DNA of 64,000 nucleotides. Origin: Symbiodinium sp. CCMP2592 (lineage: Eukaryota; Sar; Dinophyceae; Suessiales; Symbiodiniaceae). Of the stretch, positions 1 to 64,000 are shown one piece after another. A program made the position numbers and the translations under genes. The stretch lies in NCBI GenBank assembly GCA_905221615.1, contig CAJNDT010006137.1:1-64000 (forward strand), written 5' to 3'. The notes beneath the pieces are model-generated. The model saw only the letters and a list, made by a program, of their open reading frames with translations, made no database searches and was not told the DNA's origin. Numbering within the stretch: the stretch's first letter is position 1; each line of letters opens with the position of its first letter.

Positions 1-1205
1 ATTTTGCCAGCAGATGTGTGAAATCCCTAGCTCTTGTTTTCATGCGGTATTTACAGGTGTTTTGCTGGACCACAGGTCACTTCCGCCAGATTTTGCCAGC
101 AGATGTGTGAAATCCCTAGCCCTTGTTTTCATGCTGTATTTACAGGTGTTTTGCTGGACAACAGGTCACTTCCGCCAGATTTTGCCAGCAGATGTGTGAA
201 ATCCCTAGCCCCTGCTTTAGCGCGGTATTTACAGGTGTTTTGCTGGACCACAGGTCACTTCCGCCAGATTTTGCCAGCAGATGTGTGAAATCCCTAGTCC
301 TTGTTTTCACGCGGTATTTACAGGTGTTTTGCTGGACCACAGGTCACTTCCGCCAGACTTTGCCAGCAGATGTGTGAAGTCCCTAGCCCTTGTTTTCACG
401 CGGTATTTACAGGTGTTTTGCTGGACCACAGGTCACTTCCGCCAGATTTTGCCAGCAGATGTGTGAAATCCCTAGCCCTTGTTTTCATGCGGTATTTACA
501 GGTGTTTTGCTGGACCACAGGTCACTTCCGCCAGATTTTGCCAGCAGATGTGTGAAATCCCTAGTCCTTGTTTTCACGCCGTATTTACAGGTGTTTTGCT
601 GGACCACAGGTCACTTCCGCCAGACTTTGCCAGCAGATGTGTGAAATCCCTGGCCCTTGTTTTAACTCGGTATTTACAGGACCACAGGTCACTTCCGCCA
701 GATTTTGCCAGCAGATGTGTGAAATCCCTAGCCCTTGTTTTCATGCGGTACTTACAGGTGTTTTGCTGGACCACAGGTCACTTCCGCCAGATTTTGCCAG
801 CGGATGTGTGAAATCCCTAGCCCTTGTTTTCATGCGGTATTTACAGGTGTTTTGCTGGACCACAGGTCACTTCCGCCAGATTTTGCCAGCAGATGTGTGA
901 AATCCCTAGCCCTTGTTTTCATGCGGTACTTACAGGTGTTTTGCTGGACCACAGGTCACTTCCGCCAGATTTTGCCAGCAGATGTGTGAAATCCCTAGCC
1001 CCTGCTTTAGCGCGGTATTTACAGGTGTTTTGCTGGACCACAGGTCACTTCCGCCAGATTTTGCAGCAGATGTGTGAAATCCCTAGCCCCTGTTTTAGCG
1101 CGGTATTTACAGGTGTTTTGCTGGACCACAGGTCACTTCCGCCAGATTTTGCCAGCAGATGTGTGAAATCCCTAGCCCTTGTTATAGCGCGATATTTACA
1201 TGCTT
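1..1205. repeat. 89-bp tandem satellite, about 13.5 copies
   Basis: A unit of 89 bp recurs head to tail from the window edge to about 1,205. Each copy carries the segments CCAGCAGATGTGTGAAATCC and CCACAGGTCACTTCCGCCAG. Copies differ by a few substitutions. One copy near 645-705 lacks about 11 bp, and one near 1,065 lacks one base. Because 89 is not a multiple of three, open frames run through the array in all frames on both strands; these are artefacts. The array continues past the left edge, so its true size is unknown. Confidence 0.97.
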
Positions 1206-1530
1206 TCTGCTCGGTCGCGGCTCGGGCAGGGAAGTCTGGGCGTGCGGAAGCAGGCAGCCGTGCCCACCCACCCCGTCCCATCCCACCACACACCTCACTC
1301 CACCCCTCCCTCTTTATCATCCACCTCATCATCTTCACTATCTTCCTCCTCCTCATCCCTCGTCCTCCTCCCATACCCCTCCCTCCCTCTCCCTATCCCT
1401 CCCACTACCCCCTCCCCTCCCCTTCCTCACTCTCCCCCACCTCCACTCCCTCTACCTCTCCTCTTCCCCTTTCTCTCTCCTGGAATCTCCACCCCCCCCC
1501 AACCCTCCCTTCTCTCCTTCTTAAATATCC
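1206..1530. other. Spacer with C/T-rich low-complexity tract
   Basis: After the satellite ends, 1,260-1,510 is almost pure pyrimidine on the plus strand (CCTCC, CCCTC, CCACC runs). Frames through it give proline/serine repeats. I see no gene. Confidence 0.8.
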
Positions 1531-1532
1531 CC

Positions 1533-1885
1533 CTAAGGTTTTGTGAAAACTCAGATCCCAAAACCACAGATCTTAAGGGGTGTCCCCCTAAAGGTTTTCA
1601 TGACAAGTAAGTGCAAAAAGCACAAATCGCAAGGGGTGTCACCCTTAAGGTTTTGTGAGAATTCAAATCCCAAAACCACAGATCTTAAGGGGTGTCCCCA
1701 AAAGGTTTTCATGACAAGTAAGTTCAAAAATCACAAATCGCAAGGGGTGTCGCCCTAATATTTTGTAAGAACTCAGACCCAAAAATCACAGATCGCACGG
1801 GGTGTGCCCCTCTCAGGCTTTGTAAGAACTCAGATCCAAAAATCACACATCGCAAGGAGCTTCCCCCTAAAGGCGTTTGTAAATG
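1533..1885. repeat. Tandem array of a ~61-bp unit, about 6 copies
   Basis: Units of about 61 bp contain AAGGTTTTGTGA, a CAGATCCCAAAA-like stretch and CAAGGGGTGTC. The first four copies alternate between two variants (AAACCACAGATCTTAAGGGG and AAGCACAAATCGCAAGGGG), giving a dimeric higher-order period of about 122 bp. Later copies are more diverged. Confidence 0.85.
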
Positions 1886-2636
1886 ATCCACCCTGTCCCT
1901 CTCACTTGCCTCCTATACCTCCCCCACTCCTAACTCATTCCTTCCCTTCCCATCTCATGTCTCCTCACCTCCCATCACTTTTCCTCCCATCCACTCATCT
2001 TCTTATCATCTTCTTATCACCTTCATCACTTTTTAATTTGTCTTATGGGGTCTATAGAGCCCATATAGAAAGCTTCATAGATATATAAACCTTACAGATC
2101 CTCGAGATAAAGAACTTGTAGGAACCGCTTATGTTTCCCACAAATGGAGTCCTTTATAAAAAATTTTTGAAAGATCGATTATATGGAGCCCTCATACACA
2201 GTCTTCATATACTCCTTATAGAAATCTATAGATCCTTTGTACAGATCCCTGATATGGAACCCTTTGTAGAAAACCCTTAGACTATACAATCCAAAGAACG
2301 CACCCACCCTCCACTCCCTCTACCTCTCCACCCATCTCCCCACTCCCTCCTCTTCCCCTCCCTTTGTCCCCCCGCCCTCCCCTCTCCCCACCTTTTCCTT
2401 GCGCTCCCTCTACCTCCTCTCTCCACCCACCCTCTTCTCCCTGTTCCTCTCCACCCTCTCCCCACTCACTCACCCAACCCACTCAGCCCGGCCAGGCTCC
2501 CCAGCTGGCCCTGCCTCAAAGCAAGCCTGGCCGTGGATCTCAGCAGGCCCCTGCCCACCCTCGACCAGGCTCAGCAGGCCAGGCCGCAGGCAAGCTGCGA
2601 GCTGGCCGCCTTCGGCAAGCTGTCTAACATTGTTTC
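1886..2636. other. No gene seen; pyrimidine-rich stretches
   Basis: Holds C/T-rich sequence (1,890-2,030 and 2,295-2,480) and a short AT-richer part with repeated TATAGA-like words (2,050-2,280). No frame has plausible protein composition. Confidence 0.6.
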
Positions 2637-5600
2637 TTATCCACTTTCACCTATTCCCCCGCTTCAGTCCATGCCCTACTTTTCACTCCTTTCCAGACCC
2701 TTCTGATATGAGTAAAATGAGAGGAGGAGGTCAGAGGGACGAAGAACAGCTCTCTCCATTACTTTCTCATCTGCTTTGACCCCTTCCCTTTCCTGGCTCC
2801 ATGCATGCACTGCGAGAAGAGAAGAATAAGAGAGAAAAGAGGAAGAGCAGAGGAGAAACTGGTTTCCCCTCTTTCATTACGTAGCATTTCTTTTGGCCAC
2901 TTCCTCCACACTTCTCGTATCTTCCTCTCTCTTCTTCCTCTGCTGGGCTTGACGCTCTCTCTCGCCCTCTCCGCAACTCTCTTCTTTCCGTCGAGCGGAC
3001 GAGCGGTGGGAGAGGAAGGGCACAAGGTGAGTGAAGACGAGAACACTTCTTCCTTGTCTTCCTCCACAACCTCTTCCTGGTTTTTTACCAATGAGACGGT
3101 GAGATAGGACAAGCAAGGCACTTTCGACTGCTTTCTGCATCGCTTCCCCCCCCCCCCCTTTCTCTCACTCTCTGCCTCTGTTTTTGCTGGTCTTTCTCTC
3201 TTACTTTCTCTCTTTGTTTCTGTGTTTGTTTCCTTATGGCTCTCGTTCTTCTTCTGCCCTTCTCGGATTGTCTCTTCGCTTCTGTTGTCTTTCTCTTACT
3301 CCCTTGTCTTCTTCCTTGTGAATTGTCCTTCTTCCTTCTGAGTGATAGAGGGAGAAGGACGGGAGGCAGGAAAGCCAGGAGGAGAAGGAATAGGGGGCAA
3401 GCGATTCTTTCCAAGCGAACATAATAGGCGGAGAGAAGCGGAAAAGGGAATGTGCAGAAGTAGACGGGAAGGGAGGGAGGGAGAAAGAGGGATCTGGAGA
3501 GAACAAGGAAAAGGAGGATGGTGAGGTGATGAGAAGAGTGCCCTTTGCATGCCCTGAACTCTCCGTTCCTTTCATTTCTCCTTCCTTATGAAGATGAATA
3601 AGGTAAGAGAAGAGGAAGAAGGCGAAGGGCAAGGAAGTAAGAGAGGCGAGCGAAGGAGGAATTCTCCTTTCTTCTCCGAACCGTCTTCCCGCATCTTACC
3701 GCTTCCTTCCTGTTGTCTGCTCTTCTTTCCTTATGTCTTCGCAGAGCCCTTCCTCCTTATCCTTTTCTTTCCTCTGGTCATTCAAAAAGGAAACGATGAG
3801 GAGACGCGAACTGATTCTCCTTGCTCCTTCTTACCACACTCTGCTTCTCTACATCCCCCTGCTTTCTTTATACTCGGTTTGGTGTTCATGTCCTCAAGAG
3901 GCCCCCTTAGGGAGGAAGTTGGTGGCCTCGAGAAAGTTGTGGAAGTGTCTGAAGGCGCCTACAAGCCTCCTCGAAGCCCTCGCGAGGCCCGGAGTCCTTT
4001 GAGATACGGCAACACTGGTACTCTCTCGCTTCCTCTTCTGTGTCCTTCTTCCTAGTCTTCCTCGTTTCCCTTTCTTTCGCACTCGACTTCCCCACTCTCT
4101 GTCTATGACTTTCTCTTATCCACTTTCACCTATTGCCTCGCTTCAGTCCATGCCCTAGCCTTCACTCCTTTCCAAACCCTTCTGACATGAGCAAGCATCA
4201 GGAGAATGAGAGGAGGAGGTGAGAGGGACGAAGAACAGCTCTCTCGGCTACTTTCTCTCATCCGCTTTGACCCCTTCCCTTTCCTAGCTCCATGCGTGCC
4301 CTTTGCTAAGAGAAAAATAAGAGAGAAAAGAGGAAGAACAGAGGAGACAGGGGCTTCCGCCCTTTCATTACGTAGCTTTGGCTTACGCTTCTTTCTTGTG
4401 AATCGTCCTTCTTCCTTCTGAGTGATAGAGGGAGAAGGACGGGAGGCAGGAAAGCCAGGAGGAGAAGGAATAGGGCAAGAGATTTTATCAAAGCGAACAT
4501 AATAGGCGGAGAGAAGCGGAAAAGGGAATGTGCAGAAGTAGACGGGAAGGGAGGGAGAGAGAAAGAGGGATCTGGAGAGAACAATGAAAAGGAGGATGGA
4601 TGAGGTGATGAGAAAGAGTGCCCTTTGCATGCCCTGAACTCTCCGTTACTTTCATTTCTCCTTCCTTATGAAGATGAATAGGGTAAGAGAAGAGGAAGAA
4701 GGCAAAGGGCAAGGAAGTAAGAGAGGCGAGCGAAGGAGGAATTCTCCTTTCTTCTCCGAACCGTCTTCCCGCATCTCACCGCTTCCTTTCTGTTGTCTGC
4801 TCTTCTTTCCTGATGTCTTCGCAGAGCCTTTCCTCCTTCTTATCCTTTTCTTTCCTCTGGTCATTCAAAGAGGAAACGATGAGGAGACGCGAACTGATTC
4901 TCCTTGCTCCTTCTTACCACACTTTGCTTCTCTACATCCCCCTGCTTTCTTTATACTCGGTTTGGTGTTCATGTCCTCAAGAGGCCCCCTTAGGGAGGAA
5001 GTTGGTGGCCTCCAGAAAGTTGTGGAAGTGTCTGAAGGCGCCTACAAGCATCCTCGAAGCCCTCGCGAGGCCCGGAGTCCTTTGAGATACGGCAACACTG
5101 GTACTCTCTCGCTTCCTCTTCTGTGTCCTTCTTCCTAGTCTTCCTCGTTTCTCTTTCTTTCGCACTCGACTTCCCCCGACTTTCTCTTATCCACTTTCAC
5201 CTATTGCCTCGCTTCAGTCCATGCCCTAGCCTTCACTCCTTTCCAGACCCTTCTGACATGAGTAAGCATCAGGAGAATGAGAGGAGGAGGTGAGAGGGAC
5301 GAAGAACAGCTCTCTCCTTTACTTTCTCTCATCCGCTTTGACCCCTTCCCTTTCCTAGCTCCATGCATGCCCTGCGCTAAGAGAAAAACAAGAGAGCAAA
5401 GAGGAAGAAGAGGAGAATGGGGCTTCCGCCCTTTCAATACGTAGCTTTGGCTTACGCTTCTTCTGGCCACCCCTTGCCCCCTGCTCTTATCTTCCTCTCT
5501 CTTCTTCCTCTGCTGGGCTTGAAGCTCTCCCTCGCTCTCTCTGTATCTCTCTTCTTTCTGTCATTTCTCAATCTCGTCCTTTCCCTTCTCCACTTTCCTT

Positions 5601-6155
5601 CCTGGTTCCCACTTTTCCGCCAGACAAGAAAATCAAAGAAAGGAGAGCGGGCGAGCGGTGGGAGAGGAAGGGCGCAAGGTGAGTGAAGAGGAGAACACTT
5701 CTTCCTCGTCTCCCTCCACAAGCTCTTCCTGGTTTATCACCAATGAGACAGTGTGATAGGACAAGAACAAAGAATGAATAGACGTGGAGGTCAAGGCACT
5801 GTCGGCTGCTTTATGCATCGCCTCCTCTTTCTGTCTCTCTTTTTGATTATCTTTCCCCCTTAGTTAATCTCTTTGTTTCTGTATTTCGTCCCTTATGGCT
5901 CCTTTCTCGGATTCTCTCTCCGTTTGTTTTGTCTGTTTTCTTACTCCCTTGTTTTTCTCCTTGTGAGTCTTCCTTCTTCCTTCTGAGTGATAAGGGGAGA
6001 AGGACGGGAGGCAGGGAAGGGAGGAGGAGAAGGAACAGGGCAAGCGATGGGACAAAGAGAGTGAGAGAAAGTTGAAGATAAGTATCAAATCAAGCATAAT
6101 GTAGTAGGCGAGAGAAGTGGAAAAGTAAATGCGCAGAAGTAGAGAGGAAAGGATG

Positions 6156-6223
<68 letters not shown>

Positions 6224-6300
6224 GAGATGGACAACGCAATGAACACGATGAAGGAGGAGATTATGAGGAACAGTGTCACTTGCTCTCCCTGAGCTCTCCG
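2637..6300. repeat. Large tandem duplication, three ~1.1-1.5-kb blocks
   Basis: The landmark TATCCACTTTCACCTATT recurs near 2,638, 4,117 and 5,188. A second landmark, CTTCCTTCTGAGTGATA, recurs near 3,330, 4,408 and 5,969. The segments 3,318-4,116 and 4,396-5,187 are nearly identical. The middle copy of the first half is shortened (4,117-4,395) and the last copy of the second half is diverged. Composition is strongly purine/pyrimidine skewed with many GAAGAG/CTTCTC words. The six-frame translations are arginine/glutamate or leucine/serine shadows, so I do not call genes. Confidence 0.85.
6157..6222. repeat. (GA)n microsatellite
   Basis: About 33 uninterrupted GA dinucleotides lie inside the last diverged block of the large tandem duplication. 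A shorter GA run lies at 6,539-6,560. Confidence 0.95.
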
Positions 6301-7060
6301 TTCTTGTCGCTTCTCCTTCTAATTGTGAAGAAGGATAGGAGCAGAGAAAAGAAGGCAAGGGCAAAGAAAGTCAAAGAGCCGAGTGAGGGAGGAATCCACC
6401 TTCCTTCTCCCAACCATCTTCCTCCATCTTATGTCTCCGCTTCTGTTTTCTATTCCTTCCAGCAAGGGAGCAAGGAAAGAGGGGACAGAAGAGATGAGAG
6501 AGCGAGACACGGCAGAGAGGAAGACAGAGCGAGAAAAAAAGAGAGAGAGAGAGAGAGAGGGGCGGAAGAGAGACAACGCGAGAGGAAATGAAAAATCGAA
6601 CCACGTCGAGAGGAACTGACGTCGTCCCTTTGCCCCTCCCTCGTGTTACCCCTGTCATTGACAGCAGAAGGCGACAAGAAAAGAAACAGAAAAAGGATCA
6701 ATCAAAGGAAGGAGAGAAAGGAGAGACGAGAGAATGAAGAGTTCACTTCGTCCATCTTCATGCCGATTCCTTTGTCATGACTTCAATTTCTGTGTCTTCT
6801 TGACAAACGGCAGAGTGGATAGGCAGGAAGAGGAACGGGAATGAGAGAAAGACACAGGACGAGAAATACACAAGACAGATTCTTGATGGTTCCCGGCGCG
6901 AGAGGGATGGGAGGACATTGTGATAGACTGTGATAGACCTAAAACCAGCACGGAGAACTTGTGAGAGCGTAAAACCATCTAAATCCTCATAAACTCCAAA
7001 CCTTAGATCTTCCATAGTATACTGACCCCGGTAAACCATAGTTAGGAGCTAAGACCCTAG
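6301..7060. other. No gene seen; purine-rich spacer
   Basis: GA-rich low-complexity DNA that loses its skew after about 6,740 and runs into the first telomere-like words near 7,000. No open frame has convincing protein composition. Confidence 0.5.
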
Positions 7061-7269
7061 ACCCTTAAACTCCTGTCGAGACCTTTACACTGTACACGCT
7101 TCGGCCTCCCGATGTCACCGTCGTGCCAGACCTTGTCGTCGCCGTGTTGAACCCAGTCGTCGTCGTGCTAAACCGAGTCGTCGTCGTCCTTGTCGCCGTG
7201 GTGTTGTTGCAGTTTAAATACAAAGCCCAGCAGGATTGCCAAATAGACCCTAAAGGTCCATGCCACAAA

Positions 7270-7440
7270 CCCCTAACCCTAAATCCCTAAACCCTAAACC
7301 CCTAAACCCCTAACCCTAAACCCCTAAACCCTAAACCCCGAAACCCCTAACCCTAAATCCCTAAACCCTAAACCCCTAAACCCCTAACCCTAAATCCCTA
7401 AACCCTAAACCCCTAAACCCCCAAACCCTAAACCTTAAAA
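7270..7440. repeat. Telomere-like CCCTAAA tract
   Basis: CCCTAAA and CCCCTAAA repeats run on the plus strand, with occasional variants. The tract sits just downstream of the minus-strand EF-hand-like exon at 7,447-7,519, so the intron RNA would begin in the TTTAGGG orientation. Confidence 0.95.
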
Positions 7441-7446
7441 ATCCCC

Positions 7447-7519
7447 CAAAGCGAGGACTGCAGGAAGCTGCAAACGAGCTGCAATGCCGTTGCCGTTGAA
7501 GTCGAGGATCCTCCACAGC
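7447..7519 (-). CDS. Exon with EF-hand-like calcium-binding loop (possible second module)
   Basis: On the minus strand the segment reads RLWRILDFNGNGIAAR. DFNGNGIA is the start of an EF-hand loop (D1, N3, N5, G6, I8), but the position-12 acidic residue is not in the visible exon. It closely resembles the loop at 24,613-24,674 (LLRLDYNGNGIVSLAE), so it may be the first exon of a second copy of that module in the same gene. A CCCGAG acceptor precedes it. TTTAGGG-type repeats flank both sides in inverted orientation. The exon is short, so neither its edges nor its membership in the upstream gene is certain. Confidence 0.5.
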
Positions 7520-7529
7520 CTCGGGCGGG

Positions 7530-7640
7530 GTTTAGGATTGAGGGTTTAGGGTTTAGGGATTTAGGGCTTAGGATTTGGGGTTTAGGATTTAGGGTTTAGT
7601 ATTTAGGGCTTAGGGTTCAGGGGTTTAGGGTTTATAATTT
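7530..7640. repeat. Telomere-like TTTAGGG tract (inverted relative to 7,270-7,440)
   Basis: Degenerate TTTAGGG/TTAGGGCTTAGGG repeats run on the plus strand. With the tract at 7,270-7,440 they bracket the EF-hand-like exon as an inverted pair. Confidence 0.9.
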
Positions 7641-8208
7641 GACACTTCTCGATTTGTGCGTGTCATCCTTGCGCAGGGGCCATGCAGGCTTAAGGGTTTA
7701 AGGGCTGACGAGCGCAGGGTGAAAACTCCGAACGGTGCCTCCTGATTCCTTCGCCTGCGTCACAAGCAGTGCGCAGCAAACCGTAAACCCTACGCCTGAT
7801 TTTTTTAAACGCTAGGCAAGACGACGAACCCTGAGTACTGAGTTGAGAAATGACGGTGAGCATCATCTTCTGCGAACATCATTATTACTCTAAAACTGAC
7901 GCAAATTTGCTGCCGTTTGGATTCAGTGGCTGCGGCTGCTCCTCTGCTACCAACATTTCGTCCTCCTGCTACTCCTCTTCGTCGTTAGGATCGTTACTAG
8001 TACTAGCTTTGGCGGTCGTCGTCGGTGGTGGAGGTGGTGGTTGTTACACGCAATGTGGAGCAAGCCATCCCGCACACAAAGCTCTGAAGCGTGATGCTCA
8101 CCGAAGCTAAGGAAGACAGCTTAAAGTTGCAGCCAATAAGTGACCTGAATTAAGGAATTGTGGAGTCGCAGCGAGTCAGCTCTTCCTACCTATAACTAAT
8201 CTTTATGC

Positions 8209-8333
8209 AGGGTGTGCTTTGTAAAGCGCACATCCAAGCCGTGGTTCTCGTGACGTTTGGGCCCCCAGCGCGTGAAGCTTCTTGTGGTCCGACGCCAGAG
8301 CCTCAGTCAGGTGCTCGTGGCGGAAGGCTTGGG
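8209..8333 (-). CDS. Minus-strand exon, unknown product
   Basis: The minus strand reads AFRHEHLTEALASDHKKL followed by HALGAQTSREPRLGCALYK. Composition is protein-like with charged and helical residues. The plus-strand frame here is poorer and lacks partners. It lies between the C-terminal exon of the EF-hand module and the second EF-hand-like exon, so it may encode the linker between modules. No family recognised. Confidence 0.45.
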
Positions 8334-8360
8334 GCAGGGACCTTCATGATTCGAAGAGCC

Positions 8361-8448
8361 CAGAGACTCCAATATCCCTTAAGTCATATTAGGGATCCTA
8401 CTATAAATTAAGATCTATTCCTTAATTAAGGGATATTGGAGTCTCCGG
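8361..8448. mobile_element. MITE family F, copy 1
   Basis: Terminal inverted repeats begin CAGAGACTCCAATATCCCTT and close with the complement (GGGATATTGGAGTCTC). The short AT-rich middle contains GGGATCCTACTATA. Same family as 9,394-9,498, 34,054-34,162 and 59,824-59,940. Confidence 0.85.
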
Positions 8449-8519
8449 GAGGATATGGGGGCAGGTCTTCGTTTCGAATATATTGAAGCACCTCAAGGAA
8501 CATGGTATTGATTCTTACC

Positions 8520-8625
8520 CAAGCCCTAAACCCTAAACCCTAAACCCTAAACCCTAAACCCCTAAACCCCTAAACCCTAAACCCTAAACCCTAAACCCCT
8601 AAACCCCTAAACCCTAAACCCCGGG
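8520..8625. repeat. Telomere-like CCCTAAA tract
   Basis: Nearly pure CCCTAAA/CCCCTAAA repeats, among the cleanest in the window. Confidence 0.95.
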
Positions 8626-8635
8626 TTAAGGGCCT

Positions 8636-8735
8636 TGCGGCTTCGGGCTCGAGGTGTAGCACTTTTGCTGATTCAGGAGATGTCGGCGCACAGCGGTAAT
8701 ACTGATGATCGCATTAAGAACACAGAACGATCATA
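8636..8735 (-). CDS. Possible minus-strand exon, unknown
   Basis: Unique sequence between telomere-like DNA and a MITE. The minus strand is open and reads QYYRCAPTSPESAKVLHLEP. Support is composition and position only. Confidence 0.25.
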
Positions 8736-8795
8736 AATGGACTCAACCTCAGCAGCATCTTGACAATGACTCTGACACTGATGGCAATAGTAGAA

Positions 8796-8907
8796 TAGGG
8801 GTCTTTTAAAAAAATATTAGCTAGAATTAATAGGGTTTTGGAGCCATTCTACTATAAGTATGATAAGGAGCCCCCGAAATAGTGTTGGTAACTATCTAGG
8901 CCCCTAT
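8796..8907. mobile_element. MITE family C, copy 1
   Basis: Starts ATAGGGGTCT and ends TCTAGGCCCCTAT. The internal word ACTATAAGTATGATAAGGAGC matches the family core (ACTATAATTATAATAAGGAACC). Other copies are near 17.1, 20.7, 21.1, 29.2, 36.1 and 60.4 kb. Confidence 0.75.
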
Positions 8908-8996
8908 GTTATTCCGAACATGTTCCTACATGGAGGTTAAGGTCCTCCCGAGCCCCTTCAAGGAACCCTGAACCCTGAATGCCTGAAGGCAACACT

Positions 8997-9098
8997 TGGG
9001 TGGTTGTCAAAATTATGGTCCCTCTCTGTGTCCTTAATATAGTATGGCACCTAAATTTAGGGAACCCAAAAAAGGACCCGAATTTTGAAAACCACCCA
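8997..9098. mobile_element. MITE family B, copy 1
   Basis: Ends are TGGGTGGTTGTCAAAATTATG and its near complement, ending AACCACCCA. The core contains AATATAGTATGGCACCTAAA. Other copies are at 15.8, 32.0 and 58.9 kb. Confidence 0.85.
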
Positions 9099-9385
9099 CT
9101 TGAAGGGGCCCTTAAGAGAACCCCAATCGGAACCCTAAACCCGAAACCCTTAAAGGAACTCTCAACAGAACGCTACCGGGAAACCTACGCCTTCAACCCT
9201 TTAAGGAACCCTTTCAAGGAAGCTTTAAGCTTAGGAAAACGTAAAGGAGCCCTTAAGGAACCCTTAAAGGACCCTTAAGCCTCAAAGGAACCCTTAAAGG
9301 AACCTTGCTTCAAAGGAACCATAAGCGTTTAAAGGAAGCCTGCACCCTGAAAGGAACACTTAAAGGAACTCTTAAAGCATCCTTG
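9099..9385. repeat. Degenerate AAGGAACCCTTAAAGG repeats
   Basis: Short irregular repeats of the palindromic theme CCTTTAAAGGAACCC. The same theme appears near 14.1, 21.2, 23.5, 25.8-26.2, 61.4 and 63.55 kb, usually beside MITEs. Confidence 0.7.
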
Positions 9386-9393
9386 AGCTCTCT

Positions 9394-9498
9394 CAGAAAC
9401 TCCAATATCCCTGAATTAAGGAATATGCCTGAAATCATATTAGGGGCCCTACCATTATTTTACGGTATATTCCTCAATTAAGGGATATTGGAATCCCC
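9394..9498. mobile_element. MITE family F, copy 2
   Basis: CAGAAACTCCAATATCCCTG at one end and AGGGATATTGGAATCCCC at the other, with the family core ATATTAGGGGCCCTACC. Confidence 0.8.
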
Positions 9499-9689
9499 TA
9501 AACCCTGAACCCGCTGGACCCCTTATAGGATCCCTTAAAAAGGAACCCTAACCCCATTCCTTAATTACGCTATACCCCCCACTTAGAACCATACTAAGAA
9601 ATGGTATGCTTAGTATTCTCTTGGGTTTTATAATATATGAACAAATAAAAAAAGCAATTCCTAAGGAGACTACAGTAGTAAGGGATCGT

Positions 9690-10480
9690 GGAAGCCTCTG
9701 GGTTGATCGAACCCTGAGCCTTAAACCCTAAACCCCTAAACCCCTAAACCCTAAATCTCTGGGCTGAAGGAACCAAAAAGCCTAAACCCTTAAACCCTAA
9801 ACCCCTAAACCCTAAATCTCTGGGTTGAAGGAACCAAAAAGCCTAAACCCTTAAACCCTAAACCCCTAAACCCCTAAACCCTAAATCTCTGGGTTGAAGG
9901 AACCAAAAAGCCTAAACCCTTAAACCCTAAACCCCTAAACCCTAAATCTCTGGGTTGAAGGAACCAAAAAGCCTAAACCCTTAAACCCTAAACCCCTAAA
10001 CACCTAAATCCTAAATCTCTGGGTTGAAGGAACCAAAAAGCCTAAACCCTTAAACCCTAAACCCCTAAACCCCTAAACCCTAAATCTCTGGGTTGAAGGA
10101 ACCAAAAAGCCTAAACCCTTAAACCCTAAACCCCTAAACCCTAAATCTCTGGGTTGAAGGAACCAAAAAGCCTAAACCCTTAAACCCTAAACCCCTAAAC
10201 ACCTAAATCCTAAATCTCTGGGTTGAAGGAACCAAAAAGCCTAAACCCTTAAACCCTAAACCCCTAAACCCCTAAACCCTAAATCTCTGGGTTGAAGGAA
10301 CCAAAAAGCCTAAACCCTTAAACCCTAAACCCCTAAACCCTAAATCTCTGGGTTGAAGGAACCAAAAAGCCTAAACCCTTAAACCCTAAACCCCTAAACC
10401 CCTAAACCCTAAATCTCTGGGTTGAAGGAACCAAAAAGCCTAAACCCTTAAACCCTAAACCCTAAATCTCTGGGTTGAAG
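9690..10480. repeat. Satellite combining telomere-like repeats with a 28-bp unique word, about 12 copies
   Basis: Each unit holds the word CTCTGGGTTGAAGGAACCAA plus AAAGCC, followed by 4-6 CCCTAAA-type repeats. Units are about 61 or about 70 bp, differing by one extra CCCCTAAA repeat, and the two lengths alternate irregularly. The array ends at 10,480 beside an exon. A single inverted copy of the junction (GGTTCCTTCAACCCAGAG) lies at 10,619-10,640. Confidence 0.95.
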
Positions 10481-10486
10481 GAACCC

Positions 10487-10556
10487 TGAGCCCCGACCGC
10501 AAGAAAAGGGGCCTTGATCTCCTTTTCCAGCGAGTCGAAATCTGCCAAGTTCCTTG
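10487..10556 (-). CDS. Minus-strand exon, unknown product
   Basis: The minus strand reads KELADFDSLEKEIKAPFLAV, an acidic helical-looking peptide. A CCCCAAG acceptor precedes it, and the downstream intron begins GTTCCTTC inside the telomere-like satellite. Inverted telomere-like tracts flank it. Family unknown. Confidence 0.5.
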
Positions 10557-10564
10557 GGGTGGTT

Positions 10565-10900
10565 TAAGGTCTTTAGGGTTTAGGGTTTAGGGGTTTAGGG
10601 TTTAAGGGTTTAGGCTCTTTGGTTCCTTCAACCCAGAGATTTAGGGTTTAGGGCTTTAGGGTTTCTTTTAAGAGTCCTGCCTTGAAGGGATGAGGGTATC
10701 AGAGTTTCAGGCTTTGGGGCTTAGGGTTCAGGGTGTTTTGTGGTTTCTCCTGAGAGTCCTGCCGTGAAGGGATTACGGTGTGGGGATGGTGAGTTTAGGG
10801 CTTCAGGGTTTAGGGTTTACCGCTGAGGCTTTAAGGGTTTAGGGTGTGGGGTTCAGGGTTTAGCGTTTTAGGGGTTTAGGGTTTAGGGATCCCTTTAGAT
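10565..10900. repeat. Telomere-like TTTAGGG tract with one inverted satellite junction
   Basis: TTTAGGG-type repeats run on the plus strand, degenerate after 10,660. Positions 10,572-10,650 are an inverted copy of one unit of the satellite at 9,690-10,480. Confidence 0.9.
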
Positions 10901-11480
10901 GCAGTCCAGGGGCTACTATTGCTGACTATAGCTGTTAAAGAGTTTAGGATTCGGTTTTCAACTGAGACTCCCTTTAAAGGAGGGTGCGGCGCAATCGCTT
11001 TAAGTTTTGAAGGTTTCTGGTTTATGCCATTATGGTTGAGATATTGCCATGAGCTTGAGTTCTGTCGTGGTCTGGGAGAGGGACCGACAGGGAGCTGAGC
11101 CACCCCAAATAAACCCTACGACTCAAGCCCCAAATCTTAAACCGGGAAAACCAAAATCCGGCTGCCTTGTAAAGAATCACTCGCTGGCTTCTCAATCCAG
11201 GGTGGATTGTCCTAGTCAGTCTAAGGGTACTGGTTCGAGACCTTCAAGCAGGTGTACGATCAGGGCAACTGCACCCACAACTAGTTTTAACCCTGGTTGA
11301 GGTTCTGATAGCTGTGCTTACAACTACCCCACTTCAGGACTTTCACCAGTAGACCCTGAGGCAACTGCTGCCATCACCCCTTGCTGGCGGTCTCTGCGTG
11401 CCAAGGGGCTTCTTGCTGATGAAATGCTCGTGCGTCGCAGCATTACCTCTCTGCACCCCGAACCGGAATCCCCAAGCCCT
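10901..11480. other. No confident gene; possible exon of undecided strand
   Basis: Unique sequence. The stretch 11,320-11,475 is open in several frames on both strands (plus: GLLADEMLVRRSITSLHPEP), so strand and coding status cannot be decided by eye. Confidence 0.3.
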
Positions 11481-11570
11481 ATAATCTACTATAATATATT
11501 ATGATAATATACTACAATACTACAATATTCTATAATATACTATAATATATTATAATCAAGCCTAAATTCT
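11481..11570. repeat. AT-rich TATAATATAC repeats
   Basis: Short irregular repeats of TATAATATAC/ACTACAATA. No gene or clear inverted-repeat ends. Confidence 0.7.
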
Positions 11571-12235
11571 AGACCCCCTCCCGGCGGGTCTCAGCTCCGA
11601 AAAAAACAACTGAACCGGAGAAACACTGAAAAGCCTCTGACGGGCATCCCTAAACCCTGACAGGTCGCATAGGTTTGGTACTGCCCCCAGACAGTAACAG
11701 TCTAATATTCTCCAGCTGTTACTGAGTGGAAAATTCTGCAAAAAGATTCTGCAAGATTTTCAGGGGGGTGCCTAAACTCTGACCTCCCAACACCATAATC
11801 CCGAGGCCCTGCAAATTTTCTCAGGCTCTGTAGGACCCGAACTGTTTAGGGTTTAGGGTAAGTAGTTTTTGGTGTATGCCTTTTAGGGTCTGTAGAAAAG
11901 CAACAAACCAAGCAATCGGTGAACCATGGTTCAGAGCATCCAAGCCAGATCTTGTCTGAATCTGTCCTGCGTGCACCGACCTTCACATCAAACCGAACCT
12001 GTCCCCTCTCCCGGGTCATACTTGACAGCACATCTTCGGAACCTTGCAACTTACGCCAACATCGTCCGGAGCATTGCAATAATCAATCTTGCCTTCTCTA
12101 GAACGCACACCCACAGGATTCCAAATCACGGTAGTTCAATCTAATCTGACTGATCCTTTTGTAGTTTATGCTTCAGGGCTTGGAGAAAACGAACTCTAAA
12201 GCCTAGACTATACAATCCCTGAAGCCTAAACCCTG
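11571..12235. other. No gene supported
   Basis: Unique, moderately AT-rich sequence. Open frames at 11,846-12,144 exist on both strands with shadow-like composition, and I do not call them. Confidence 0.4.
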
Positions 12236-12239
12236 CATG

Positions 12240-12337
12240 CTAAATCTTGAACCCAGCCGTGCGGGCCTTTGTGCTGGCGCAACGAGCGTCCACAATGCTC
12301 CCCCGAGACGATGTCACCGTCAAAATTTGCGTGCGCC
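12240..12337 (-). CDS. Minus-strand exon whose acceptor abuts a MITE
   Basis: The minus strand reads TQILTVTSSRGSIVDARCAS then TKARTAGFK. The intron immediately upstream ends CCCTGTAG, and this AG is at the edge of MITE copy D1 (12,340-12,442), so the transposon end appears to supply the 3' splice site. Telomere-like words flank the pair. The product is unknown; it may belong with the EF-hand module just upstream. Confidence 0.5.
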
Positions 12338-12339
12338 TA

Positions 12340-12442
12340 CAGGGAACTCCAGAAAGTTGGCATATGGTTTCAGGGTAGGATACCTTATAATTTACCATGA
12401 AGGGATTAGGATAATCATATTCCAACTTACTGGCTTTTACTT
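12340..12442. mobile_element. MITE family D, copy 1 (introner-like)
   Basis: Bounded by TA on both sides. It starts CAGGGAACTCCAGAAAGTTG, and the other end contains CCAACTTACTGGCTTTTAC. On the minus strand its last bases, CCCTGTAG, coincide with the splice acceptor of the exon at 12,240-12,337. Confidence 0.85.
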
Positions 12443-12717
12443 TAGGTGGGTGTTTGGGTTAAGGGGTTTAGCTAACCATTTATATTGGAGGAGCTAAGGA
12501 GCCAGGGATGATGATAATCCCTATTAAATAAGGAGCTAGAGAGCCAAGGGAACCCCCAAAACCACTGGTTAGTTAGGGTTTATGGGTTTAGTGGCTTAGG
12601 GGTTCGGGTTTGCGGTTTAAAGTTTCGGCTTGGTCAGGGGTTTAGCGTTTGGGGTTCAGGGGAGCTGTTCGGGAAACTCGGCAGTGAAATATGCGACCTT
12701 AACTCAGAGATAGACGC

Positions 12718-12790
12718 AGGAACCTGATCAAGAACCCCGCTGCAACAACATGAGCCTTGCAACTTATAACAGGAACCTGATAACAGTCTA
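12718..12790. mobile_element. Partial MITE family G
   Basis: AGGAACCTGATCAAGAACCC and a second AGGAACCTGATAAC resemble the family-G terminus AGGAACCTGATTAAGAAACC, but no complete inverted pair is visible. Confidence 0.4.
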
Positions 12791-12974
12791 GGGATAAGGG
12801 TTCAGTGTTCAGAGTAGAAAATTTTGGCAAATTGGGGTCTTTCTGTATAAGGGCTCGAGGGGCTTCAAGCTTTGCATTGCCTGGCTGAGGTCAAGTGTTT
12901 AGGGTTTAGGGTTTAGGGTTTAGGGTAGAACACCGTCGAAAGAACCAGATGAAGGTTGGCACGATGCAGTTATA

Positions 12975-13080
12975 TGGGAGTTTCCAAAAATAGGGAACTC
13001 AAATATAGTACCCGAAATAGTGGGATCCTTATTATAAGGACTCCCAAGAGAAGGCACGCCCTAAGTTTCGGAAACTCCCA
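12975..13080. mobile_element. MITE family A, copy 1
   Basis: TGGGAGTTTCCAAAAATAGG at the left and CTAAGTTTCGGAAACTCCCA at the right, with TA immediately outside each end. The core holds GGGATCCTTATTATAAGGA. Other copies: 13,959, 28,334, 31,824 and 63,328. Confidence 0.92.
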
Positions 13081-13139
13081 TATTCGCATACGTAACAGTT
13101 TGTTAAGCTATAGGCCTGAAGACTAAACACGACACTTGT

Positions 13140-13267
13140 AGGGCCCCCAAAAATAGCACATAAGCAAAAACTAGGATAGGAATATCCCATATAAACCCCC
13201 TTCATAATGAAGCCCAATAAGGTAGGGATATCCCCATAACATGCTCATGCTTATGTGCCTCTTGGGT
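13140..13267. mobile_element. MITE family O, copy 1
   Basis: Contains AGCACATAAGCAAAAACTAG and the inverted ATGCTTATGTGCCTCTTGGG around a core with CTTCATAATGAAGCCCAATA. A second copy lies at 59,626-59,763. It is separated from MITE A1 by only 60 bp. Confidence 0.75.
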
Positions 13268-13589
13268 CACAACACCGTCTATAATTGGCATGGTATGCTT
13301 CGGACCATACCGAGAGGAGGATCGCCTCTCCAGGGAAGGAGGCTATGAAGATATGAGAGAAGTTAGGCTGGTTTAGTCGAAGCGATGATTTTGAGCATTG
13401 TGTGGCGTCATGCTCCACATTTCATTCCATACGCATCACTACACTCCTCAACAACACCTGGTAGCAGGGTAGGTCTTAAGTTCAGGGTAGGTCTTAAGCG
13501 CTCAAATGTCTCAGAACTGAGAGTCACGAACACTTTTATGAACCCTAAGCCTTTAACCCCAATAGGCTGTAGTAGTGTAAGCGCGGGGC

Positions 13590-13640
13590 ATCTGGGTTGA
13601 TACGATTCCGGACCCAGGCGCAGAATTCGACGAAGAGAAC
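13590..13640 (-). CDS. EF-hand module exon 8: end of loop 4
   Basis: The exon starts after a CCGGAG acceptor and encodes VLFVEFCAWVRNRINPD. It joins in phase to the upstream exon at 14,744-14,803 (ending NHGGK), completing an EF-hand loop DSNHGGKVLFVE with acidic or polar positions 1, 3 and 12. A GC donor (GAT followed by GCCCC) would end the exon exactly after codon 17. I recall GGxVLFVEFCxWVRxRxNPD as a conserved string in a large dinoflagellate EF-hand family; this is from memory and unchecked. Confidence 0.75.
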
Positions 13641-13958
13641 CTCCGGCAGATTCGGGGAAAAATGCCAAGAGGTTGTGAGTTTAGGAGGGTTTAGGGGCAC
13701 CCACAAACAGATTTTGGGACATGATGCCAAGGGCAAGGGGGATTGCAAAAAGCTTCAAAACAAGAACCCCAAACCACGATTTCCAATCGTGAGAGAATCC
13801 TCCTTCACCTTCGGTTGAAAGATGCCGGTGACAGTTGAGTTGTGGGGGTTCACGGTTGCTTTGTTTGTGGCTTGAAAGTTCTATGCGCCAAGGGCTCTAA
13901 ACCCAAAACCCTAAGCTTTAGATCCCAGGCTTCTTGGGTTTCCGACTTCAACTCTATG

Positions 13959-14058
13959 TGGGAGTTTCCGAAAATAGGGGACCCTAATGTAGTACCCTGA
14001 ATAGTAGGATCCTTATTATAAGGCCCCCAAAATAAGGGACCCCTAAATTTCGGAAACT
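13959..14058. mobile_element. MITE family A, copy 2, right end truncated
   Basis: The left end TGGGAGTTTCCGAAAATAGG is intact. The right end stops at CGGAAACT and runs directly into telomere-like TTAAACCC, losing the final CCCA. Confidence 0.85.
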
Positions 14059-14157
14059 TTAAACCCTAAACTCTAAACCCTTTATAGATCCCTTATAGAT
14101 CCCTTTAAAGGAACCCTTATAGATCCCTTTAAAGGTACCCCTAATGATCCGCCAAAC

Positions 14158-14244
14158 TCCCATGTCTCTACAGAGCCCAGCCAACGACTGAAGTGGCGTC
14201 GGATTCCGGGAACACGATTTTCGGAGTCGGCTTGGGGAACGCAA
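14158..14244 (-). CDS. Possible minus-strand exon, unknown
   Basis: The minus strand reads PKPTPKIVFPESDATSVVGW after a CCCCAAG acceptor, then reaches a stop at TAG. It sits next to a MITE (14,276-14,370). Composition is protein-like, but support is weak. Confidence 0.35.
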
Positions 14245-14275
14245 AAACCCGAAACCCTAAGATCATCATAATTTA

Positions 14276-14370
14276 GAAGCTGCCCCCACCCTGTAATAGT
14301 GATTACAAGGATTATATTAGGGCCCTACTATATTCCTATTATACCACTATTACAGGGTGGGGGCCCCTTC
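14276..14370. mobile_element. MITE family S, intact copy 1
   Basis: GAAGCTGCCCCCACCCTGTA at the left and TACAGGGTGGGGGCCCCTTC at the right, bordered by TA on each side. The arms are asymmetric inside: GATTACAAGGATTATATTAG on the left and TTCCTATTATACCACTATTA on the right. This asymmetry allows the two broken halves at 39,068-39,110 and 58,710-58,784 to be assigned as left and right parts of one copy. Confidence 0.92.
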
Positions 14371-14743
14371 TAACTCATAATCATTATGACAGCTAGACCT
14401 AAGAGTGACCTGGAAAAAAAAGGTGCCCTTTTTAGTTTAAAGGGGCTTATTTCTGATGGAACCTGAACCTCTACCCCTACAAAAGGGGATAAGGGCCTAC
14501 TCTGACAGAAAAGCTTCTCAATTCTAAAATTTGCATCACCTGCCTCCCTTAAGCTTTGGGCTTGGGCTTAAAGCTCAGGGTTCTGGGCTTTGGGCTTAGG
14601 GTTTAAGGTTCAGGGCTTAGGGTTTACTATACTGAACTTAGAACTCTAGCAAAAATTATAATTAAACTATTTCTAAGTACCCGTAAGTTTAGGGCTTAGG
14701 GTTTACGACAAACCTTGTCACCCCAACTCTGCTGGTGCGTTGC

Positions 14744-14803
14744 CTTGCCGCCGTGGTTGCTGTCAATAGTGCGAAACTCCTGCCGGACTTCTGCGGCGCT
14801 GGA
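14744..14803 (-). CDS. EF-hand module exon 7: start of loop 4
   Basis: A 60-bp exon encodes SSAAEVRQEFRTIDSNHGGK. It begins after a CCCAAG acceptor and ends at AAG before GCAACG, a GC donor. Joined to the exon at 13,590-13,640 it forms an in-frame EF-hand loop. In the recalled family this segment follows the DRRID motif encoded at 18,163. Telomere-like tracts flank it, here in the reverse of the orientation seen around most exons. Confidence 0.72.
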
Positions 14804-14880
14804 CTTGGGTAGGGTGATTCGGGGTCTCACAAAGCCCTGCAGCCCTAAACACTAGATGCATCTCTGGAAAAGTTCAATTT

Positions 14881-14898
14881 CCCCCCCCCCCCCCCCCC
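14881..14898. repeat. Homopolymer C run
   Basis: About 18 consecutive C bases on the plus strand. Confidence 0.95.
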
Positions 14899-14954
14899 GC
14901 CGCTGCAATAATAACAAAAGGAATGCATGCTCGCTTGCGGCTAAGGGTTTAGGT

Positions 14955-15190
14955 CTAAGTACCATGTTGAGAGCATGTGGGCGTAGAAAACCCCCGTTGG
15001 GCGCTCCCTCTCGTAGTCAAAAAGCAGCTCGGGGTTCAGGGCTGGAGGATCTCTAACAACGAGCCTGCCAGCAGCATTGTGCAACATGAACTTGCGTTGT
15101 AGAGCAGGGATATGAGAAGTACTTTTGATACAGCTGGCTGTATCAATTTCGAGACTCAGATCAACCACGGGTACTCCAGCACAGCAGAGT
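14955..15190 (-). CDS. Minus-strand exon, unknown product
   Basis: A long open minus-strand stretch contains VPVVDLSLEIDTASCIKSTS, ALQRKFMLHNAAGRLVV and PELLFDYERERPTGVFYAHM. Composition is clearly protein-like and the opposite strand is poor. It lies within an intron of the EF-hand module as that module is reconstructed from its other exons. It may therefore belong to a nested gene or to an inserted domain. No family recognised. Confidence 0.5.
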
Positions 15191-15589
15191 CTGACAAGCA
15201 TGATACACGTGACAACACCGCCAAATACAGCACACTTCAGCATACAGCACAGCCTGTCTCTGCATGCTACATACACACAGAACAGTGCAGCACAGATAAG
15301 TACAAACGCTTTTGTCAAGTTCCTCACACCATGCAGAGGTACACATTAGCTCGTCCATGCTGAAGCGAAGTTGGCTAGGAGCTGAGTGCCATTTTGTGAG
15401 TGCGGCGACTTGCAACAGTTCCTTAGTCCGAGATGGACGCCCATTATTTGCCGATACCTCGGGTTGTTACAAAGTGTCCGGGATTTGGCCTATTTCTGCC
15501 TGCTGAATCCCGGCAGTACACTGATTGCTGCGAAGTGAAGGCACCCAAGAAATGCCTGCTTCCAAAATCTCTAAGCCCCTGAAGCACCT

Positions 15590-15715
15590 CAAGCCCTAAA
15601 CCCTAAACCCCTAAACCCTTAAACCCTAAACCCTAAACCTCTAAACCCTAAACCTCTGAACCCTAAACCCCTACCCTAAACCCTAAGGCCCTAAACCCTA
15701 AACCCAGCACCCTAA
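15590..15715. repeat. Telomere-like CCCTAAA tract
   Basis: CCCTAAA/CCCCTAAA repeats with variants. Confidence 0.92.
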
Positions 15716-15788
15716 ACTAAAAGCCGCAGGTCCTCTTCCGCCTCCTTCTCCTAAGAGGTACAATGGTGTCGCTCTTGGGTTGAAGATG

Positions 15789-15890
15789 TGGATAGTCGTC
15801 AAAAGTATGGCCCTTTTGGGGTACCCTAAATACTAGGTGCCGTATTATAATAAGGACCCAAAAAGGGACCATAATTTTGACAACCACCCA
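15789..15890. mobile_element. MITE family B, copy 2 (inverted)
   Basis: The right end CATAATTTTGACAACCACCCA is intact. The left end GGATAGTCGTCAAAAGTATG is diverged. The core GGTGCCGTATTATAATAAGG is the inverse of copies 1, 3 and 4. Confidence 0.8.
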
Positions 15891-15949
15891 TGCCGTGCTG
15901 GGTCCCTTCTTGGCATTTGGTCTTGGTTTAGGGGTTTAGGTTTAAACTA

Positions 15950-16105
15950 GAGGCTCGCTGCAACCAGCATGGAACCTGAAAGCGGGGCTTGTTACACACT
16001 CTACTGTGATTGTAAAAAGCGACGGTATCTGGTTCCATGCTAGTTCGCGATGGAGGTGACAACTCTAGAATGTTCCACAGGCAGTGACAGAAATCAGCAA
16101 CCAAA
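15950..16105 (-). CDS. Minus-strand exon, unknown product
   Basis: The minus strand reads FKALVADFCHCLWNILEL, then SMEPDTVAFYNHSRVCNKPR and FQVPCWLQRA. Cysteine-rich and protein-like. It lies in the same large intron as the exons at 14,955 and 17,483. No family recognised. Confidence 0.45.
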
Positions 16106-16194
16106 GCTTTGAACGAACCCTTACACCCCAAATCGGAACACCCAGCCCCTAAGACCGTAAATCCAGAAACCCAAACCAACACCCAAAGCCCGCA

Positions 16195-16325
16195 ACATCC
16201 TAAACCCTGAAGCCAAGAAACACTTTCGCCTACACCCTGGCCCTAAACCCTCAAACAAACAACCCAGAATCCCTAAACCCTAAACCCTAAACCCTAGACC
16301 CTACAACCCAGAATCCCTAAACCGA
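16195..16325. repeat. Degenerate telomere-like CCCTAAA tract
   Basis: Short CCCTAAACCCTAAACCC core with degenerate flanks. Confidence 0.85.
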
Positions 16326-16422
16326 AATCGCAGAAGCCTTTATGAAACTACTGAAGGCCCCCTTTTGAAGCCCTTTTTGACGAACTCATAGCTACAGGGG
16401 CCTTAAGGGCTTTTGGGTGTAT

Positions 16423-16548
16423 TTTCCATTACCATGTTGTGGAATCCTTATTATACATAGTGACATAGTCATGGTATAATATACTGTATATTATACCATG
16501 ACTATGTCACTATGTATAGTAAGGATTCCACAACATGGTAATGGAAAG
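16423..16548. mobile_element. 126-bp near-perfect palindrome (family H)
   Basis: Arms of about 62 bp (TTTTCCATTACCATGTTGTG at the left, CACAACATGGTAATGGAAAG at the right) meet at ATATACTGTATAT with only one or two mismatches. The transcript would fold into an almost uninterrupted hairpin. It looks like a MITE with no spacer, and it is the only copy in the window. Confidence 0.9.
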
Positions 16549-16985
16549 TTTTCAACATTTTTCAACCCCCTCTAGTAGACGTCGCAGTGTTTGGAGAAGC
16601 CAAGGTGCCGTTAGGTTCAGCCCGAGCTTCTGGAAGCCCCGAATGAACCTGGGGTTAAGGGTTAAGGGGCTTAGGCTTTAGGGTTCCATAAAGGTTTAGG
16701 GTTTGAAGCTTAGGGTTAGGGCTTGGGATTCCATAGGGTTTAGGATAATAATTATATGGGCTTCGGAAGGTTTTAGACGGGGTTCTGCTGATTGAACCGG
16801 GCTGTATGGCATTCTATATGGGCTCAGTAAGGGTTTGAGGAGGGGCTCTACAAGGGTTCCCTAAAGGTTTTAGTTTGGGGTTTTAGGGTTTAGGGCTTCG
16901 GAGGCTTAGTGAATGCACTTTGTGGGGGGTCGTCATGTCAAAATCCTGCCAACTGGGGTCTACAGTCTGGAGCCCCAACAACCCT

Positions 16986-17060
16986 CCACAGGAAACTACT
17001 ACTATTACTACTATTATTACCATTACTACTATTACTACTATTACTATATTATTACTACTG
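16986..17060. repeat. (ACT/ATT)n trinucleotide tract
   Basis: ACTACTACTATTACTACTATTATTACC-like imperfect trinucleotide repeats. Confidence 0.85.
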
Positions 17061-17126
17061 AGACTGTAGGCAGGAGTTCAGATGCAACATCAACAACCCT
17101 TTGGATCCTGAACTCTTAAGGCCACT

Positions 17127-17218
17127 GTAGGGGTAAGGGCTGGGGTACTTGGGGGTTCCTTATTAGGGATACGGTGTAATGGGTCCCAAAACCCTATGCT
17201 AATTATTAAGGCCCTACA
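17127..17218. mobile_element. MITE family C, copy 2 (inverted)
   Basis: GTAGGGGTAAGGGC at the left and AATTATTAAGGCCCTACAT at the right. The core is TTGGGGGTTCCTTATTAGGG. Confidence 0.65.
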
Positions 17219-17482
17219 TCATAGTACCCTTAGATAAGGCAAGGGTTACTATTGGGTTGTCCGGGTCAGGCTGTGGGGCTTTGAATTGGGCTTTGCAGTT
17301 TGACGGTGAAGGTTTAGGGTTTAGGGTTTAGGGTTTAGGGTTACGATCTAGAGTTTCGGGCTTGGGGCTTCGCGGTGAGGGTTTGAGTCTTCCAGCTTGA
17401 TATACTGGGAATCAGGCCGGAGGCTGGCAAGTCCCTGCTACAGCCGCAGGGGGTTCTCGGTCAGGGCGAGTACAGGTTTCGT

Positions 17483-17868
17483 TTAGCTATTGGGGTGTAG
17501 GGCGTTCACAAGACCTGATACCTCAACAGCATGCTCTCCAATGCTCTCCAGCTTCAAGGCAAAGCTGACGAGCTGTGACATGTTCGCCTGGTCCGTAGAA
17601 CCGTCTTTCGGAGCGACATGGATGCGAGCAGCATCCATGTCCTGTACAGCGTCGGAGAGCTCGAATCGAAGCACTAGACAATACGCGCCGTATCGGCATT
17701 CGATGCCGGCAGTTGTACGAAGTGTGCCTGTCCGCGCCATGGAGCGAAGCCCGCCCTTGCCCTGCCAGGGCGCGGCGGCAGGTGCTACCCAATGGCGGTG
17801 TCGACTGGCGGATAGCGTGCCATGAAGTGCCATCCAGCGTACGCAGGGAATGGGTCGAAATTTTGGCC
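17483..17868 (-). CDS. Long minus-strand exon, unknown product
   Basis: Open from an acceptor at CCTAG (17,868) to a TAG at 17,483. The deduced peptide includes GAYCLVLRFELSDAVQDMDA, ARIHVAPKDGS and NMSQLVSFALKLESIGEHAV. Codon and residue use are much better than the serine/cysteine-rich opposite strand. It could be a terminal exon, or it could splice out at GTGAACG before the stop. It lies between EF-hand exons 6 and 7, so it may be part of a nested gene together with the histone-like exon at 19,201. No family recognised. Confidence 0.55.
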
Positions 17869-18059
17869 TAGGATTTACGGAAAGGAACCCACCCTATCAA
17901 CCTGGAAACCTGCAACATAGAGGCCTGTGAATCCGAGAGAGTACATCCTCAGCCCCCAAAACCTCTCGTCGGTGCGGCCTAAAGCCTGTACACATCAAGC
18001 CTTCAAAAGCCTTCAAGCTAAGCCCGCATCTTCATCCTCAAGCCCGTAATCCTCAACCC

Positions 18060-18130
18060 ACACTCCCTAAACCCTACCAAAACCTAAACCCTAAAACCCT
18101 AAACCCTAAACCCTGAACCCTAAACTAAAC
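18060..18130. repeat. Telomere-like CCCTAAA tract
   Basis: CCCTAAAACCCTAAACCC repeats just downstream of the minus-strand DRRID exon. Confidence 0.88.
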
Positions 18131-18162
18131 CCCAACCCAAAAGCAACTAAGGTTGAGCCAAC

Positions 18163-18203
18163 CCACTCAGGCACGTCGATGCGGCGGTCGTGGCCTTGGC
18201 TCT
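18163..18203 (-). CDS. EF-hand module exon 6: DRRID motif (loop 3)
   Basis: Encodes SQGHDRRIDVPEW and ends TGG before a GTTGGC donor. In the recalled family a string like LWxxFExxDxxxDRRIDxxEF follows the FHALLLNxFWF segment, and here the preceding exon ends LWQTFEAV. The exact junction between them is not resolved: GT, GC and GA donor choices each give slightly different joins. The loop is degenerate compared with loops 1, 2 and 4. Confidence 0.6.
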
Positions 18204-18239
18204 CTACAAGATATCTCCGAAACACCGACAGGCATCGAC

Positions 18240-18470
18240 TTCGGAGCTCGGGGTGTTATAGAGGGGCCTTGATAACAATAATAATAGTATTATTATAAAA
18301 AGAAGAATAATGACAATAACAATAATAAGAATACAAAAATAGTAGGAGTTATAACTAACAACTAGTAACCATAAGAAACCCGAATATTCTACTGTTACTA
18401 GTACTACTCATACTAATTACAACTGGAAACCCCCAAACCCCCAACTCCTGAAGTCCTTAGCCTCAAATTT
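18240..18470. other. AT-rich ATA/ATAATA spacer
   Basis: Irregular AATAATAATAGTATTAT-like sequence with no gene seen. Confidence 0.6.
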
Positions 18471-18569
18471 GCAAGTGCGGAAAAAACGCACGGTTTAGGG
18501 TTTAGGGTTTAGGGTTCTACACCCTAAAACCCCGAAACCCTTCACACTAAACCTTCGAGCTGTGCTGCA

Positions 18570-18870
18570 AATGCGTTTTGCAGGCGCCCAAAAAACGCAT
18601 TTTCAGCCTTCAAAACCCCACCTAATGCCTATAAAGCCTGAAGCCTCAGTTATGCTATGATATGTTTGTAGGGTTTTCGGGTATAGTAGTGTTGCCAGCC
18701 CTCTAAACTCTAAAACCTAAATCTTAGGCCCTAAAGCCCTAAACAGGGGGTCAACATGCGTTTTGCAGGCACCCAAAAACCCATTTCCAGCCTTCAAAAA
18801 CCTATCTAATGCCTACAATGCCTGAAGCCTAAACTATGCTATGATATGTTTGTAGGGTTTTCGGGTATGC
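18570..18870. repeat. Direct repeat pair of ~115 bp
   Basis: The segments 18,574-18,688 and 18,754-18,868 share ATGCGTTTTGCAGGC, CCAGCCTTCAAAA-type sequence and TATGCTATGATATGTTTGTAGGGTTTTCGGGTAT. No gene is evident. Confidence 0.75.
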
Positions 18871-19072
18871 CCCCCAAAAAGGGCAGTGCTCGCACTGCCC
18901 TTCGGGCCGCAGCTCTGCGTATAGCTTTCGCATCAGTTCAGGTCCCTGATCCTTAAGGACGAAATGAACCCTAAAAGGGTTTAAGGTTCATATACCATAT
19001 AGGGATTCATAGTATATGAACATGGGGCCCCTACTTTTAAGGGTCATTTGGTCCTTCAGGATGGCAGGATTC

Positions 19073-19195
19073 CGCTTTCCGGGCTTTCCCGGCTTGGAGT
19101 CGGAATGTGCGGAGCGGGACCTCTTGATGACTTTTGCCGGCTTTCCCGGCTCGGAATTGGAAAGCGCAGAGCGGGACCTCTTGTTTGGAAAGTCA
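19073..19195. repeat. Two tandem ~60-bp units
   Basis: GCTTTCCCGGCT...GGAGCGGGACCTCTTG is repeated twice. It lies just past the end of the histone-like exon. Confidence 0.85.
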
Positions 19196-19200
19196 CTTGC

Positions 19201-19496
19201 CCAGAAGCCTGGGGCTTGTCGCCCAAGTGGTCTGGTGTTGGCACGAAGGCATCCCCGGGGCGGATGCTACGAAGCGCCTCGATCAACTTCATGTCGCGAG
19301 CGTCGATGGCGAGCCGCTTTGTGTGGTAGGACGCCATCTGTGCTTGCATCAGGCTGGTGCTGAGGAAGTCCTCGGCTGCATGCTGCAGTGCCTCAAGTGC
19401 CCCTGTTGTCATGGTCCTGTTCCGCCCGCATAGTGAGAGTTGGAAGCTTTCCCCTGTGCCCGGACAATCAACATCGATCACGATTTCCATGGCGCC
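19201..19496 (-). CDS. Divergent histone-H3-like exon (second half of the histone fold)
   Basis: After a TGTGCAG acceptor the minus strand encodes a short new N-terminus and then GALEALQHAAEDFLSTSLMQ and AQMASYHTKRLAIDARDMKL. Aligned by eye to canonical H3 from loop 1 through helix alpha 3, it keeps ALQ-A-E--L, then H-KR, I, D--L and a final R at the expected spacing, about 14 identities in 41. It lacks the usual H3 N-terminal tail and a recognisable alpha N/alpha 1 in this exon, so upstream exons must exist or the copy is a relic. The exon ends cleanly at a GC donor (CTTCTGG before GCAAGTGAC). It sits on the same strand inside the intron between EF-hand exons 5 and 6. Whether it is a centromeric or other H3 variant cannot be told here. 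Confidence 0.6.
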
Positions 19497-19754
19497 TGCA
19501 CACAGACAGAAACTGCGAACGTGGCATCAGGACTATCTGCGACGTGCCTCCTAAACAGCTGAGGATTCAGCCGGAATGTGCGTGCAGTGCTCTCCCAAAA
19601 GTGCACGTGCTGAAGCTACCACCCTGGTGCAGCTGAGCAAAAATGGGTGCTCTGCCAAGGATCGTTAACATCCCCCCCCATCCCAAACAACTGAGCAAAT
19701 CAGTCCCTGAGCTGTTCCTGCAGAGGGTTCTCCACGGGAGAACCCTGGGGATCG

Positions 19755-20060
19755 AGCGAACCCTAAACCCCTAAACCCTAAACCCTGAATACCTAACCTC
19801 CTGAACCCTAAATACCCCTATACCCTAAACCCCTAAACCCTAAACCCCACCCCTAAACCCCAAAATCCTAAACCCTGAAACCCTAAACCCCTAAACCCTT
19901 AAACCCCAAAGCCCCCAAAAAGCCGCCCAAAACATCCGCTTCCTCCAGGCCCGCCTTATACAAGTAGAACAGGGTGCTGGTGCCGATTCTACGATAACTG
20001 TAATAAGGAACCCCGGGAATGGTACACCCTAAACCCTAAACCCCTAAACCCCTAAGCCCC
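19755..20060. repeat. Telomere-like CCCTAAA tracts
   Basis: CCCTAAA/CCCCTAAA repeats at 19,755-19,915 and 20,025-20,060, downstream of the minus-strand exon at 20,080-20,106. Confidence 0.92.
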
Positions 20061-20079
20061 TCTGGGAGACGAGCTAGAG

Positions 20080-20106
20080 TCCACGGCTTCAAAGGTCTGC
20101 CAGAGC
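20080..20106 (-). CDS. EF-hand module exon 5: LWQTFEAV
   Basis: After a CCCCGAG acceptor the exon reads CTCTGGCAGACC..., encoding LWQTFEAV. Joined to the GC-donor exon at 21,776-21,828 it restores the AAG codon and gives FWFSKLWQTFEAV, matching the recalled family string. Inverted telomere-like tracts flank it. Confidence 0.65.
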
Positions 20107-20154
20107 CTCGGGGCAAGCGTGGCTCGCTCTTTAGGGGCTTACAAGGGTTTGAGG

Positions 20155-20310
20155 GCTTAGGGTTTAGGGTTTAAGGTCTAGGGCTAAGGAATCAGGGTTC
20201 TGGGCTTAGGGTTTTGGGCTTAGGGCTTTAGGGGTTTAGGGATTCAGGGTTTAGGGTTTAGGGGTTTAGGGCTTAGGGGTTCGGGCTTAGGGTTCAGGGC
20301 TTAGGGCTTT
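20155..20310. repeat. Telomere-like TTTAGGG tract
   Basis: TTTAGGG/CTTAGGG repeats on the plus strand. They form the 3' end of the minus-strand intron as CCCTAAA-type RNA. Confidence 0.92.
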
Positions 20311-20544
20311 GTTCTCTTCTGTTATAGTTTTCTTTAAAAGGAGCATTATTAACAACGCGGTGGATGCATTGATCGTTGCCACTGGGTTTAGGTTCTGATG
20401 CTATGCTTTCTTGGTTGACTATGGCGTGTTGAGGCTTTGGTGGGGTGTTGAAAGGCTTGTTTATAAGTCCTGTAATTACAGTTTTGGAAGGTGAACTTTC
20501 TTTCACAGGCTTTGCAAAACTGTTTGCTGATTACGTTGCCTTAT

Positions 20545-30115: not shown

Positions 30116-30293
30116 CGAGATGGGCGAGATAGAGGAGGAAACAAAAACATTTTAAAGACCCTCAAAACCCTAAACCCCAGCAACCCTAAACCCTGAACCG
30201 TAAACTTGTAAGACCCCCAACGCCGCAACGCCTGAAAGATCGATATCGAGCGAGAGACGCCCAAACAAAGAGCGAGAAAGAATTCCCGAGATA

Positions 30294-30359
30294 TCAATTC
30301 ACAAAACCTTCAAGCGCACAATCCCACGGCATCTTTTGATCCAATCCCTTTGGGAAAAG
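30294..30359 (-). CDS. Terminal exon, probable 3' end of the sulfotransferase-like gene
   Basis: After a strong TTTTACAG acceptor the minus strand encodes LFPKGLDQKMPWDCALEGFV then N and a TGA stop. It is the leftmost exon in this set before a long (GA)n tract. Assignment to the gene starting at 35,109 is by strand and order only. Confidence 0.5.
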   Translation of the reverse strand, partial: LFPKGLDQKMPWDCALEGFVN

Positions 30360-30399
30360 CTGTAAAAGTGAGGTTGATGTGCTAAAGCTCATCTACCAT

Positions 30400-30512
30400 C
30401 TACCAAGGTCGTCGTATTCGCATGGCTGGCATCCCCAGCGTCTCGCTGCTCCTCCAAAGCCTTACCGAGGACACAAGCCTCCTCCGTCAAGTGTTTGGTC
30501 TCGTCGCTGTCC
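30400..30512 (-). CDS. Minus-strand exon, probably of the sulfotransferase-like gene
   Basis: After a GTAAG acceptor it encodes DSDETKHLTEEACVLGKALE then EQRDAGDASHANTTTLVD. Strongly protein-like, acidic and helical, and followed at once by the terminal exon at 30,294-30,359. Confidence 0.55.
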
Positions 30513-30699
30513 TTACTATTCGAGTGTATTAATGTCCGTTAACTATATCAAAGAAGTAGAACTGAGAAGAATAGTGTTCGTAATGCATGACGCTTCCATA
30601 TTGCTTGTTCCGAGAATGATTACGGCGGTTTCCACTATTATTCGAGGACATTAGGGTTCCTCATTCGCCGCAACTCCACCTGCACCGCTAGCCCATGGA

Positions 30700-30960
30700 A
30701 AAAAAGAACCCTAAACCCTAAACCCTAAACCCTAAACCCATCAGCATAGCGTTAAACCATAAGAACTCGAGGTTGACAGGAGAACAACCTCACATCCAGG
30801 TTCAAAAAGAAATGTTAATAGAAACAGCGATCAAGTTCTTTTTTCACCTGATCGAAACCATACGAAGGGAGTGTAAAGCCGTAGAAACCCCAAACCCCGA
30901 ACAAAACCCTAAACCCTAAACCCCCTGAACCGTAAAACCCTGAACCCTAAACCCTAAACC
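30700..30960. repeat. Telomere-like CCCTAAA tracts
   Basis: CCCTAAA repeats at 30,707-30,738 and 30,900-30,960 inside the intron left of exon 31,000-31,070. Confidence 0.88.
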
Positions 30961-30963
30961 CAG

Positions 30964-31070
30964 CAAAGACCCTGTGAGGCAAGGCGTCTTCCTTCTCGTA
31001 AGGCGAGCCCGGAGGTAGCAACTTTGCCTTCGCAAAGAAGCGGAGGACTTCCAGGCCGAACCTGCGGGTT
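30964..31070 (-). CDS. Minus-strand exon RRFGLEVLRFFAKAKLLPPG
   Basis: The minus strand encodes RRFGLEVLRFFAKAKLLPPG then SPYEKEDALPHRVFAG and ends TGCTGG before GTTTAGGGTTTAGGG. The donor is therefore the first GT of a telomere-like tract. The acceptor is near the end of a diverged MITE D (31,078-31,190). It is a candidate C-terminal exon of the sulfotransferase-like gene. Composition is convincing, function unconfirmed. Confidence 0.6.
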
Positions 31071-31077
31071 CCGTTTA

Positions 31078-31190
31078 CTGCAAACCCCATAAAGTTGGAA
31101 ACCGGTTTAAGGTCAAATAGTGCTGGGATTCCCTATACATTACTCTTACGGATTGAGGCTATTGGGTTTCCAACTTTTGAGCTTCTACTG
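31078..31190. mobile_element. MITE family D, copy 4 (diverged)
   Basis: CCCCATAAAGTTGGAAACCG at the left and TTTCCAACTTTTGAGCTTCT at the right, with TA outside. On the minus strand its end runs GGGGTTTGCAG, adjoining the exon at 30,964-31,070. Confidence 0.7.
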
Positions 31191-31196
31191 TAGTGA

Positions 31197-31315
31197 TGGG
31201 GGACCAAAAGCGGGGTTTAAGATTCTTGGGGTAGGGATTCCTTAATATGAACCCTGTTATGGGAACCCTAATCCCTACTAAACCCCCATAAGCTAAAACC
31301 CCTTTTGGCCTCCTA
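31197..31315. mobile_element. MITE family R
   Basis: GGGGACCAAAAGCGGGGTTT at the left and AAAACCCCTTTTGGCCTCC at the right, with inner arms GGGATTCC/GGGAACCC. It directly follows MITE D4. Confidence 0.75.
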
Positions 31316-31823
31316 TGGCTTTAGGGTTGGAGGGGTTTTAGGGGTTTAAGGTTCCGGAATAAGGGTTTCAGGGTCTGCGGTTTAGGGCGTAGGTTTTAGG
31401 GTGTAATCCTCGGAGATCCGGGCTGCAGGGCCTAGAGGAGATGGGCATCTAGGAGTTAGGTTTTATACGGTTTAGGGGTAGATGTAATGTAGGCATAAGC
31501 AGGTAGAGTGCATGTTTAGTGTGCGGTGCGATGTCGGTATAATGCAATGTAGTTTCAATATAAGAGAAAGGGTTTAATACAAGCATAACAGAGGTATAAC
31601 TTATATCGCAAGAACAATCTAGATACCCTGTGCGGTATAGCATAACATAGGGTTTCATTGGGTTTCTAGCTTTGAGCTGAGGTCATGATAGTTCTTGCCA
31701 AGGGATTTCATCTATATAATATATTACAGGGCCTTAATAAATAGAACAGTGTTTTTCGTGCATTTTACAGTGTGGACACCGGCATTTGTTCAGACTTCCA
31801 TATGAGGGTCTCAGTTAGTGATG

Positions 31824-31931
31824 TGGGAGCTTCCGAAAATAATAGGGTACCCCAAAAATATAGTCCCCTAAGTAATAGGATCCTTATTATAAGGACGCCA
31901 AAATTCGGTACCCCTAGTTTCGGAAACTCCG
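31824..31931. mobile_element. MITE family A, copy 4
   Basis: TGGGAGCTTCCGAAAATAAT at the left and CTAGTTTCGGAAACTCC at the right, with the family core AGGATCCTTATTATAAGGAC. Confidence 0.85.
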
Positions 31932-32012
31932 ATTTGTGTGGTTAGATTCTGGGGTTTGATAGCTGTGGCTGCGAGGCTTCGTTCGATCTAGTTCGACTCC
32001 ATGTCACATAAC

Positions 32013-32125
32013 TGGGTGGTTGTCGAAATCATGGTCCCTTTTTGGGCCCCTAATATAAAACGGCACCTACTATCTAGATCTAGTTAGGGAACCCAAACAG
32101 GGACAGTAAATTTGACAACTACCCA
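32013..32125. mobile_element. MITE family B, copy 3
   Basis: TGGGTGGTTGTCGAAATCAT at the left and AATTTGACAACTACCCA at the right, with core ACGGCACCTACTATCTAGAT. Confidence 0.88.
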
Positions 32126-32184
32126 ATTGCAGGGTTCTAAAATAACAAGACACGTCAGAACCCGGTTCTGGAGCGCCTTATAAT

Positions 32185-32310
32185 ATTAGGGTTTAGGGTT
32201 TAGGGGTTTAGGGGTTTAGGGTTTAGGGTTTAGGGGTTTAGGGGTTTAGGGTTTAGGGGTTTAGGGTTTAGGGTTTAGGGTTTAGGGGTTTAGGGTTTAG
32301 GGTTTTATAC
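32185..32310. repeat. Telomere-like TTTAGGG tract
   Basis: Nearly pure TTTAGGG/TTTAGGGG repeats, about 17 units. Confidence 0.96.
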
Positions 32311-32618
32311 TATGGCAAGATCGGAAATAATCAGACCCTTACCATTATGGGGATGTCAAGGGGTTTTCGGGGTTGTAGGGGTTCAGATTTTGAGACGGGT
32401 CGACTTTTACTAGCTGTACAATGATGACAGGGTTTTTTGCAAGGGTCTAACGTGTGCCAAGAAACGGTATTTACGTCTCCACAGTGGGTATATATAGTAG
32501 AGAAATTGTTTTCCTTGCCAAGCCAACTAGTCAGAATCCCATGGAAGCCTCTCCGGAAACTCTGGTCAACACACTAGAAACCCTAAACCCTGAACATTTT
32601 AACTTAAGCTGCTTAAAA

Positions 32619-32751
32619 TCCAAGGGTAAAAGGAGGGACCCTTAAAAAGGACCCCTAAGTATATACCCTTGATATAGCTATTATATACCCATTATATAGC
32701 CCATTATCGGCTAAGGGTCCCCATTAAGGGTCCCTCCTTTTCCCCCTTGAT
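32619..32751. mobile_element. MITE family E, copy 2
   Basis: ATCCAAGGGTAAAAGGAGGG at the left and CCCTCCTTTTCCCCCTTGAT at the right, with core GCTATTATATACCCATTATA. Confidence 0.93.
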
Positions 32752-32771
32752 AAAAAAACCCAAGGAACTGG

Positions 32772-32850
32772 TGGCAGTCTATCCGAAAGAGGTGCATGCC
32801 GATCCGGAGCACCGGCACCTGCGTCACGTTCTTTAGAGCCACGGGTTAGG
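32772..32850 (-). CDS. Minus-strand exon NVTQVPVLRIGMHLFRIDCH
   Basis: After GGCTCTAAAG the minus strand encodes NVTQVPVLRIGMHLFRIDCH. Convincing composition. It lies between MITE E2 and a telomere-like tract, in order with the other exons of the sulfotransferase-like gene. Confidence 0.5.
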
Positions 32851-32940
32851 GTTTAGGGGTTTAGGGTTTAGGGTGAGTTTTAGGCGTTATAGGGTTTCCC
32901 GCCCTGGGTTCCAGGTTTGGGGCTTCAGGTCTTGGGCTTA

Positions 32941-33043
32941 CAGGGAACTCCAGAAAGTTGGAATATGGATTAATGGTAGGATCCCCTATAATTTACCTTA
33001 AAGGGGTTACGATAATGATATTCCAACTTTCTGGCTTCTACTG
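32941..33043. mobile_element. MITE family D, copy 3
   Basis: CAGGGAACTCCAGAAAGTTG at the left and CCAACTTTCTGGCTTCTACT at the right, bordered by TA. Nearly identical to copy 1. Confidence 0.93.
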
Positions 33044-33154
33044 TAGGGGTTCAGGGTGTTCGGGGGTACGGCTTTAGGGTGACAGGCTTACGGGCGTGAA
33101 GTTTTCGGGTTCAGGGGGTCTCAGGGCTTTCATGTTCATGGACCTAAACCCTAA

Positions 33155-33370
33155 ACCGGCCAGGTTCAAAAGTCCCTAGAAACCCTAAACCCAGAACCCT
33201 AACACCCTAAGCGCCAAAACCCACAAACCCCAAGCCCTGATACCCTTAATACCCTAAACCCATAAACCTCTAAACCGTGAACCCCGAAACCCTAAAACCC
33301 TTGACCCCCAAAACCCTAAAACCCGCAACCCCCTAAACCCTGCACCCCAAAGGCCCAAACCCCAAAACCC
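33155..33370. repeat. Degenerate telomere-like CCCTAAA tract
   Basis: Irregular CCCTAAA/AACCCC words. Confidence 0.8.
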
Positions 33371-33372
33371 TG

Positions 33373-33475
33373 AATCATGACACCTTCATCTTATCGAGCT
33401 CTGCTAGGTGGCCCTCGATGAGCTGGTCAAAAGCCATCTGCTCTGCTTTGCAAGCAATCAGCTGACCGGCACAGT
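33373..33475 (-). CDS. Minus-strand exon of the sulfotransferase-like gene (tentative)
   Basis: The minus strand reads MIDWAQEHCAGQLIACKAEQ then MAFDQLIEGHLAELDKMKV. Helical and clearly protein-like. The exact acceptor is unclear because a short ATCGTTTAATATC duplication lies there. The frame ends at TGA after KMKVS unless a donor (AAGGTG) is used first, which would be GT at ATGAAG before GTGTCA. Confidence 0.55.
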
Positions 33476-33639
33476 GTTCCTGGGCCCAGTCGATCATATC
33501 GTTTAATATCATTTAATATCGTCGTAGAGTTGGTACTCATTAACCAAGAATCATAAACAATCCAGACTCAAATCGAAAACCACACCACCCTGCCCTACCT
33601 CATTTTGAACAACCTCCATGAAAAAATGGCGAAGTAGTG

Positions 33640-33745
33640 CCCACAAAGATCGGGCCATCGCTTGTAGACGGAACGGGCACGCTGCGGCATTGGGCGCACA
33701 TACTTGATCACGGCCTTCTGCCTCACGCCGGACGCCTCTTCAAGT
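33640..33745 (-). CDS. Possible minus-strand exon
   Basis: One open minus frame reads RQKAVIKYVRPMPQRARSVY then KRWPDLCGHYFAIFS. Two other frames are also open, so strand is likely but frame is not certain. Confidence 0.4.
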
Positions 33746-34290
33746 TACCATTACAGGGCTATCGTAAGCAAACGTGGTTAACTTTCTCTCTAAGTTACCA
33801 TTATAGGAATCTACAGCGAATCATAGGGTTTCCTCATCTATGGCAACTTTCCTTACCATGGTAACTTACAGGGATCTATCGTAAAACTTGCGGTTTCCTT
33901 ATTACGGTAACGTTCCTTAACAAGAACCCAGGCCTCTTTAAGTTACCATTACAGGGATCTACAGTAAATCATAGGGATTCCTCAGTTATGGTAGCTTTCC
34001 TTAACAAGGGGCTTTGGGGTTTAGGGGTTTGGAGTTTTGGGGTTTAGGGTTTACCCAGAGATCCCAATAACCCTTAATTAAGGAATAGACCTTAAATTAT
34101 AGAGGCCCTAATATTATGGTTTAAGGTCTATTCCTTAATTAAGGGGTATTGGGATCTCTGGGTAGGGGTTTTGGGGTTTAGGGCCAGGCCTCCATGGTAA
34201 CTTTCCTTATTATGGTAACTTACAGGGGCTTATATTAAAAGTTCATGGTTTCTTAATAATTATGGTAACTTTCCTTAACAAGAACCCAGG
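33738..34290. repeat. Clustered AAGTTACCATTA/TTATGGTAACTT inverted-repeat units with a nested MITE
   Basis: The words AAGTTACCATTACAGGGATC and TTATGGTAACTTTCCTTA alternate at least four times (33,738; 33,792; 33,950; 34,190). GAACCCAGGCCTC recurs three times. A complete MITE F (34,054-34,162) is nested inside the cluster. Confidence 0.8.
34054..34162. mobile_element. MITE family F, copy 3, nested
   Basis: CCCAGAGATCCCAATAACCC at the left and GTATTGGGATCTCTGGG at the right, bordered by TA. The core is ATTATAGAGGCCCTAATATT. It sits inside another repeat cluster. Confidence 0.93.
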
Positions 34291-34380
34291 CCTCCAGCAT
34301 CTGATAAAGGTCGGTGAGATTGTAGAACCGGTGGCCGACAGAGCGCATGTCACCCGAGGGAAAACTGTATTCCTGGGCTT
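34290..34380 (-). CDS. Exon 2 of the sulfotransferase-like gene
   Basis: The minus strand encodes AQEYSFPSGDMRSVGHRFYN then LTDLYQMLEAW. An S-F/Y-P-x-G string near the N-terminal third followed by a short helical segment fits the eukaryotic sulfotransferase-like proteins I recall from dinoflagellates. A TTAAAAG acceptor precedes it, and it ends TGG before GTTCTT. Confidence 0.6.
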
Positions 34381-34734
34381 TTAAGTACGTTTTTTCTTTT
34401 TTTAAGTGCAATGGCCCTCTTTCGATTCCGCAGAACGATCTTTAAGTACGGTTTAGGGTTTAGGGTTTAGGGAAAAACCCTGGGAAATGCAATGTAGATT
34501 TCTGAGCTGGCTGAAGAAGGTTGAAGTCCAAGTGCCCGAGCTAACTTATGCTAAAATCCTGGAGCATTGCAGCTTTTAAGTACCCAGGGAGAAAACGTAT
34601 AATCTTTTATATCCTAATGTTTCCCTGAAGCAAAAATGTATTAAAGTAGGGAGAAAACGTATAATCCTTTATATCCTAACGGTTCCCTCAAGCAAAAAGT
34701 ATTAAAGTATGGTGCTCCAACGCCCAGATTCTTG

Positions 34735-35109
34735 CTGAACTAAAGCTCCATGCTTCTGCTTGTGAAGAGCCTCCCGAAATGCTTGCAGGTTGCTCCCTTT
34801 GAAGGCATACCATAACAGGTCGTCTGCCCCAGCACCGGTAAATCCGAAGTGCACCTCGTGGTCAGAATCCACATCATCTTGCCCCGGCACTAAGCTTGCC
34901 GCCATAATCTTGCGAATCACTGGGGTCAGCAGATGATGTCCAGATCCCTCCGTTCCGACGAGCGACAAAAAGCGGATCGGGCTCCCCCGCCGCTGCCGCC
35001 CAGTAGCCATCTGTGTGAGGCACGTCTCATCTTGCCTAGAAACAGAGTGCGCTCTCCCCGGCGATGCCGGAAGCAGCAGGGCCACGAGACCCACGAGACT
35101 CCACCTCAT
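34735..35109 (-). CDS. Exon 1: signal peptide and P-loop-like start of a sulfotransferase-like protein
   Basis: The ATG at 35,109 begins MRWSLVGLVALLLPASPGRA, a typical signal peptide. About 45 residues in comes FLSLVGTEGSGHHLLTPVIR. VGTEGSGHHLL resembles the 5'-PSB loop (GxxxSGT/HxLL) that binds the sulfate donor PAPS in sulfotransferases, with SG-H in place of SGT. An acidic segment (GQDDVDSDHEVHFGF) follows. The protein would be secreted or Golgi-lumenal. The donor near 34,740 is unclear. Subsequent exons run leftward, probably to 30,294. Family assignment rests on this motif and on exon 2. Confidence 0.6.
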
Positions 35110-35370
35110 CACAAAAAGCCACCTTTTTCACTACCTGATGGCCTCATCGCAAAAGACTTGAGCCGAAAATGCCCACAAAACAGGCAACATCATCAGGCCT
35201 GTCTGCACTTGGTAGATCAGGCACGTGGAACGACAACCTGTTCAGAAAGACACCCTTGCCACGGCATACCATGCTGAGGCAACGGCTGATGACCCACCTG
35301 CACCACATGGGGCTGGGTTGACGCCGGCTAAGCAACAAAAATAGTGGCGGCAGTAGAAACGGCAATCTCG
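35110..35370. promoter_or_regulatory. Presumed upstream region of the sulfotransferase-like gene
   Basis: Unique sequence immediately 5' of the minus-strand start codon. No recognisable promoter motif and no spliced-leader acceptor stands out. Frames through it are shadows. Confidence 0.3.
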
Positions 35371-35375
35371 CCCTC

Positions 35376-35560
35376 TACGACTCCCCGGCTACGATGACGA
35401 GTACGACTACTACTTTGACTGCAGCTACGACGACGGCGACCAAGACCACGTCCACGACCACAACAACTACGACTTCAACTGCACTGCAACTATGACGACG
35501 ACCTTCTTCGTTTACTGTATCTTCAGCTACCACCATCGTCATTATGGCAACTCGCATCAT
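35376..35560 (+). other. Imperfect ACG/ACT trinucleotide tract (threonine-coding on plus)
   Basis: On the plus strand a frame reads as long threonine/serine stretches (ACG, ACT, ACC codons) and ends soon after. It resembles the tract at 57,520-57,870. It may be simple-sequence DNA or a Thr-rich exon. Confidence 0.4.
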
Positions 35561-35767
35561 CAGTTCCTGCCATGACTCTTCTGGTTATTACCACACTACT
35601 TACTGCGCTCTCGAATCTAACCGCATCAAGAACCGTCAGGGTCAACGGATCATAAACCTGCGTGGCCAGATCCGAATCGTCCAGATAATTTGCATCGGGT
35701 TTAGAGCTGGTGGCGTTTGCATAACCACTATGGAAACCGCTGTGCTAACACGAACTTTAAACGAGCT

Positions 35768-35768
<1 letters not shown>

Positions 35769-35820
<52 letters not shown>
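35769..35820. repeat. (CTG)n repeat, about 17 units
   Basis: Uninterrupted CTG triplets following TTTG. Confidence 0.97.
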
Positions 35821-35821
<1 letters not shown>

Positions 35822-35935
35822 ATTTAAGTACTAGATGCAGCCAAGCTACCCCTGTGAGTATGTAGAGCCGCCGCAACCGTCGTCGTCTCATGTTCGCCAT
35901 TTCCCTATGTCCCTCATGCCAGCATCGTGAAGTAG

Positions 35936-36000
35936 TATAGGGGCCTAGTCACATAGGGGCCTTAATAATTACCTAAACTTTTTTGGGGGTTTCTCATTGT
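35936..36000. mobile_element. Partial MITE family C, copy 6
   Basis: ATAGGGGCCTTAATAATTAC at the left, but only the left part is recognisable. Confidence 0.5.
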
Positions 36001-36117
36001 ACTTAGAATATCAAGGGCCCCATGACATCGTTAAGTTGGGGCTTTGGCCGGCTCCCGTAATGGGATCCTGGCCAGCGGCTTCTGATCAGACCCTGTCAAA
36101 CTTCGACAACACCTACT

Positions 36118-36210
36118 ATAGGGGCCTGAATAATTAGAATAGGGCTTGGGGAGTCCATTATACTATAAATATAAAAAGGAGCCCCCAAAATAGTACAGGT
36201 ACTTGTACGA
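36118..36210. mobile_element. MITE family C, copy 7
   Basis: ATAGGGGCCTGAATAATTAG, then CCATTATACTATAAATATAA and GGAGCCCCCAAAATAGTACA. The right end is lost. Confidence 0.7.
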
Positions 36211-36763
36211 GTAACTCTGTAGGAAACAGAGAGAAGATCACACGGCCAAACCCCTGGTTTGTAGATAGCCGACCAATAGAAGATCCCACAACAAGTAAAA
36301 ACCGTTCCGTAAAAAAAGGAAGATGCGCCACCCCCAAACCAACACTAAAATTTTGGAGAACAGAAGATCCTACGATTCTACAAGAGGCCTCAAAGCCCCA
36401 AAATCTCTACGGGGCTTTACGGCCGACATATGTTGCCTCATGCCCTGGGCGGTAAGCCCTGCCTCCCAGTCCCAAATCTCGACACCCTGAACCCGGTTAC
36501 TATACTATAATACACCAAAAGATGCTTTGACATACTATGATACCTTAACCTACCAGAACCTACTTTTTGGTAGGGCCCTATAAATCCCATATTCGGGTTT
36601 ATAATAAGTTCTATATACCTATAGGTATACTATAGTATAAGCCCGACAATCCCGAAGGCACCTGCTCTTCCCACTGTGGAAGAGGTAGCCTCAGTGCGGC
36701 AACCCCCTTGTTTTCAAGAGCTCCCGAAAAAACAAACGCCTACACCCTTGATTGAAAAGCTTA

Positions 36764-36846
36764 CCTTCGGTTAGTAGGGAATGGAAGAATGGTAGTAATA
36801 GTAGTTATTATTGTATCCCATTCCTCCATTCCCTACTAACCAAAGG
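36764..36846. mobile_element. MITE family J
   Basis: CCTTCGGTTAGTAGGGAATG at the left and CATTCCCTACTAACCAAAGG at the right, bordered by TA. The core is TAGTAATAGTAGTTATTATT. Confidence 0.9.
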
Positions 36847-36865
36847 TAAGTGACAAGAGACTCTA

Positions 36866-36971
36866 AGATGCCCAGTAGCCTAGGAATAGAGAGGGCTCCC
36901 TTTTTGGTATGGGGTAACTTTATAAGGAAACTAGGACTGCAAAAAGGGAATAAGGGTACTACTGGGCATCC
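36866..36971. mobile_element. MITE family P
   Basis: AGATGCCCAGTAGCCTAGGA at the left and GGGTACTACTGGGCATC at the right. The inner arms CTCCCTTTTTGG and GCAAAAAGGGAA also pair. It is 20 bp from MITE J. Confidence 0.82.
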
Positions 36972-37199
36972 GAGGACGAATGGGAGTCTCCCTTGAACAT
37001 AATTTGAAGGGGACTTGTGCATCCCAGGAAGGCCAAGCATTGAGCCACGCATTCGACTGAGTTTGAACATAATTCCTTCATTGAACTGTAGAAACAAATC
37101 AGATTTAGAAAACCATGAATCTAGCAGCTGTAAAGGAAAATCACTCGGACAGGGCCATCTCCGCGGTTCAGCAAAAAAGTTCAGGTGTGTTTCAGAACA

Positions 37200-38560
37200 A
37201 GCGTAGGCTTCTGCAGGGACCGAGTCGCTTTCAAGAAGCAGAATAAGGCTTGGGGCTCATCATACAATCATTGTAAAAAACAAACCCCTAATACAAAATC
37301 GGCCATACCTAGTACCCATAGTAAGCACGTTTAGTGCACGTGAAATTGTGCTAGGATATACCGATATACTTCTAGACCCCCTTCCAGCCACTCATGCATT
37401 CTCATACGCCTGTTTTTCATGCGACGATTCTGCCTAAACCCTGAACTCTAAACCCTAAACCTAAAACTCTAAGCCCTAAACCCTGAACCCTGAACCGAAG
37501 CCCTAACCTCTTTAGCCTCTTTGGTGTGTGCAGGCCCAGCGGCGGGGAGCCACGGCCCGCGCCACCCAGCACGGCCTGGTCAAGCGAAGTCTATGATTTC
37601 AGGGCTTAGGGGTTTAGGGTCTAGGGTTTAGGATTTAGGGGTTTAGGGGTTTAGGGGTTTAAGGGTTTAAGGGGTTTAGGGGTTTAGGGGCTTGGGCCTC
37701 TGTGATTGGAGCAGGCCTCCGATAGAAGGGTTCCTTTGCCAGAAGGGTGTAAAGGGAGAGCAGCATCATTCTTTCCGGGGTTGAAGCAAGCTGAGACGCC
37801 AAAGCCATTAGGCACAAAAGCCTGTTAACCCCTTTTAAACCATGGCATTCCAACCTCAAAGACCCGTACCCTTGAACCGCAGGACCTTATGCCCTGCAGC
37901 CATACAACCTGAAGCCCCCAAAAGCCCTCAATGCCCCAAACTCCCAAACTCTCAATTTTTAAAGCGAAGACCTACAAGCAATAGGCAAAACCACAAACAC
38001 TCCTAAACCCTAAACCCTATGTATGAAAAACGAACCCAGGCCCAGGCTTGTTGTGATGTGTAATCTGCATGGGCTCGTACGTGTCATTGATCCTGAGAGC
38101 TCGAAGTTTCGTTTACCGAGCGGAGGACTTGGGGTGTTTAGGGTTCGGGGTTCGGCTTAATAACCTGGTTGTTGAGTTCCCTTCCCTCCCCTGCACCCCT
38201 CCAGAAAAAATTAAGCACCATAGCTCTGTTCCGGCCTTTATGGGGCTAGTATTGCTAATTGTTCCGACCCCTCCATCATGCAGGAGCACTGAGGGGTTAA
38301 AACAAGACCAGTTTCCTAGGGGCAGTCACAAGAGCAATGGCGTTGGTAGGTGGTAGAGAGATTGCAGTCACAAAAGCAAGCGACCGAGTATCATCTATTC
38401 AGTATAAGAGGCGCTGATTGCCGTTTCAATTGGAAGCCTCTAAACTCTAAACCCAAGAACACAAACCCGTACCTGATCAAGCTCTTCCAGCCCGAAATTA
38501 CTTTGGCCAAGGTGCCAGGACTCTAAACCCTGACTAAACCTCAAACCCTAGCCAAACCTC
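37200..38560. other. No confident gene; telomere-like words
   Basis: Degenerate CCCTAAA near 37,440-37,500 and TTTAGGG near 37,600-37,690. Open frames at 37,659-37,859 and 38,069-38,356 have no supporting splice context. Confidence 0.45.
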
Positions 38561-38569
38561 AACCCTGAA

Positions 38570-38690
38570 ACCTTAAATCCCAAACCCTAAACCCTAAACC
38601 CCAAAACCTTAAATCCCAAACCCTAAACCCTAAACCCTGAAACCTTAAATCCCAAACCCTAAACCCTAAAACCTTAAATCCCAAAATGGC
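38570..38690. repeat. Telomere-like tract with AACCTTAAATCCC variant
   Basis: CCCTAAACCCTAAACC alternates with AAACCTTAAATCCCA in three to four ~47-bp units. Confidence 0.88.
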
Positions 38691-38837
38691 CCAAGGATCA
38701 GTTGATTTCGGCCCGACCGACCGGTGATTCGTATCGCCGTCGGCATGGTGTCCCGTGGCCTCAGCAGGGTCCAGAGTCTGGGGCTTAGGGCTTGCGGCTT
38801 AAGGCTTCGATTAGAGATCCACGGGCTCAGGCTTATA

Positions 38838-38912
38838 TAGGGTTTAGGGTTTAGGGTTAAGGGTTTAGGGTTAAGGGTTTAGGGTTAAGGGTTTAGGGCT
38901 TAGGGTTCTGCT
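38838..38912. repeat. Telomere-like TTTAGGG tract
   Basis: GGGTTTAGGGTTAAGGGTTTAGGG repeats, the last clean tract before the giant insertion. Confidence 0.92.
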
Positions 38913-39053
38913 ACTTCTTCTACTACAGCTATCACTACTACTGCTGCTGTTTGTGGTTCGATCCGTAAGGAAGGGCGTTGACAAGGTCGAAGGTATGAGT
39001 CTCCTGGGTGGGGATGATCGCTGTCTGACTCCCCGGAACCTTAAACCCATCTA

Positions 39054-39067
39054 AACTTATAACCAAG
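39054..39067. repeat. 14-bp direct repeat, left copy
   Basis: AACTTATAACCAAG immediately precedes the left part of the broken MITE. The identical 14-mer lies immediately after its right part at 58,786-58,799. Confidence 0.85.
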
Positions 39068-39112
39068 AAGGGGCCCCCACCCTGTAATAGCGACTATAAG
39101 GATTATAATTAA
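39068..39112. mobile_element. Left part of a MITE S broken by the giant insertion
   Basis: AAGGGGCCCCCACCCTGTAA then TAGCGACTATAAGGATTATA matches the left, not the right, arm of intact MITE S copies (14,276-14,370 and 46,263-46,367). It stops at ATAAGGATTATAA (39,096-39,108), where foreign sequence starting GAAAATCTG begins. Confidence 0.82.
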
Positions 39113-39159
39113 GAAAATCTGTTGCCTGTTAACTCTGGAAATGCTGTATTTCCTAAATA

Positions 39160-39705
39160 TGCGTTTCAGATCCGTTTGGGATCCGTTTGGGGATCCGTTT
39201 TGGATCCGTTTCGGATCCGTTTTGGATCCGTTTTGGATCCGTTTTGGATCCGTGTGGGGTTGCGTTTGGGGCCCCAGCCCCGGAACACCAAAACGGATTT
39301 GCAACGGGCCCCAGACGGAACCCTGACGGGTCCGCAGGCGGGTCCCCCAGATGGGTCCCCGGCGGGTCGCGAATCCCTCGAGAGGGATCCGTTTTTTAAT
39401 CCGTTTTGGATCCGTTTTTAATCCGTTTTGGATCCGTTTTGGATGCGTTTTGGATCCGTTTTGGGTCCGTTTTGGATCCGTTTGGGGCCCCAGCCCCGGA
39501 ACACCAAAACGGATTTGCAGCGGGCCCCAGACGGACCCCCTGACGGGTCCGCAGGCGGATCCCCCAGACGGGTTTGTCGGCGGGTCGCCGAAACCACGAA
39601 TCCCTCGAGAGGGATCCGTTTTTAATCCATTTTGGAACCGTTTTGGATGCGTTTTGGATCCGTTTGGGGACCCACCTGGACTTCCCCGCGAGCCCAAATA
39701 TTTGG
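39160..39705. repeat. Left subterminal GGATCCGTTTT array with two GC-rich modules
   Basis: Eleven-base units GGATCCGTTTT and variants are interrupted by two ~120-bp modules (39,258-39,378 and 39,482-39,605). Each module begins GGGGCCCCAGCCCCGGAACA and contains GGCGGGTCGC. TTTGGGCTAGT closes the block. The matching inverted block is at 58,190-58,660. Confidence 0.93.
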
Positions 39706-41280
39706 GCTAGTCTGAATCGGGCTTTCGCTAACCTCTGATTCGGTCTCATAGTATAAATCAGACCTGTGCCCGAAATTAGCTTTCGCTCGGCAATCCAGCT
39801 GAGAATGGTTCGAAGAGGTCCGATTCAGCACAAGTGGATCACTGCAGGTCTGTTTCGGATTCAGAAAGGTCATGGAATCAAACATTGTGGAGTTGCCGTA
39901 CAACACAGGTTGTGACAGGTTTGCTTCTGATCAAACACAGGGGTCTTCCGAAGATTCGCAAGTTCGTGGCATGGATACCGATGGCTCTGGGAATTCCTTT
40001 TCGCTTTGAGGTGCCGCCGCCCCCTTGCTGCCTTTTGTGATGTTGCTCATGCAGCTGTTCGTGCAACACCCATCATGTGATGCATGTGCCTGCTCTTGAA
40101 TGCAATGAGTGCCGGAGTGCTGCAGCCACCAGCTTAACTTTGAGTAGACCTAGTGTGATATACACTCTCATGAGTACATGGTGGGATGGGTTGGACCTGA
40201 GCCTCCGGAGGCAGATCACTGATCAAGGCCTGTAGTGTTCGGGAATCTTGCCTGTTTTTCGATGTTTTGTGAAGCTTTCTAGAGAAACTACCCGATGCAG
40301 GTCTGGGCGATTTGCCGCTGGAGTTTTGGACGAAAGCTTTCCTTGTGCTAGTGCCGGACTGGCAGGACCTTTGTTTGGAACCATCAGTTTATTAGCCCTG
40401 TCTCAGTGCTCAATAACCCAAAGTGTATTCCAGGAGGGCTGCAACGTGAAGCCGAGCATGGTCAAGACGGTGATGGTGAACCATCGTGTGGGTGGCTTCG
40501 CAAAAGATCTTGCCCAGTCCTACCTTACAGGACTCATGCACGTTTGAAGCCCCCATGAACATTCAATTCGCCGTTTCTCCGGGTCCCATGCAACCCTGAA
40601 CCTACAAACCCGAAACCCTATATAAGCCCTGAGCTTGATCTCGAAGCCCTATAGCTGCCCCGTAGTTCGGTCCCCAAACCTTTTCTCTCCTCTGTCAGGA
40701 TCGCTCACTGACGGCTCGTCGGCAGTGCCCGGGATTGAAACGAAGAGGGGATAGCAAGATTCAGTTGAAAAGGGCAGTAATTAATCTAAGTACAACTACT
40801 ACAAGAATCCACTGCCCTCTTCCTCAGGAAACCTTTGGTTCAGATGCGCGCAGCGAGGGCGCAGAGCCTGTCGGAAGTGAGAGTCAGCAGGGCTAGGCAT
40901 ATGCTGGACAGCCTGTGCTAAACCATTCTAGATCTCAGCTTCTACTGGGCATATGAGCATGGCTTCTTACAAGAGTTCAGCTGCCGGGCTTCACGACTTT
41001 GGCTGCATCCACATGCAGTGCTGTGCAGGAGTGAAACATGTGTGGGTGTGCTTTCCGGCTGCTGTGTGTGGAGTAGATCCGTGTGCATCGCCCTCAATGC
41101 GCAGGTGCTGCCTGGTCGACTCGCCGACACGAGCAGCAGCAGCGACCCCGGATCCAGTGCAGCGCGACAGGTCCTTCACAGTTCTGATCCGATGCAGTGC
41201 ATGCATGCATTGAGGTTTCGATCGTACCGTTGTGCATGGGCTCTATGAAGGATTTTGTTCAGATCTTAAGCTCTTTTAGC
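39706..41280. other. Left interior of the element, coding uncertain
   Basis: Unique sequence without telomere-like repeats. Two plus-strand open stretches are possible exons: 39,872-40,009 (MESNIVELPYNTGCDRFASD...) and 40,248-40,547 (VFQEGCNVKPSMVKTVMVNH...). Neither has clear splice partners. Confidence 0.35.
39872..40009 (+). CDS. Small hypothetical ORF, 45 codons
   Basis: ATG to TGA encoding a hydrophilic acidic peptide that includes DQTQGSSEDSQVRGMDTDG. No homologue recalled. It could be an exon or UTR of a longer gene. Confidence 0.25.
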   Translation: MESNIVELPYNTGCDRFASDQTQGSSEDSQVRGMDTDGSGNSFSL

Positions 41281-41306
41281 TTTAGCTTTGAGGGCTACAG
41301 TGCACC

Positions 41307-42772
41307 ATGGCTGCAAGAGCCAATGCGGAACGGCAGGCCTTGGAAGGCCTTGCTTCCGAGTGGGAGGCATGCTCGGCTTCCAGACGTCGTTTGTTGCTGG
41401 ACGGCTACTTGTTAAAGTGGCCCAAGGCCGAACTTACTGGTGTCCCATCATATGCGAGTGCTGCGCTAAACTATGAAAGTTTGGAACCCCTGTTCCGTTT
41501 GTGGGCGGCGAACATGCCACTTCCAAAGTCGCCGAGGGTGACTTCTCTACTGGCAGAGGCCGGGGGCTTTGATAGTTCCTGTTCTATAGAAGGCTTGATA
41601 GGATTAATGCTGCTAGCTAGTTAGCTAGTTGGTTTTGCAACATCCCCACCAGGTGAAAGCGGTTTGGAACCTCACCGGCCTGAAATCTACCAAGGGAGAA
41701 ATTCAGTGCGATGCTTGGGGATTTCGGAAATTCCTTTCCTTCTTCATCAAGCGCTTGGCACAAACCACCCGGCCACGTGCCTCTAGGCTGAGCAAGCCGT
41801 GCAAATTTCGCATTATGCATGTGTGCAATCCTGACTCGAAGATGTGTATAATTAAGCATCCTACCAAGGAAAAGAGCAACCGGAAGCTGAAGAAAATCTT
41901 GATGGAGGCATGGTACCCTGATCGTGTATCCGAGTTACTCAGTGACGACGAAGAGGACCCTAGCATGTTTTGATGATACTAAATTATTTTTGAACCCCGT
42001 AGTGGCCCCTGTATTCTCTCCCGACTCTCTCTCGTGTGCTGCAGGATGCCAATGCCCCAGCTGCTGAAGCTGATGACGATGATTACGAGAACTTGGCAGA
42101 TGACCAGGACCCTGAACCCGAGGAGAATGAAGACGTTGTAGCTTACATGCACGGACGACTGGACGATGCAGATGAGGACGATGAGCCGTCGACAGATGCT
42201 GTCTTAGCGCTTTCGAATGAGGCTGAGGGTTCTAGTGCAGAGCCACCTACAGTGGAGGTCCCGGGACACATAAGCAATGCAAGGGCTGAGAATGAGGATT
42301 CCAGTGCAAAGCCACTTACAGTGGAGGTCTCCGGACACATAGGCAATGCGAGGGCTGAGAATGAGGATTCCAGGGCAACACAAGCCACACGGGTCTCGGG
42401 GCACACGTCTGGCAACAGTGCTGTCCTGGCATCGACGGCTGAAGCATCTGCGGAACCTGAGTTGATTCTGTGTTCGGATGAGGAGAACGAGGCCCCTAAA
42501 CGTCCTGTTCCCACGCCGCTTCGAGCTAGGGCTTTCATGGCTATGTCAAAAGCCGAACGCCTCAACGATCTCAAGCAGCGACTGTTGCAGTTGATCCTTG
42601 GCATGTATATGCAATTGTGACACGAGCATATGTGTGTGTGTGTGTACATGTTTGATATATATCCTACACTGTGGTTCATACTCCGCCCAGGAAGCAGACG
42701 AAGGAGGATCGAGTCGCAAAGACGACCTTCCGCCGCGATGGTCCCGTCCGTGGTGACCCTAGCCACTCGTAG
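41307..42772 (+). CDS. Multi-exon acidic protein, dinoflagellate repeat family (function unknown)
   Basis: Exon 1 starts at the ATG at 41,307 (MAARANAERQALEGLASEWE). Exon 2 (from about 41,653, after CACCAG) includes TGLKSTKGEIQCDAWGFRKF, FIKRLAQTTRPRASRL and LKKILMEAWYPDRVSELLSD. Exon 3 (from 42,045 after GCTGCAG) is a long Asp/Glu-rich stretch with three ~31-residue repeats (EVPGHISNARAENEDSSAKP type). It ends with AMSKAERLNDLKQRLLQL. A terminal exon at 42,691-42,772 after CCGCCCAG encodes KQTKEDRVAKTTFRRDGPVR then GDPSHS and a stop. I recall FRRDGPVRGDP from many dinoflagellate models. Donors of exons 1 and 2 are not obvious GT sites, so they may be non-canonical. Confidence 0.65.
42641..42660. 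repeat. Short (TG)n/(AT)n microsatellite in intron
   Basis: TGTGTGTGTGTGTACATG followed by TTGATATATAT, between exon 3 and the terminal exon. Confidence 0.8.
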
Positions 42773-43200
42773 CAATTGCTGTCCGAGCACGCCTGGGTTA
42801 TGATTAATGTATTGCAGCCCCAGCCAAGCCTATAAACCCCGGCATCGATGCATTTGCAAATGCCAACCCGAAACCCTGATCCCGAAACTTCAAACCCTCA
42901 CTAAGTCCCTTAAACCCCATAGTCAGCCCGTGTTGAACTTTCAGTTATGGTAAATGAACCTTACCTACAGCCACCATGGAATCCTTGTAGCTCCAGAATG
43001 CCTCCGTCAAACCCCAAACCGAGGATCCCTAAACCCTATACAGCCCTATATGGCAACCCCTGAACAGAAACCTTATCTACAGCTGTTCTGTGCCTCCTAG
43101 CACCCTCGGATTGCATGCACCGAAGATCGCAACACCCTCGTTCTCAATTCAAACCCAAACCTTGAACAACCCTGTTATCAACCTAGCTAGCTTGTCTGCT
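42773..43200. other. Intergenic or intronic spacer, nothing clear
   Basis: Unique sequence with a few CCCTAAA-like words. No exon recognised. Confidence 0.4.
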
Positions 43201-43302
43201 TTTGCAACCCTACAATAGTCTTAGTTTATCCTTTTTCTTAAAACCCAATCAAAACCCTGAACAACCCTGTATCCCTTCCCAAATCCATAAATGCAGCCAG
43301 TG

Positions 43303-44719
43303 CCCAGGTCGTGTGGAGACACAAACGTACGACATCGAAGCCGTTGCCGAGCGCTGGCAGAACGCCGGCAGCGTGGATGGAGAGTTGGTGGACCTGGGAA
43401 CCGAAGCAGCTGTGGCTTCGGAAGCTTCTGGGTCTTCTGGGGATTCGGACAAGTTGCCCCTAAAGAGGTTACCGGATCCTGAGGCTGCACGCGACCCCGA
43501 ACCTTCAGAGTCCCGTGGTGTTCATCTTGCTAGGGCAAAAAGCTTTGCTGAACGTGCGCAAATGTATGACATGAAGGCAGGGGGCTTCGGAGTCGCAAGA
43601 AGTATAGTATTCAGGGTGTCAGGTTTTTGGAGTGATATGATAGGTGTGTCGATCTGTGCTAGCTAATGTGCACATTCCCTAAAGGCGGCGGCTGCTGAAG
43701 TCTTGACAAAGGAAAAACAGGATGCCATGATGGAAGCAACCAAAGCCAACGAGGATGCAAAGCCAGGTCACGGGCGGGGAGGTCGTGGAAGGGGGGGCAG
43801 AGGAAGGGGTGGACGAGGACGTGGAAAGACCCCCTTAACTGCTGATGATGAGGAGGAGGCGGAGCCCGAGCCGACCGAAGCCAAGCCATCCAAGAGGACC
43901 AAGAATGCAAAGAAGCATGCGTCGGAGCCAGCCGAGCCAACCGAAGCCCAGCCAACCAAGAGGACCAAGAGGACCAAGGATGCAAAGGAGAGCGCACCGC
44001 CTACCGAGCCAACCGAAGCCAAGCCCGCCAAGAGGACCAAGGATGCAGAGGAGAGCGCATCGCCTACCGAGCCAACCGAAGCCAAGCCCGCCAAGAGGAC
44101 CAAGGATGCAGAGGAGAGCGCATCGCCGGCCGAGCCGAAGGAAGCCAAGCCCGCCAAGAGGACCAAGCATGCAGAGGAGAGCGCATCGCCGGCCGAGCCG
44201 AAGGAAGCCAAGCCCGCCAAGAGGACCAAGGATGCAAACGGGAGCGCATCGCCGACCGAGCCAACGGAAGCCAAGCCCGCCAAGAGGACCAAGGATGCAA
44301 AGGAGAGCGCGCCGCCTACCGAGCCAACCGAGGCCCACGCACCCAAGCCGAGGAGAGGCCGGCCACCCAAGGCCGGCGGGACCAAGGATGCAGAGCCCCC
44401 CAAGCCCAAGAGGAGCACACCAGCGAAGGATGCTGCTGAGCAAACCGAAGCCCCAAAGGCCAAGAGGACCAGAACCAATGTTGCAAAGGAGAATGCTGAG
44501 GCTGCCGAAAAGGAGGCCAATGCATCAAGCAGTGCCAACTCCGATAAGAAAGCCCAGCAGGCCCGCCGCAAAGCTATCCGAGATGGCCTGGACATGCCTG
44601 TGTATTCGTTTGTGGATATCGACTTCTACTGGAGTCGCAACGGCATGGGTGTGAAACTTCGCAACTGTGCGAATGTGGAGGAACAGGGAAAGCAAGCCAC
44701 CCGGATGTACGAGGATTAA
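43303..44719 (+). CDS. RGG-box/AT-hook, lysine-alanine-proline-rich repeat protein
   Basis: Exon A (about 43,303-43,576) encodes YDIEAVAERWQNAGSVDGEL and an acidic stretch ending SFAERAQMYDMK. An intron of 108 bp (43,577-43,684) uses a GC donor (ATGAAG before GCAGGGG) and TAAAG acceptor. Exon B continues AAAAEVLTKEKQDAMMEATK. It then has a GR-rich box (GRGGRGRGGRGRGGRGRGK) and about eight 21-residue repeats of the type PAKRTKDAEESASPTEPTEA. RGRPPKAGG, an AT-hook core, follows. The C-terminus is AIRDGLDMPVYSFVDIDFYW then a stop after RMYED. Composition suggests a nuclear nucleic-acid-binding or histone-H1-like chromatin role. The N-terminal start is not resolved. Confidence 0.7.
43925..44345 (+). 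repeat. 63-bp coding tandem repeats
   Basis: In-frame 63-bp units encode AKRTKDAEESASPTEPTEAKP variants, with alternation of PTEPTEAKP and PAEPKEAKP. The repeat preserves frame, unlike the satellite at the left end of the window. Confidence 0.92.
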
Positions 44720-44737
44720 GCTCTCTCTCCCTCTCTG

Positions 44738-44938
44738 TCTATATATATATATATACATACATACATATATATTTACACACATACATATATATACAAAACT
44801 ACACATGTACATGTATATATATATATATGTCTATGTCACAACTATACATTACGTGGCTCAAACCGTACGCAAACGCTGTCCTTGCAAATCATGTTGTAAG
44901 ATCTCGGTTATCACACACACATGTATACACATATGTAC

Positions 44939-45008
<70 letters not shown>

Positions 45009-45020
45009 CAGTGTGTGTGT
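44738..45020. repeat. (TA)n, (CATA)n and (GA)n microsatellites
   Basis: TATATATA/CATACATA at 44,738-44,830 and about 35 GA units at 44,940-45,012, immediately after the RGG/AT-hook gene. Confidence 0.93.
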
Positions 45021-45207
45021 GTGACGAAACATGTCCTGTTCCAAATATTGGTCTGAGACGGCAGGGCTGTGTAGGATTGGAGTGTGACTCTATACTATAG
45101 GGGTCAGGGTCAGGGTTTTGGGGGTTGAGGGTTTATGGTGAGGTTGTGATGCGGTACCGTGCATGGACCCTATATATTCTCTAAATCCTACATAACCTCT
45201 GCAATCA

Positions 45208-45486
45208 ATGAGCCCATCGCCAACCCGAGCCGAGGTTCTCTACTTGGGCTACAAAGGTGTTGCCGAGCACACTGCGATGATCACGATGTGGAAGTTTGCA
45301 AGACCAGCAGCTGTTTGTCTACAAATTAAACCATTCATTCCCACCATCCTTAGAGATTCAATTCACAAAATCCCCTGCCTCTCTGAGGCTGATCTCGTTG
45401 AAAAGGCAAAGGGCCACCTGACGCCAGCACTCGTGGAGAAGCTGGCAACGATTAAGGAGGACTTTGCAAACAGGTCCGAGGTCTAG
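45208..45486 (+). CDS. Small ORF, probable terminal exon of unknown gene
   Basis: Open from ATG 45,208 to TAG 45,486. The convincing part is the end, GHLTPALVEKLATIKEDFAN, preceded by EADLVEKAK, possibly spliced at CTCTGAG. Helical and charged. No family recognised. Confidence 0.45.
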   Translation: MSPSPTRAEVLYLGYKGVAEHTAMITMWKFARPAAVCLQIKPFIPTILRDSIHKIPCLSEADLVEKAKGHLTPALVEKLATIKEDFANRSEV

Positions 45487-45805
45487 TGAGTCGAGTGAGC
45501 CTGGCGAACGGTTCCGATACCAATGGTGCTTGTGTGCATGGTGCTGAAGCTTTTATTCAAAGCTGTTCTTCAAAGGATGCAGTTGTGATTCCAGCTGCTA
45601 CAATATGCCAAAGGCAATGCAGCAATCATGAAATTCAGTATGCATCAGAGCACAGCTCTTCAGTTTCAACGAGCAACGGAGGGCAGCCTGAAACAATTCT
45701 CAGAACTGCTTTTGCACAGCCTTGTGACCTGAAGCTGCAAGCTTGAAGATTGCCTTTCGTCCTTGATGATCCCCTTACCAAAATATGGATGCATTTGTCT
45801 CCCAG

Positions 45806-45886
45806 GTCCACACGATGCCCTTCCTCATGCACGCCGTGAAGTTCGGCCAGAACAAAAGAGATGGTGCGCCCCCTCCCGCCTGTGCA
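45806..45886 (+). CDS. Isolated 81-bp exon VHTMPFLMHAVKFGQNKRDG
   Basis: Bounded by CTCCCAG and a GTAAGG donor, exactly 27 codons, encoding VHTMPFLMHAVKFGQNKRDG then APPPACA. Both splice sites are strong, but neighbouring exons are not identified, so it may be a fragment. Confidence 0.45.
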
Positions 45887-46201
45887 GTAAGGTTTTGATC
45901 AAGCCATGTACCCAGGAAGCCACTGAAGCACCGAAAAGCCCGACAATAGAAACCCTCGAAGCCCCATGTGTGCAGCCTTCCGAAACCGTGTTCGCGAGTT
46001 TCGTCCGGCTCAGGCTAATTGAGATGCAGGTTTCGCCGTTTGAGCACAAGCATCGCCAGAAGCATAGCCTACACGCACATTCTGTGTAAAAGTAACAAAT
46101 CCTGTCTCTAAACCCTTAACACCGGAACTGGTTCTAAAGCCTTTTATGTAAGCCCTTTCAGACCCATAGATAATTTTGTAGAAGCCCCGTGTATAACCCC
46201 C

Positions 46202-46202
46202 C

Positions 46203-46250
<48 letters not shown>

Positions 46251-46258
46251 ATATACAC
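46202..46258. repeat. (TA)n microsatellite
   Basis: About 22 TA units. A MITE S copy is inserted at its right edge. Confidence 0.95.
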
Positions 46259-46262
46259 ACTA

Positions 46263-46367
46263 GAAGCTGCCCCCACCCTGTAAGAGTGGTATAATAGGAA
46301 TATAATAGGGCCCTAATATAATCCTATATAACCCTTATGGTCACTATTACAGGGTGGTGGCAGCTTC
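46263..46367. mobile_element. MITE family S, intact copy 2 (inverted), inside the giant element
   Basis: GAAGCTGCCCCCACCCTGTA at the left and GGTGGTGGCAGCTTC at the right, bordered by TA within TA-rich DNA. Read on minus, its left arm (GTGACCATAAGGGTTATATA) is the best match to the sequences at both breaks of the giant insertion. Confidence 0.93.
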
Positions 46368-46511
46368 TAATATATACACATATATATATAAGCCCTATGC
46401 AATCCATTCCGGCTGATACAAACCCTGTAGACCATGAAGAATAACAAACCCCAGCTTCGTGGGGTGCTCACTTTGAAAGCTTAAGTCCCGAGACCTCCCA
46501 CTGCCTTCAAG

Positions 46512-48645
46512 ATGGTCCAGCCGTCAGAGATGGATGCAGTGGTCGCCAGGCTCATCCGATTGGGCTCGCCGAAGGATCCTCGGCTCCACAAGTTCATGTG
46601 CTCAGAGTCCCCAGATCTATGCTTTCGAGGCATTCGTCATGTTGGTCCTGTTGTGCTCCTGGCTGAACTTTGCTCAACTCGGCCACAAGTCATACGACTT
46701 GGTGGAAGCTTTTGCTGGGCGTGCAGAGTTATCACGATCGTGTCGCAAGTGCAACATACATGCAGCAGCTGCTGACCTTTCCTATGATACCCACGCATTC
46801 AGAAAAGGGGGGATGGATTTAACAACACCCTCAGGCTTTGTGTCTCTTGCCAGCAGTCAATGCGACAACATGATGAGTGAGACAAGGTTTTTGCTGACGG
46901 TCCAAACCGATCGGTGTATTCAGAATTGTACCCACAACCGAGGCTGCTGGTTCTTCTTGTACTCAGACTACGCCTTGATTCATCCATGGCATTCTTCGCC
47001 ATACGTTGCTCTTCCTTTGTGACAATTTCCCGAAGTACCACGGGCAGGTCGATTCTACTACCCCTGGGGAATACGGCATTTGCGAAGGTCAGGACAGCCA
47101 ACCTTCTCGCTAGCAGGCATTGCTTTGAAAACCTTGTTATGTAAACGATCTGTTGAGTTGCTTTGTGAGGGGATGCCTCTGTTTTGTGGGTTTTGGGTGT
47201 TTCGGGAACTTGCTGTTGTGTGGATTCTAGATAGGCTCTCGTGCTGATCAGGGATTTGGATTCTTCATGTTTTGGATCAATCCTTATCTACGACCTTGGC
47301 TTGGGGTTGGGGGCTTCAGGGGTTGGGGAGATGCTTTGTTGCAGTCTGGCTGCATCAATTACCAGCCCAACCGCAGTCTTTCAGGCTTGATTAGAAAGGA
47401 TTAAAGGGTTTATAGGGGTTTTGGGGTTCAAGGTTTCAATACCGACCAATCAAGGGTATACAGCGACATAACTTAGCCCCTGCTTAAGCACCCATCTCTT
47501 CCATGCTCCCTGACGCGAGACTTAGCATGATTGAGCCCTTGCTTCAGCACCCACCCCTGCTTTGCCTCAACCCTCGGACTAGACAAAACCCCCAACCTAC
47601 TCCGTAATGTAGCGCGCGATAACACTACAATCGCGACAAAACCAGTGGATGTGCTTATACTTCTTAGCACCAATTAACGAATCGCCAAGGAATGCTACTC
47701 GTTCCTGTGTGTATACATGTCTGTAGTACCTTTAGTCCATATTTGCAAAAAAAACAAAGCATGTTCAAACCGTAAATCCCCTGCAGACTGGCTCTGCTGC
47801 TGCAGCTCGCCGTGGCCGTCGGTGCCACATGGGTGGTGGAGCAGCCTCGAGGAAGCTTGCTCTTCGAGCATGACCGACTTTCAGAGTTGGTGGAAAGTTG
47901 GATGGGGAGGGTCAACGAAACCAGGCTTTTCAAGATTCTGGCTGATCTGTTTTGCACAGTGGCTGGAAATGTGTGGTACTGTAGCTGTGCAGCTGCTGAT
48001 AAACGCATTGCCCTCCAAGGTATTCAAGCAATCTTTCTGGATGATGCACTTCAAGGCTCCGTCTCCTAAAAGGACATTCCTATGGAGCAACTCCTCTTCG
48101 ATACGACGTTTCGACTATGGCAAGTTAACACGTGCTCAAATGCAGCGACAAACACGGTTGAAGACTGTTGTTCGTGGGCCGACGAAGAGGGGGCGGGCTG
48201 GGTTTACAGGGACTCGATCCTTGAAGTCGACACAGCAGCATCCTCAATTGCTTCGTTGTGAAGATGTATGTCTAAACATGGCTGTAATACTGTAGAGCTA
48301 TAGCATCCTGTTCGAAGAAACACTGCACTTGAGGACGTACACATTCCATTTTGCCCGCAAAGTGATCCAGACTATGCCTTCGTTGACCGACCCCAACACC
48401 AAATCTGAACCCCCTGCGACTCTTCTGCATTTCTGTGTTGCAGGAACAAGTATATAGCCCCTTTGTAGCTCCTTGCTGCCGAGACAATTGCCGGCCTGAA
48501 CATCATGGAGGAGTTCGGGAGCATGCCGCTGGGTGACCTCTGGCACGATGCAAAGTTAGTGGATGCCATCTACTATGTGAGGGGTAGCAAGTCTTTGAGA
48601 ATCCCAAATGAAGAATGGCGACGTGTGTTGCCAACCCTGCTCTGA
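46512..48645 (+). CDS. Methyltransferase-fold-like protein, dinoflagellate multi-copy family
   Basis: Exons read in order: MVQPSEMDAVVARLIRLGSP (from 46,512); then from 46,615 SYDLVEAFAGRAELSRSCRK with MDLTTPSGF; 46,967-47,087 SSMAFFAIRCSSFVTISRST with GRSILLPLGN; 47,787-47,910 LALLLQLAVAVGATWVVEQP; 48,020 to about 48,257 SFWMMHFKAPSPKRTFLWSN; and 48,480-48,645 NIMEEFGSMPLGDLWHDAKL ending in TGA. DLVEAFAGRAELS resembles motif I (F-G-G-LS), CSSF the catalytic PCxxF motif IV, and VVEQP the ENV motif VI of cytosine-C5 methyltransferases, in the correct order. The first two segments are in different frames without a clear intron, so this copy may be decayed. The family is recalled as unnamed in dinoflagellates. 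Confidence 0.6.
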
Positions 48646-48884
48646 AACAAACTGTTGCCATGGTCGGTTACTGGAGTTAGACTGTACACCTAACAGCTAC
48701 AGATTCAGGTTTGGCATGCACACCATGGGGCAATCGATGAAGACTCTTAGATGGGTTCTTATTGTTCTCGAAAGGGAGTAGTCGGGGCTGGGCTCGGGGT
48801 TCGGCAGGCTGCTAAAGCTCTATCGATGAGTTTGGGGGCTGTAGTTGTGTGTGTGGGGTGTGGGTGTGTTCGGTTCTGTTCGTT

Positions 48885-49080
48885 TCTCTTCGGTTCGGTT
48901 CGGGTTCACCCCGGGACACCGCAACCCGTACACGCCTGTAGTACCGACAAAACAACCCGTACACAGCTGTACCCGTACATAGGCCGGATTCTCCCAACAA
49001 AAGGCCGAAAATAAGCGTGCACCGTGCTCGGGCGTACACGCCCGTACACGCCCGTACACGCCCGTACACGCCCCTACGTG
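48885..49080. repeat. CGTACACGCC decamer repeats
   Basis: Five near-perfect 10-bp CGTACACGCC units at 49,032-49,072, with looser copies of CCGTACA from 48,925. Confidence 0.88.
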
Positions 49081-49376
49081 CCTGTATGCTTTGTAAACGT
49101 CCCTTACACTCTTTGGTGGTACCCCGCAGCCAATTCTGTGTACTCCCCACACAAAGTGCCCCAGAAACCCAGTATTGTAGCCATGCCTAGTTCAACGCTG
49201 GCCGTGGTTGTTTTAGACGATCTAGCTAGCATCCCAGCTCGTGCCTTTGTAGTGGTAAATGCAAGTGTTCTGTCGTGCTCCAGCGATCAGCAGCCTTGCA
49301 CAACCCTCCAGACTGTGCTATGTGATGTGTCGATAAGGAAGTTCCTGCAATCCTTGAATTTTATGTTCAAAACCCA

Positions 49377-50243
49377 ATGCTAGATTTGGAAAAGCTATAT
49401 ACACTGCACCCAATAGAGATGTATAAACCCGATAATTATTTCTCATATTTGGTACAAGAGTTACTAGTACTCCGTAGCAAAGATCCCACCATGGCAAAAC
49501 GACTTCGGAGCTTGGGTTCGTGTCTCTGGGAGACAGACGAAGAGGTCACGTTCGAGGATTGGCTGGCCTCGCAACCGGCTGCTTGTTGCTGTGGCAAGGA
49601 TGCGCAGATAAGGAGTCTTCAGCAGGAGATTGAAAATCTACGTGCCCTTGCCCAAGACCTGCATATCCGATTGAAAGTGGCATCCCTTCCTGCAGTGCCT
49701 TCCAATGAGCTCACAGTGAAGAAGCCCGGTATGTCCCGAAAACAAAACCGCGACCCTTGGCACTGGCTTACTCTGCTGCCTGAGACGGTTACAGGTTTGC
49801 CTAGAATGCTGGATGACATCATACCATCTCTTCGAAGCACGTCCTTCGCCAACAGCCGTGTGGTCTTCGACCTATGTGGGGCTACTGTACCCTCTGCTAT
49901 CCTGGACCACTGCGAGATCTCCATAAACTCCGTATTTGGCAAATACCCTGCCATATACAAGATAGGCATAACTCGCAACCCAGTCGAACGTTGGCAGATC
50001 GGATATGTCAAAGACACCACCCAAGCCTGGTCAGAAATGAAGGTCCTGGTAGCTCTGAGGGATCCAGTCGCTGTGGGATTCGTAGAAGCCGCCCTTATCC
50101 GCCGTTACCAGGGCAGTCCGGGTAATATGAACATCAGAAGGGGAGGGGAAGGGGTTGACCTTTCAGGTGCTGGGCCCTTTTTTGCATATGTGGTTTATCG
50201 TTGCCTTGTCCCACCGAAGTGTGCTTTGGCCAAAAGGACATAG
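49377..50243 (+). CDS. GIY-YIG-nuclease-like protein, intronless
   Basis: A single open frame of 288 codons starts at ATG 49,377 (or a later ATG). A predicted coiled coil (DAQIRSLQQEIENLRALAQD, residues 75-94) precedes the C-terminal domain. There PAIYKIGITRNPVERW (191-206) matches the GIY-YIG core (Y...Y-K-I-G) with the conserved Arg. FVEAALIRRY (236-244) supplies the Glu, and NMNIRRGGEG (250-259) the Asn/Gly-rich end. First-motif residues are degenerate (AIY rather than GIY). Such nucleases cut DNA in homing endonucleases and some mobile elements. Similar dinoflagellate proteins (YKVGIT, VEAALI, GG-D) are recalled as multi-copy. Confidence 0.72.
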   Translation: MLDLEKLYTLHPIEMYKPDNYFSYLVQELLVLRSKDPTMAKRLRSLGSCLWETDEEVTFEDWLASQPAACCCGKDAQIRSLQQEIENLRALAQDLHIRLKVASLPAVPSNELTVKKPGMSRKQNRDPWHWLTLLPETVTGLPRMLDDIIPSLRSTSFANSRVVFDLCGATVPSAILDHCEISINSVFGKYPAIYKIGITRNPVERWQIGYVKDTTQAWSEMKVLVALRDPVAVGFVEAALIRRYQGSPGNMNIRRGGEGVDLSGAGPFFAYVVYRCLVPPKCALAKRT

Positions 50244-50797
50244 CTGTGCTTCCCAATGTTAGGAAATAGTGTGTCTTGCAAGGTATGGCTGTCACTTTAT
50301 AAATACAGAGCCGTGGCGAAGCTTCTTTGGTGGCTTAAATGCTAGCAACGGTACCTGTCACAATGACTGGTGTGTGCTTGCTCACACCGGCTTCGGGGCC
50401 TGCTGAAATCGTTTGTAAGTTGCATGCACTCTGCAAGGCTATTTGACTGAGTCCATATGCACACGGATTGGTGTTATCCCTGAATCCAATTGTTATTATC
50501 CGTTCATCTGCAGGAGGCCCCGGTAATTATTTTGCCCTAGGTACTACTGAGTGCCGATTTGGGCTTCTGAGTGCAGCATGGATTATCGTTGCACCGAATC
50601 CAGCATGAGAGAAGTTTAGTGGGCCAGCTGTGTCAGCTTGCGATGAACTAATATACCACATGCATAGCCGGCATAGTCTTGACTTGCCTCACATGCAGCT
50701 GCTGAGTCATGCCCCGTGCCTGATATTGCCTGGGATCCTCAAGGGTTTTTCGTGCCTAGCTGCTTTAGCAAGGGGGCCTTTCGAGGCTCGTCTGATC
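50244..50797. other. Intergenic spacer
   Basis: Unique sequence between the nuclease-like gene and the next start codon. No feature recognised. Confidence 0.4.
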
Positions 50798-53700
50798 ATG
50801 TCGGAGGCCCCACCTGAGACGAGACACCTTGTGTCGAAGTCTTTCAGCACGGCCACTTTGCAGGAAGCGCTTTCCTTGGTGGACCAGCAGCAGGTCAAGG
50901 ACGAGCAGATTGATGCTGATATCAAGGTGGGCACATTGAGAGGGTGTTCTATTCGGTTCTTTCGGTATCTTGAAGATCGTTGCCGAATCTATTGGGTCTG
51001 AGAGTGTGGTAGTACAGGGTTCTTTGTGTGGGATGATCGATGCTTGCATGGAGTGTGCTGCTTCGGCTTGAAACTCATGCAGGGGATTGCTTAGAGCCAG
51101 TTGTTTTTTGAACTAGAGGTTAAACTAATGAACAATTAAGTGCAAAATGAACCATTGCATATAAACAATAATGCACATACACTCATATACATTATATATA
51201 TATATATATATATATACATATATATATACACATGGTCATCCCACCCAAAGCTCGATGTAGAGCTTTAGCACTGCCTGGCTTCCTGAACACCCAGACCGGT
51301 ACGGTTACCTACACAGTCTATTCTACAACTTATACACGTTGTCTTACATGTTACGTAGACAAATAATGAGGCCTCATAAGTGTACATATGTATATATTGT
51401 ATGTGTATATAAATACAGTCTAAAGGACTCCAAGACAAAACCCTGGCTTTGAGTGTTGATGTTTTGGCTTGTACAGGGTATGCATAGGAGGTGGTACGGG
51501 GCCTAGAGGAAGTGTAAGTAAGGTGTCCCGACTATAAACAAACCCTCCTTTGAACCCCTATAAAGGCCCCATGCAAGCCGACTATAAACAAACCCTCCTT
51601 TGAACCCCTATAAAGGCCCCATGCAAGCCCTAAGAAAATCTCGAGGACAAACCAGCAATTCCCAGGTGGTGTAGGGTTTGATGTAGGGTTTGCATGTGGT
51701 CTAAGGTTTCTACAGGTGTGGATTCCATACTAATTATATGCTTGAAGTAGTCCTACCCGACCAATCCCGGCCCTAACTTGTCGACCTAAGGCCCAATTAC
51801 TCCCTGAAATCCACAGTGACTGGCAGGCCCTCGAGGCTGAAATCGAGCGCGAGGAGCTCAATGCGAAGCGTGGCACGAGGTGCACGCCGGTGGCTGGGGC
51901 CACTCCTTCACCTCAGCCCACACTTAAGAAGCACAGGGCACAGATGGACTCCGGGGACCTGGATTGTGTGCTGTTGGAGAATGATGATGTGCTGCTCACA
52001 GCACTAAAGGATCAGCTCGGCAGCCCCTCCCCAGGCCCAGAAACCAAGCAGATGATGGACCCTATACTAGAGGATGGATATGACATGGATGTCTCGCCTG
52101 CAAAGCTCTTCCTGAGTCCTTACAAGCCCGAGACTCCGACTCCGTCGAAGACAACCTCGAAGACTCCATCGAAGACTCCTGGTCCCTCGAAGACTCCCTC
52201 GAAGACTCCTGGTCCCTCGAAGACTCCCTATGATCCCGTGGCAGATGCCGAAACCCAGCCTGGAATCACCCCAAAGCGGCACATCCACTTCATGGACACC
52301 ATGGTGACGTCTCCTTGCCCACCGACCGAGATGGACCCCTATGATGGCCATGTAGCAACCTTTCCGAATTTAGATAGCCTGTCACGAACTAGCAACCCAA
52401 AGCCGAGTCACTACATCACCAAATCCAAAGCCCACGATCCCAGGTTGCATCGCCGCCGGTTGCAGTGGATCCTGGGATGGCTTCAAGTGCTACAGGCCTT
52501 CCGAAGCCTTCGGGAACTTCCATGGTTCACTCACAAGAGACCCCGGGGATCCTTTCCCTCCAGCAGAAGTTCGAGGCCTTAGGGTTACAGCTCGATTCGG
52601 AGGAGGGTGCAGTGGTGAAAGCTGCAGGGCAGATGGCAGAGGGCAATGGCAGCACCGGTGGTTCAAGTGAGACTTCCAAAGATGCTGAGATTGCCCAGCT
52701 GAAGCAAATGCTGTTCATGATGAATGCCAAGCTTCATGCTGATCATGGCCCCAAGGCTCAGATTCAGCGTGAAGCTGAGAAGGAAGCGGCACGTGAAGCT
52801 GCACGTGAAGCTGCTCGTGAAGCTGCACGTGAAGCTATGCAGTCTGCCGCTGAGGGGCAGATGGCTGCCAACGGAGCAGCCAAGGCCGAGCAGGAGGACC
52901 AGGTCGCCCTGCCAGCAGCGAGGCAACGATTGAGGAGGCTTTGTGCCCCTCGTGCTAACGGCACGTATGCTGTTCCGAAAGAGGTGGTTGACAAATACGT
53001 GGCTGGTGGCAACGAGCGCGAGGGCCTTCTCAAGTTGCTGGTCAAACACAACTTCCAAAAGGATTCTCACGGTGCATGCTATAGCTGTTGAACCTAGTTG
53101 TTGGTCATTTCCGATCTTTGTGCTTCAGTTCTTTGTTTGCTGAATGATACATAGAATCATCTGTATGTACAGGAGAGCTTCATCAAGGAGGTTGTTGTGC
53201 TGACCCAGAAAGAGAAGGCCGTATCGTTGGAGATTACCGGGGATTACTATACGGAGCAAGAGATGAAGGACATGAATGTGCCTGAGCCACTTGTTGTTGA
53301 GTCATTAAGTTTAGGGGGCTTGGGCTGTTTGTTGCCTTAATCTGACAGACTTGACAAGACCGACTGTAGACCTTCCGAAATCTAAGGGAACGCATCCGTG
53401 ACATCATCGCCTTTGGCGATGCCAATCCACAAAGCTTCAGACGTGCCCCACAGCATGCAATAGATGATGTCTATAGAACCCTAGCCCTAGCTAGCTTCAA
53501 CAAACCCCAACAACTAAAGTCCCACTTCATCCCAGGCTGACACCTACAACAAGAAAAAGCCGATGAAGTATTGGATGGAAACCAAATGCTCGGCTAGCAT
53601 GCGGCAGTCGCAACTTGTTAGGGAGTCCGAGACGGTATCCTTCGAGCAAGAGGTCGGTGGCGAAGGCAACGAAGTGGAGCTGGGCAAAGATGTCACCTTC

Positions 53701-55138
53701 GATCTTTCGGGCTTCGATGCCACCATGGGTGACCAAAAGGTCGTGGGTGGAGGATGCTAAGCAGTACCGGCATTGTCAGGGTTGCATCATCATATGTTAC
53801 TATATCTCTGCCTGGGCCTTTCCTAAGGAGCTCCGGGTCCTGACGATGATCTTGGGTTGCCTTCGATTGAAGGCAAGCGACCCCAGGATCTTGCCAACAC
53901 CTACAAGAATGCTATCCAGGTTCGGTCCACCAAGATCGCCGAGGCTTTGGGCCGTTTGGAAGCCACCCCTGTTTCCGAGCGCAATAACAACATCAATTCG
54001 TGCCCCGCCTTAGATGGTTACAAATATATGGTGGGTTTCATTTGATCTTTCACTCCTCCGCATTATATACTAGAACCACCTAAGGATTTTCCGAGCCCGA
54101 ACCCAAACCCTGCCATTGAACACTATACCAAGCCACACACTACCCCGAGCAAACCCGAACCCGGTCAAATGTACCCAATCCAATGTGAAGACTCAAAGCC
54201 TTCATGCGCACAGTGTGTGTTGACCCCTAACCGCGACAGTTAACATCATCTCAGTCATATCCCAAAACCAGATAAAGACTTTTCGATCAATGCTAAACCC
54301 CCTTATGTGGCAGACTTATGTGTATGTATGTCTGTGTGACCCCAGCATTATATAAACCCTTAAACTTATATCTCAGCTCCGAATCACCAATGCATACAAA
54401 AATAACCGGTGATCCCAATCAAGACCAATAGCAAACCGCCAAATCGTAAATGTGTCATATGGTTACTGAGGCCTTGAATCAACCCTCGAATCCCGACCCG
54501 AGCTGCTGCATCATCTATGCGAAGCCGAGGCTGATTGAGAAGCTGCAGAACTCCATCAAGAAGTTTGATGAATGCTACGACAAGATCGATGAAACCTACT
54601 GCGATGGTGCAGTGGAAGGATACACAACTGCAATGTTGCTAGGCAAAATTATCAATGTTGAACTCACACTTGCAGCTCATGTTCATACGAGCTCCTGGTG
54701 CTACGGCTTCTGGGGTTCTTGATTAGTTCTGGACTTCATGTGTGCTCAGTACGTGAACAGCATGCACTGGTACACACAAACACACACACACACACACGCA
54801 CAACTAGAGATGCATGTGCTCCGAGGCTGGACAGCCTCAAGGACTTCTACAAGAAGGCCAAGCGCACGCAACGTGGCTCAATCCGGTACTTTGCTATGTG
54901 CGAGTATTTCTGTGCTGAGTGCTGTGTACCATTCTAGTGGGCTGTATATACTTTCACTATACGTACATCCGAGGGCCCTCGAGAGTGTGAGTCTTGAGCA
55001 GCGGGCAAAAGCAGCGGCACCGAAGCGCAAAGCGCAACCGGATGCAAAAGCAAAAGCTGCTGCAGCAAAGCAGGCACCCGGGCCAAAGGCCGATCCGAAA
55101 TGTGCTCCGAAACGTAAGACCGGAAAGCAGTCTGCGTA
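50798..55138 (+). CDS. Long multi-exon coiled-coil protein with basic tail, dinoflagellate repeat family
   Basis: Exon 1 (50,798-50,926) is MSEAPPETRHLVSKSFSTAT... ending DADIK before GTGGGC. Exon 2 (51,827-52,351) is ALEAEIEREELNAKRG plus SKTPSKTPGPSKTP repeats. A 92-bp GT-AG intron follows (52,352-52,443). Exon 3 (52,444-53,061) has an EAAREAAREAAREAAREA helix and LLKLLVKHNFQK, then a possible GA donor (AAG before GATTCT). Later exons: 53,173 ESFIKEVVVLTQKEKAVSLE; about 53,375 NLRERIRDIIAFGDANPQSF; 53,537-53,746 KKKPMKYWMETKCSASMRQS; 53,828-54,030 PDDDLGLPSIEGKRPQDLAN; about 54,480 SIKKFDECYDKIDETYCDGA; about 54,820 LDSLKDFYKKAKRTQRGSIR; and 54,985 RAKAAAPKRKAQPDAKAKAA to TAG. The lysine/alanine tail suggests nuclear location. 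Function unknown. Confidence 0.68.
51195..51240. repeat. (TA)n microsatellite in intron 1
   Basis: TATATATA run with CATA variants. Confidence 0.93.
51530..51630. repeat. 49-bp tandem duplication in intron 1
   Basis: CGACTATAAACAAACCCTCC through CCATGCAAGCC is repeated twice, head to tail. Confidence 0.93.
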
Positions 55139-55274
55139 GAGCGACCGTCGTGTGATCGAGATGGGAATGCAGGCAGCTTAGGAGGGACCGTGGGCGGTCT
55201 TTCATGCTGTGCAGTGCGAACCTGTCCGATGCCGGGTGATGAAAAAGGATGTGCCATGTATGCACGCTGAGGCA

Positions 55275-55382
55275 CAAGTGTTTCGATTCGATTAACATGG
55301 TTTCGGCAAGGATGCACACACATACCAAGTGTTTCGATTTGATTAACATGGCTTTGGCAAGGATGCACACACACACAAACCT
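55275..55382. repeat. ~52-bp direct repeat
   Basis: AAGTGTTTCGATT...GGCAAGGATGCACACACA occurs twice, just upstream of the next gene. Confidence 0.88.
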
Positions 55383-55409
55383 GTATAAGCATGTGCATGC
55401 CCCTACGCA

Positions 55410-57433
55410 GGATGGACGCCGGGGCCAACGGCTCGCAAGCTGGTTACCTCACTGGCAATGGGAGCAGCTTGTCGTGAACAGCAGGTGTTTAATGGGATAC
55501 ACACGGTATGATTTCAAATTGTTTCCATTCTTGAGCATAGGTGATTCCTATAGATTCTGCGAGCATAAGGATACGGCCGCAAACGTGGTTCGCTTTGCCA
55601 AAGCTATTGAAGAAGAGCAGCCATTGCTCTTGCAAGGGGTGAAAACACTATCAGCATCGACGTTGCCACACGCCGAGACTGGGCTGCACCGGGTCATTCG
55701 GCAGTGGGGGCTTTCTCTGCCCATCGACATGTACTATTTCAGCAAGGGCATACTTTTCGCTCCAATGTGCAAACCTTCGAAAGTGCTCGAGTATTACTTG
55801 TGCCGGAAACCAGGGGTGCTTTTCGGCGGGTTCCCCCGTGGTCACCCTGGTCTTGATACATTCATAGAAGCTTTTTGGGCAGCCTACCAATTGGAAGACG
55901 GTGACCACCTCGTGTACCAAACTCACGGTCACCGTTTAAAACGCTGCTTCCCCGTGATGCTTTATGCCGACGAAGGTCGCGGCCTTCGCAAAGCGCCGAT
56001 TCAAGTGGTCGGGCTAGAGACTGTTTGGGGACAGAAATCATTTGGCAATTGTCAAAAGCTGGCTGAGTCAAAAGGATGGACGTTCGAGACTTGTTGGCAG
56101 GGCTCAGACCATACGGGGCGGGGCAACTCTCTCGTGTCCCGGCTGCTTTTGTATGTGCTTCCACACAGAGCATATAAAAAGAAGCAGAAGCAATTCTGGT
56201 TCGACGTATTCGGTGCTGCTGTTCAGGATTTAGCAGATTTATTTACAAGCGGAATCCAGGATGCATCGGGAGAGGTTTGGTTCCCGATTGTTATCGGGAT
56301 GAAAGGGGACTCCCCTGCCTTGAACAAGGCTGGACAGTTCACTCGCAGTTTTCAACGAATCCAGGGATCATGTGGAGTATGCCACCTTTGTTTAGCAGGA
56401 AAACCAGGCAATGGAGCCTGGGAGGACATGAGTTCATCGGCACCATGGTTGGACACACTGTTTGCTGAAAGACCTTGGACTCGTCGAAAGCCATCGTGCC
56501 TCTTGCCGATACCTTTTTCATTGCAAGCGCCGGAGAAAATCTTTAGGTCAGACTGCATGCACTTGGTGAAGCTCGGAATAGCTCGACATTTCATTGCTTC
56601 AACAGTGGTGGCACTGGGTGATTGGGGCTTCATTCCTGGTACAGACGACAGTGTGGCGGCACTCCTTGAATTATCACACGATGACTTCGTATTTTGCTGC
56701 CGGCATGAGATCAAACAAACACCCAACTTGAAGATGTTTTCGAAGGAAGGCTTTCACTGGGGTCGCCGCACTTGTTTTCCATATGGTGGAGCCTGGTACA
56801 TTTCGTTTTTGTTCGTTTGGGTTTCTGTTGCTTCGATATAAGTAGTAAATTTCGTTGCACTTCCCGTTTGCAGTGCTTCCCATGTAAGGATGGAAAGCGG
56901 CTGATTCAATGATGCTTATGCGATGGCTGCTGTTGCTGCTGAGACATGGGCCTGTCTTGCCAGACGGGTCTGGACGTTCCGGGCGCACGTGGCTTCAGGA
57001 TCCTGAGAAAGGTGAGATTTGCAGAGCTATTGAGGATGCTTGTTGTGGTTGTCTTCGTTTCTTCCAGATATTGCACAAGAACGGCTTATGGCTTTCTCGC
57101 AGCGAAGCTGAATCAGCAGCCGCTTCGGTCGAGCTTTTCTGTGCATGCTACAAGCATCTTGCTATGGAGTTTTTCCGGATGGGGAAATCTTTGTACCACC
57201 TCGAACCGAGTTTGCATATGTTCAAGCACGTGCAAGTTCGACTGGTACGCATATTGGCTACCGGAGCGCAGGCAATTATGTCCCCGGCTGCTCATTTGAC
57301 TGACATGAGCGAAGACTTCGTTGGCATATGCTCGCGAATTTCACGGCGTGTTGCAGCACGTACATGCGGGCAGCGCACAATGCAGCGGATGCTCATCCGA
57401 TACCACTTAGAGTTCGAGAAGCTGGGCATGTAG
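55410..57433 (+). CDS. Large two-exon protein, candidate transposase or element partner
   Basis: Exon 1 (about 55,410-56,785) has CEHKDTAANVVRFAKAIEEE, FAPMCKPSKVLEYYLCRKPG, YQTHGHRLKRCFPVMLYADE, SCGVCHLCLAGKPGNGAWED and FRSDCMHLVKLGIARHFIAS. A 103-bp GT-AG intron (56,786-56,888) rejoins FPYG with WKAADSMMLMRWLLLLL in phase. Exon 2 ends HLTDMSEDFVGICSRISRRV then a TAG stop at 57,433. CxxC, DCMHLxxLGIARHF and DEDFVG-like strings recur in many dinoflagellate models I recall. They lie in an arrangement reminiscent of TNP2/CACTA-type transposases (CxxC then acidic DxxH). Total length is about 640 residues. An extra 78-bp segment near 55,490-55,567 may be an intron. Confidence 0.7.
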
Positions 57434-57660
57434 CTAATTCATTCCGAGCATCGAAGCTAGGCAGCTGTGAAGGGCCAGCAGTCGCCAGCAGTCGCGAGCA
57501 GCAGCCGCATGTTCTCTACAAACGACAAGTGCTACGACTACGAGTACCTCTACTGCTACTGCTCTTCGTGCTACGTATACTAATACTACTAGCACTTGTT
57601 ACCCTTACCACTACCGCTACGGCTACTGCTACTGCTACACTACTACTATAACAACTACTA
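57434..57660. other. 3' region grading into a trinucleotide tract
   Basis: Unique to about 57,520 (with GCAGTCGCCAGCAGTCGCG), then ACT/CTA-rich. Confidence 0.5.
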
Positions 57661-57870
57661 CTTCCACTGCCACTACCACTACCACCACTTCTGAAACTGC
57701 TGCTGCTAATTCTGCTTTTGCTACTACAACTACGACTAATTACAACTTCTACTACTACTACTTCTGCTACTTCTACTACTTCTTCTTCTACTTCACTACG
57801 AGTAGCACCATCAGTACTACGACCACCACCACCACCACTACTAGTACTACTACTCTTATCACTACCCAGA
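57520..57870 (+). repeat. Imperfect (ACT/ACC)n tract encoding polythreonine on plus
   Basis: About 350 bp of ACT, ACC, TCT and CTA triplets. Confidence 0.88.
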
Positions 57871-58130
57871 ACTGTCTGAACCCTCCAAGCTGCCTGTTCG
57901 ATCGCTGCTTGTGGCCGTGGACACCGATCGAGCCGCTGGAAACACAGAGGTTGGAAAGGGGTTCTGGTTTTTTCTGGTTATTCAGCTTTCAGTCCTCAGT
58001 CAAGGGAAGATTTCGGAATCGAGGGCGAGGTCTCAAAGTCTTGGGTGGTGTGGTACGAATGTTTCTAATTCCTGACCCCACGAGTCCGAAATGTGTTCTG
58101 CACTTATATAGAGGTCTGAATCGTGTTTGA
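57801..58130 (+). CDS. Possible Thr-rich exon with Cys-containing C-terminus
   Basis: In one plus frame the threonine tract continues into LITTQNCLNPPSCLFDRCLW, then PWTPIEPLETQRLERGSGFF and a stop near 58,130. The spaced cysteines after a Thr-rich linker look like a secreted-protein tail. No upstream exon is identified. Confidence 0.35.
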   Translation, partial: SSTISTTTTTTTTTSTTTLITTQNCLNPPSCLFDRCLWPWTPIEPLETQRLERGSGFFWLFSFQSSVKGRFRNRGRGLKVLGGVVRMFLIPDPTSPKCVLHLYRGLNRV

Positions 58131-58189
58131 AGTATAAGTTGCACAGGTAGAGGCCCAAAAGTAGATGTTAAGGCATCCTCCCCTTAAGA

Positions 58190-58660
58190 AAAGGGTACTA
58201 GCCCAAATCGTGGTGCGAGAATCGGTACACCCAAATAAAAGGGGTCACGCCGAACACCAGGCAAGCCCCGGGACCCCAAAACGGATCCAAAACGCATCCA
58301 AAACGCATCCAAAACGGATCCAAAACGGATCCAAAACGCATCCAAAACGGATCCAAAACGGATTTAAAACGGATCCCAAACGGATTAAAAACGGATCCCT
58401 GTCGAGGGATTCATGGTTTCGGCGACCCGCCGGGGACCCATCTGGGGGACCCGCCTGCGGACCCGTCAGGGGTCCGTTTGGGGCCCGTTGCAAATCCGTT
58501 TTGGTGTTCCGAGGCTGGGGCCCCAAACGGATCCAAAATGGATCCAAAACGCATCCAAAACGGATCCAAAACGCATCCAAACCGGACCTGCGAAAACGCA
58601 TGCATTCCAAACGGATTACCAAACGCATTCCCCCATGCATCCAAAACGGATTCTAAACGG
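58190..58660. repeat. Right subterminal AAAACGGATCC array (inverted copy)
   Basis: The reverse complement of the block at 39,160-39,705: AAAACGGATCC and AAAACGCATCC units around one GC-rich module (58,400-58,530) that contains CGGCGACCCGCCGGGGACCC. Only one module is present here, against two on the left. Confidence 0.93.
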
Positions 58661-58709
58661 ATTATTAGGCTTCTGCGCCCCAACCCAGTGTTAGCAGAAC
58701 CAGATTTTC

Positions 58710-58784
58710 ATAAGATTATAAAGGATTATATTTGGGCCCTATTATATTCCTATTATACCACTATTACAGGGTGGGGGCAGCTTC
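58710..58784. mobile_element. Right part of the broken MITE S
   Basis: ATAAGATTATAAAGGATTAT then TTGGGCCCTATTATATTCCT, ending TACAGGGTGGGGGCAGCTTC. This is the right-arm type of MITE S and complements the left part at 39,068-39,112. Confidence 0.82.
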
Positions 58785-58785
58785 T

Positions 58786-58799
58786 AACTTATAACCAAG
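58786..58799. repeat. 14-bp direct repeat, right copy
   Basis: AACTTATAACCAAG, identical to 39,054-39,067. Confidence 0.85.
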
Positions 58800-58876
58800 G
58801 AGCAGCTTGGGGAGCTTTCCAACAGATTCATGTCGAGCTTTCGCTAAAAAAGTCAATCTGGTAAGGTTTCTAAATA

Positions 58877-58981
58877 TGGGCGGTTGTCGAGGTTATGGTC
58901 CCTTTTTTTGGTCCCTAATATAGTACGGCACCTAATATCTAGGGTACCCAAAAAAGGGACCATATTTTTGAAAACTACGCA
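58877..58981. mobile_element. MITE family B, copy 4
   Basis: TGGGCGGTTGTCGAGGTTAT at the left and TTTTTGAAAACTACGCA at the right, bordered by TA. Confidence 0.9.
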
Positions 58982-58989
58982 TATGGTAA

Positions 58990-59620
58990 ACGTACTTGAC
59001 GAGAGATTTTATGCGAGTTCAGCATCGGTCCTTATCCTATTATGTCGGGTCGCTTGTTTTCTCGGGGCCGCTTGCAAACCCTAATGTCACACCTGAAGGT
59101 GCACCTCCTCTTGGGAGGGTAGGGCTGTGTTAAGGTAACTTTGAGCCAGTATGGTTTAGGCTCCCGTTTAGGGCTGAAGGTGTGGAAGCTGTAGGTTGGT
59201 GCCTGGGGCGTCGGGTAATCTCTCCGAAAAGTTTGTGATACATGAAGCAGAACGAGAGAGACCTTCCAAGACCTAAGCAAAACGCAGGTACACCCTACAT
59301 GCGCCGTCACTTTCTTTGCAATCAAACTGTGAGATCACAGTTGAAGAATCAGCCAAGCTCGTCCTTACCATAAAACGGAGCTTAGTTAACAACCAACCTG
59401 TAAACAACCCACAATTCTCAAACAAAGCAACACCCTACAACCCCTGAGGTAGTCTCGCTTCCAGAACCCTAAACCCTGAACCCTATATAATAAGCCCTGA
59501 ACCCGTCTCGGAACCGTTTAGTTTTGTTAGTTTTGGCTAGGAGACCTTGGCGTTTGGCGCAGCGCAGGCCGAGGTGCAGATGCCCCGTCTCTGAGCCAAT
59601 GAAGCCGGCCGCAAGAGACT
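58990..59620. other. No confident gene
   Basis: Unique sequence. The minus-strand open frame at 59,032-59,325 has weak composition and no splice context. Confidence 0.35.
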
Positions 59621-59625
59621 CTTCT

Positions 59626-59763
59626 AGGCCCCAAACAAGCACAGAAGCAAACATAAGGATAGGGGTATCCCGTACAAACGCACTTCTAATGAAGCTCAAT
59701 ATTAACAATAAGGCAGGGATATCTCCAGAAAACGTGTGTGCTTATGTTCTTCTGGGGGTCCCT
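59626..59763. mobile_element. MITE family O, copy 2
   Basis: AGGCCCCAAACAAGCACAGA at the left and CTTATGTTCTTCTGGGGGTC at the right. The core ACTTCTAATGAAGCTCAATA matches copy 1. Confidence 0.78.
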
Positions 59764-59823
59764 AATCTTGCGGCTGTTGAAGGCTTGAGGGGCTTATGAT
59801 TCGGGACTAGGATCCCTGCTGTA

Positions 59824-59940
59824 GCACAACATCTCCCAAAACCCTTTAGTTCAGGAATATACCTTAAATTAGAGAGGAGCTAAGCTAATATTATGATTTA
59901 AGGTATGTTCCTGAATTAAGTGGTATTGGGATCTCTGGGT
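59824..59940. mobile_element. MITE family F, copy 4
   Basis: CATCTCCCAAAACCCTTTAG at the left and AGTGGTATTGGGATCTCTGG at the right, with core GGAATATACCTTAAATTAGA. Confidence 0.82.
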
Positions 59941-60035
59941 ACGACATATCCCAAAACCCTATTCTAATTCTTCCGACCCGAAAATGAAGCCTAGAAGAAC
60001 CCGAAAGCACAAGCAACCTATGAGTGCCTTGTGTA

Positions 60036-60168
60036 ATCCAAGGGCAAAAGGAGGGACCCATAATGGGGACCCCTACCCTATAATGGACCATATAATGGGC
60101 ATATAATAGCTATATTAAGGTTCTATACCTAGAGGTCCTTATTAAGGGTTCCTCCTTTTCCCCTTTGG
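60036..60168. mobile_element. MITE family E, copy 3 (inverted)
   Basis: ATCCAAGGGCAAAAGGAGGG at the left and TCCTCCTTTTCCCCTTTGGT at the right. The core ATGGGCATATAATAGCTATA is the inverse of copy 2. Confidence 0.9.
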
Positions 60169-60405
60169 TATAAAGTCCTGCAAGCTGCAAGCTCTTGAAA
60201 ACCTATGACGACACTTATAAAACCCTAAAGCCCATAACGACCCCGACAAAAGACAACTTCTGACGACTCACATAAAGCCTTTGTTGCTCGCTTGAAAACT
60301 AATCACCGATCTGGGTGTCGATGTCAACAGTCCCCAAAGTTATCTATAACCAGGGCTCTACATGGAACAATAAGGGAAGTAAACCGTTGTCCCAAATCGA
60401 TAATA
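60169..60405. other. No gene seen
   Basis: Unique spacer between MITEs E3 and C8. Confidence 0.4.
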
Positions 60406-60406
60406 T

Positions 60407-60512
60407 GGGGGGCCTTATATACTGATTAGAATGGGTCTATAGGGTACATTATACTATACTTATAATAAGGAGCCCCTCCAGAATAGTATACGTAATTATT
60501 TAGGCCCCTACA
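60407..60512. mobile_element. MITE family C, copy 8
   Basis: GGGGGCCTTATATACTGATT at the left and AATTATTTAGGCCCCTACAG at the right, with core ACATTATACTATACTTATAA. Confidence 0.8.
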
Positions 60513-60822
60513 GTGGTGTAAGACTCCTTTTTCTCTTCTCAACTCTGCGGAGGTTCCCGGGCACGGTTCTTTCAAGCGCTTCAGTACGAGACAGCCTCGA
60601 CTCTTTGGGGGATGCGCATTTCGAGGTCTCGAGAGTGCCTTCAAGGAATCTCTATAAAGGGTGTAGGCTTCCTGTCTGGGTGCCTTTTAAGGGATCTATT
60701 ACAGCGCCGAGGGTTTAGGGTCGAGTGCGACTTCGGGGTGTTGGGGTGAGGATCTGGGATGAGGATCTGGGGTTTGGGGCCGCAGCTCTTGCCAGATGTC
60801 TTGTGCGAAGCTGTTGGTAATG

Positions 60823-60917
60823 CAGGAACCTGATTAAGAAAACCTTGAGCCTTTATTGGGGTTCTCTAACGCTACTAGTTTGGGCTTATAGTCCCAGGGT
60901 TTCTTAATCAGGTTCCT
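60823..60917. mobile_element. MITE family G, copy 1
   Basis: GCAGGAACCTGATTAAGAAA at the left and TTTCTTAATCAGGTTCCTAA at the right. It lies directly beside the donor of the minus-strand exon at 60,927-61,160 (CCCTG before GTAGTTTAGG). Confidence 0.9.
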
Positions 60918-60926
60918 AAACTACCA

Positions 60927-61160
60927 GGGAACGGTGTTGTCATAGTCGGCGCTCCGGGATTTCCCCATGCCGCCTTCCACTTGTTGACTCTCGCGGGACA
61001 AGTTCAACGAATCAAAATCAGCGCAGCCCCAATCTCGATCCCCACCGACACACGTCCCCAACCCCCCACGATGCTGTCTCCCATCCTTGGTAAAGCTCCC
61101 AACAGCCAAGTTCAAAGTCTGCAAATCTCTGCGCCCCATACCCTGTTCACTGCAATAGCA
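60927..61160 (-). CDS. Minus-strand exon, unknown product
   Basis: The minus strand reads DLQTLNLAVGSFTKDGRQHR, GLGTCVGGDRDWGCADFDSL and GMGKSRSADYDNTVPW, ending at a GT donor supplied next to MITE G1. Composition is better than on plus. No family recognised. Confidence 0.45.
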
Positions 61161-61199
61161 GAAACTCTGAAGCCCCAAAGCACAAGATATCCCGAACCA

Positions 61200-61340
61200 A
61201 CCCTAAGCCCTAAACACCAAACCCTAAACCCTAACCCCCTAAGCGCTAAACCCTAAACCCCTAAGCCCTAAGCCCTAAACCCTAACCCCCCAAACCCTAA
61301 ACACTCAACCCCTAAGCCCTAAACCCTAAACCCTGCATCG
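61200..61340. repeat. Telomere-like CCCTAAA tract
   Basis: CCCTAAA with CCCTAAGCCC variants. Confidence 0.9.
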
Positions 61341-61453
61341 CAGGATCACTACTTCCCAGGGTCAGATACGTCCCGGGTTCCCTTAAAGGGGTCTACAAGG
61401 GTTCCTTTAACGGCTCCTTTAAAGGGATCTCTAGGTTTCTACTTCCCAGGGGC

Positions 61454-61523
61454 CTTCTTGCTCTGGGCGAGGTAATCGGACCACTCCTGTGCCGCACCAT
61501 CAGGGCCGGAAATAAATCGCACT
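61454..61523 (-). CDS. Minus-strand exon VRFISGPDGAAQEWSDYLAQ
   Basis: After CCCCAG the minus strand encodes VRFISGPDGAAQEWSDYLAQ then SKK. It ends AAGAAG before GCCCCTGG, a GC donor. Convincing composition. No family recognised. Confidence 0.55.
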
Positions 61524-61529
61524 CTGGGG

Positions 61530-61665
61530 TATGTTTAGGGTTTAGGGTTTGGGGTTTAGGGTTTGGGGTAGGGTTTTAGGGTTCAGGGTTTAGGGTTTAG
61601 GGTTTCAGGCTTAGGGTTTGGGGTTTAGGGTTTAGGGTTTGGGGTTTAGGATTTTGGGTTTTACT
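61530..61665. repeat. Telomere-like TTTAGGG tract
   Basis: TTTAGGG and TTTGGGG repeats. Confidence 0.93.
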
Positions 61666-61935
61666 ACTCTCAGCATACAGGGACTGAAAGGGCACAGTAT
61701 TTTGTAACTGTATAGACCTCCATATAGGCTCGCTGCGATGAGGGCATCATCTGAAACCTATGTAAGTCATGGGCAGCTGCCTCTCTCGCGTCCTCAAGCC
61801 TAAACCTCACCCCTAAACCCTGATGTAACGGCTTTCATGTTTTACTTACAGGGACTTTAATGCCCCCCGAAAAGTGGAAGGTCCACCCTCAGACCCTAAA
61901 CAAACCCAAAACCCCGAAAACCTGGCTCTGCTACT

Positions 61936-62061
61936 AATCAAAGGGGACAAGGAGGGACCCTTAATAGGGACCCCTACCCTATAATGGGCTATGTAATGGG
62001 TATATACTAGCTATGTTAAGGGTATATACCTAGGGGTCCTTGTCCCTCCTTTTACCCTTGG
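61936..62061. mobile_element. MITE family E, copy 4 (inverted)
   Basis: ATCAAAGGGGACAAGGAGGG at the left and CCCTCCTTTTACCCTTGG at the right, with core TGGGTATATACTAGCTATGT. Confidence 0.9.
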
Positions 62062-62289
62062 AACTAAGCTTTAAGGCCGATGGATGGGTCGATGAGAGCT
62101 CCGGGGATTCGATTGCATAAGTAAGTCCGTGGAGGCTCTTCTGAAGGCTGGAGGAGCTGAAGACGGTAATGAGGGTCTTTAGAGAGCGAGCTCAGTGTTT
62201 AAGGGTCTAGGACTTAGGGTTTAAGCTTTAGGGTTTAGGGGTTTTGTGTCTATAAGAGTTTAGGATTTAGGGTGTTTGGCTTATGGCTT

Positions 62290-62395
62290 GGAGACTGAAA
62301 CTCCCTGAAGGCTGTCCTGGAAAGGAGCTTTGGTGAAAGTCGTCTTCGTCCACAAGTCCGGGGTGAGGTAGCCGTAGGTCGCCTCCGCTGCTAGG
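62290..62395 (-). CDS. Possible minus-strand exon
   Basis: After GACAAAG the minus strand reads SSGGDLRLPHPGLVDEDDFH then QSSFPGQPSG. Protein-like composition, with splice sites uncertain. Confidence 0.4.
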
Positions 62396-62858
62396 ACTTT
62401 GTCTGCTCTGGTTCACAGCAACGGCACACCTAAACCCAAACCCTACACCCTGTACTGTATAGGGTATGGTTTTGGGGCATGTAGGGAGCAGGATTCTGTG
62501 CTTATGGTCCGGGTTGATGTTTGGGGGGACAGATTTTGCGCGGATCCCTGAAGTTAGGGGTACCTTCTTTAGGAACACTTCTATTGAGGATCCTCCTGTT
62601 TCGGGCCGGTTCAAATCCCTAAATTCTTGAAGCCCTAATCTTAAAGCCCTAAATCCTAACCCCTACGCCCCAATTGCAAAGGCTTGCTTGCCTGCCCATG
62701 TACACGTCCATGACCATGTGTCTCTCTCTTTCTTTATGTAGTCGGTTCAGAAGCTCTCTTGAAACAATGCTGCCGCAAGAAGATGCGATCATGAAGAGTA
62801 AACCAAACCTTCAAACCTGTACACAACCCTGCCTACCTGTTTAAACAAACCTAACGTA

Positions 62859-62956
62859 GGAACCTGATGAAGAAACCTTGGCCCTTTAGTAGGGTTCCTT
62901 GTATGAATCCTACTATTTTGGGGGGTTATAAGCCCAGGGTTACTTAATCAGGTTCC
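62859..62956. mobile_element. MITE family G, copy 2
   Basis: GGAACCTGATGAAGAAACCT at the left and GTTACTTAATCAGGTTCC at the right, bordered by TA. Confidence 0.93.
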
Positions 62957-63020
62957 TACATTATGATAAACCACAACAGCACCCCACAATCCCCTCCCAA
63001 ACGGAAAAATCCGGTGGGGC

Positions 63021-63080
63021 CTTGAGAGCCTCGAAGGTGGCTTTGGCAAAGTTGGCCGTGGTCCTGCGAGGCTCACGAAG
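63021..63080 (-). CDS. 60-bp minus-strand exon LREPRRTTANFAKATFEALK
   Basis: Exactly 20 codons between CTAACCAG and a GC donor (CTCAAG before GCCCCACC), encoding LREPRRTTANFAKATFEALK. Strong composition. Family unknown. Confidence 0.6.
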
Positions 63081-63084
63081 CTGG

Positions 63085-63190
63085 TTAGGGTTTAGGGGGC
63101 TTAGGGGTTTAGGGGTTTAGGGGTTTAGGGCTTAGGGGTTTAGGGCTTAAGGGTTTGGGGGTTTGGGGTTTAGGGCTTAGGGCTTAGGGG
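63085..63190. repeat. Telomere-like TTTAGGG tract
   Basis: TTTAGGGG/CTTAGGG repeats adjoining the acceptor of the exon at 63,021-63,080. Confidence 0.92.
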
Positions 63191-63327
63191 TTATTATAGG
63201 GTGCAGGGCTTTATAGGGTTTAGGATGAAGGCCTACATCACCAGGGATTCTTAGAGTTGAGGCTTCATGGTTTTCACGGCTTGGTTCTACGGTTTCGTGG
63301 TTTCGGGTCCAGGGCGGCTTGATCATT

Positions 63328-63436
63328 TGGGAGTTTCCGAAAATAGGGGACCCTAATCTTAGTACCCTAGATAGTAACATCCTTATCATAAGGACATGAA
63401 TAAGGTACCCCCCCAAAAAATATTCGGAAACTCCCA
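63328..63436. mobile_element. MITE family A, copy 5
   Basis: TGGGAGTTTCCGAAAATAGG at the left and TATTCGGAAACTCCCA at the right. Confidence 0.92.
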
Positions 63437-63439
63437 TTT

Positions 63440-63594
63440 ATAGGGGACCCGAATGTAGAACCCTACATAATAACATCCGTATTATAAGGACCCGAATAAG
63501 GTACCCCTGATATTCGGAAACTCTAAACCCTAAACCCTTTATAGAACCCCTATAGACCCCTTTAAAGGAACCCTTAATATTCGGAAACTCCCAT
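63440..63594. mobile_element. MITE family A, copy 6, rearranged
   Basis: A second copy starting at TAGGGGACCCGAATGTAG has lost its left terminus. Its right end occurs twice: once truncated at 63,514 beside CCCTAAACCC, and again complete at 63,581-63,594. Telomere-like and CCTTTAAAGG words lie between. Confidence 0.75.
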
Positions 63595-63611
63595 TTTCCC
63601 TGCGACCTCAC

Positions 63612-63671
63612 CTTCAAGAGAAGCCCCCAAATGTCTTTAGTTGCGCTGAGCCACGAAGCCCCCAAAACCAC
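63612..63671 (-). CDS. 60-bp minus-strand exon VVLGASWLSATKDIWGLLLK
   Basis: Exactly 20 codons between CTTCAG and a consensus GTGAGG donor, encoding VVLGASWLSATKDIWGLLLK. It is the rightmost minus-strand exon seen, and is followed by exons at 63,021 and probably 61,454. Confidence 0.65.
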
Positions 63672-63847
63672 CTGAAGCACTCGCGGTTTAGGACTTGGGG
63701 TATATATAGGGTATTTTTTGATGCTTTTAAGGGCTTAGGGTTTAAGAGTTCAGGCTTGCAAAGACTAATCCCTGACTAGGTTGGCCCGTTAAAGCCTCTG
63801 AAAAAATATTCGTAAATAGGGTCCTATTAGGCCCAAATAAAAGGAAA

Positions 63848-63894
<47 letters not shown>

Positions 63895-63922
63895 TACATA
63901 CATATATATATATATATATATG
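63848..63922. repeat. (TA)n microsatellite
   Basis: TATATATA runs with CATA interruptions after a poly-A stretch. Confidence 0.95.
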
Positions 63923-63927
63923 TCCCA

Positions 63928-64000
63928 AAGGCCTACCTAGCTGAGAAAGGCCTGGTGTGCCCACAGGAGCAGGTAAAGCAGTCGGAGATCCCCGCGAAAG
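63928..64000 (+). CDS. Possible plus-strand exon running off the window
   Basis: The plus strand is open and reads AYLAEKGLVCPQEQVKQSEI to the edge; the minus strand is poorer. If real, it marks the start of a plus-strand host gene or a strand switch near 63.8 kb. Confidence 0.4.

Follow-up and report, generated by a model that had tools for sequence, protein, structure and literature searches.

A gene-bearing DNA transposon with a putative RAG1-like transposase, very probably nested within two smaller mobile elements of Symbiodinium

In the genome of Symbiodinium CCMP2592, a coral-symbiont dinoflagellate, the stretch at 39–58.8 kb of the 64-kb window (the whole DNA analysed here) raises the question of whether a group of plus-strand genes and the inverted repeat arrays on either side of it form a single 19.6-kb mobile unit inserted into a MITE, as originally predicted. 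We find that the stretch consists of three elements, and it resembles one unit because a large transposon sits in a small one, which itself sits in a smaller one. Three successive, nested insertions very probably produced it (Table 1). A 111-bp MITE would have inserted first, generating an 8-bp target duplication (TSD); a ~1-kb, gene-less inverted-array element (TTAWGAAAATCTG ends, 8-bp TSD) would then have entered the MITE; and an 18,587-bp, autonomous-looking DNA transposon (CCTGG ends, 2-bp YA TSD) would finally have entered the array element. The boundaries, TSDs and empty sites are directly demonstrated, and so is the presence of several near-identical copies at other places in the CCMP2592 genome. 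In line with the original prediction, plus-strand genes lie inside the stretch, and telomere-like heptamers nearly vanish there (1.2% coverage, versus 10.5% in the left and 9.8% in the right flank).

Table 1 Features of the nested locus in window coordinates.
Feature	Coordinates	Strand	Basis
Host MITE TSD, left copy, CTTATAAC	39056..39063		same octamer on either side of MITE
Host MITE, left part	39064..39108	+	111 bp in total with right part
Array element TSD, left copy, GATTATAA	39101..39108		exact 8 bp
Array element, left part, terminus TTAAGAAAATCTG and GGATCCGTTTT repeats	39109..39674	+	short copies align
Gene-bearing element TSD CA, left copy	39673..39674		2 bp
Gene-bearing transposon, 18,587 bp, 5'-CCTGG...CCAGG-3'	39675..58261	+	termini and copies elsewhere
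ORF1a/ORF1b/ORF1c exons	41307..42620	+	ORF1a/b conserved among relatives
Lys/Pro/Glu-rich repeat ORF, AT-hook-like stretch	43703..44719	+	sequence
MITE copy, 111 bp, within gene-bearing element	46260..46370	-	intact
Methyltransferase-like gene, several exons, FAG / CSS / EQP motifs	46510..48292	+	motif level only
GIY-YIG-like ORF, 250 aa, KIGIT, R, E, N...GGEG conserved	49491..50243	+	motifs only
N-terminal exons of transposase gene, or neighbouring gene	51890..55139	+	relatives and protein alignment
Transposase core, 587 aa, two exons 55570-56788 and 56889-57433	55570..57433	+	no internal stop
Gene-bearing element TSD CA, right copy	58262..58263		2 bp
Array element, right part, terminus CAGATTTTCATAA	58264..58713	+	short copies align
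Array element TSD, right copy, GATTATAA	58714..58721		exact 8 bp
Host MITE, right part	58722..58787	+	111 bp in total with left part
Host MITE TSD, right copy, CTTATAAC	58788..58795		octamer matches left copy

The outermost layer bears out the predicted insertion into a MITE, whose two complementary parts lie at the edges of the stretch. Removal of one GATTATAA copy gives an empty MITE that aligns without gaps over 108 columns to the intact copy at 46260-46370, the single comparator because the other MITE of the window (14273-14373) carries a deletion there. An identical 14-mer does border both outer sides (39054-39067 on the left), and it consists of the MITE's 8-bp TSD CTTATAAC plus matching neighbours. 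The original prediction had also considered that the MITE-type ends might be the termini of the large element and the 14-mer its target duplication; this is contradicted by the gapless empty MITE and by solo MITEs of 101–111 bp with 8-bp TSDs. Perfect 8-bp TSDs were found at 7 of the 14 MITE copies examined.

Inside the MITE, the duplication at the break, previously described as imperfect and ~13 bp long, proved to be the exact 8-bp GATTATAA (39101-39108 and 58714-58721). The inverted GAAAATCTG termini were recovered as proposed, and they reach further outward, to TTAAGAAAATCTG on the left and CAGATTTTCATAA on the right. Likewise, the inverted subterminal arrays are borne out: all GGATCCGTTTT matches in the 64 kb (at most one mismatch; 17/17 forward and 15/15 reverse) start within 39179-39656 and 58278-58643. 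An Rfam search of tandem-array loci gave no match in four sources. Further copies with the same ends and arrays do exist, and 17 were fetched, but these are gene-less elements of ~1 kb with TTAWGAAAATCTG ends, most of which align to 39109-39674 and then to about 58262-58713. Both ends were seen in 14 of the 17 copies fetched, with an exact 8-bp TSD in all 14, at seven distinct sites. Thirteen of the 17 carry exactly the empty site of the gene-bearing element.

This third boundary, missed in the original prediction, places the start and end of the gene-bearing element at 39674/39675 and 58261/58262. Its TIR is imperfect (30 bp, 21/30 identical). Four other gene-bearing copies lie on other contigs, each with its own TA or CA duplication, so that a 2-bp TSD accompanies 5/5 copies (TA in three, CA in two); no arrays stand beside those four (68–1057 bp of flank read per side). 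These other copies rule out a duplication of 8 bp for the element that bears the transposase. The copies differ by 0–0.2% in sampled slices, and the internal MITE (46260-46370) was found at all five places sampled across the four others. Internal duplications in two of the five (C1757 and C4135) and an unrelated insertion in C147 are either real or assembly errors. Further left ends of the element occur on C5171 and C2243. The gene-bearing element would move by cut-and-paste via its encoded DDE transposase, and it has apparently been active in recent time in CCMP2592. The ~1-kb element has other ends and a TSD of another length, and a different transposase therefore probably mobilises it.

A single 19.6-kb element that carries all the genes, ends in GAAAATCTG termini and has subterminal arrays would account for the intact outer ends with their 8-bp TSD and for the arrays standing inverted on either side of the genes. 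Yet the four other gene-bearing copies stop at the equivalents of 39675 and 58261, their flanks being free of arrays as far as read, and the array element occurs alone, with the exact empty site in 13 of 17 copies; we therefore regard a single element as very unlikely. Of the original prediction, a mobile unit with several genes stands, but its oneness does not, since ends and arrays occur elsewhere separately from genes.

Perfect termini and a perfect TSD on the outside would in principle allow a composite to move: the large element would have entered the ~1-kb element elsewhere, after which the 19.6-kb composite jumped into the MITE via its outer ends. We consider this improbable, as a single composite was observed, each of the four further copies read lies in other sequence, and stepwise insertion requires no extra event. 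An assembly artefact joining unrelated pieces might be suspected in a repeat-rich genome, where the duplications in two copies are possibly assembly errors, but misjoins are not expected to give exact TSDs at three levels together with two exact empty sites, which makes an artefact extremely unlikely. The triple nest reached by stepwise insertion is thus our preferred reading, and it serves as a warning that terminal arrays surrounding a gene cluster may not be that cluster's own.

Turning to the genes, the transposase core contains DEGRG, KGD, CxxC, DxxH, HxxxH and ED motifs, and its full-length relatives in alignment A1 share KGD..CxxC..DxxH..HxxxH..ED, among which the choice of catalytic acidic residues is putative. 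A 100-bp intron separates the two core exons and the annotated protein P0043 matches the window in several separate pieces, which lends no support to the earlier view that long introns nearly vanish inside the stretch. The predicted fold is RAG1/Transib-like, that is, RNase H-like with an insertion; it is that of the homologue P0028, 31 and 36% identical to two window pieces in A1, and not of the window protein. From this fold and the motifs, including C(2)C/H(3)H, we infer that the transposase belongs to the RAG1/Transib/CACTA (CMCT) clade. Profile searches with the family gave only unrelated Pfam models (best E 0.019) and unrelated PDB sequences, a BFVD search nothing at E ≤ 0.001 (a hAT-like protein of Pandoravirus came closest, at E 0.012), and an IMG/VR scan 11 pattern matches, none confirmed.

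Upstream of the core, the order ORF1, methyltransferase-like ORF, (GIY-YIG-like ORF), N-terminal exons and transposase recurs in whole or in part in 5 of the 6 relatives examined. Because of this recurrence, the gene set is a conserved module rather than casual cargo. In the sixth relative, C5162, none of the other genes was found within the 9.8 kb read upstream, and the GIY-YIG-like gene was not seen in 4/6. For the Lys/Pro/Glu-rich ORF, one relative (C80) gave a weak match to the C-terminus only (32.5% over 40 aa, E 2e-4). The methyltransferase-like ORF presumably resembles C5 cytosine methyltransferases in the order of its motifs; none of six members matched Pfam at E ≤ 1, DNA methylase profiles included, its profile retrieved one irrelevant PDB sequence (E 1), and a protein search with one exon returned one match, on a contig whose length recurs in none of the other match lists. 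Profile matches of the GIY-YIG-like ORF are weak (T5orf172, E 0.13; MUG113, E 0.19; 1/23 members each), with coiled-coil and other unrelated models ranking higher; a fold search gave no convincing PDB match, and its profile retrieved unrelated PDB sequences only. The two co-inherited proteins might help the element, for example by processing DNA ends or by altering how it is methylated.

How does the element compare with known families? With EnSpm/CACTA, Mirage, Chapaev, Transib and RAG1 (CMCT) it shares the RNase H-like fold with insertion (predicted, P0028), catalytic D..D..E/D and zinc motifs. KDZ elements (Zisupton, Dileera, Kyakuja) have 7- to 8-bp TSDs, which resemble the 8-bp TSDs of the ~1-kb element and the MITE, whereas the gene-bearing element has 2 bp. 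Transib TSDs are 5 bp. One source gives 3 bp for EnSpm and, for CMCT, a RAG1-like DDE fold, TSDs of 2 to 5 bp and 5'-CA..TG-3' termini 'in most cases', so that these termini are not an absolute criterion (PMC12730594). The predicted fold of P0028 and the 2-bp TSDs of all five copies agree with this description; the termini, CCTGG..CCAGG, do not. As outlined there, the fungal ESTA lineage (EnSpm-like, TA TSDs, TET/JBP as extra gene) likewise combines 2-bp TSDs, a RAG1-like transposase, C(2)C and H(3-4)H motifs and an extra gene, but the present element differs in its dinoflagellate host, TA or CA TSD, CCTGG ends and larger, otherwise composed gene set, in which no TET/JBP was recognised, without a dedicated search (PMC12730594). 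SymbioLINE-Dnmt and SymbioDIRS-Dnmt3 are Symbiodinium retrotransposons carrying recognisable cytosine methyltransferases (DNMTs) (PMC5890265); here, a DNA transposon carries a divergent ORF that is methyltransferase-like by motif only and matches no Pfam model.

On balance, we lean slightly towards an undescribed dinoflagellate lineage of CMCT/RAG1-like DNA transposons of ~18.6–21 kb, recently mobile in CCMP2592 and moving with a multi-gene module (ORF1, methyltransferase-like protein, optional GIY-YIG-like nuclease, and transposase with N-terminal extension). If so, the accessory proteins would not be cargo but part of the machinery that carries out transposition or counters silencing, because the element moves with a conserved module. 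Among the matches listed in our literature search, no large, recently moving dinoflagellate DNA transposon family was defined to such a level. Such a family is now available in a coral-symbiont dinoflagellate, with its ends complete, its TSDs and empty sites defined and its transposase core uninterrupted. Its RAG1-like transposase and conserved module make it possible to test what further proteins a CMCT transposase requires, and whether the DNA transposons of Symbiodinium interfere with DNA methylation, as its retrotransposons do.

The window (contig C5275:1-64000, in a genome of 1.098 Gb from a strain named S. tridacnidorum CCMP2592 in a passage of PMC8045281) contains a region that the original prediction took for one 19.6-kb unit and that consists of three nested elements: a MITE, a gene-less array element of ~1 kb inside it, and a gene-bearing element inside the latter. 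Among the open-licence PMC papers listed by our searches, judged by title and opening of the abstract, none describes the gene-bearing element, which we therefore regard as provisionally undescribed; for S. microadriaticum, passages of PMC8110479 give overall repeat fractions only.

Coordinates of the nested elements and related features (window positions unless a contig is named)
Feature	Position	Remark
MITE split by insertion	39064-39108, 58722-58787	111 bp, TTAGAAG..CTTCTAA ends
Intact MITE	46260-46370
Array element	39109-39674, 58264-58713	flank types from this copy and loci L003, L004, L006-L010, L012, L029
Gene-bearing element	39675-58261	18,587 bp; 30-bp imperfect TIR, 21/30 identical
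Gene model P0043	53599-57430	annotated CCMP2592 protein
Extra sequence in C147 copy	C147, ~541.5-550.8 kb	~10.8 kb by coordinates
Left ends, 82% identical	G000:C3124:40840-40947; G000:C2162:10160-10267

The MITE is present at many genomic places. Among 14 copies (11 genome loci and three window copies, one of them 101 bp; locus L025, which shares its flanks with L024, was left out), the 8-bp flanks are identical in seven, differ at one position in six and at two positions in one. The split copy has CTTATAAC on both sides, and the 14-mer AACTTATAACCAAG that the original prediction noted on both outer sides reduces to this octamer plus six matching neighbours. When 39108 is joined to 58722 with a single GATTATAA retained, the resulting MITE has a gapless alignment of 108 columns with the intact one; retaining both octamers leaves 8 gap positions.

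When the genome was searched with the right end of the array element (40 of 442 candidates scored, so that counts are lower bounds), at least 62 alignments were obtained and at least 17 further right ends terminate exactly at 58713, preceded by no gene cluster but, in most cases, by the left array. Complete copies span 946-1284 bp and align to 39109-39674 and then to ~58262-58713. Both ends are present in 14 of the 17 (13 by pattern, L006 with one terminal base changed), each with an exact 8-bp TSD; in L003, L004 and L020, the 17-20 kb read revealed no paired left end. These 14 copies represent 7 distinct sites, one of which, amplified in tandem arrays, contributes 8. The arrays have a period of ~3.75 kb (L037 on C2767, L039 on C3725, L036 on C1700, L038 on C1518), the 8 array copies with both ends seen carry the TSD GCCTAATG, and an Rfam search of four tandem-array loci (L035, L036, L015, L021) gave no match. 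A central TA (NNNTANNN) occurs in the first 8 flank bases of nine of the ten flank types listed, a target preference that may point to the superfamily of the element's transposase.

Both the copies and the TSD of the gene-bearing element are directly observed. A protein search of the genome (98 of 668 candidates scored, at least 126 matches) found five transposase ORFs, one on each of five contigs, identical over 429/429 residues; that of C1757 is identical to the window's. In the four other copies, the left end starts at CCTGG (39675), allowing for fortuitous identity of up to 4 bases, right-side homology ends at 58261-58268, and the flanks (68 to 1057 bp per side) contain neither the array motif nor GAAAATCTG. 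All five copies show a 2-bp TSD, TA in C147, C1757 and C2024 and CA in C4135 and the window. Of the 17 array elements fetched, 13 (8 belonging to the amplified site) contain an exact 38-base match to the empty site reconstructed from the window by retaining a single CA. Among the remaining four, L029 has one base changed there, L007 carries a deletion, and the segment is absent from L004 and L020. The first 116 bases of the gene-bearing element, used as a query, gave 10 matches (all 10 candidates scored), eight identical, two of these on C4135, and two at 82%, which probably represent an older subfamily. C5171 and C2243 also carry copies.

In alignments of at least 95% identity, with gaps uncounted, comparison of the window with slices of the other copies gave mismatch counts of 1 in 5012 nt (C147), 14 in 7025 (C1757), 1 in 2546 (C2024) and 0 in 4172 (C4135); two short pieces from right ends (99 and 116 nt, 0 mismatches) were counted separately, and C1757 slice L063 (0 mismatches, one 6-base gap, 294 columns) was excluded. 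The extra sequence of C147 lies in the transposase gene region, starting after the base equivalent to window 54996; six of the seven slices sampled from it do not match the window, and the remaining one yielded microsatellite-like pieces only. The C1757 and C4135 copies carry internal duplications, and the second left end of C4135, whose flank equals that of the first, may be an assembly error. A MITE internal to the gene-bearing element is common to all five places sampled in the four other copies and therefore predates their spread. P0043 matches exons in the window; its model skips parts of the transposase catalytic exon, so this annotation looks mis-spliced.

Six divergent transposase loci (52, 49, 41, 38, 33 and 33% identical), hand-picked among the at least 126 matches, were surveyed upstream for the remaining exons of the window. 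The three MTase-like exons and the N-terminal exon are present with order and strand preserved in five; at the sixth, C5162, the 9.8 kb read contains just two transposase-like pieces of weak similarity (21-23% identity). ORF1a/b occurs in three (C80, C1112, C1469), the stretch read being too short for it in C2668 and C4940, and the AT-hook-like ORF has a single weak match (C80). Module exons had no match at E <= 0.01 in the 39 kb left flank and two ~20 kb control regions. In five relatives, the MTase-like exons share 41-58% identity with their window counterparts and have neither a Pfam match nor a relevant PDB entry; the putative identity rests on motif order, which we take to be that of C5 methyltransferases. 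The GIY-YIG-like gene was found in C80 and C4940, also by profile search, and not upstream at the other four loci. Its label is suggested by conserved motifs (KIGIT, R, E, N..GGEG) and was not confirmed by a structure search. Independently of these loci, protein-database homologues of the GIY-YIG-like protein (22) and the transposase (47) have identical longest-contig sizes of 1,921,018, 634,369 and 324,909 in common. Candidate ends TA|CCTGG..CCAGG|TA lie 21.3 kb apart in C80, and C1112 has a left candidate only; both assignments are tentative because such a heptamer is expected about once by chance per such stretch.

Judging by its clade, the transposase most likely pairs the two CCTGG ends, excises the element and would integrate it at a YA dinucleotide. 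Roles of the accessory proteins in transposition are conjectural; precedents would be Symbiodinium retrotransposons with active DNMTs (in a portion of PMC5890265) and fungal transposons with TET/JBP (in a portion of PMC12730594).
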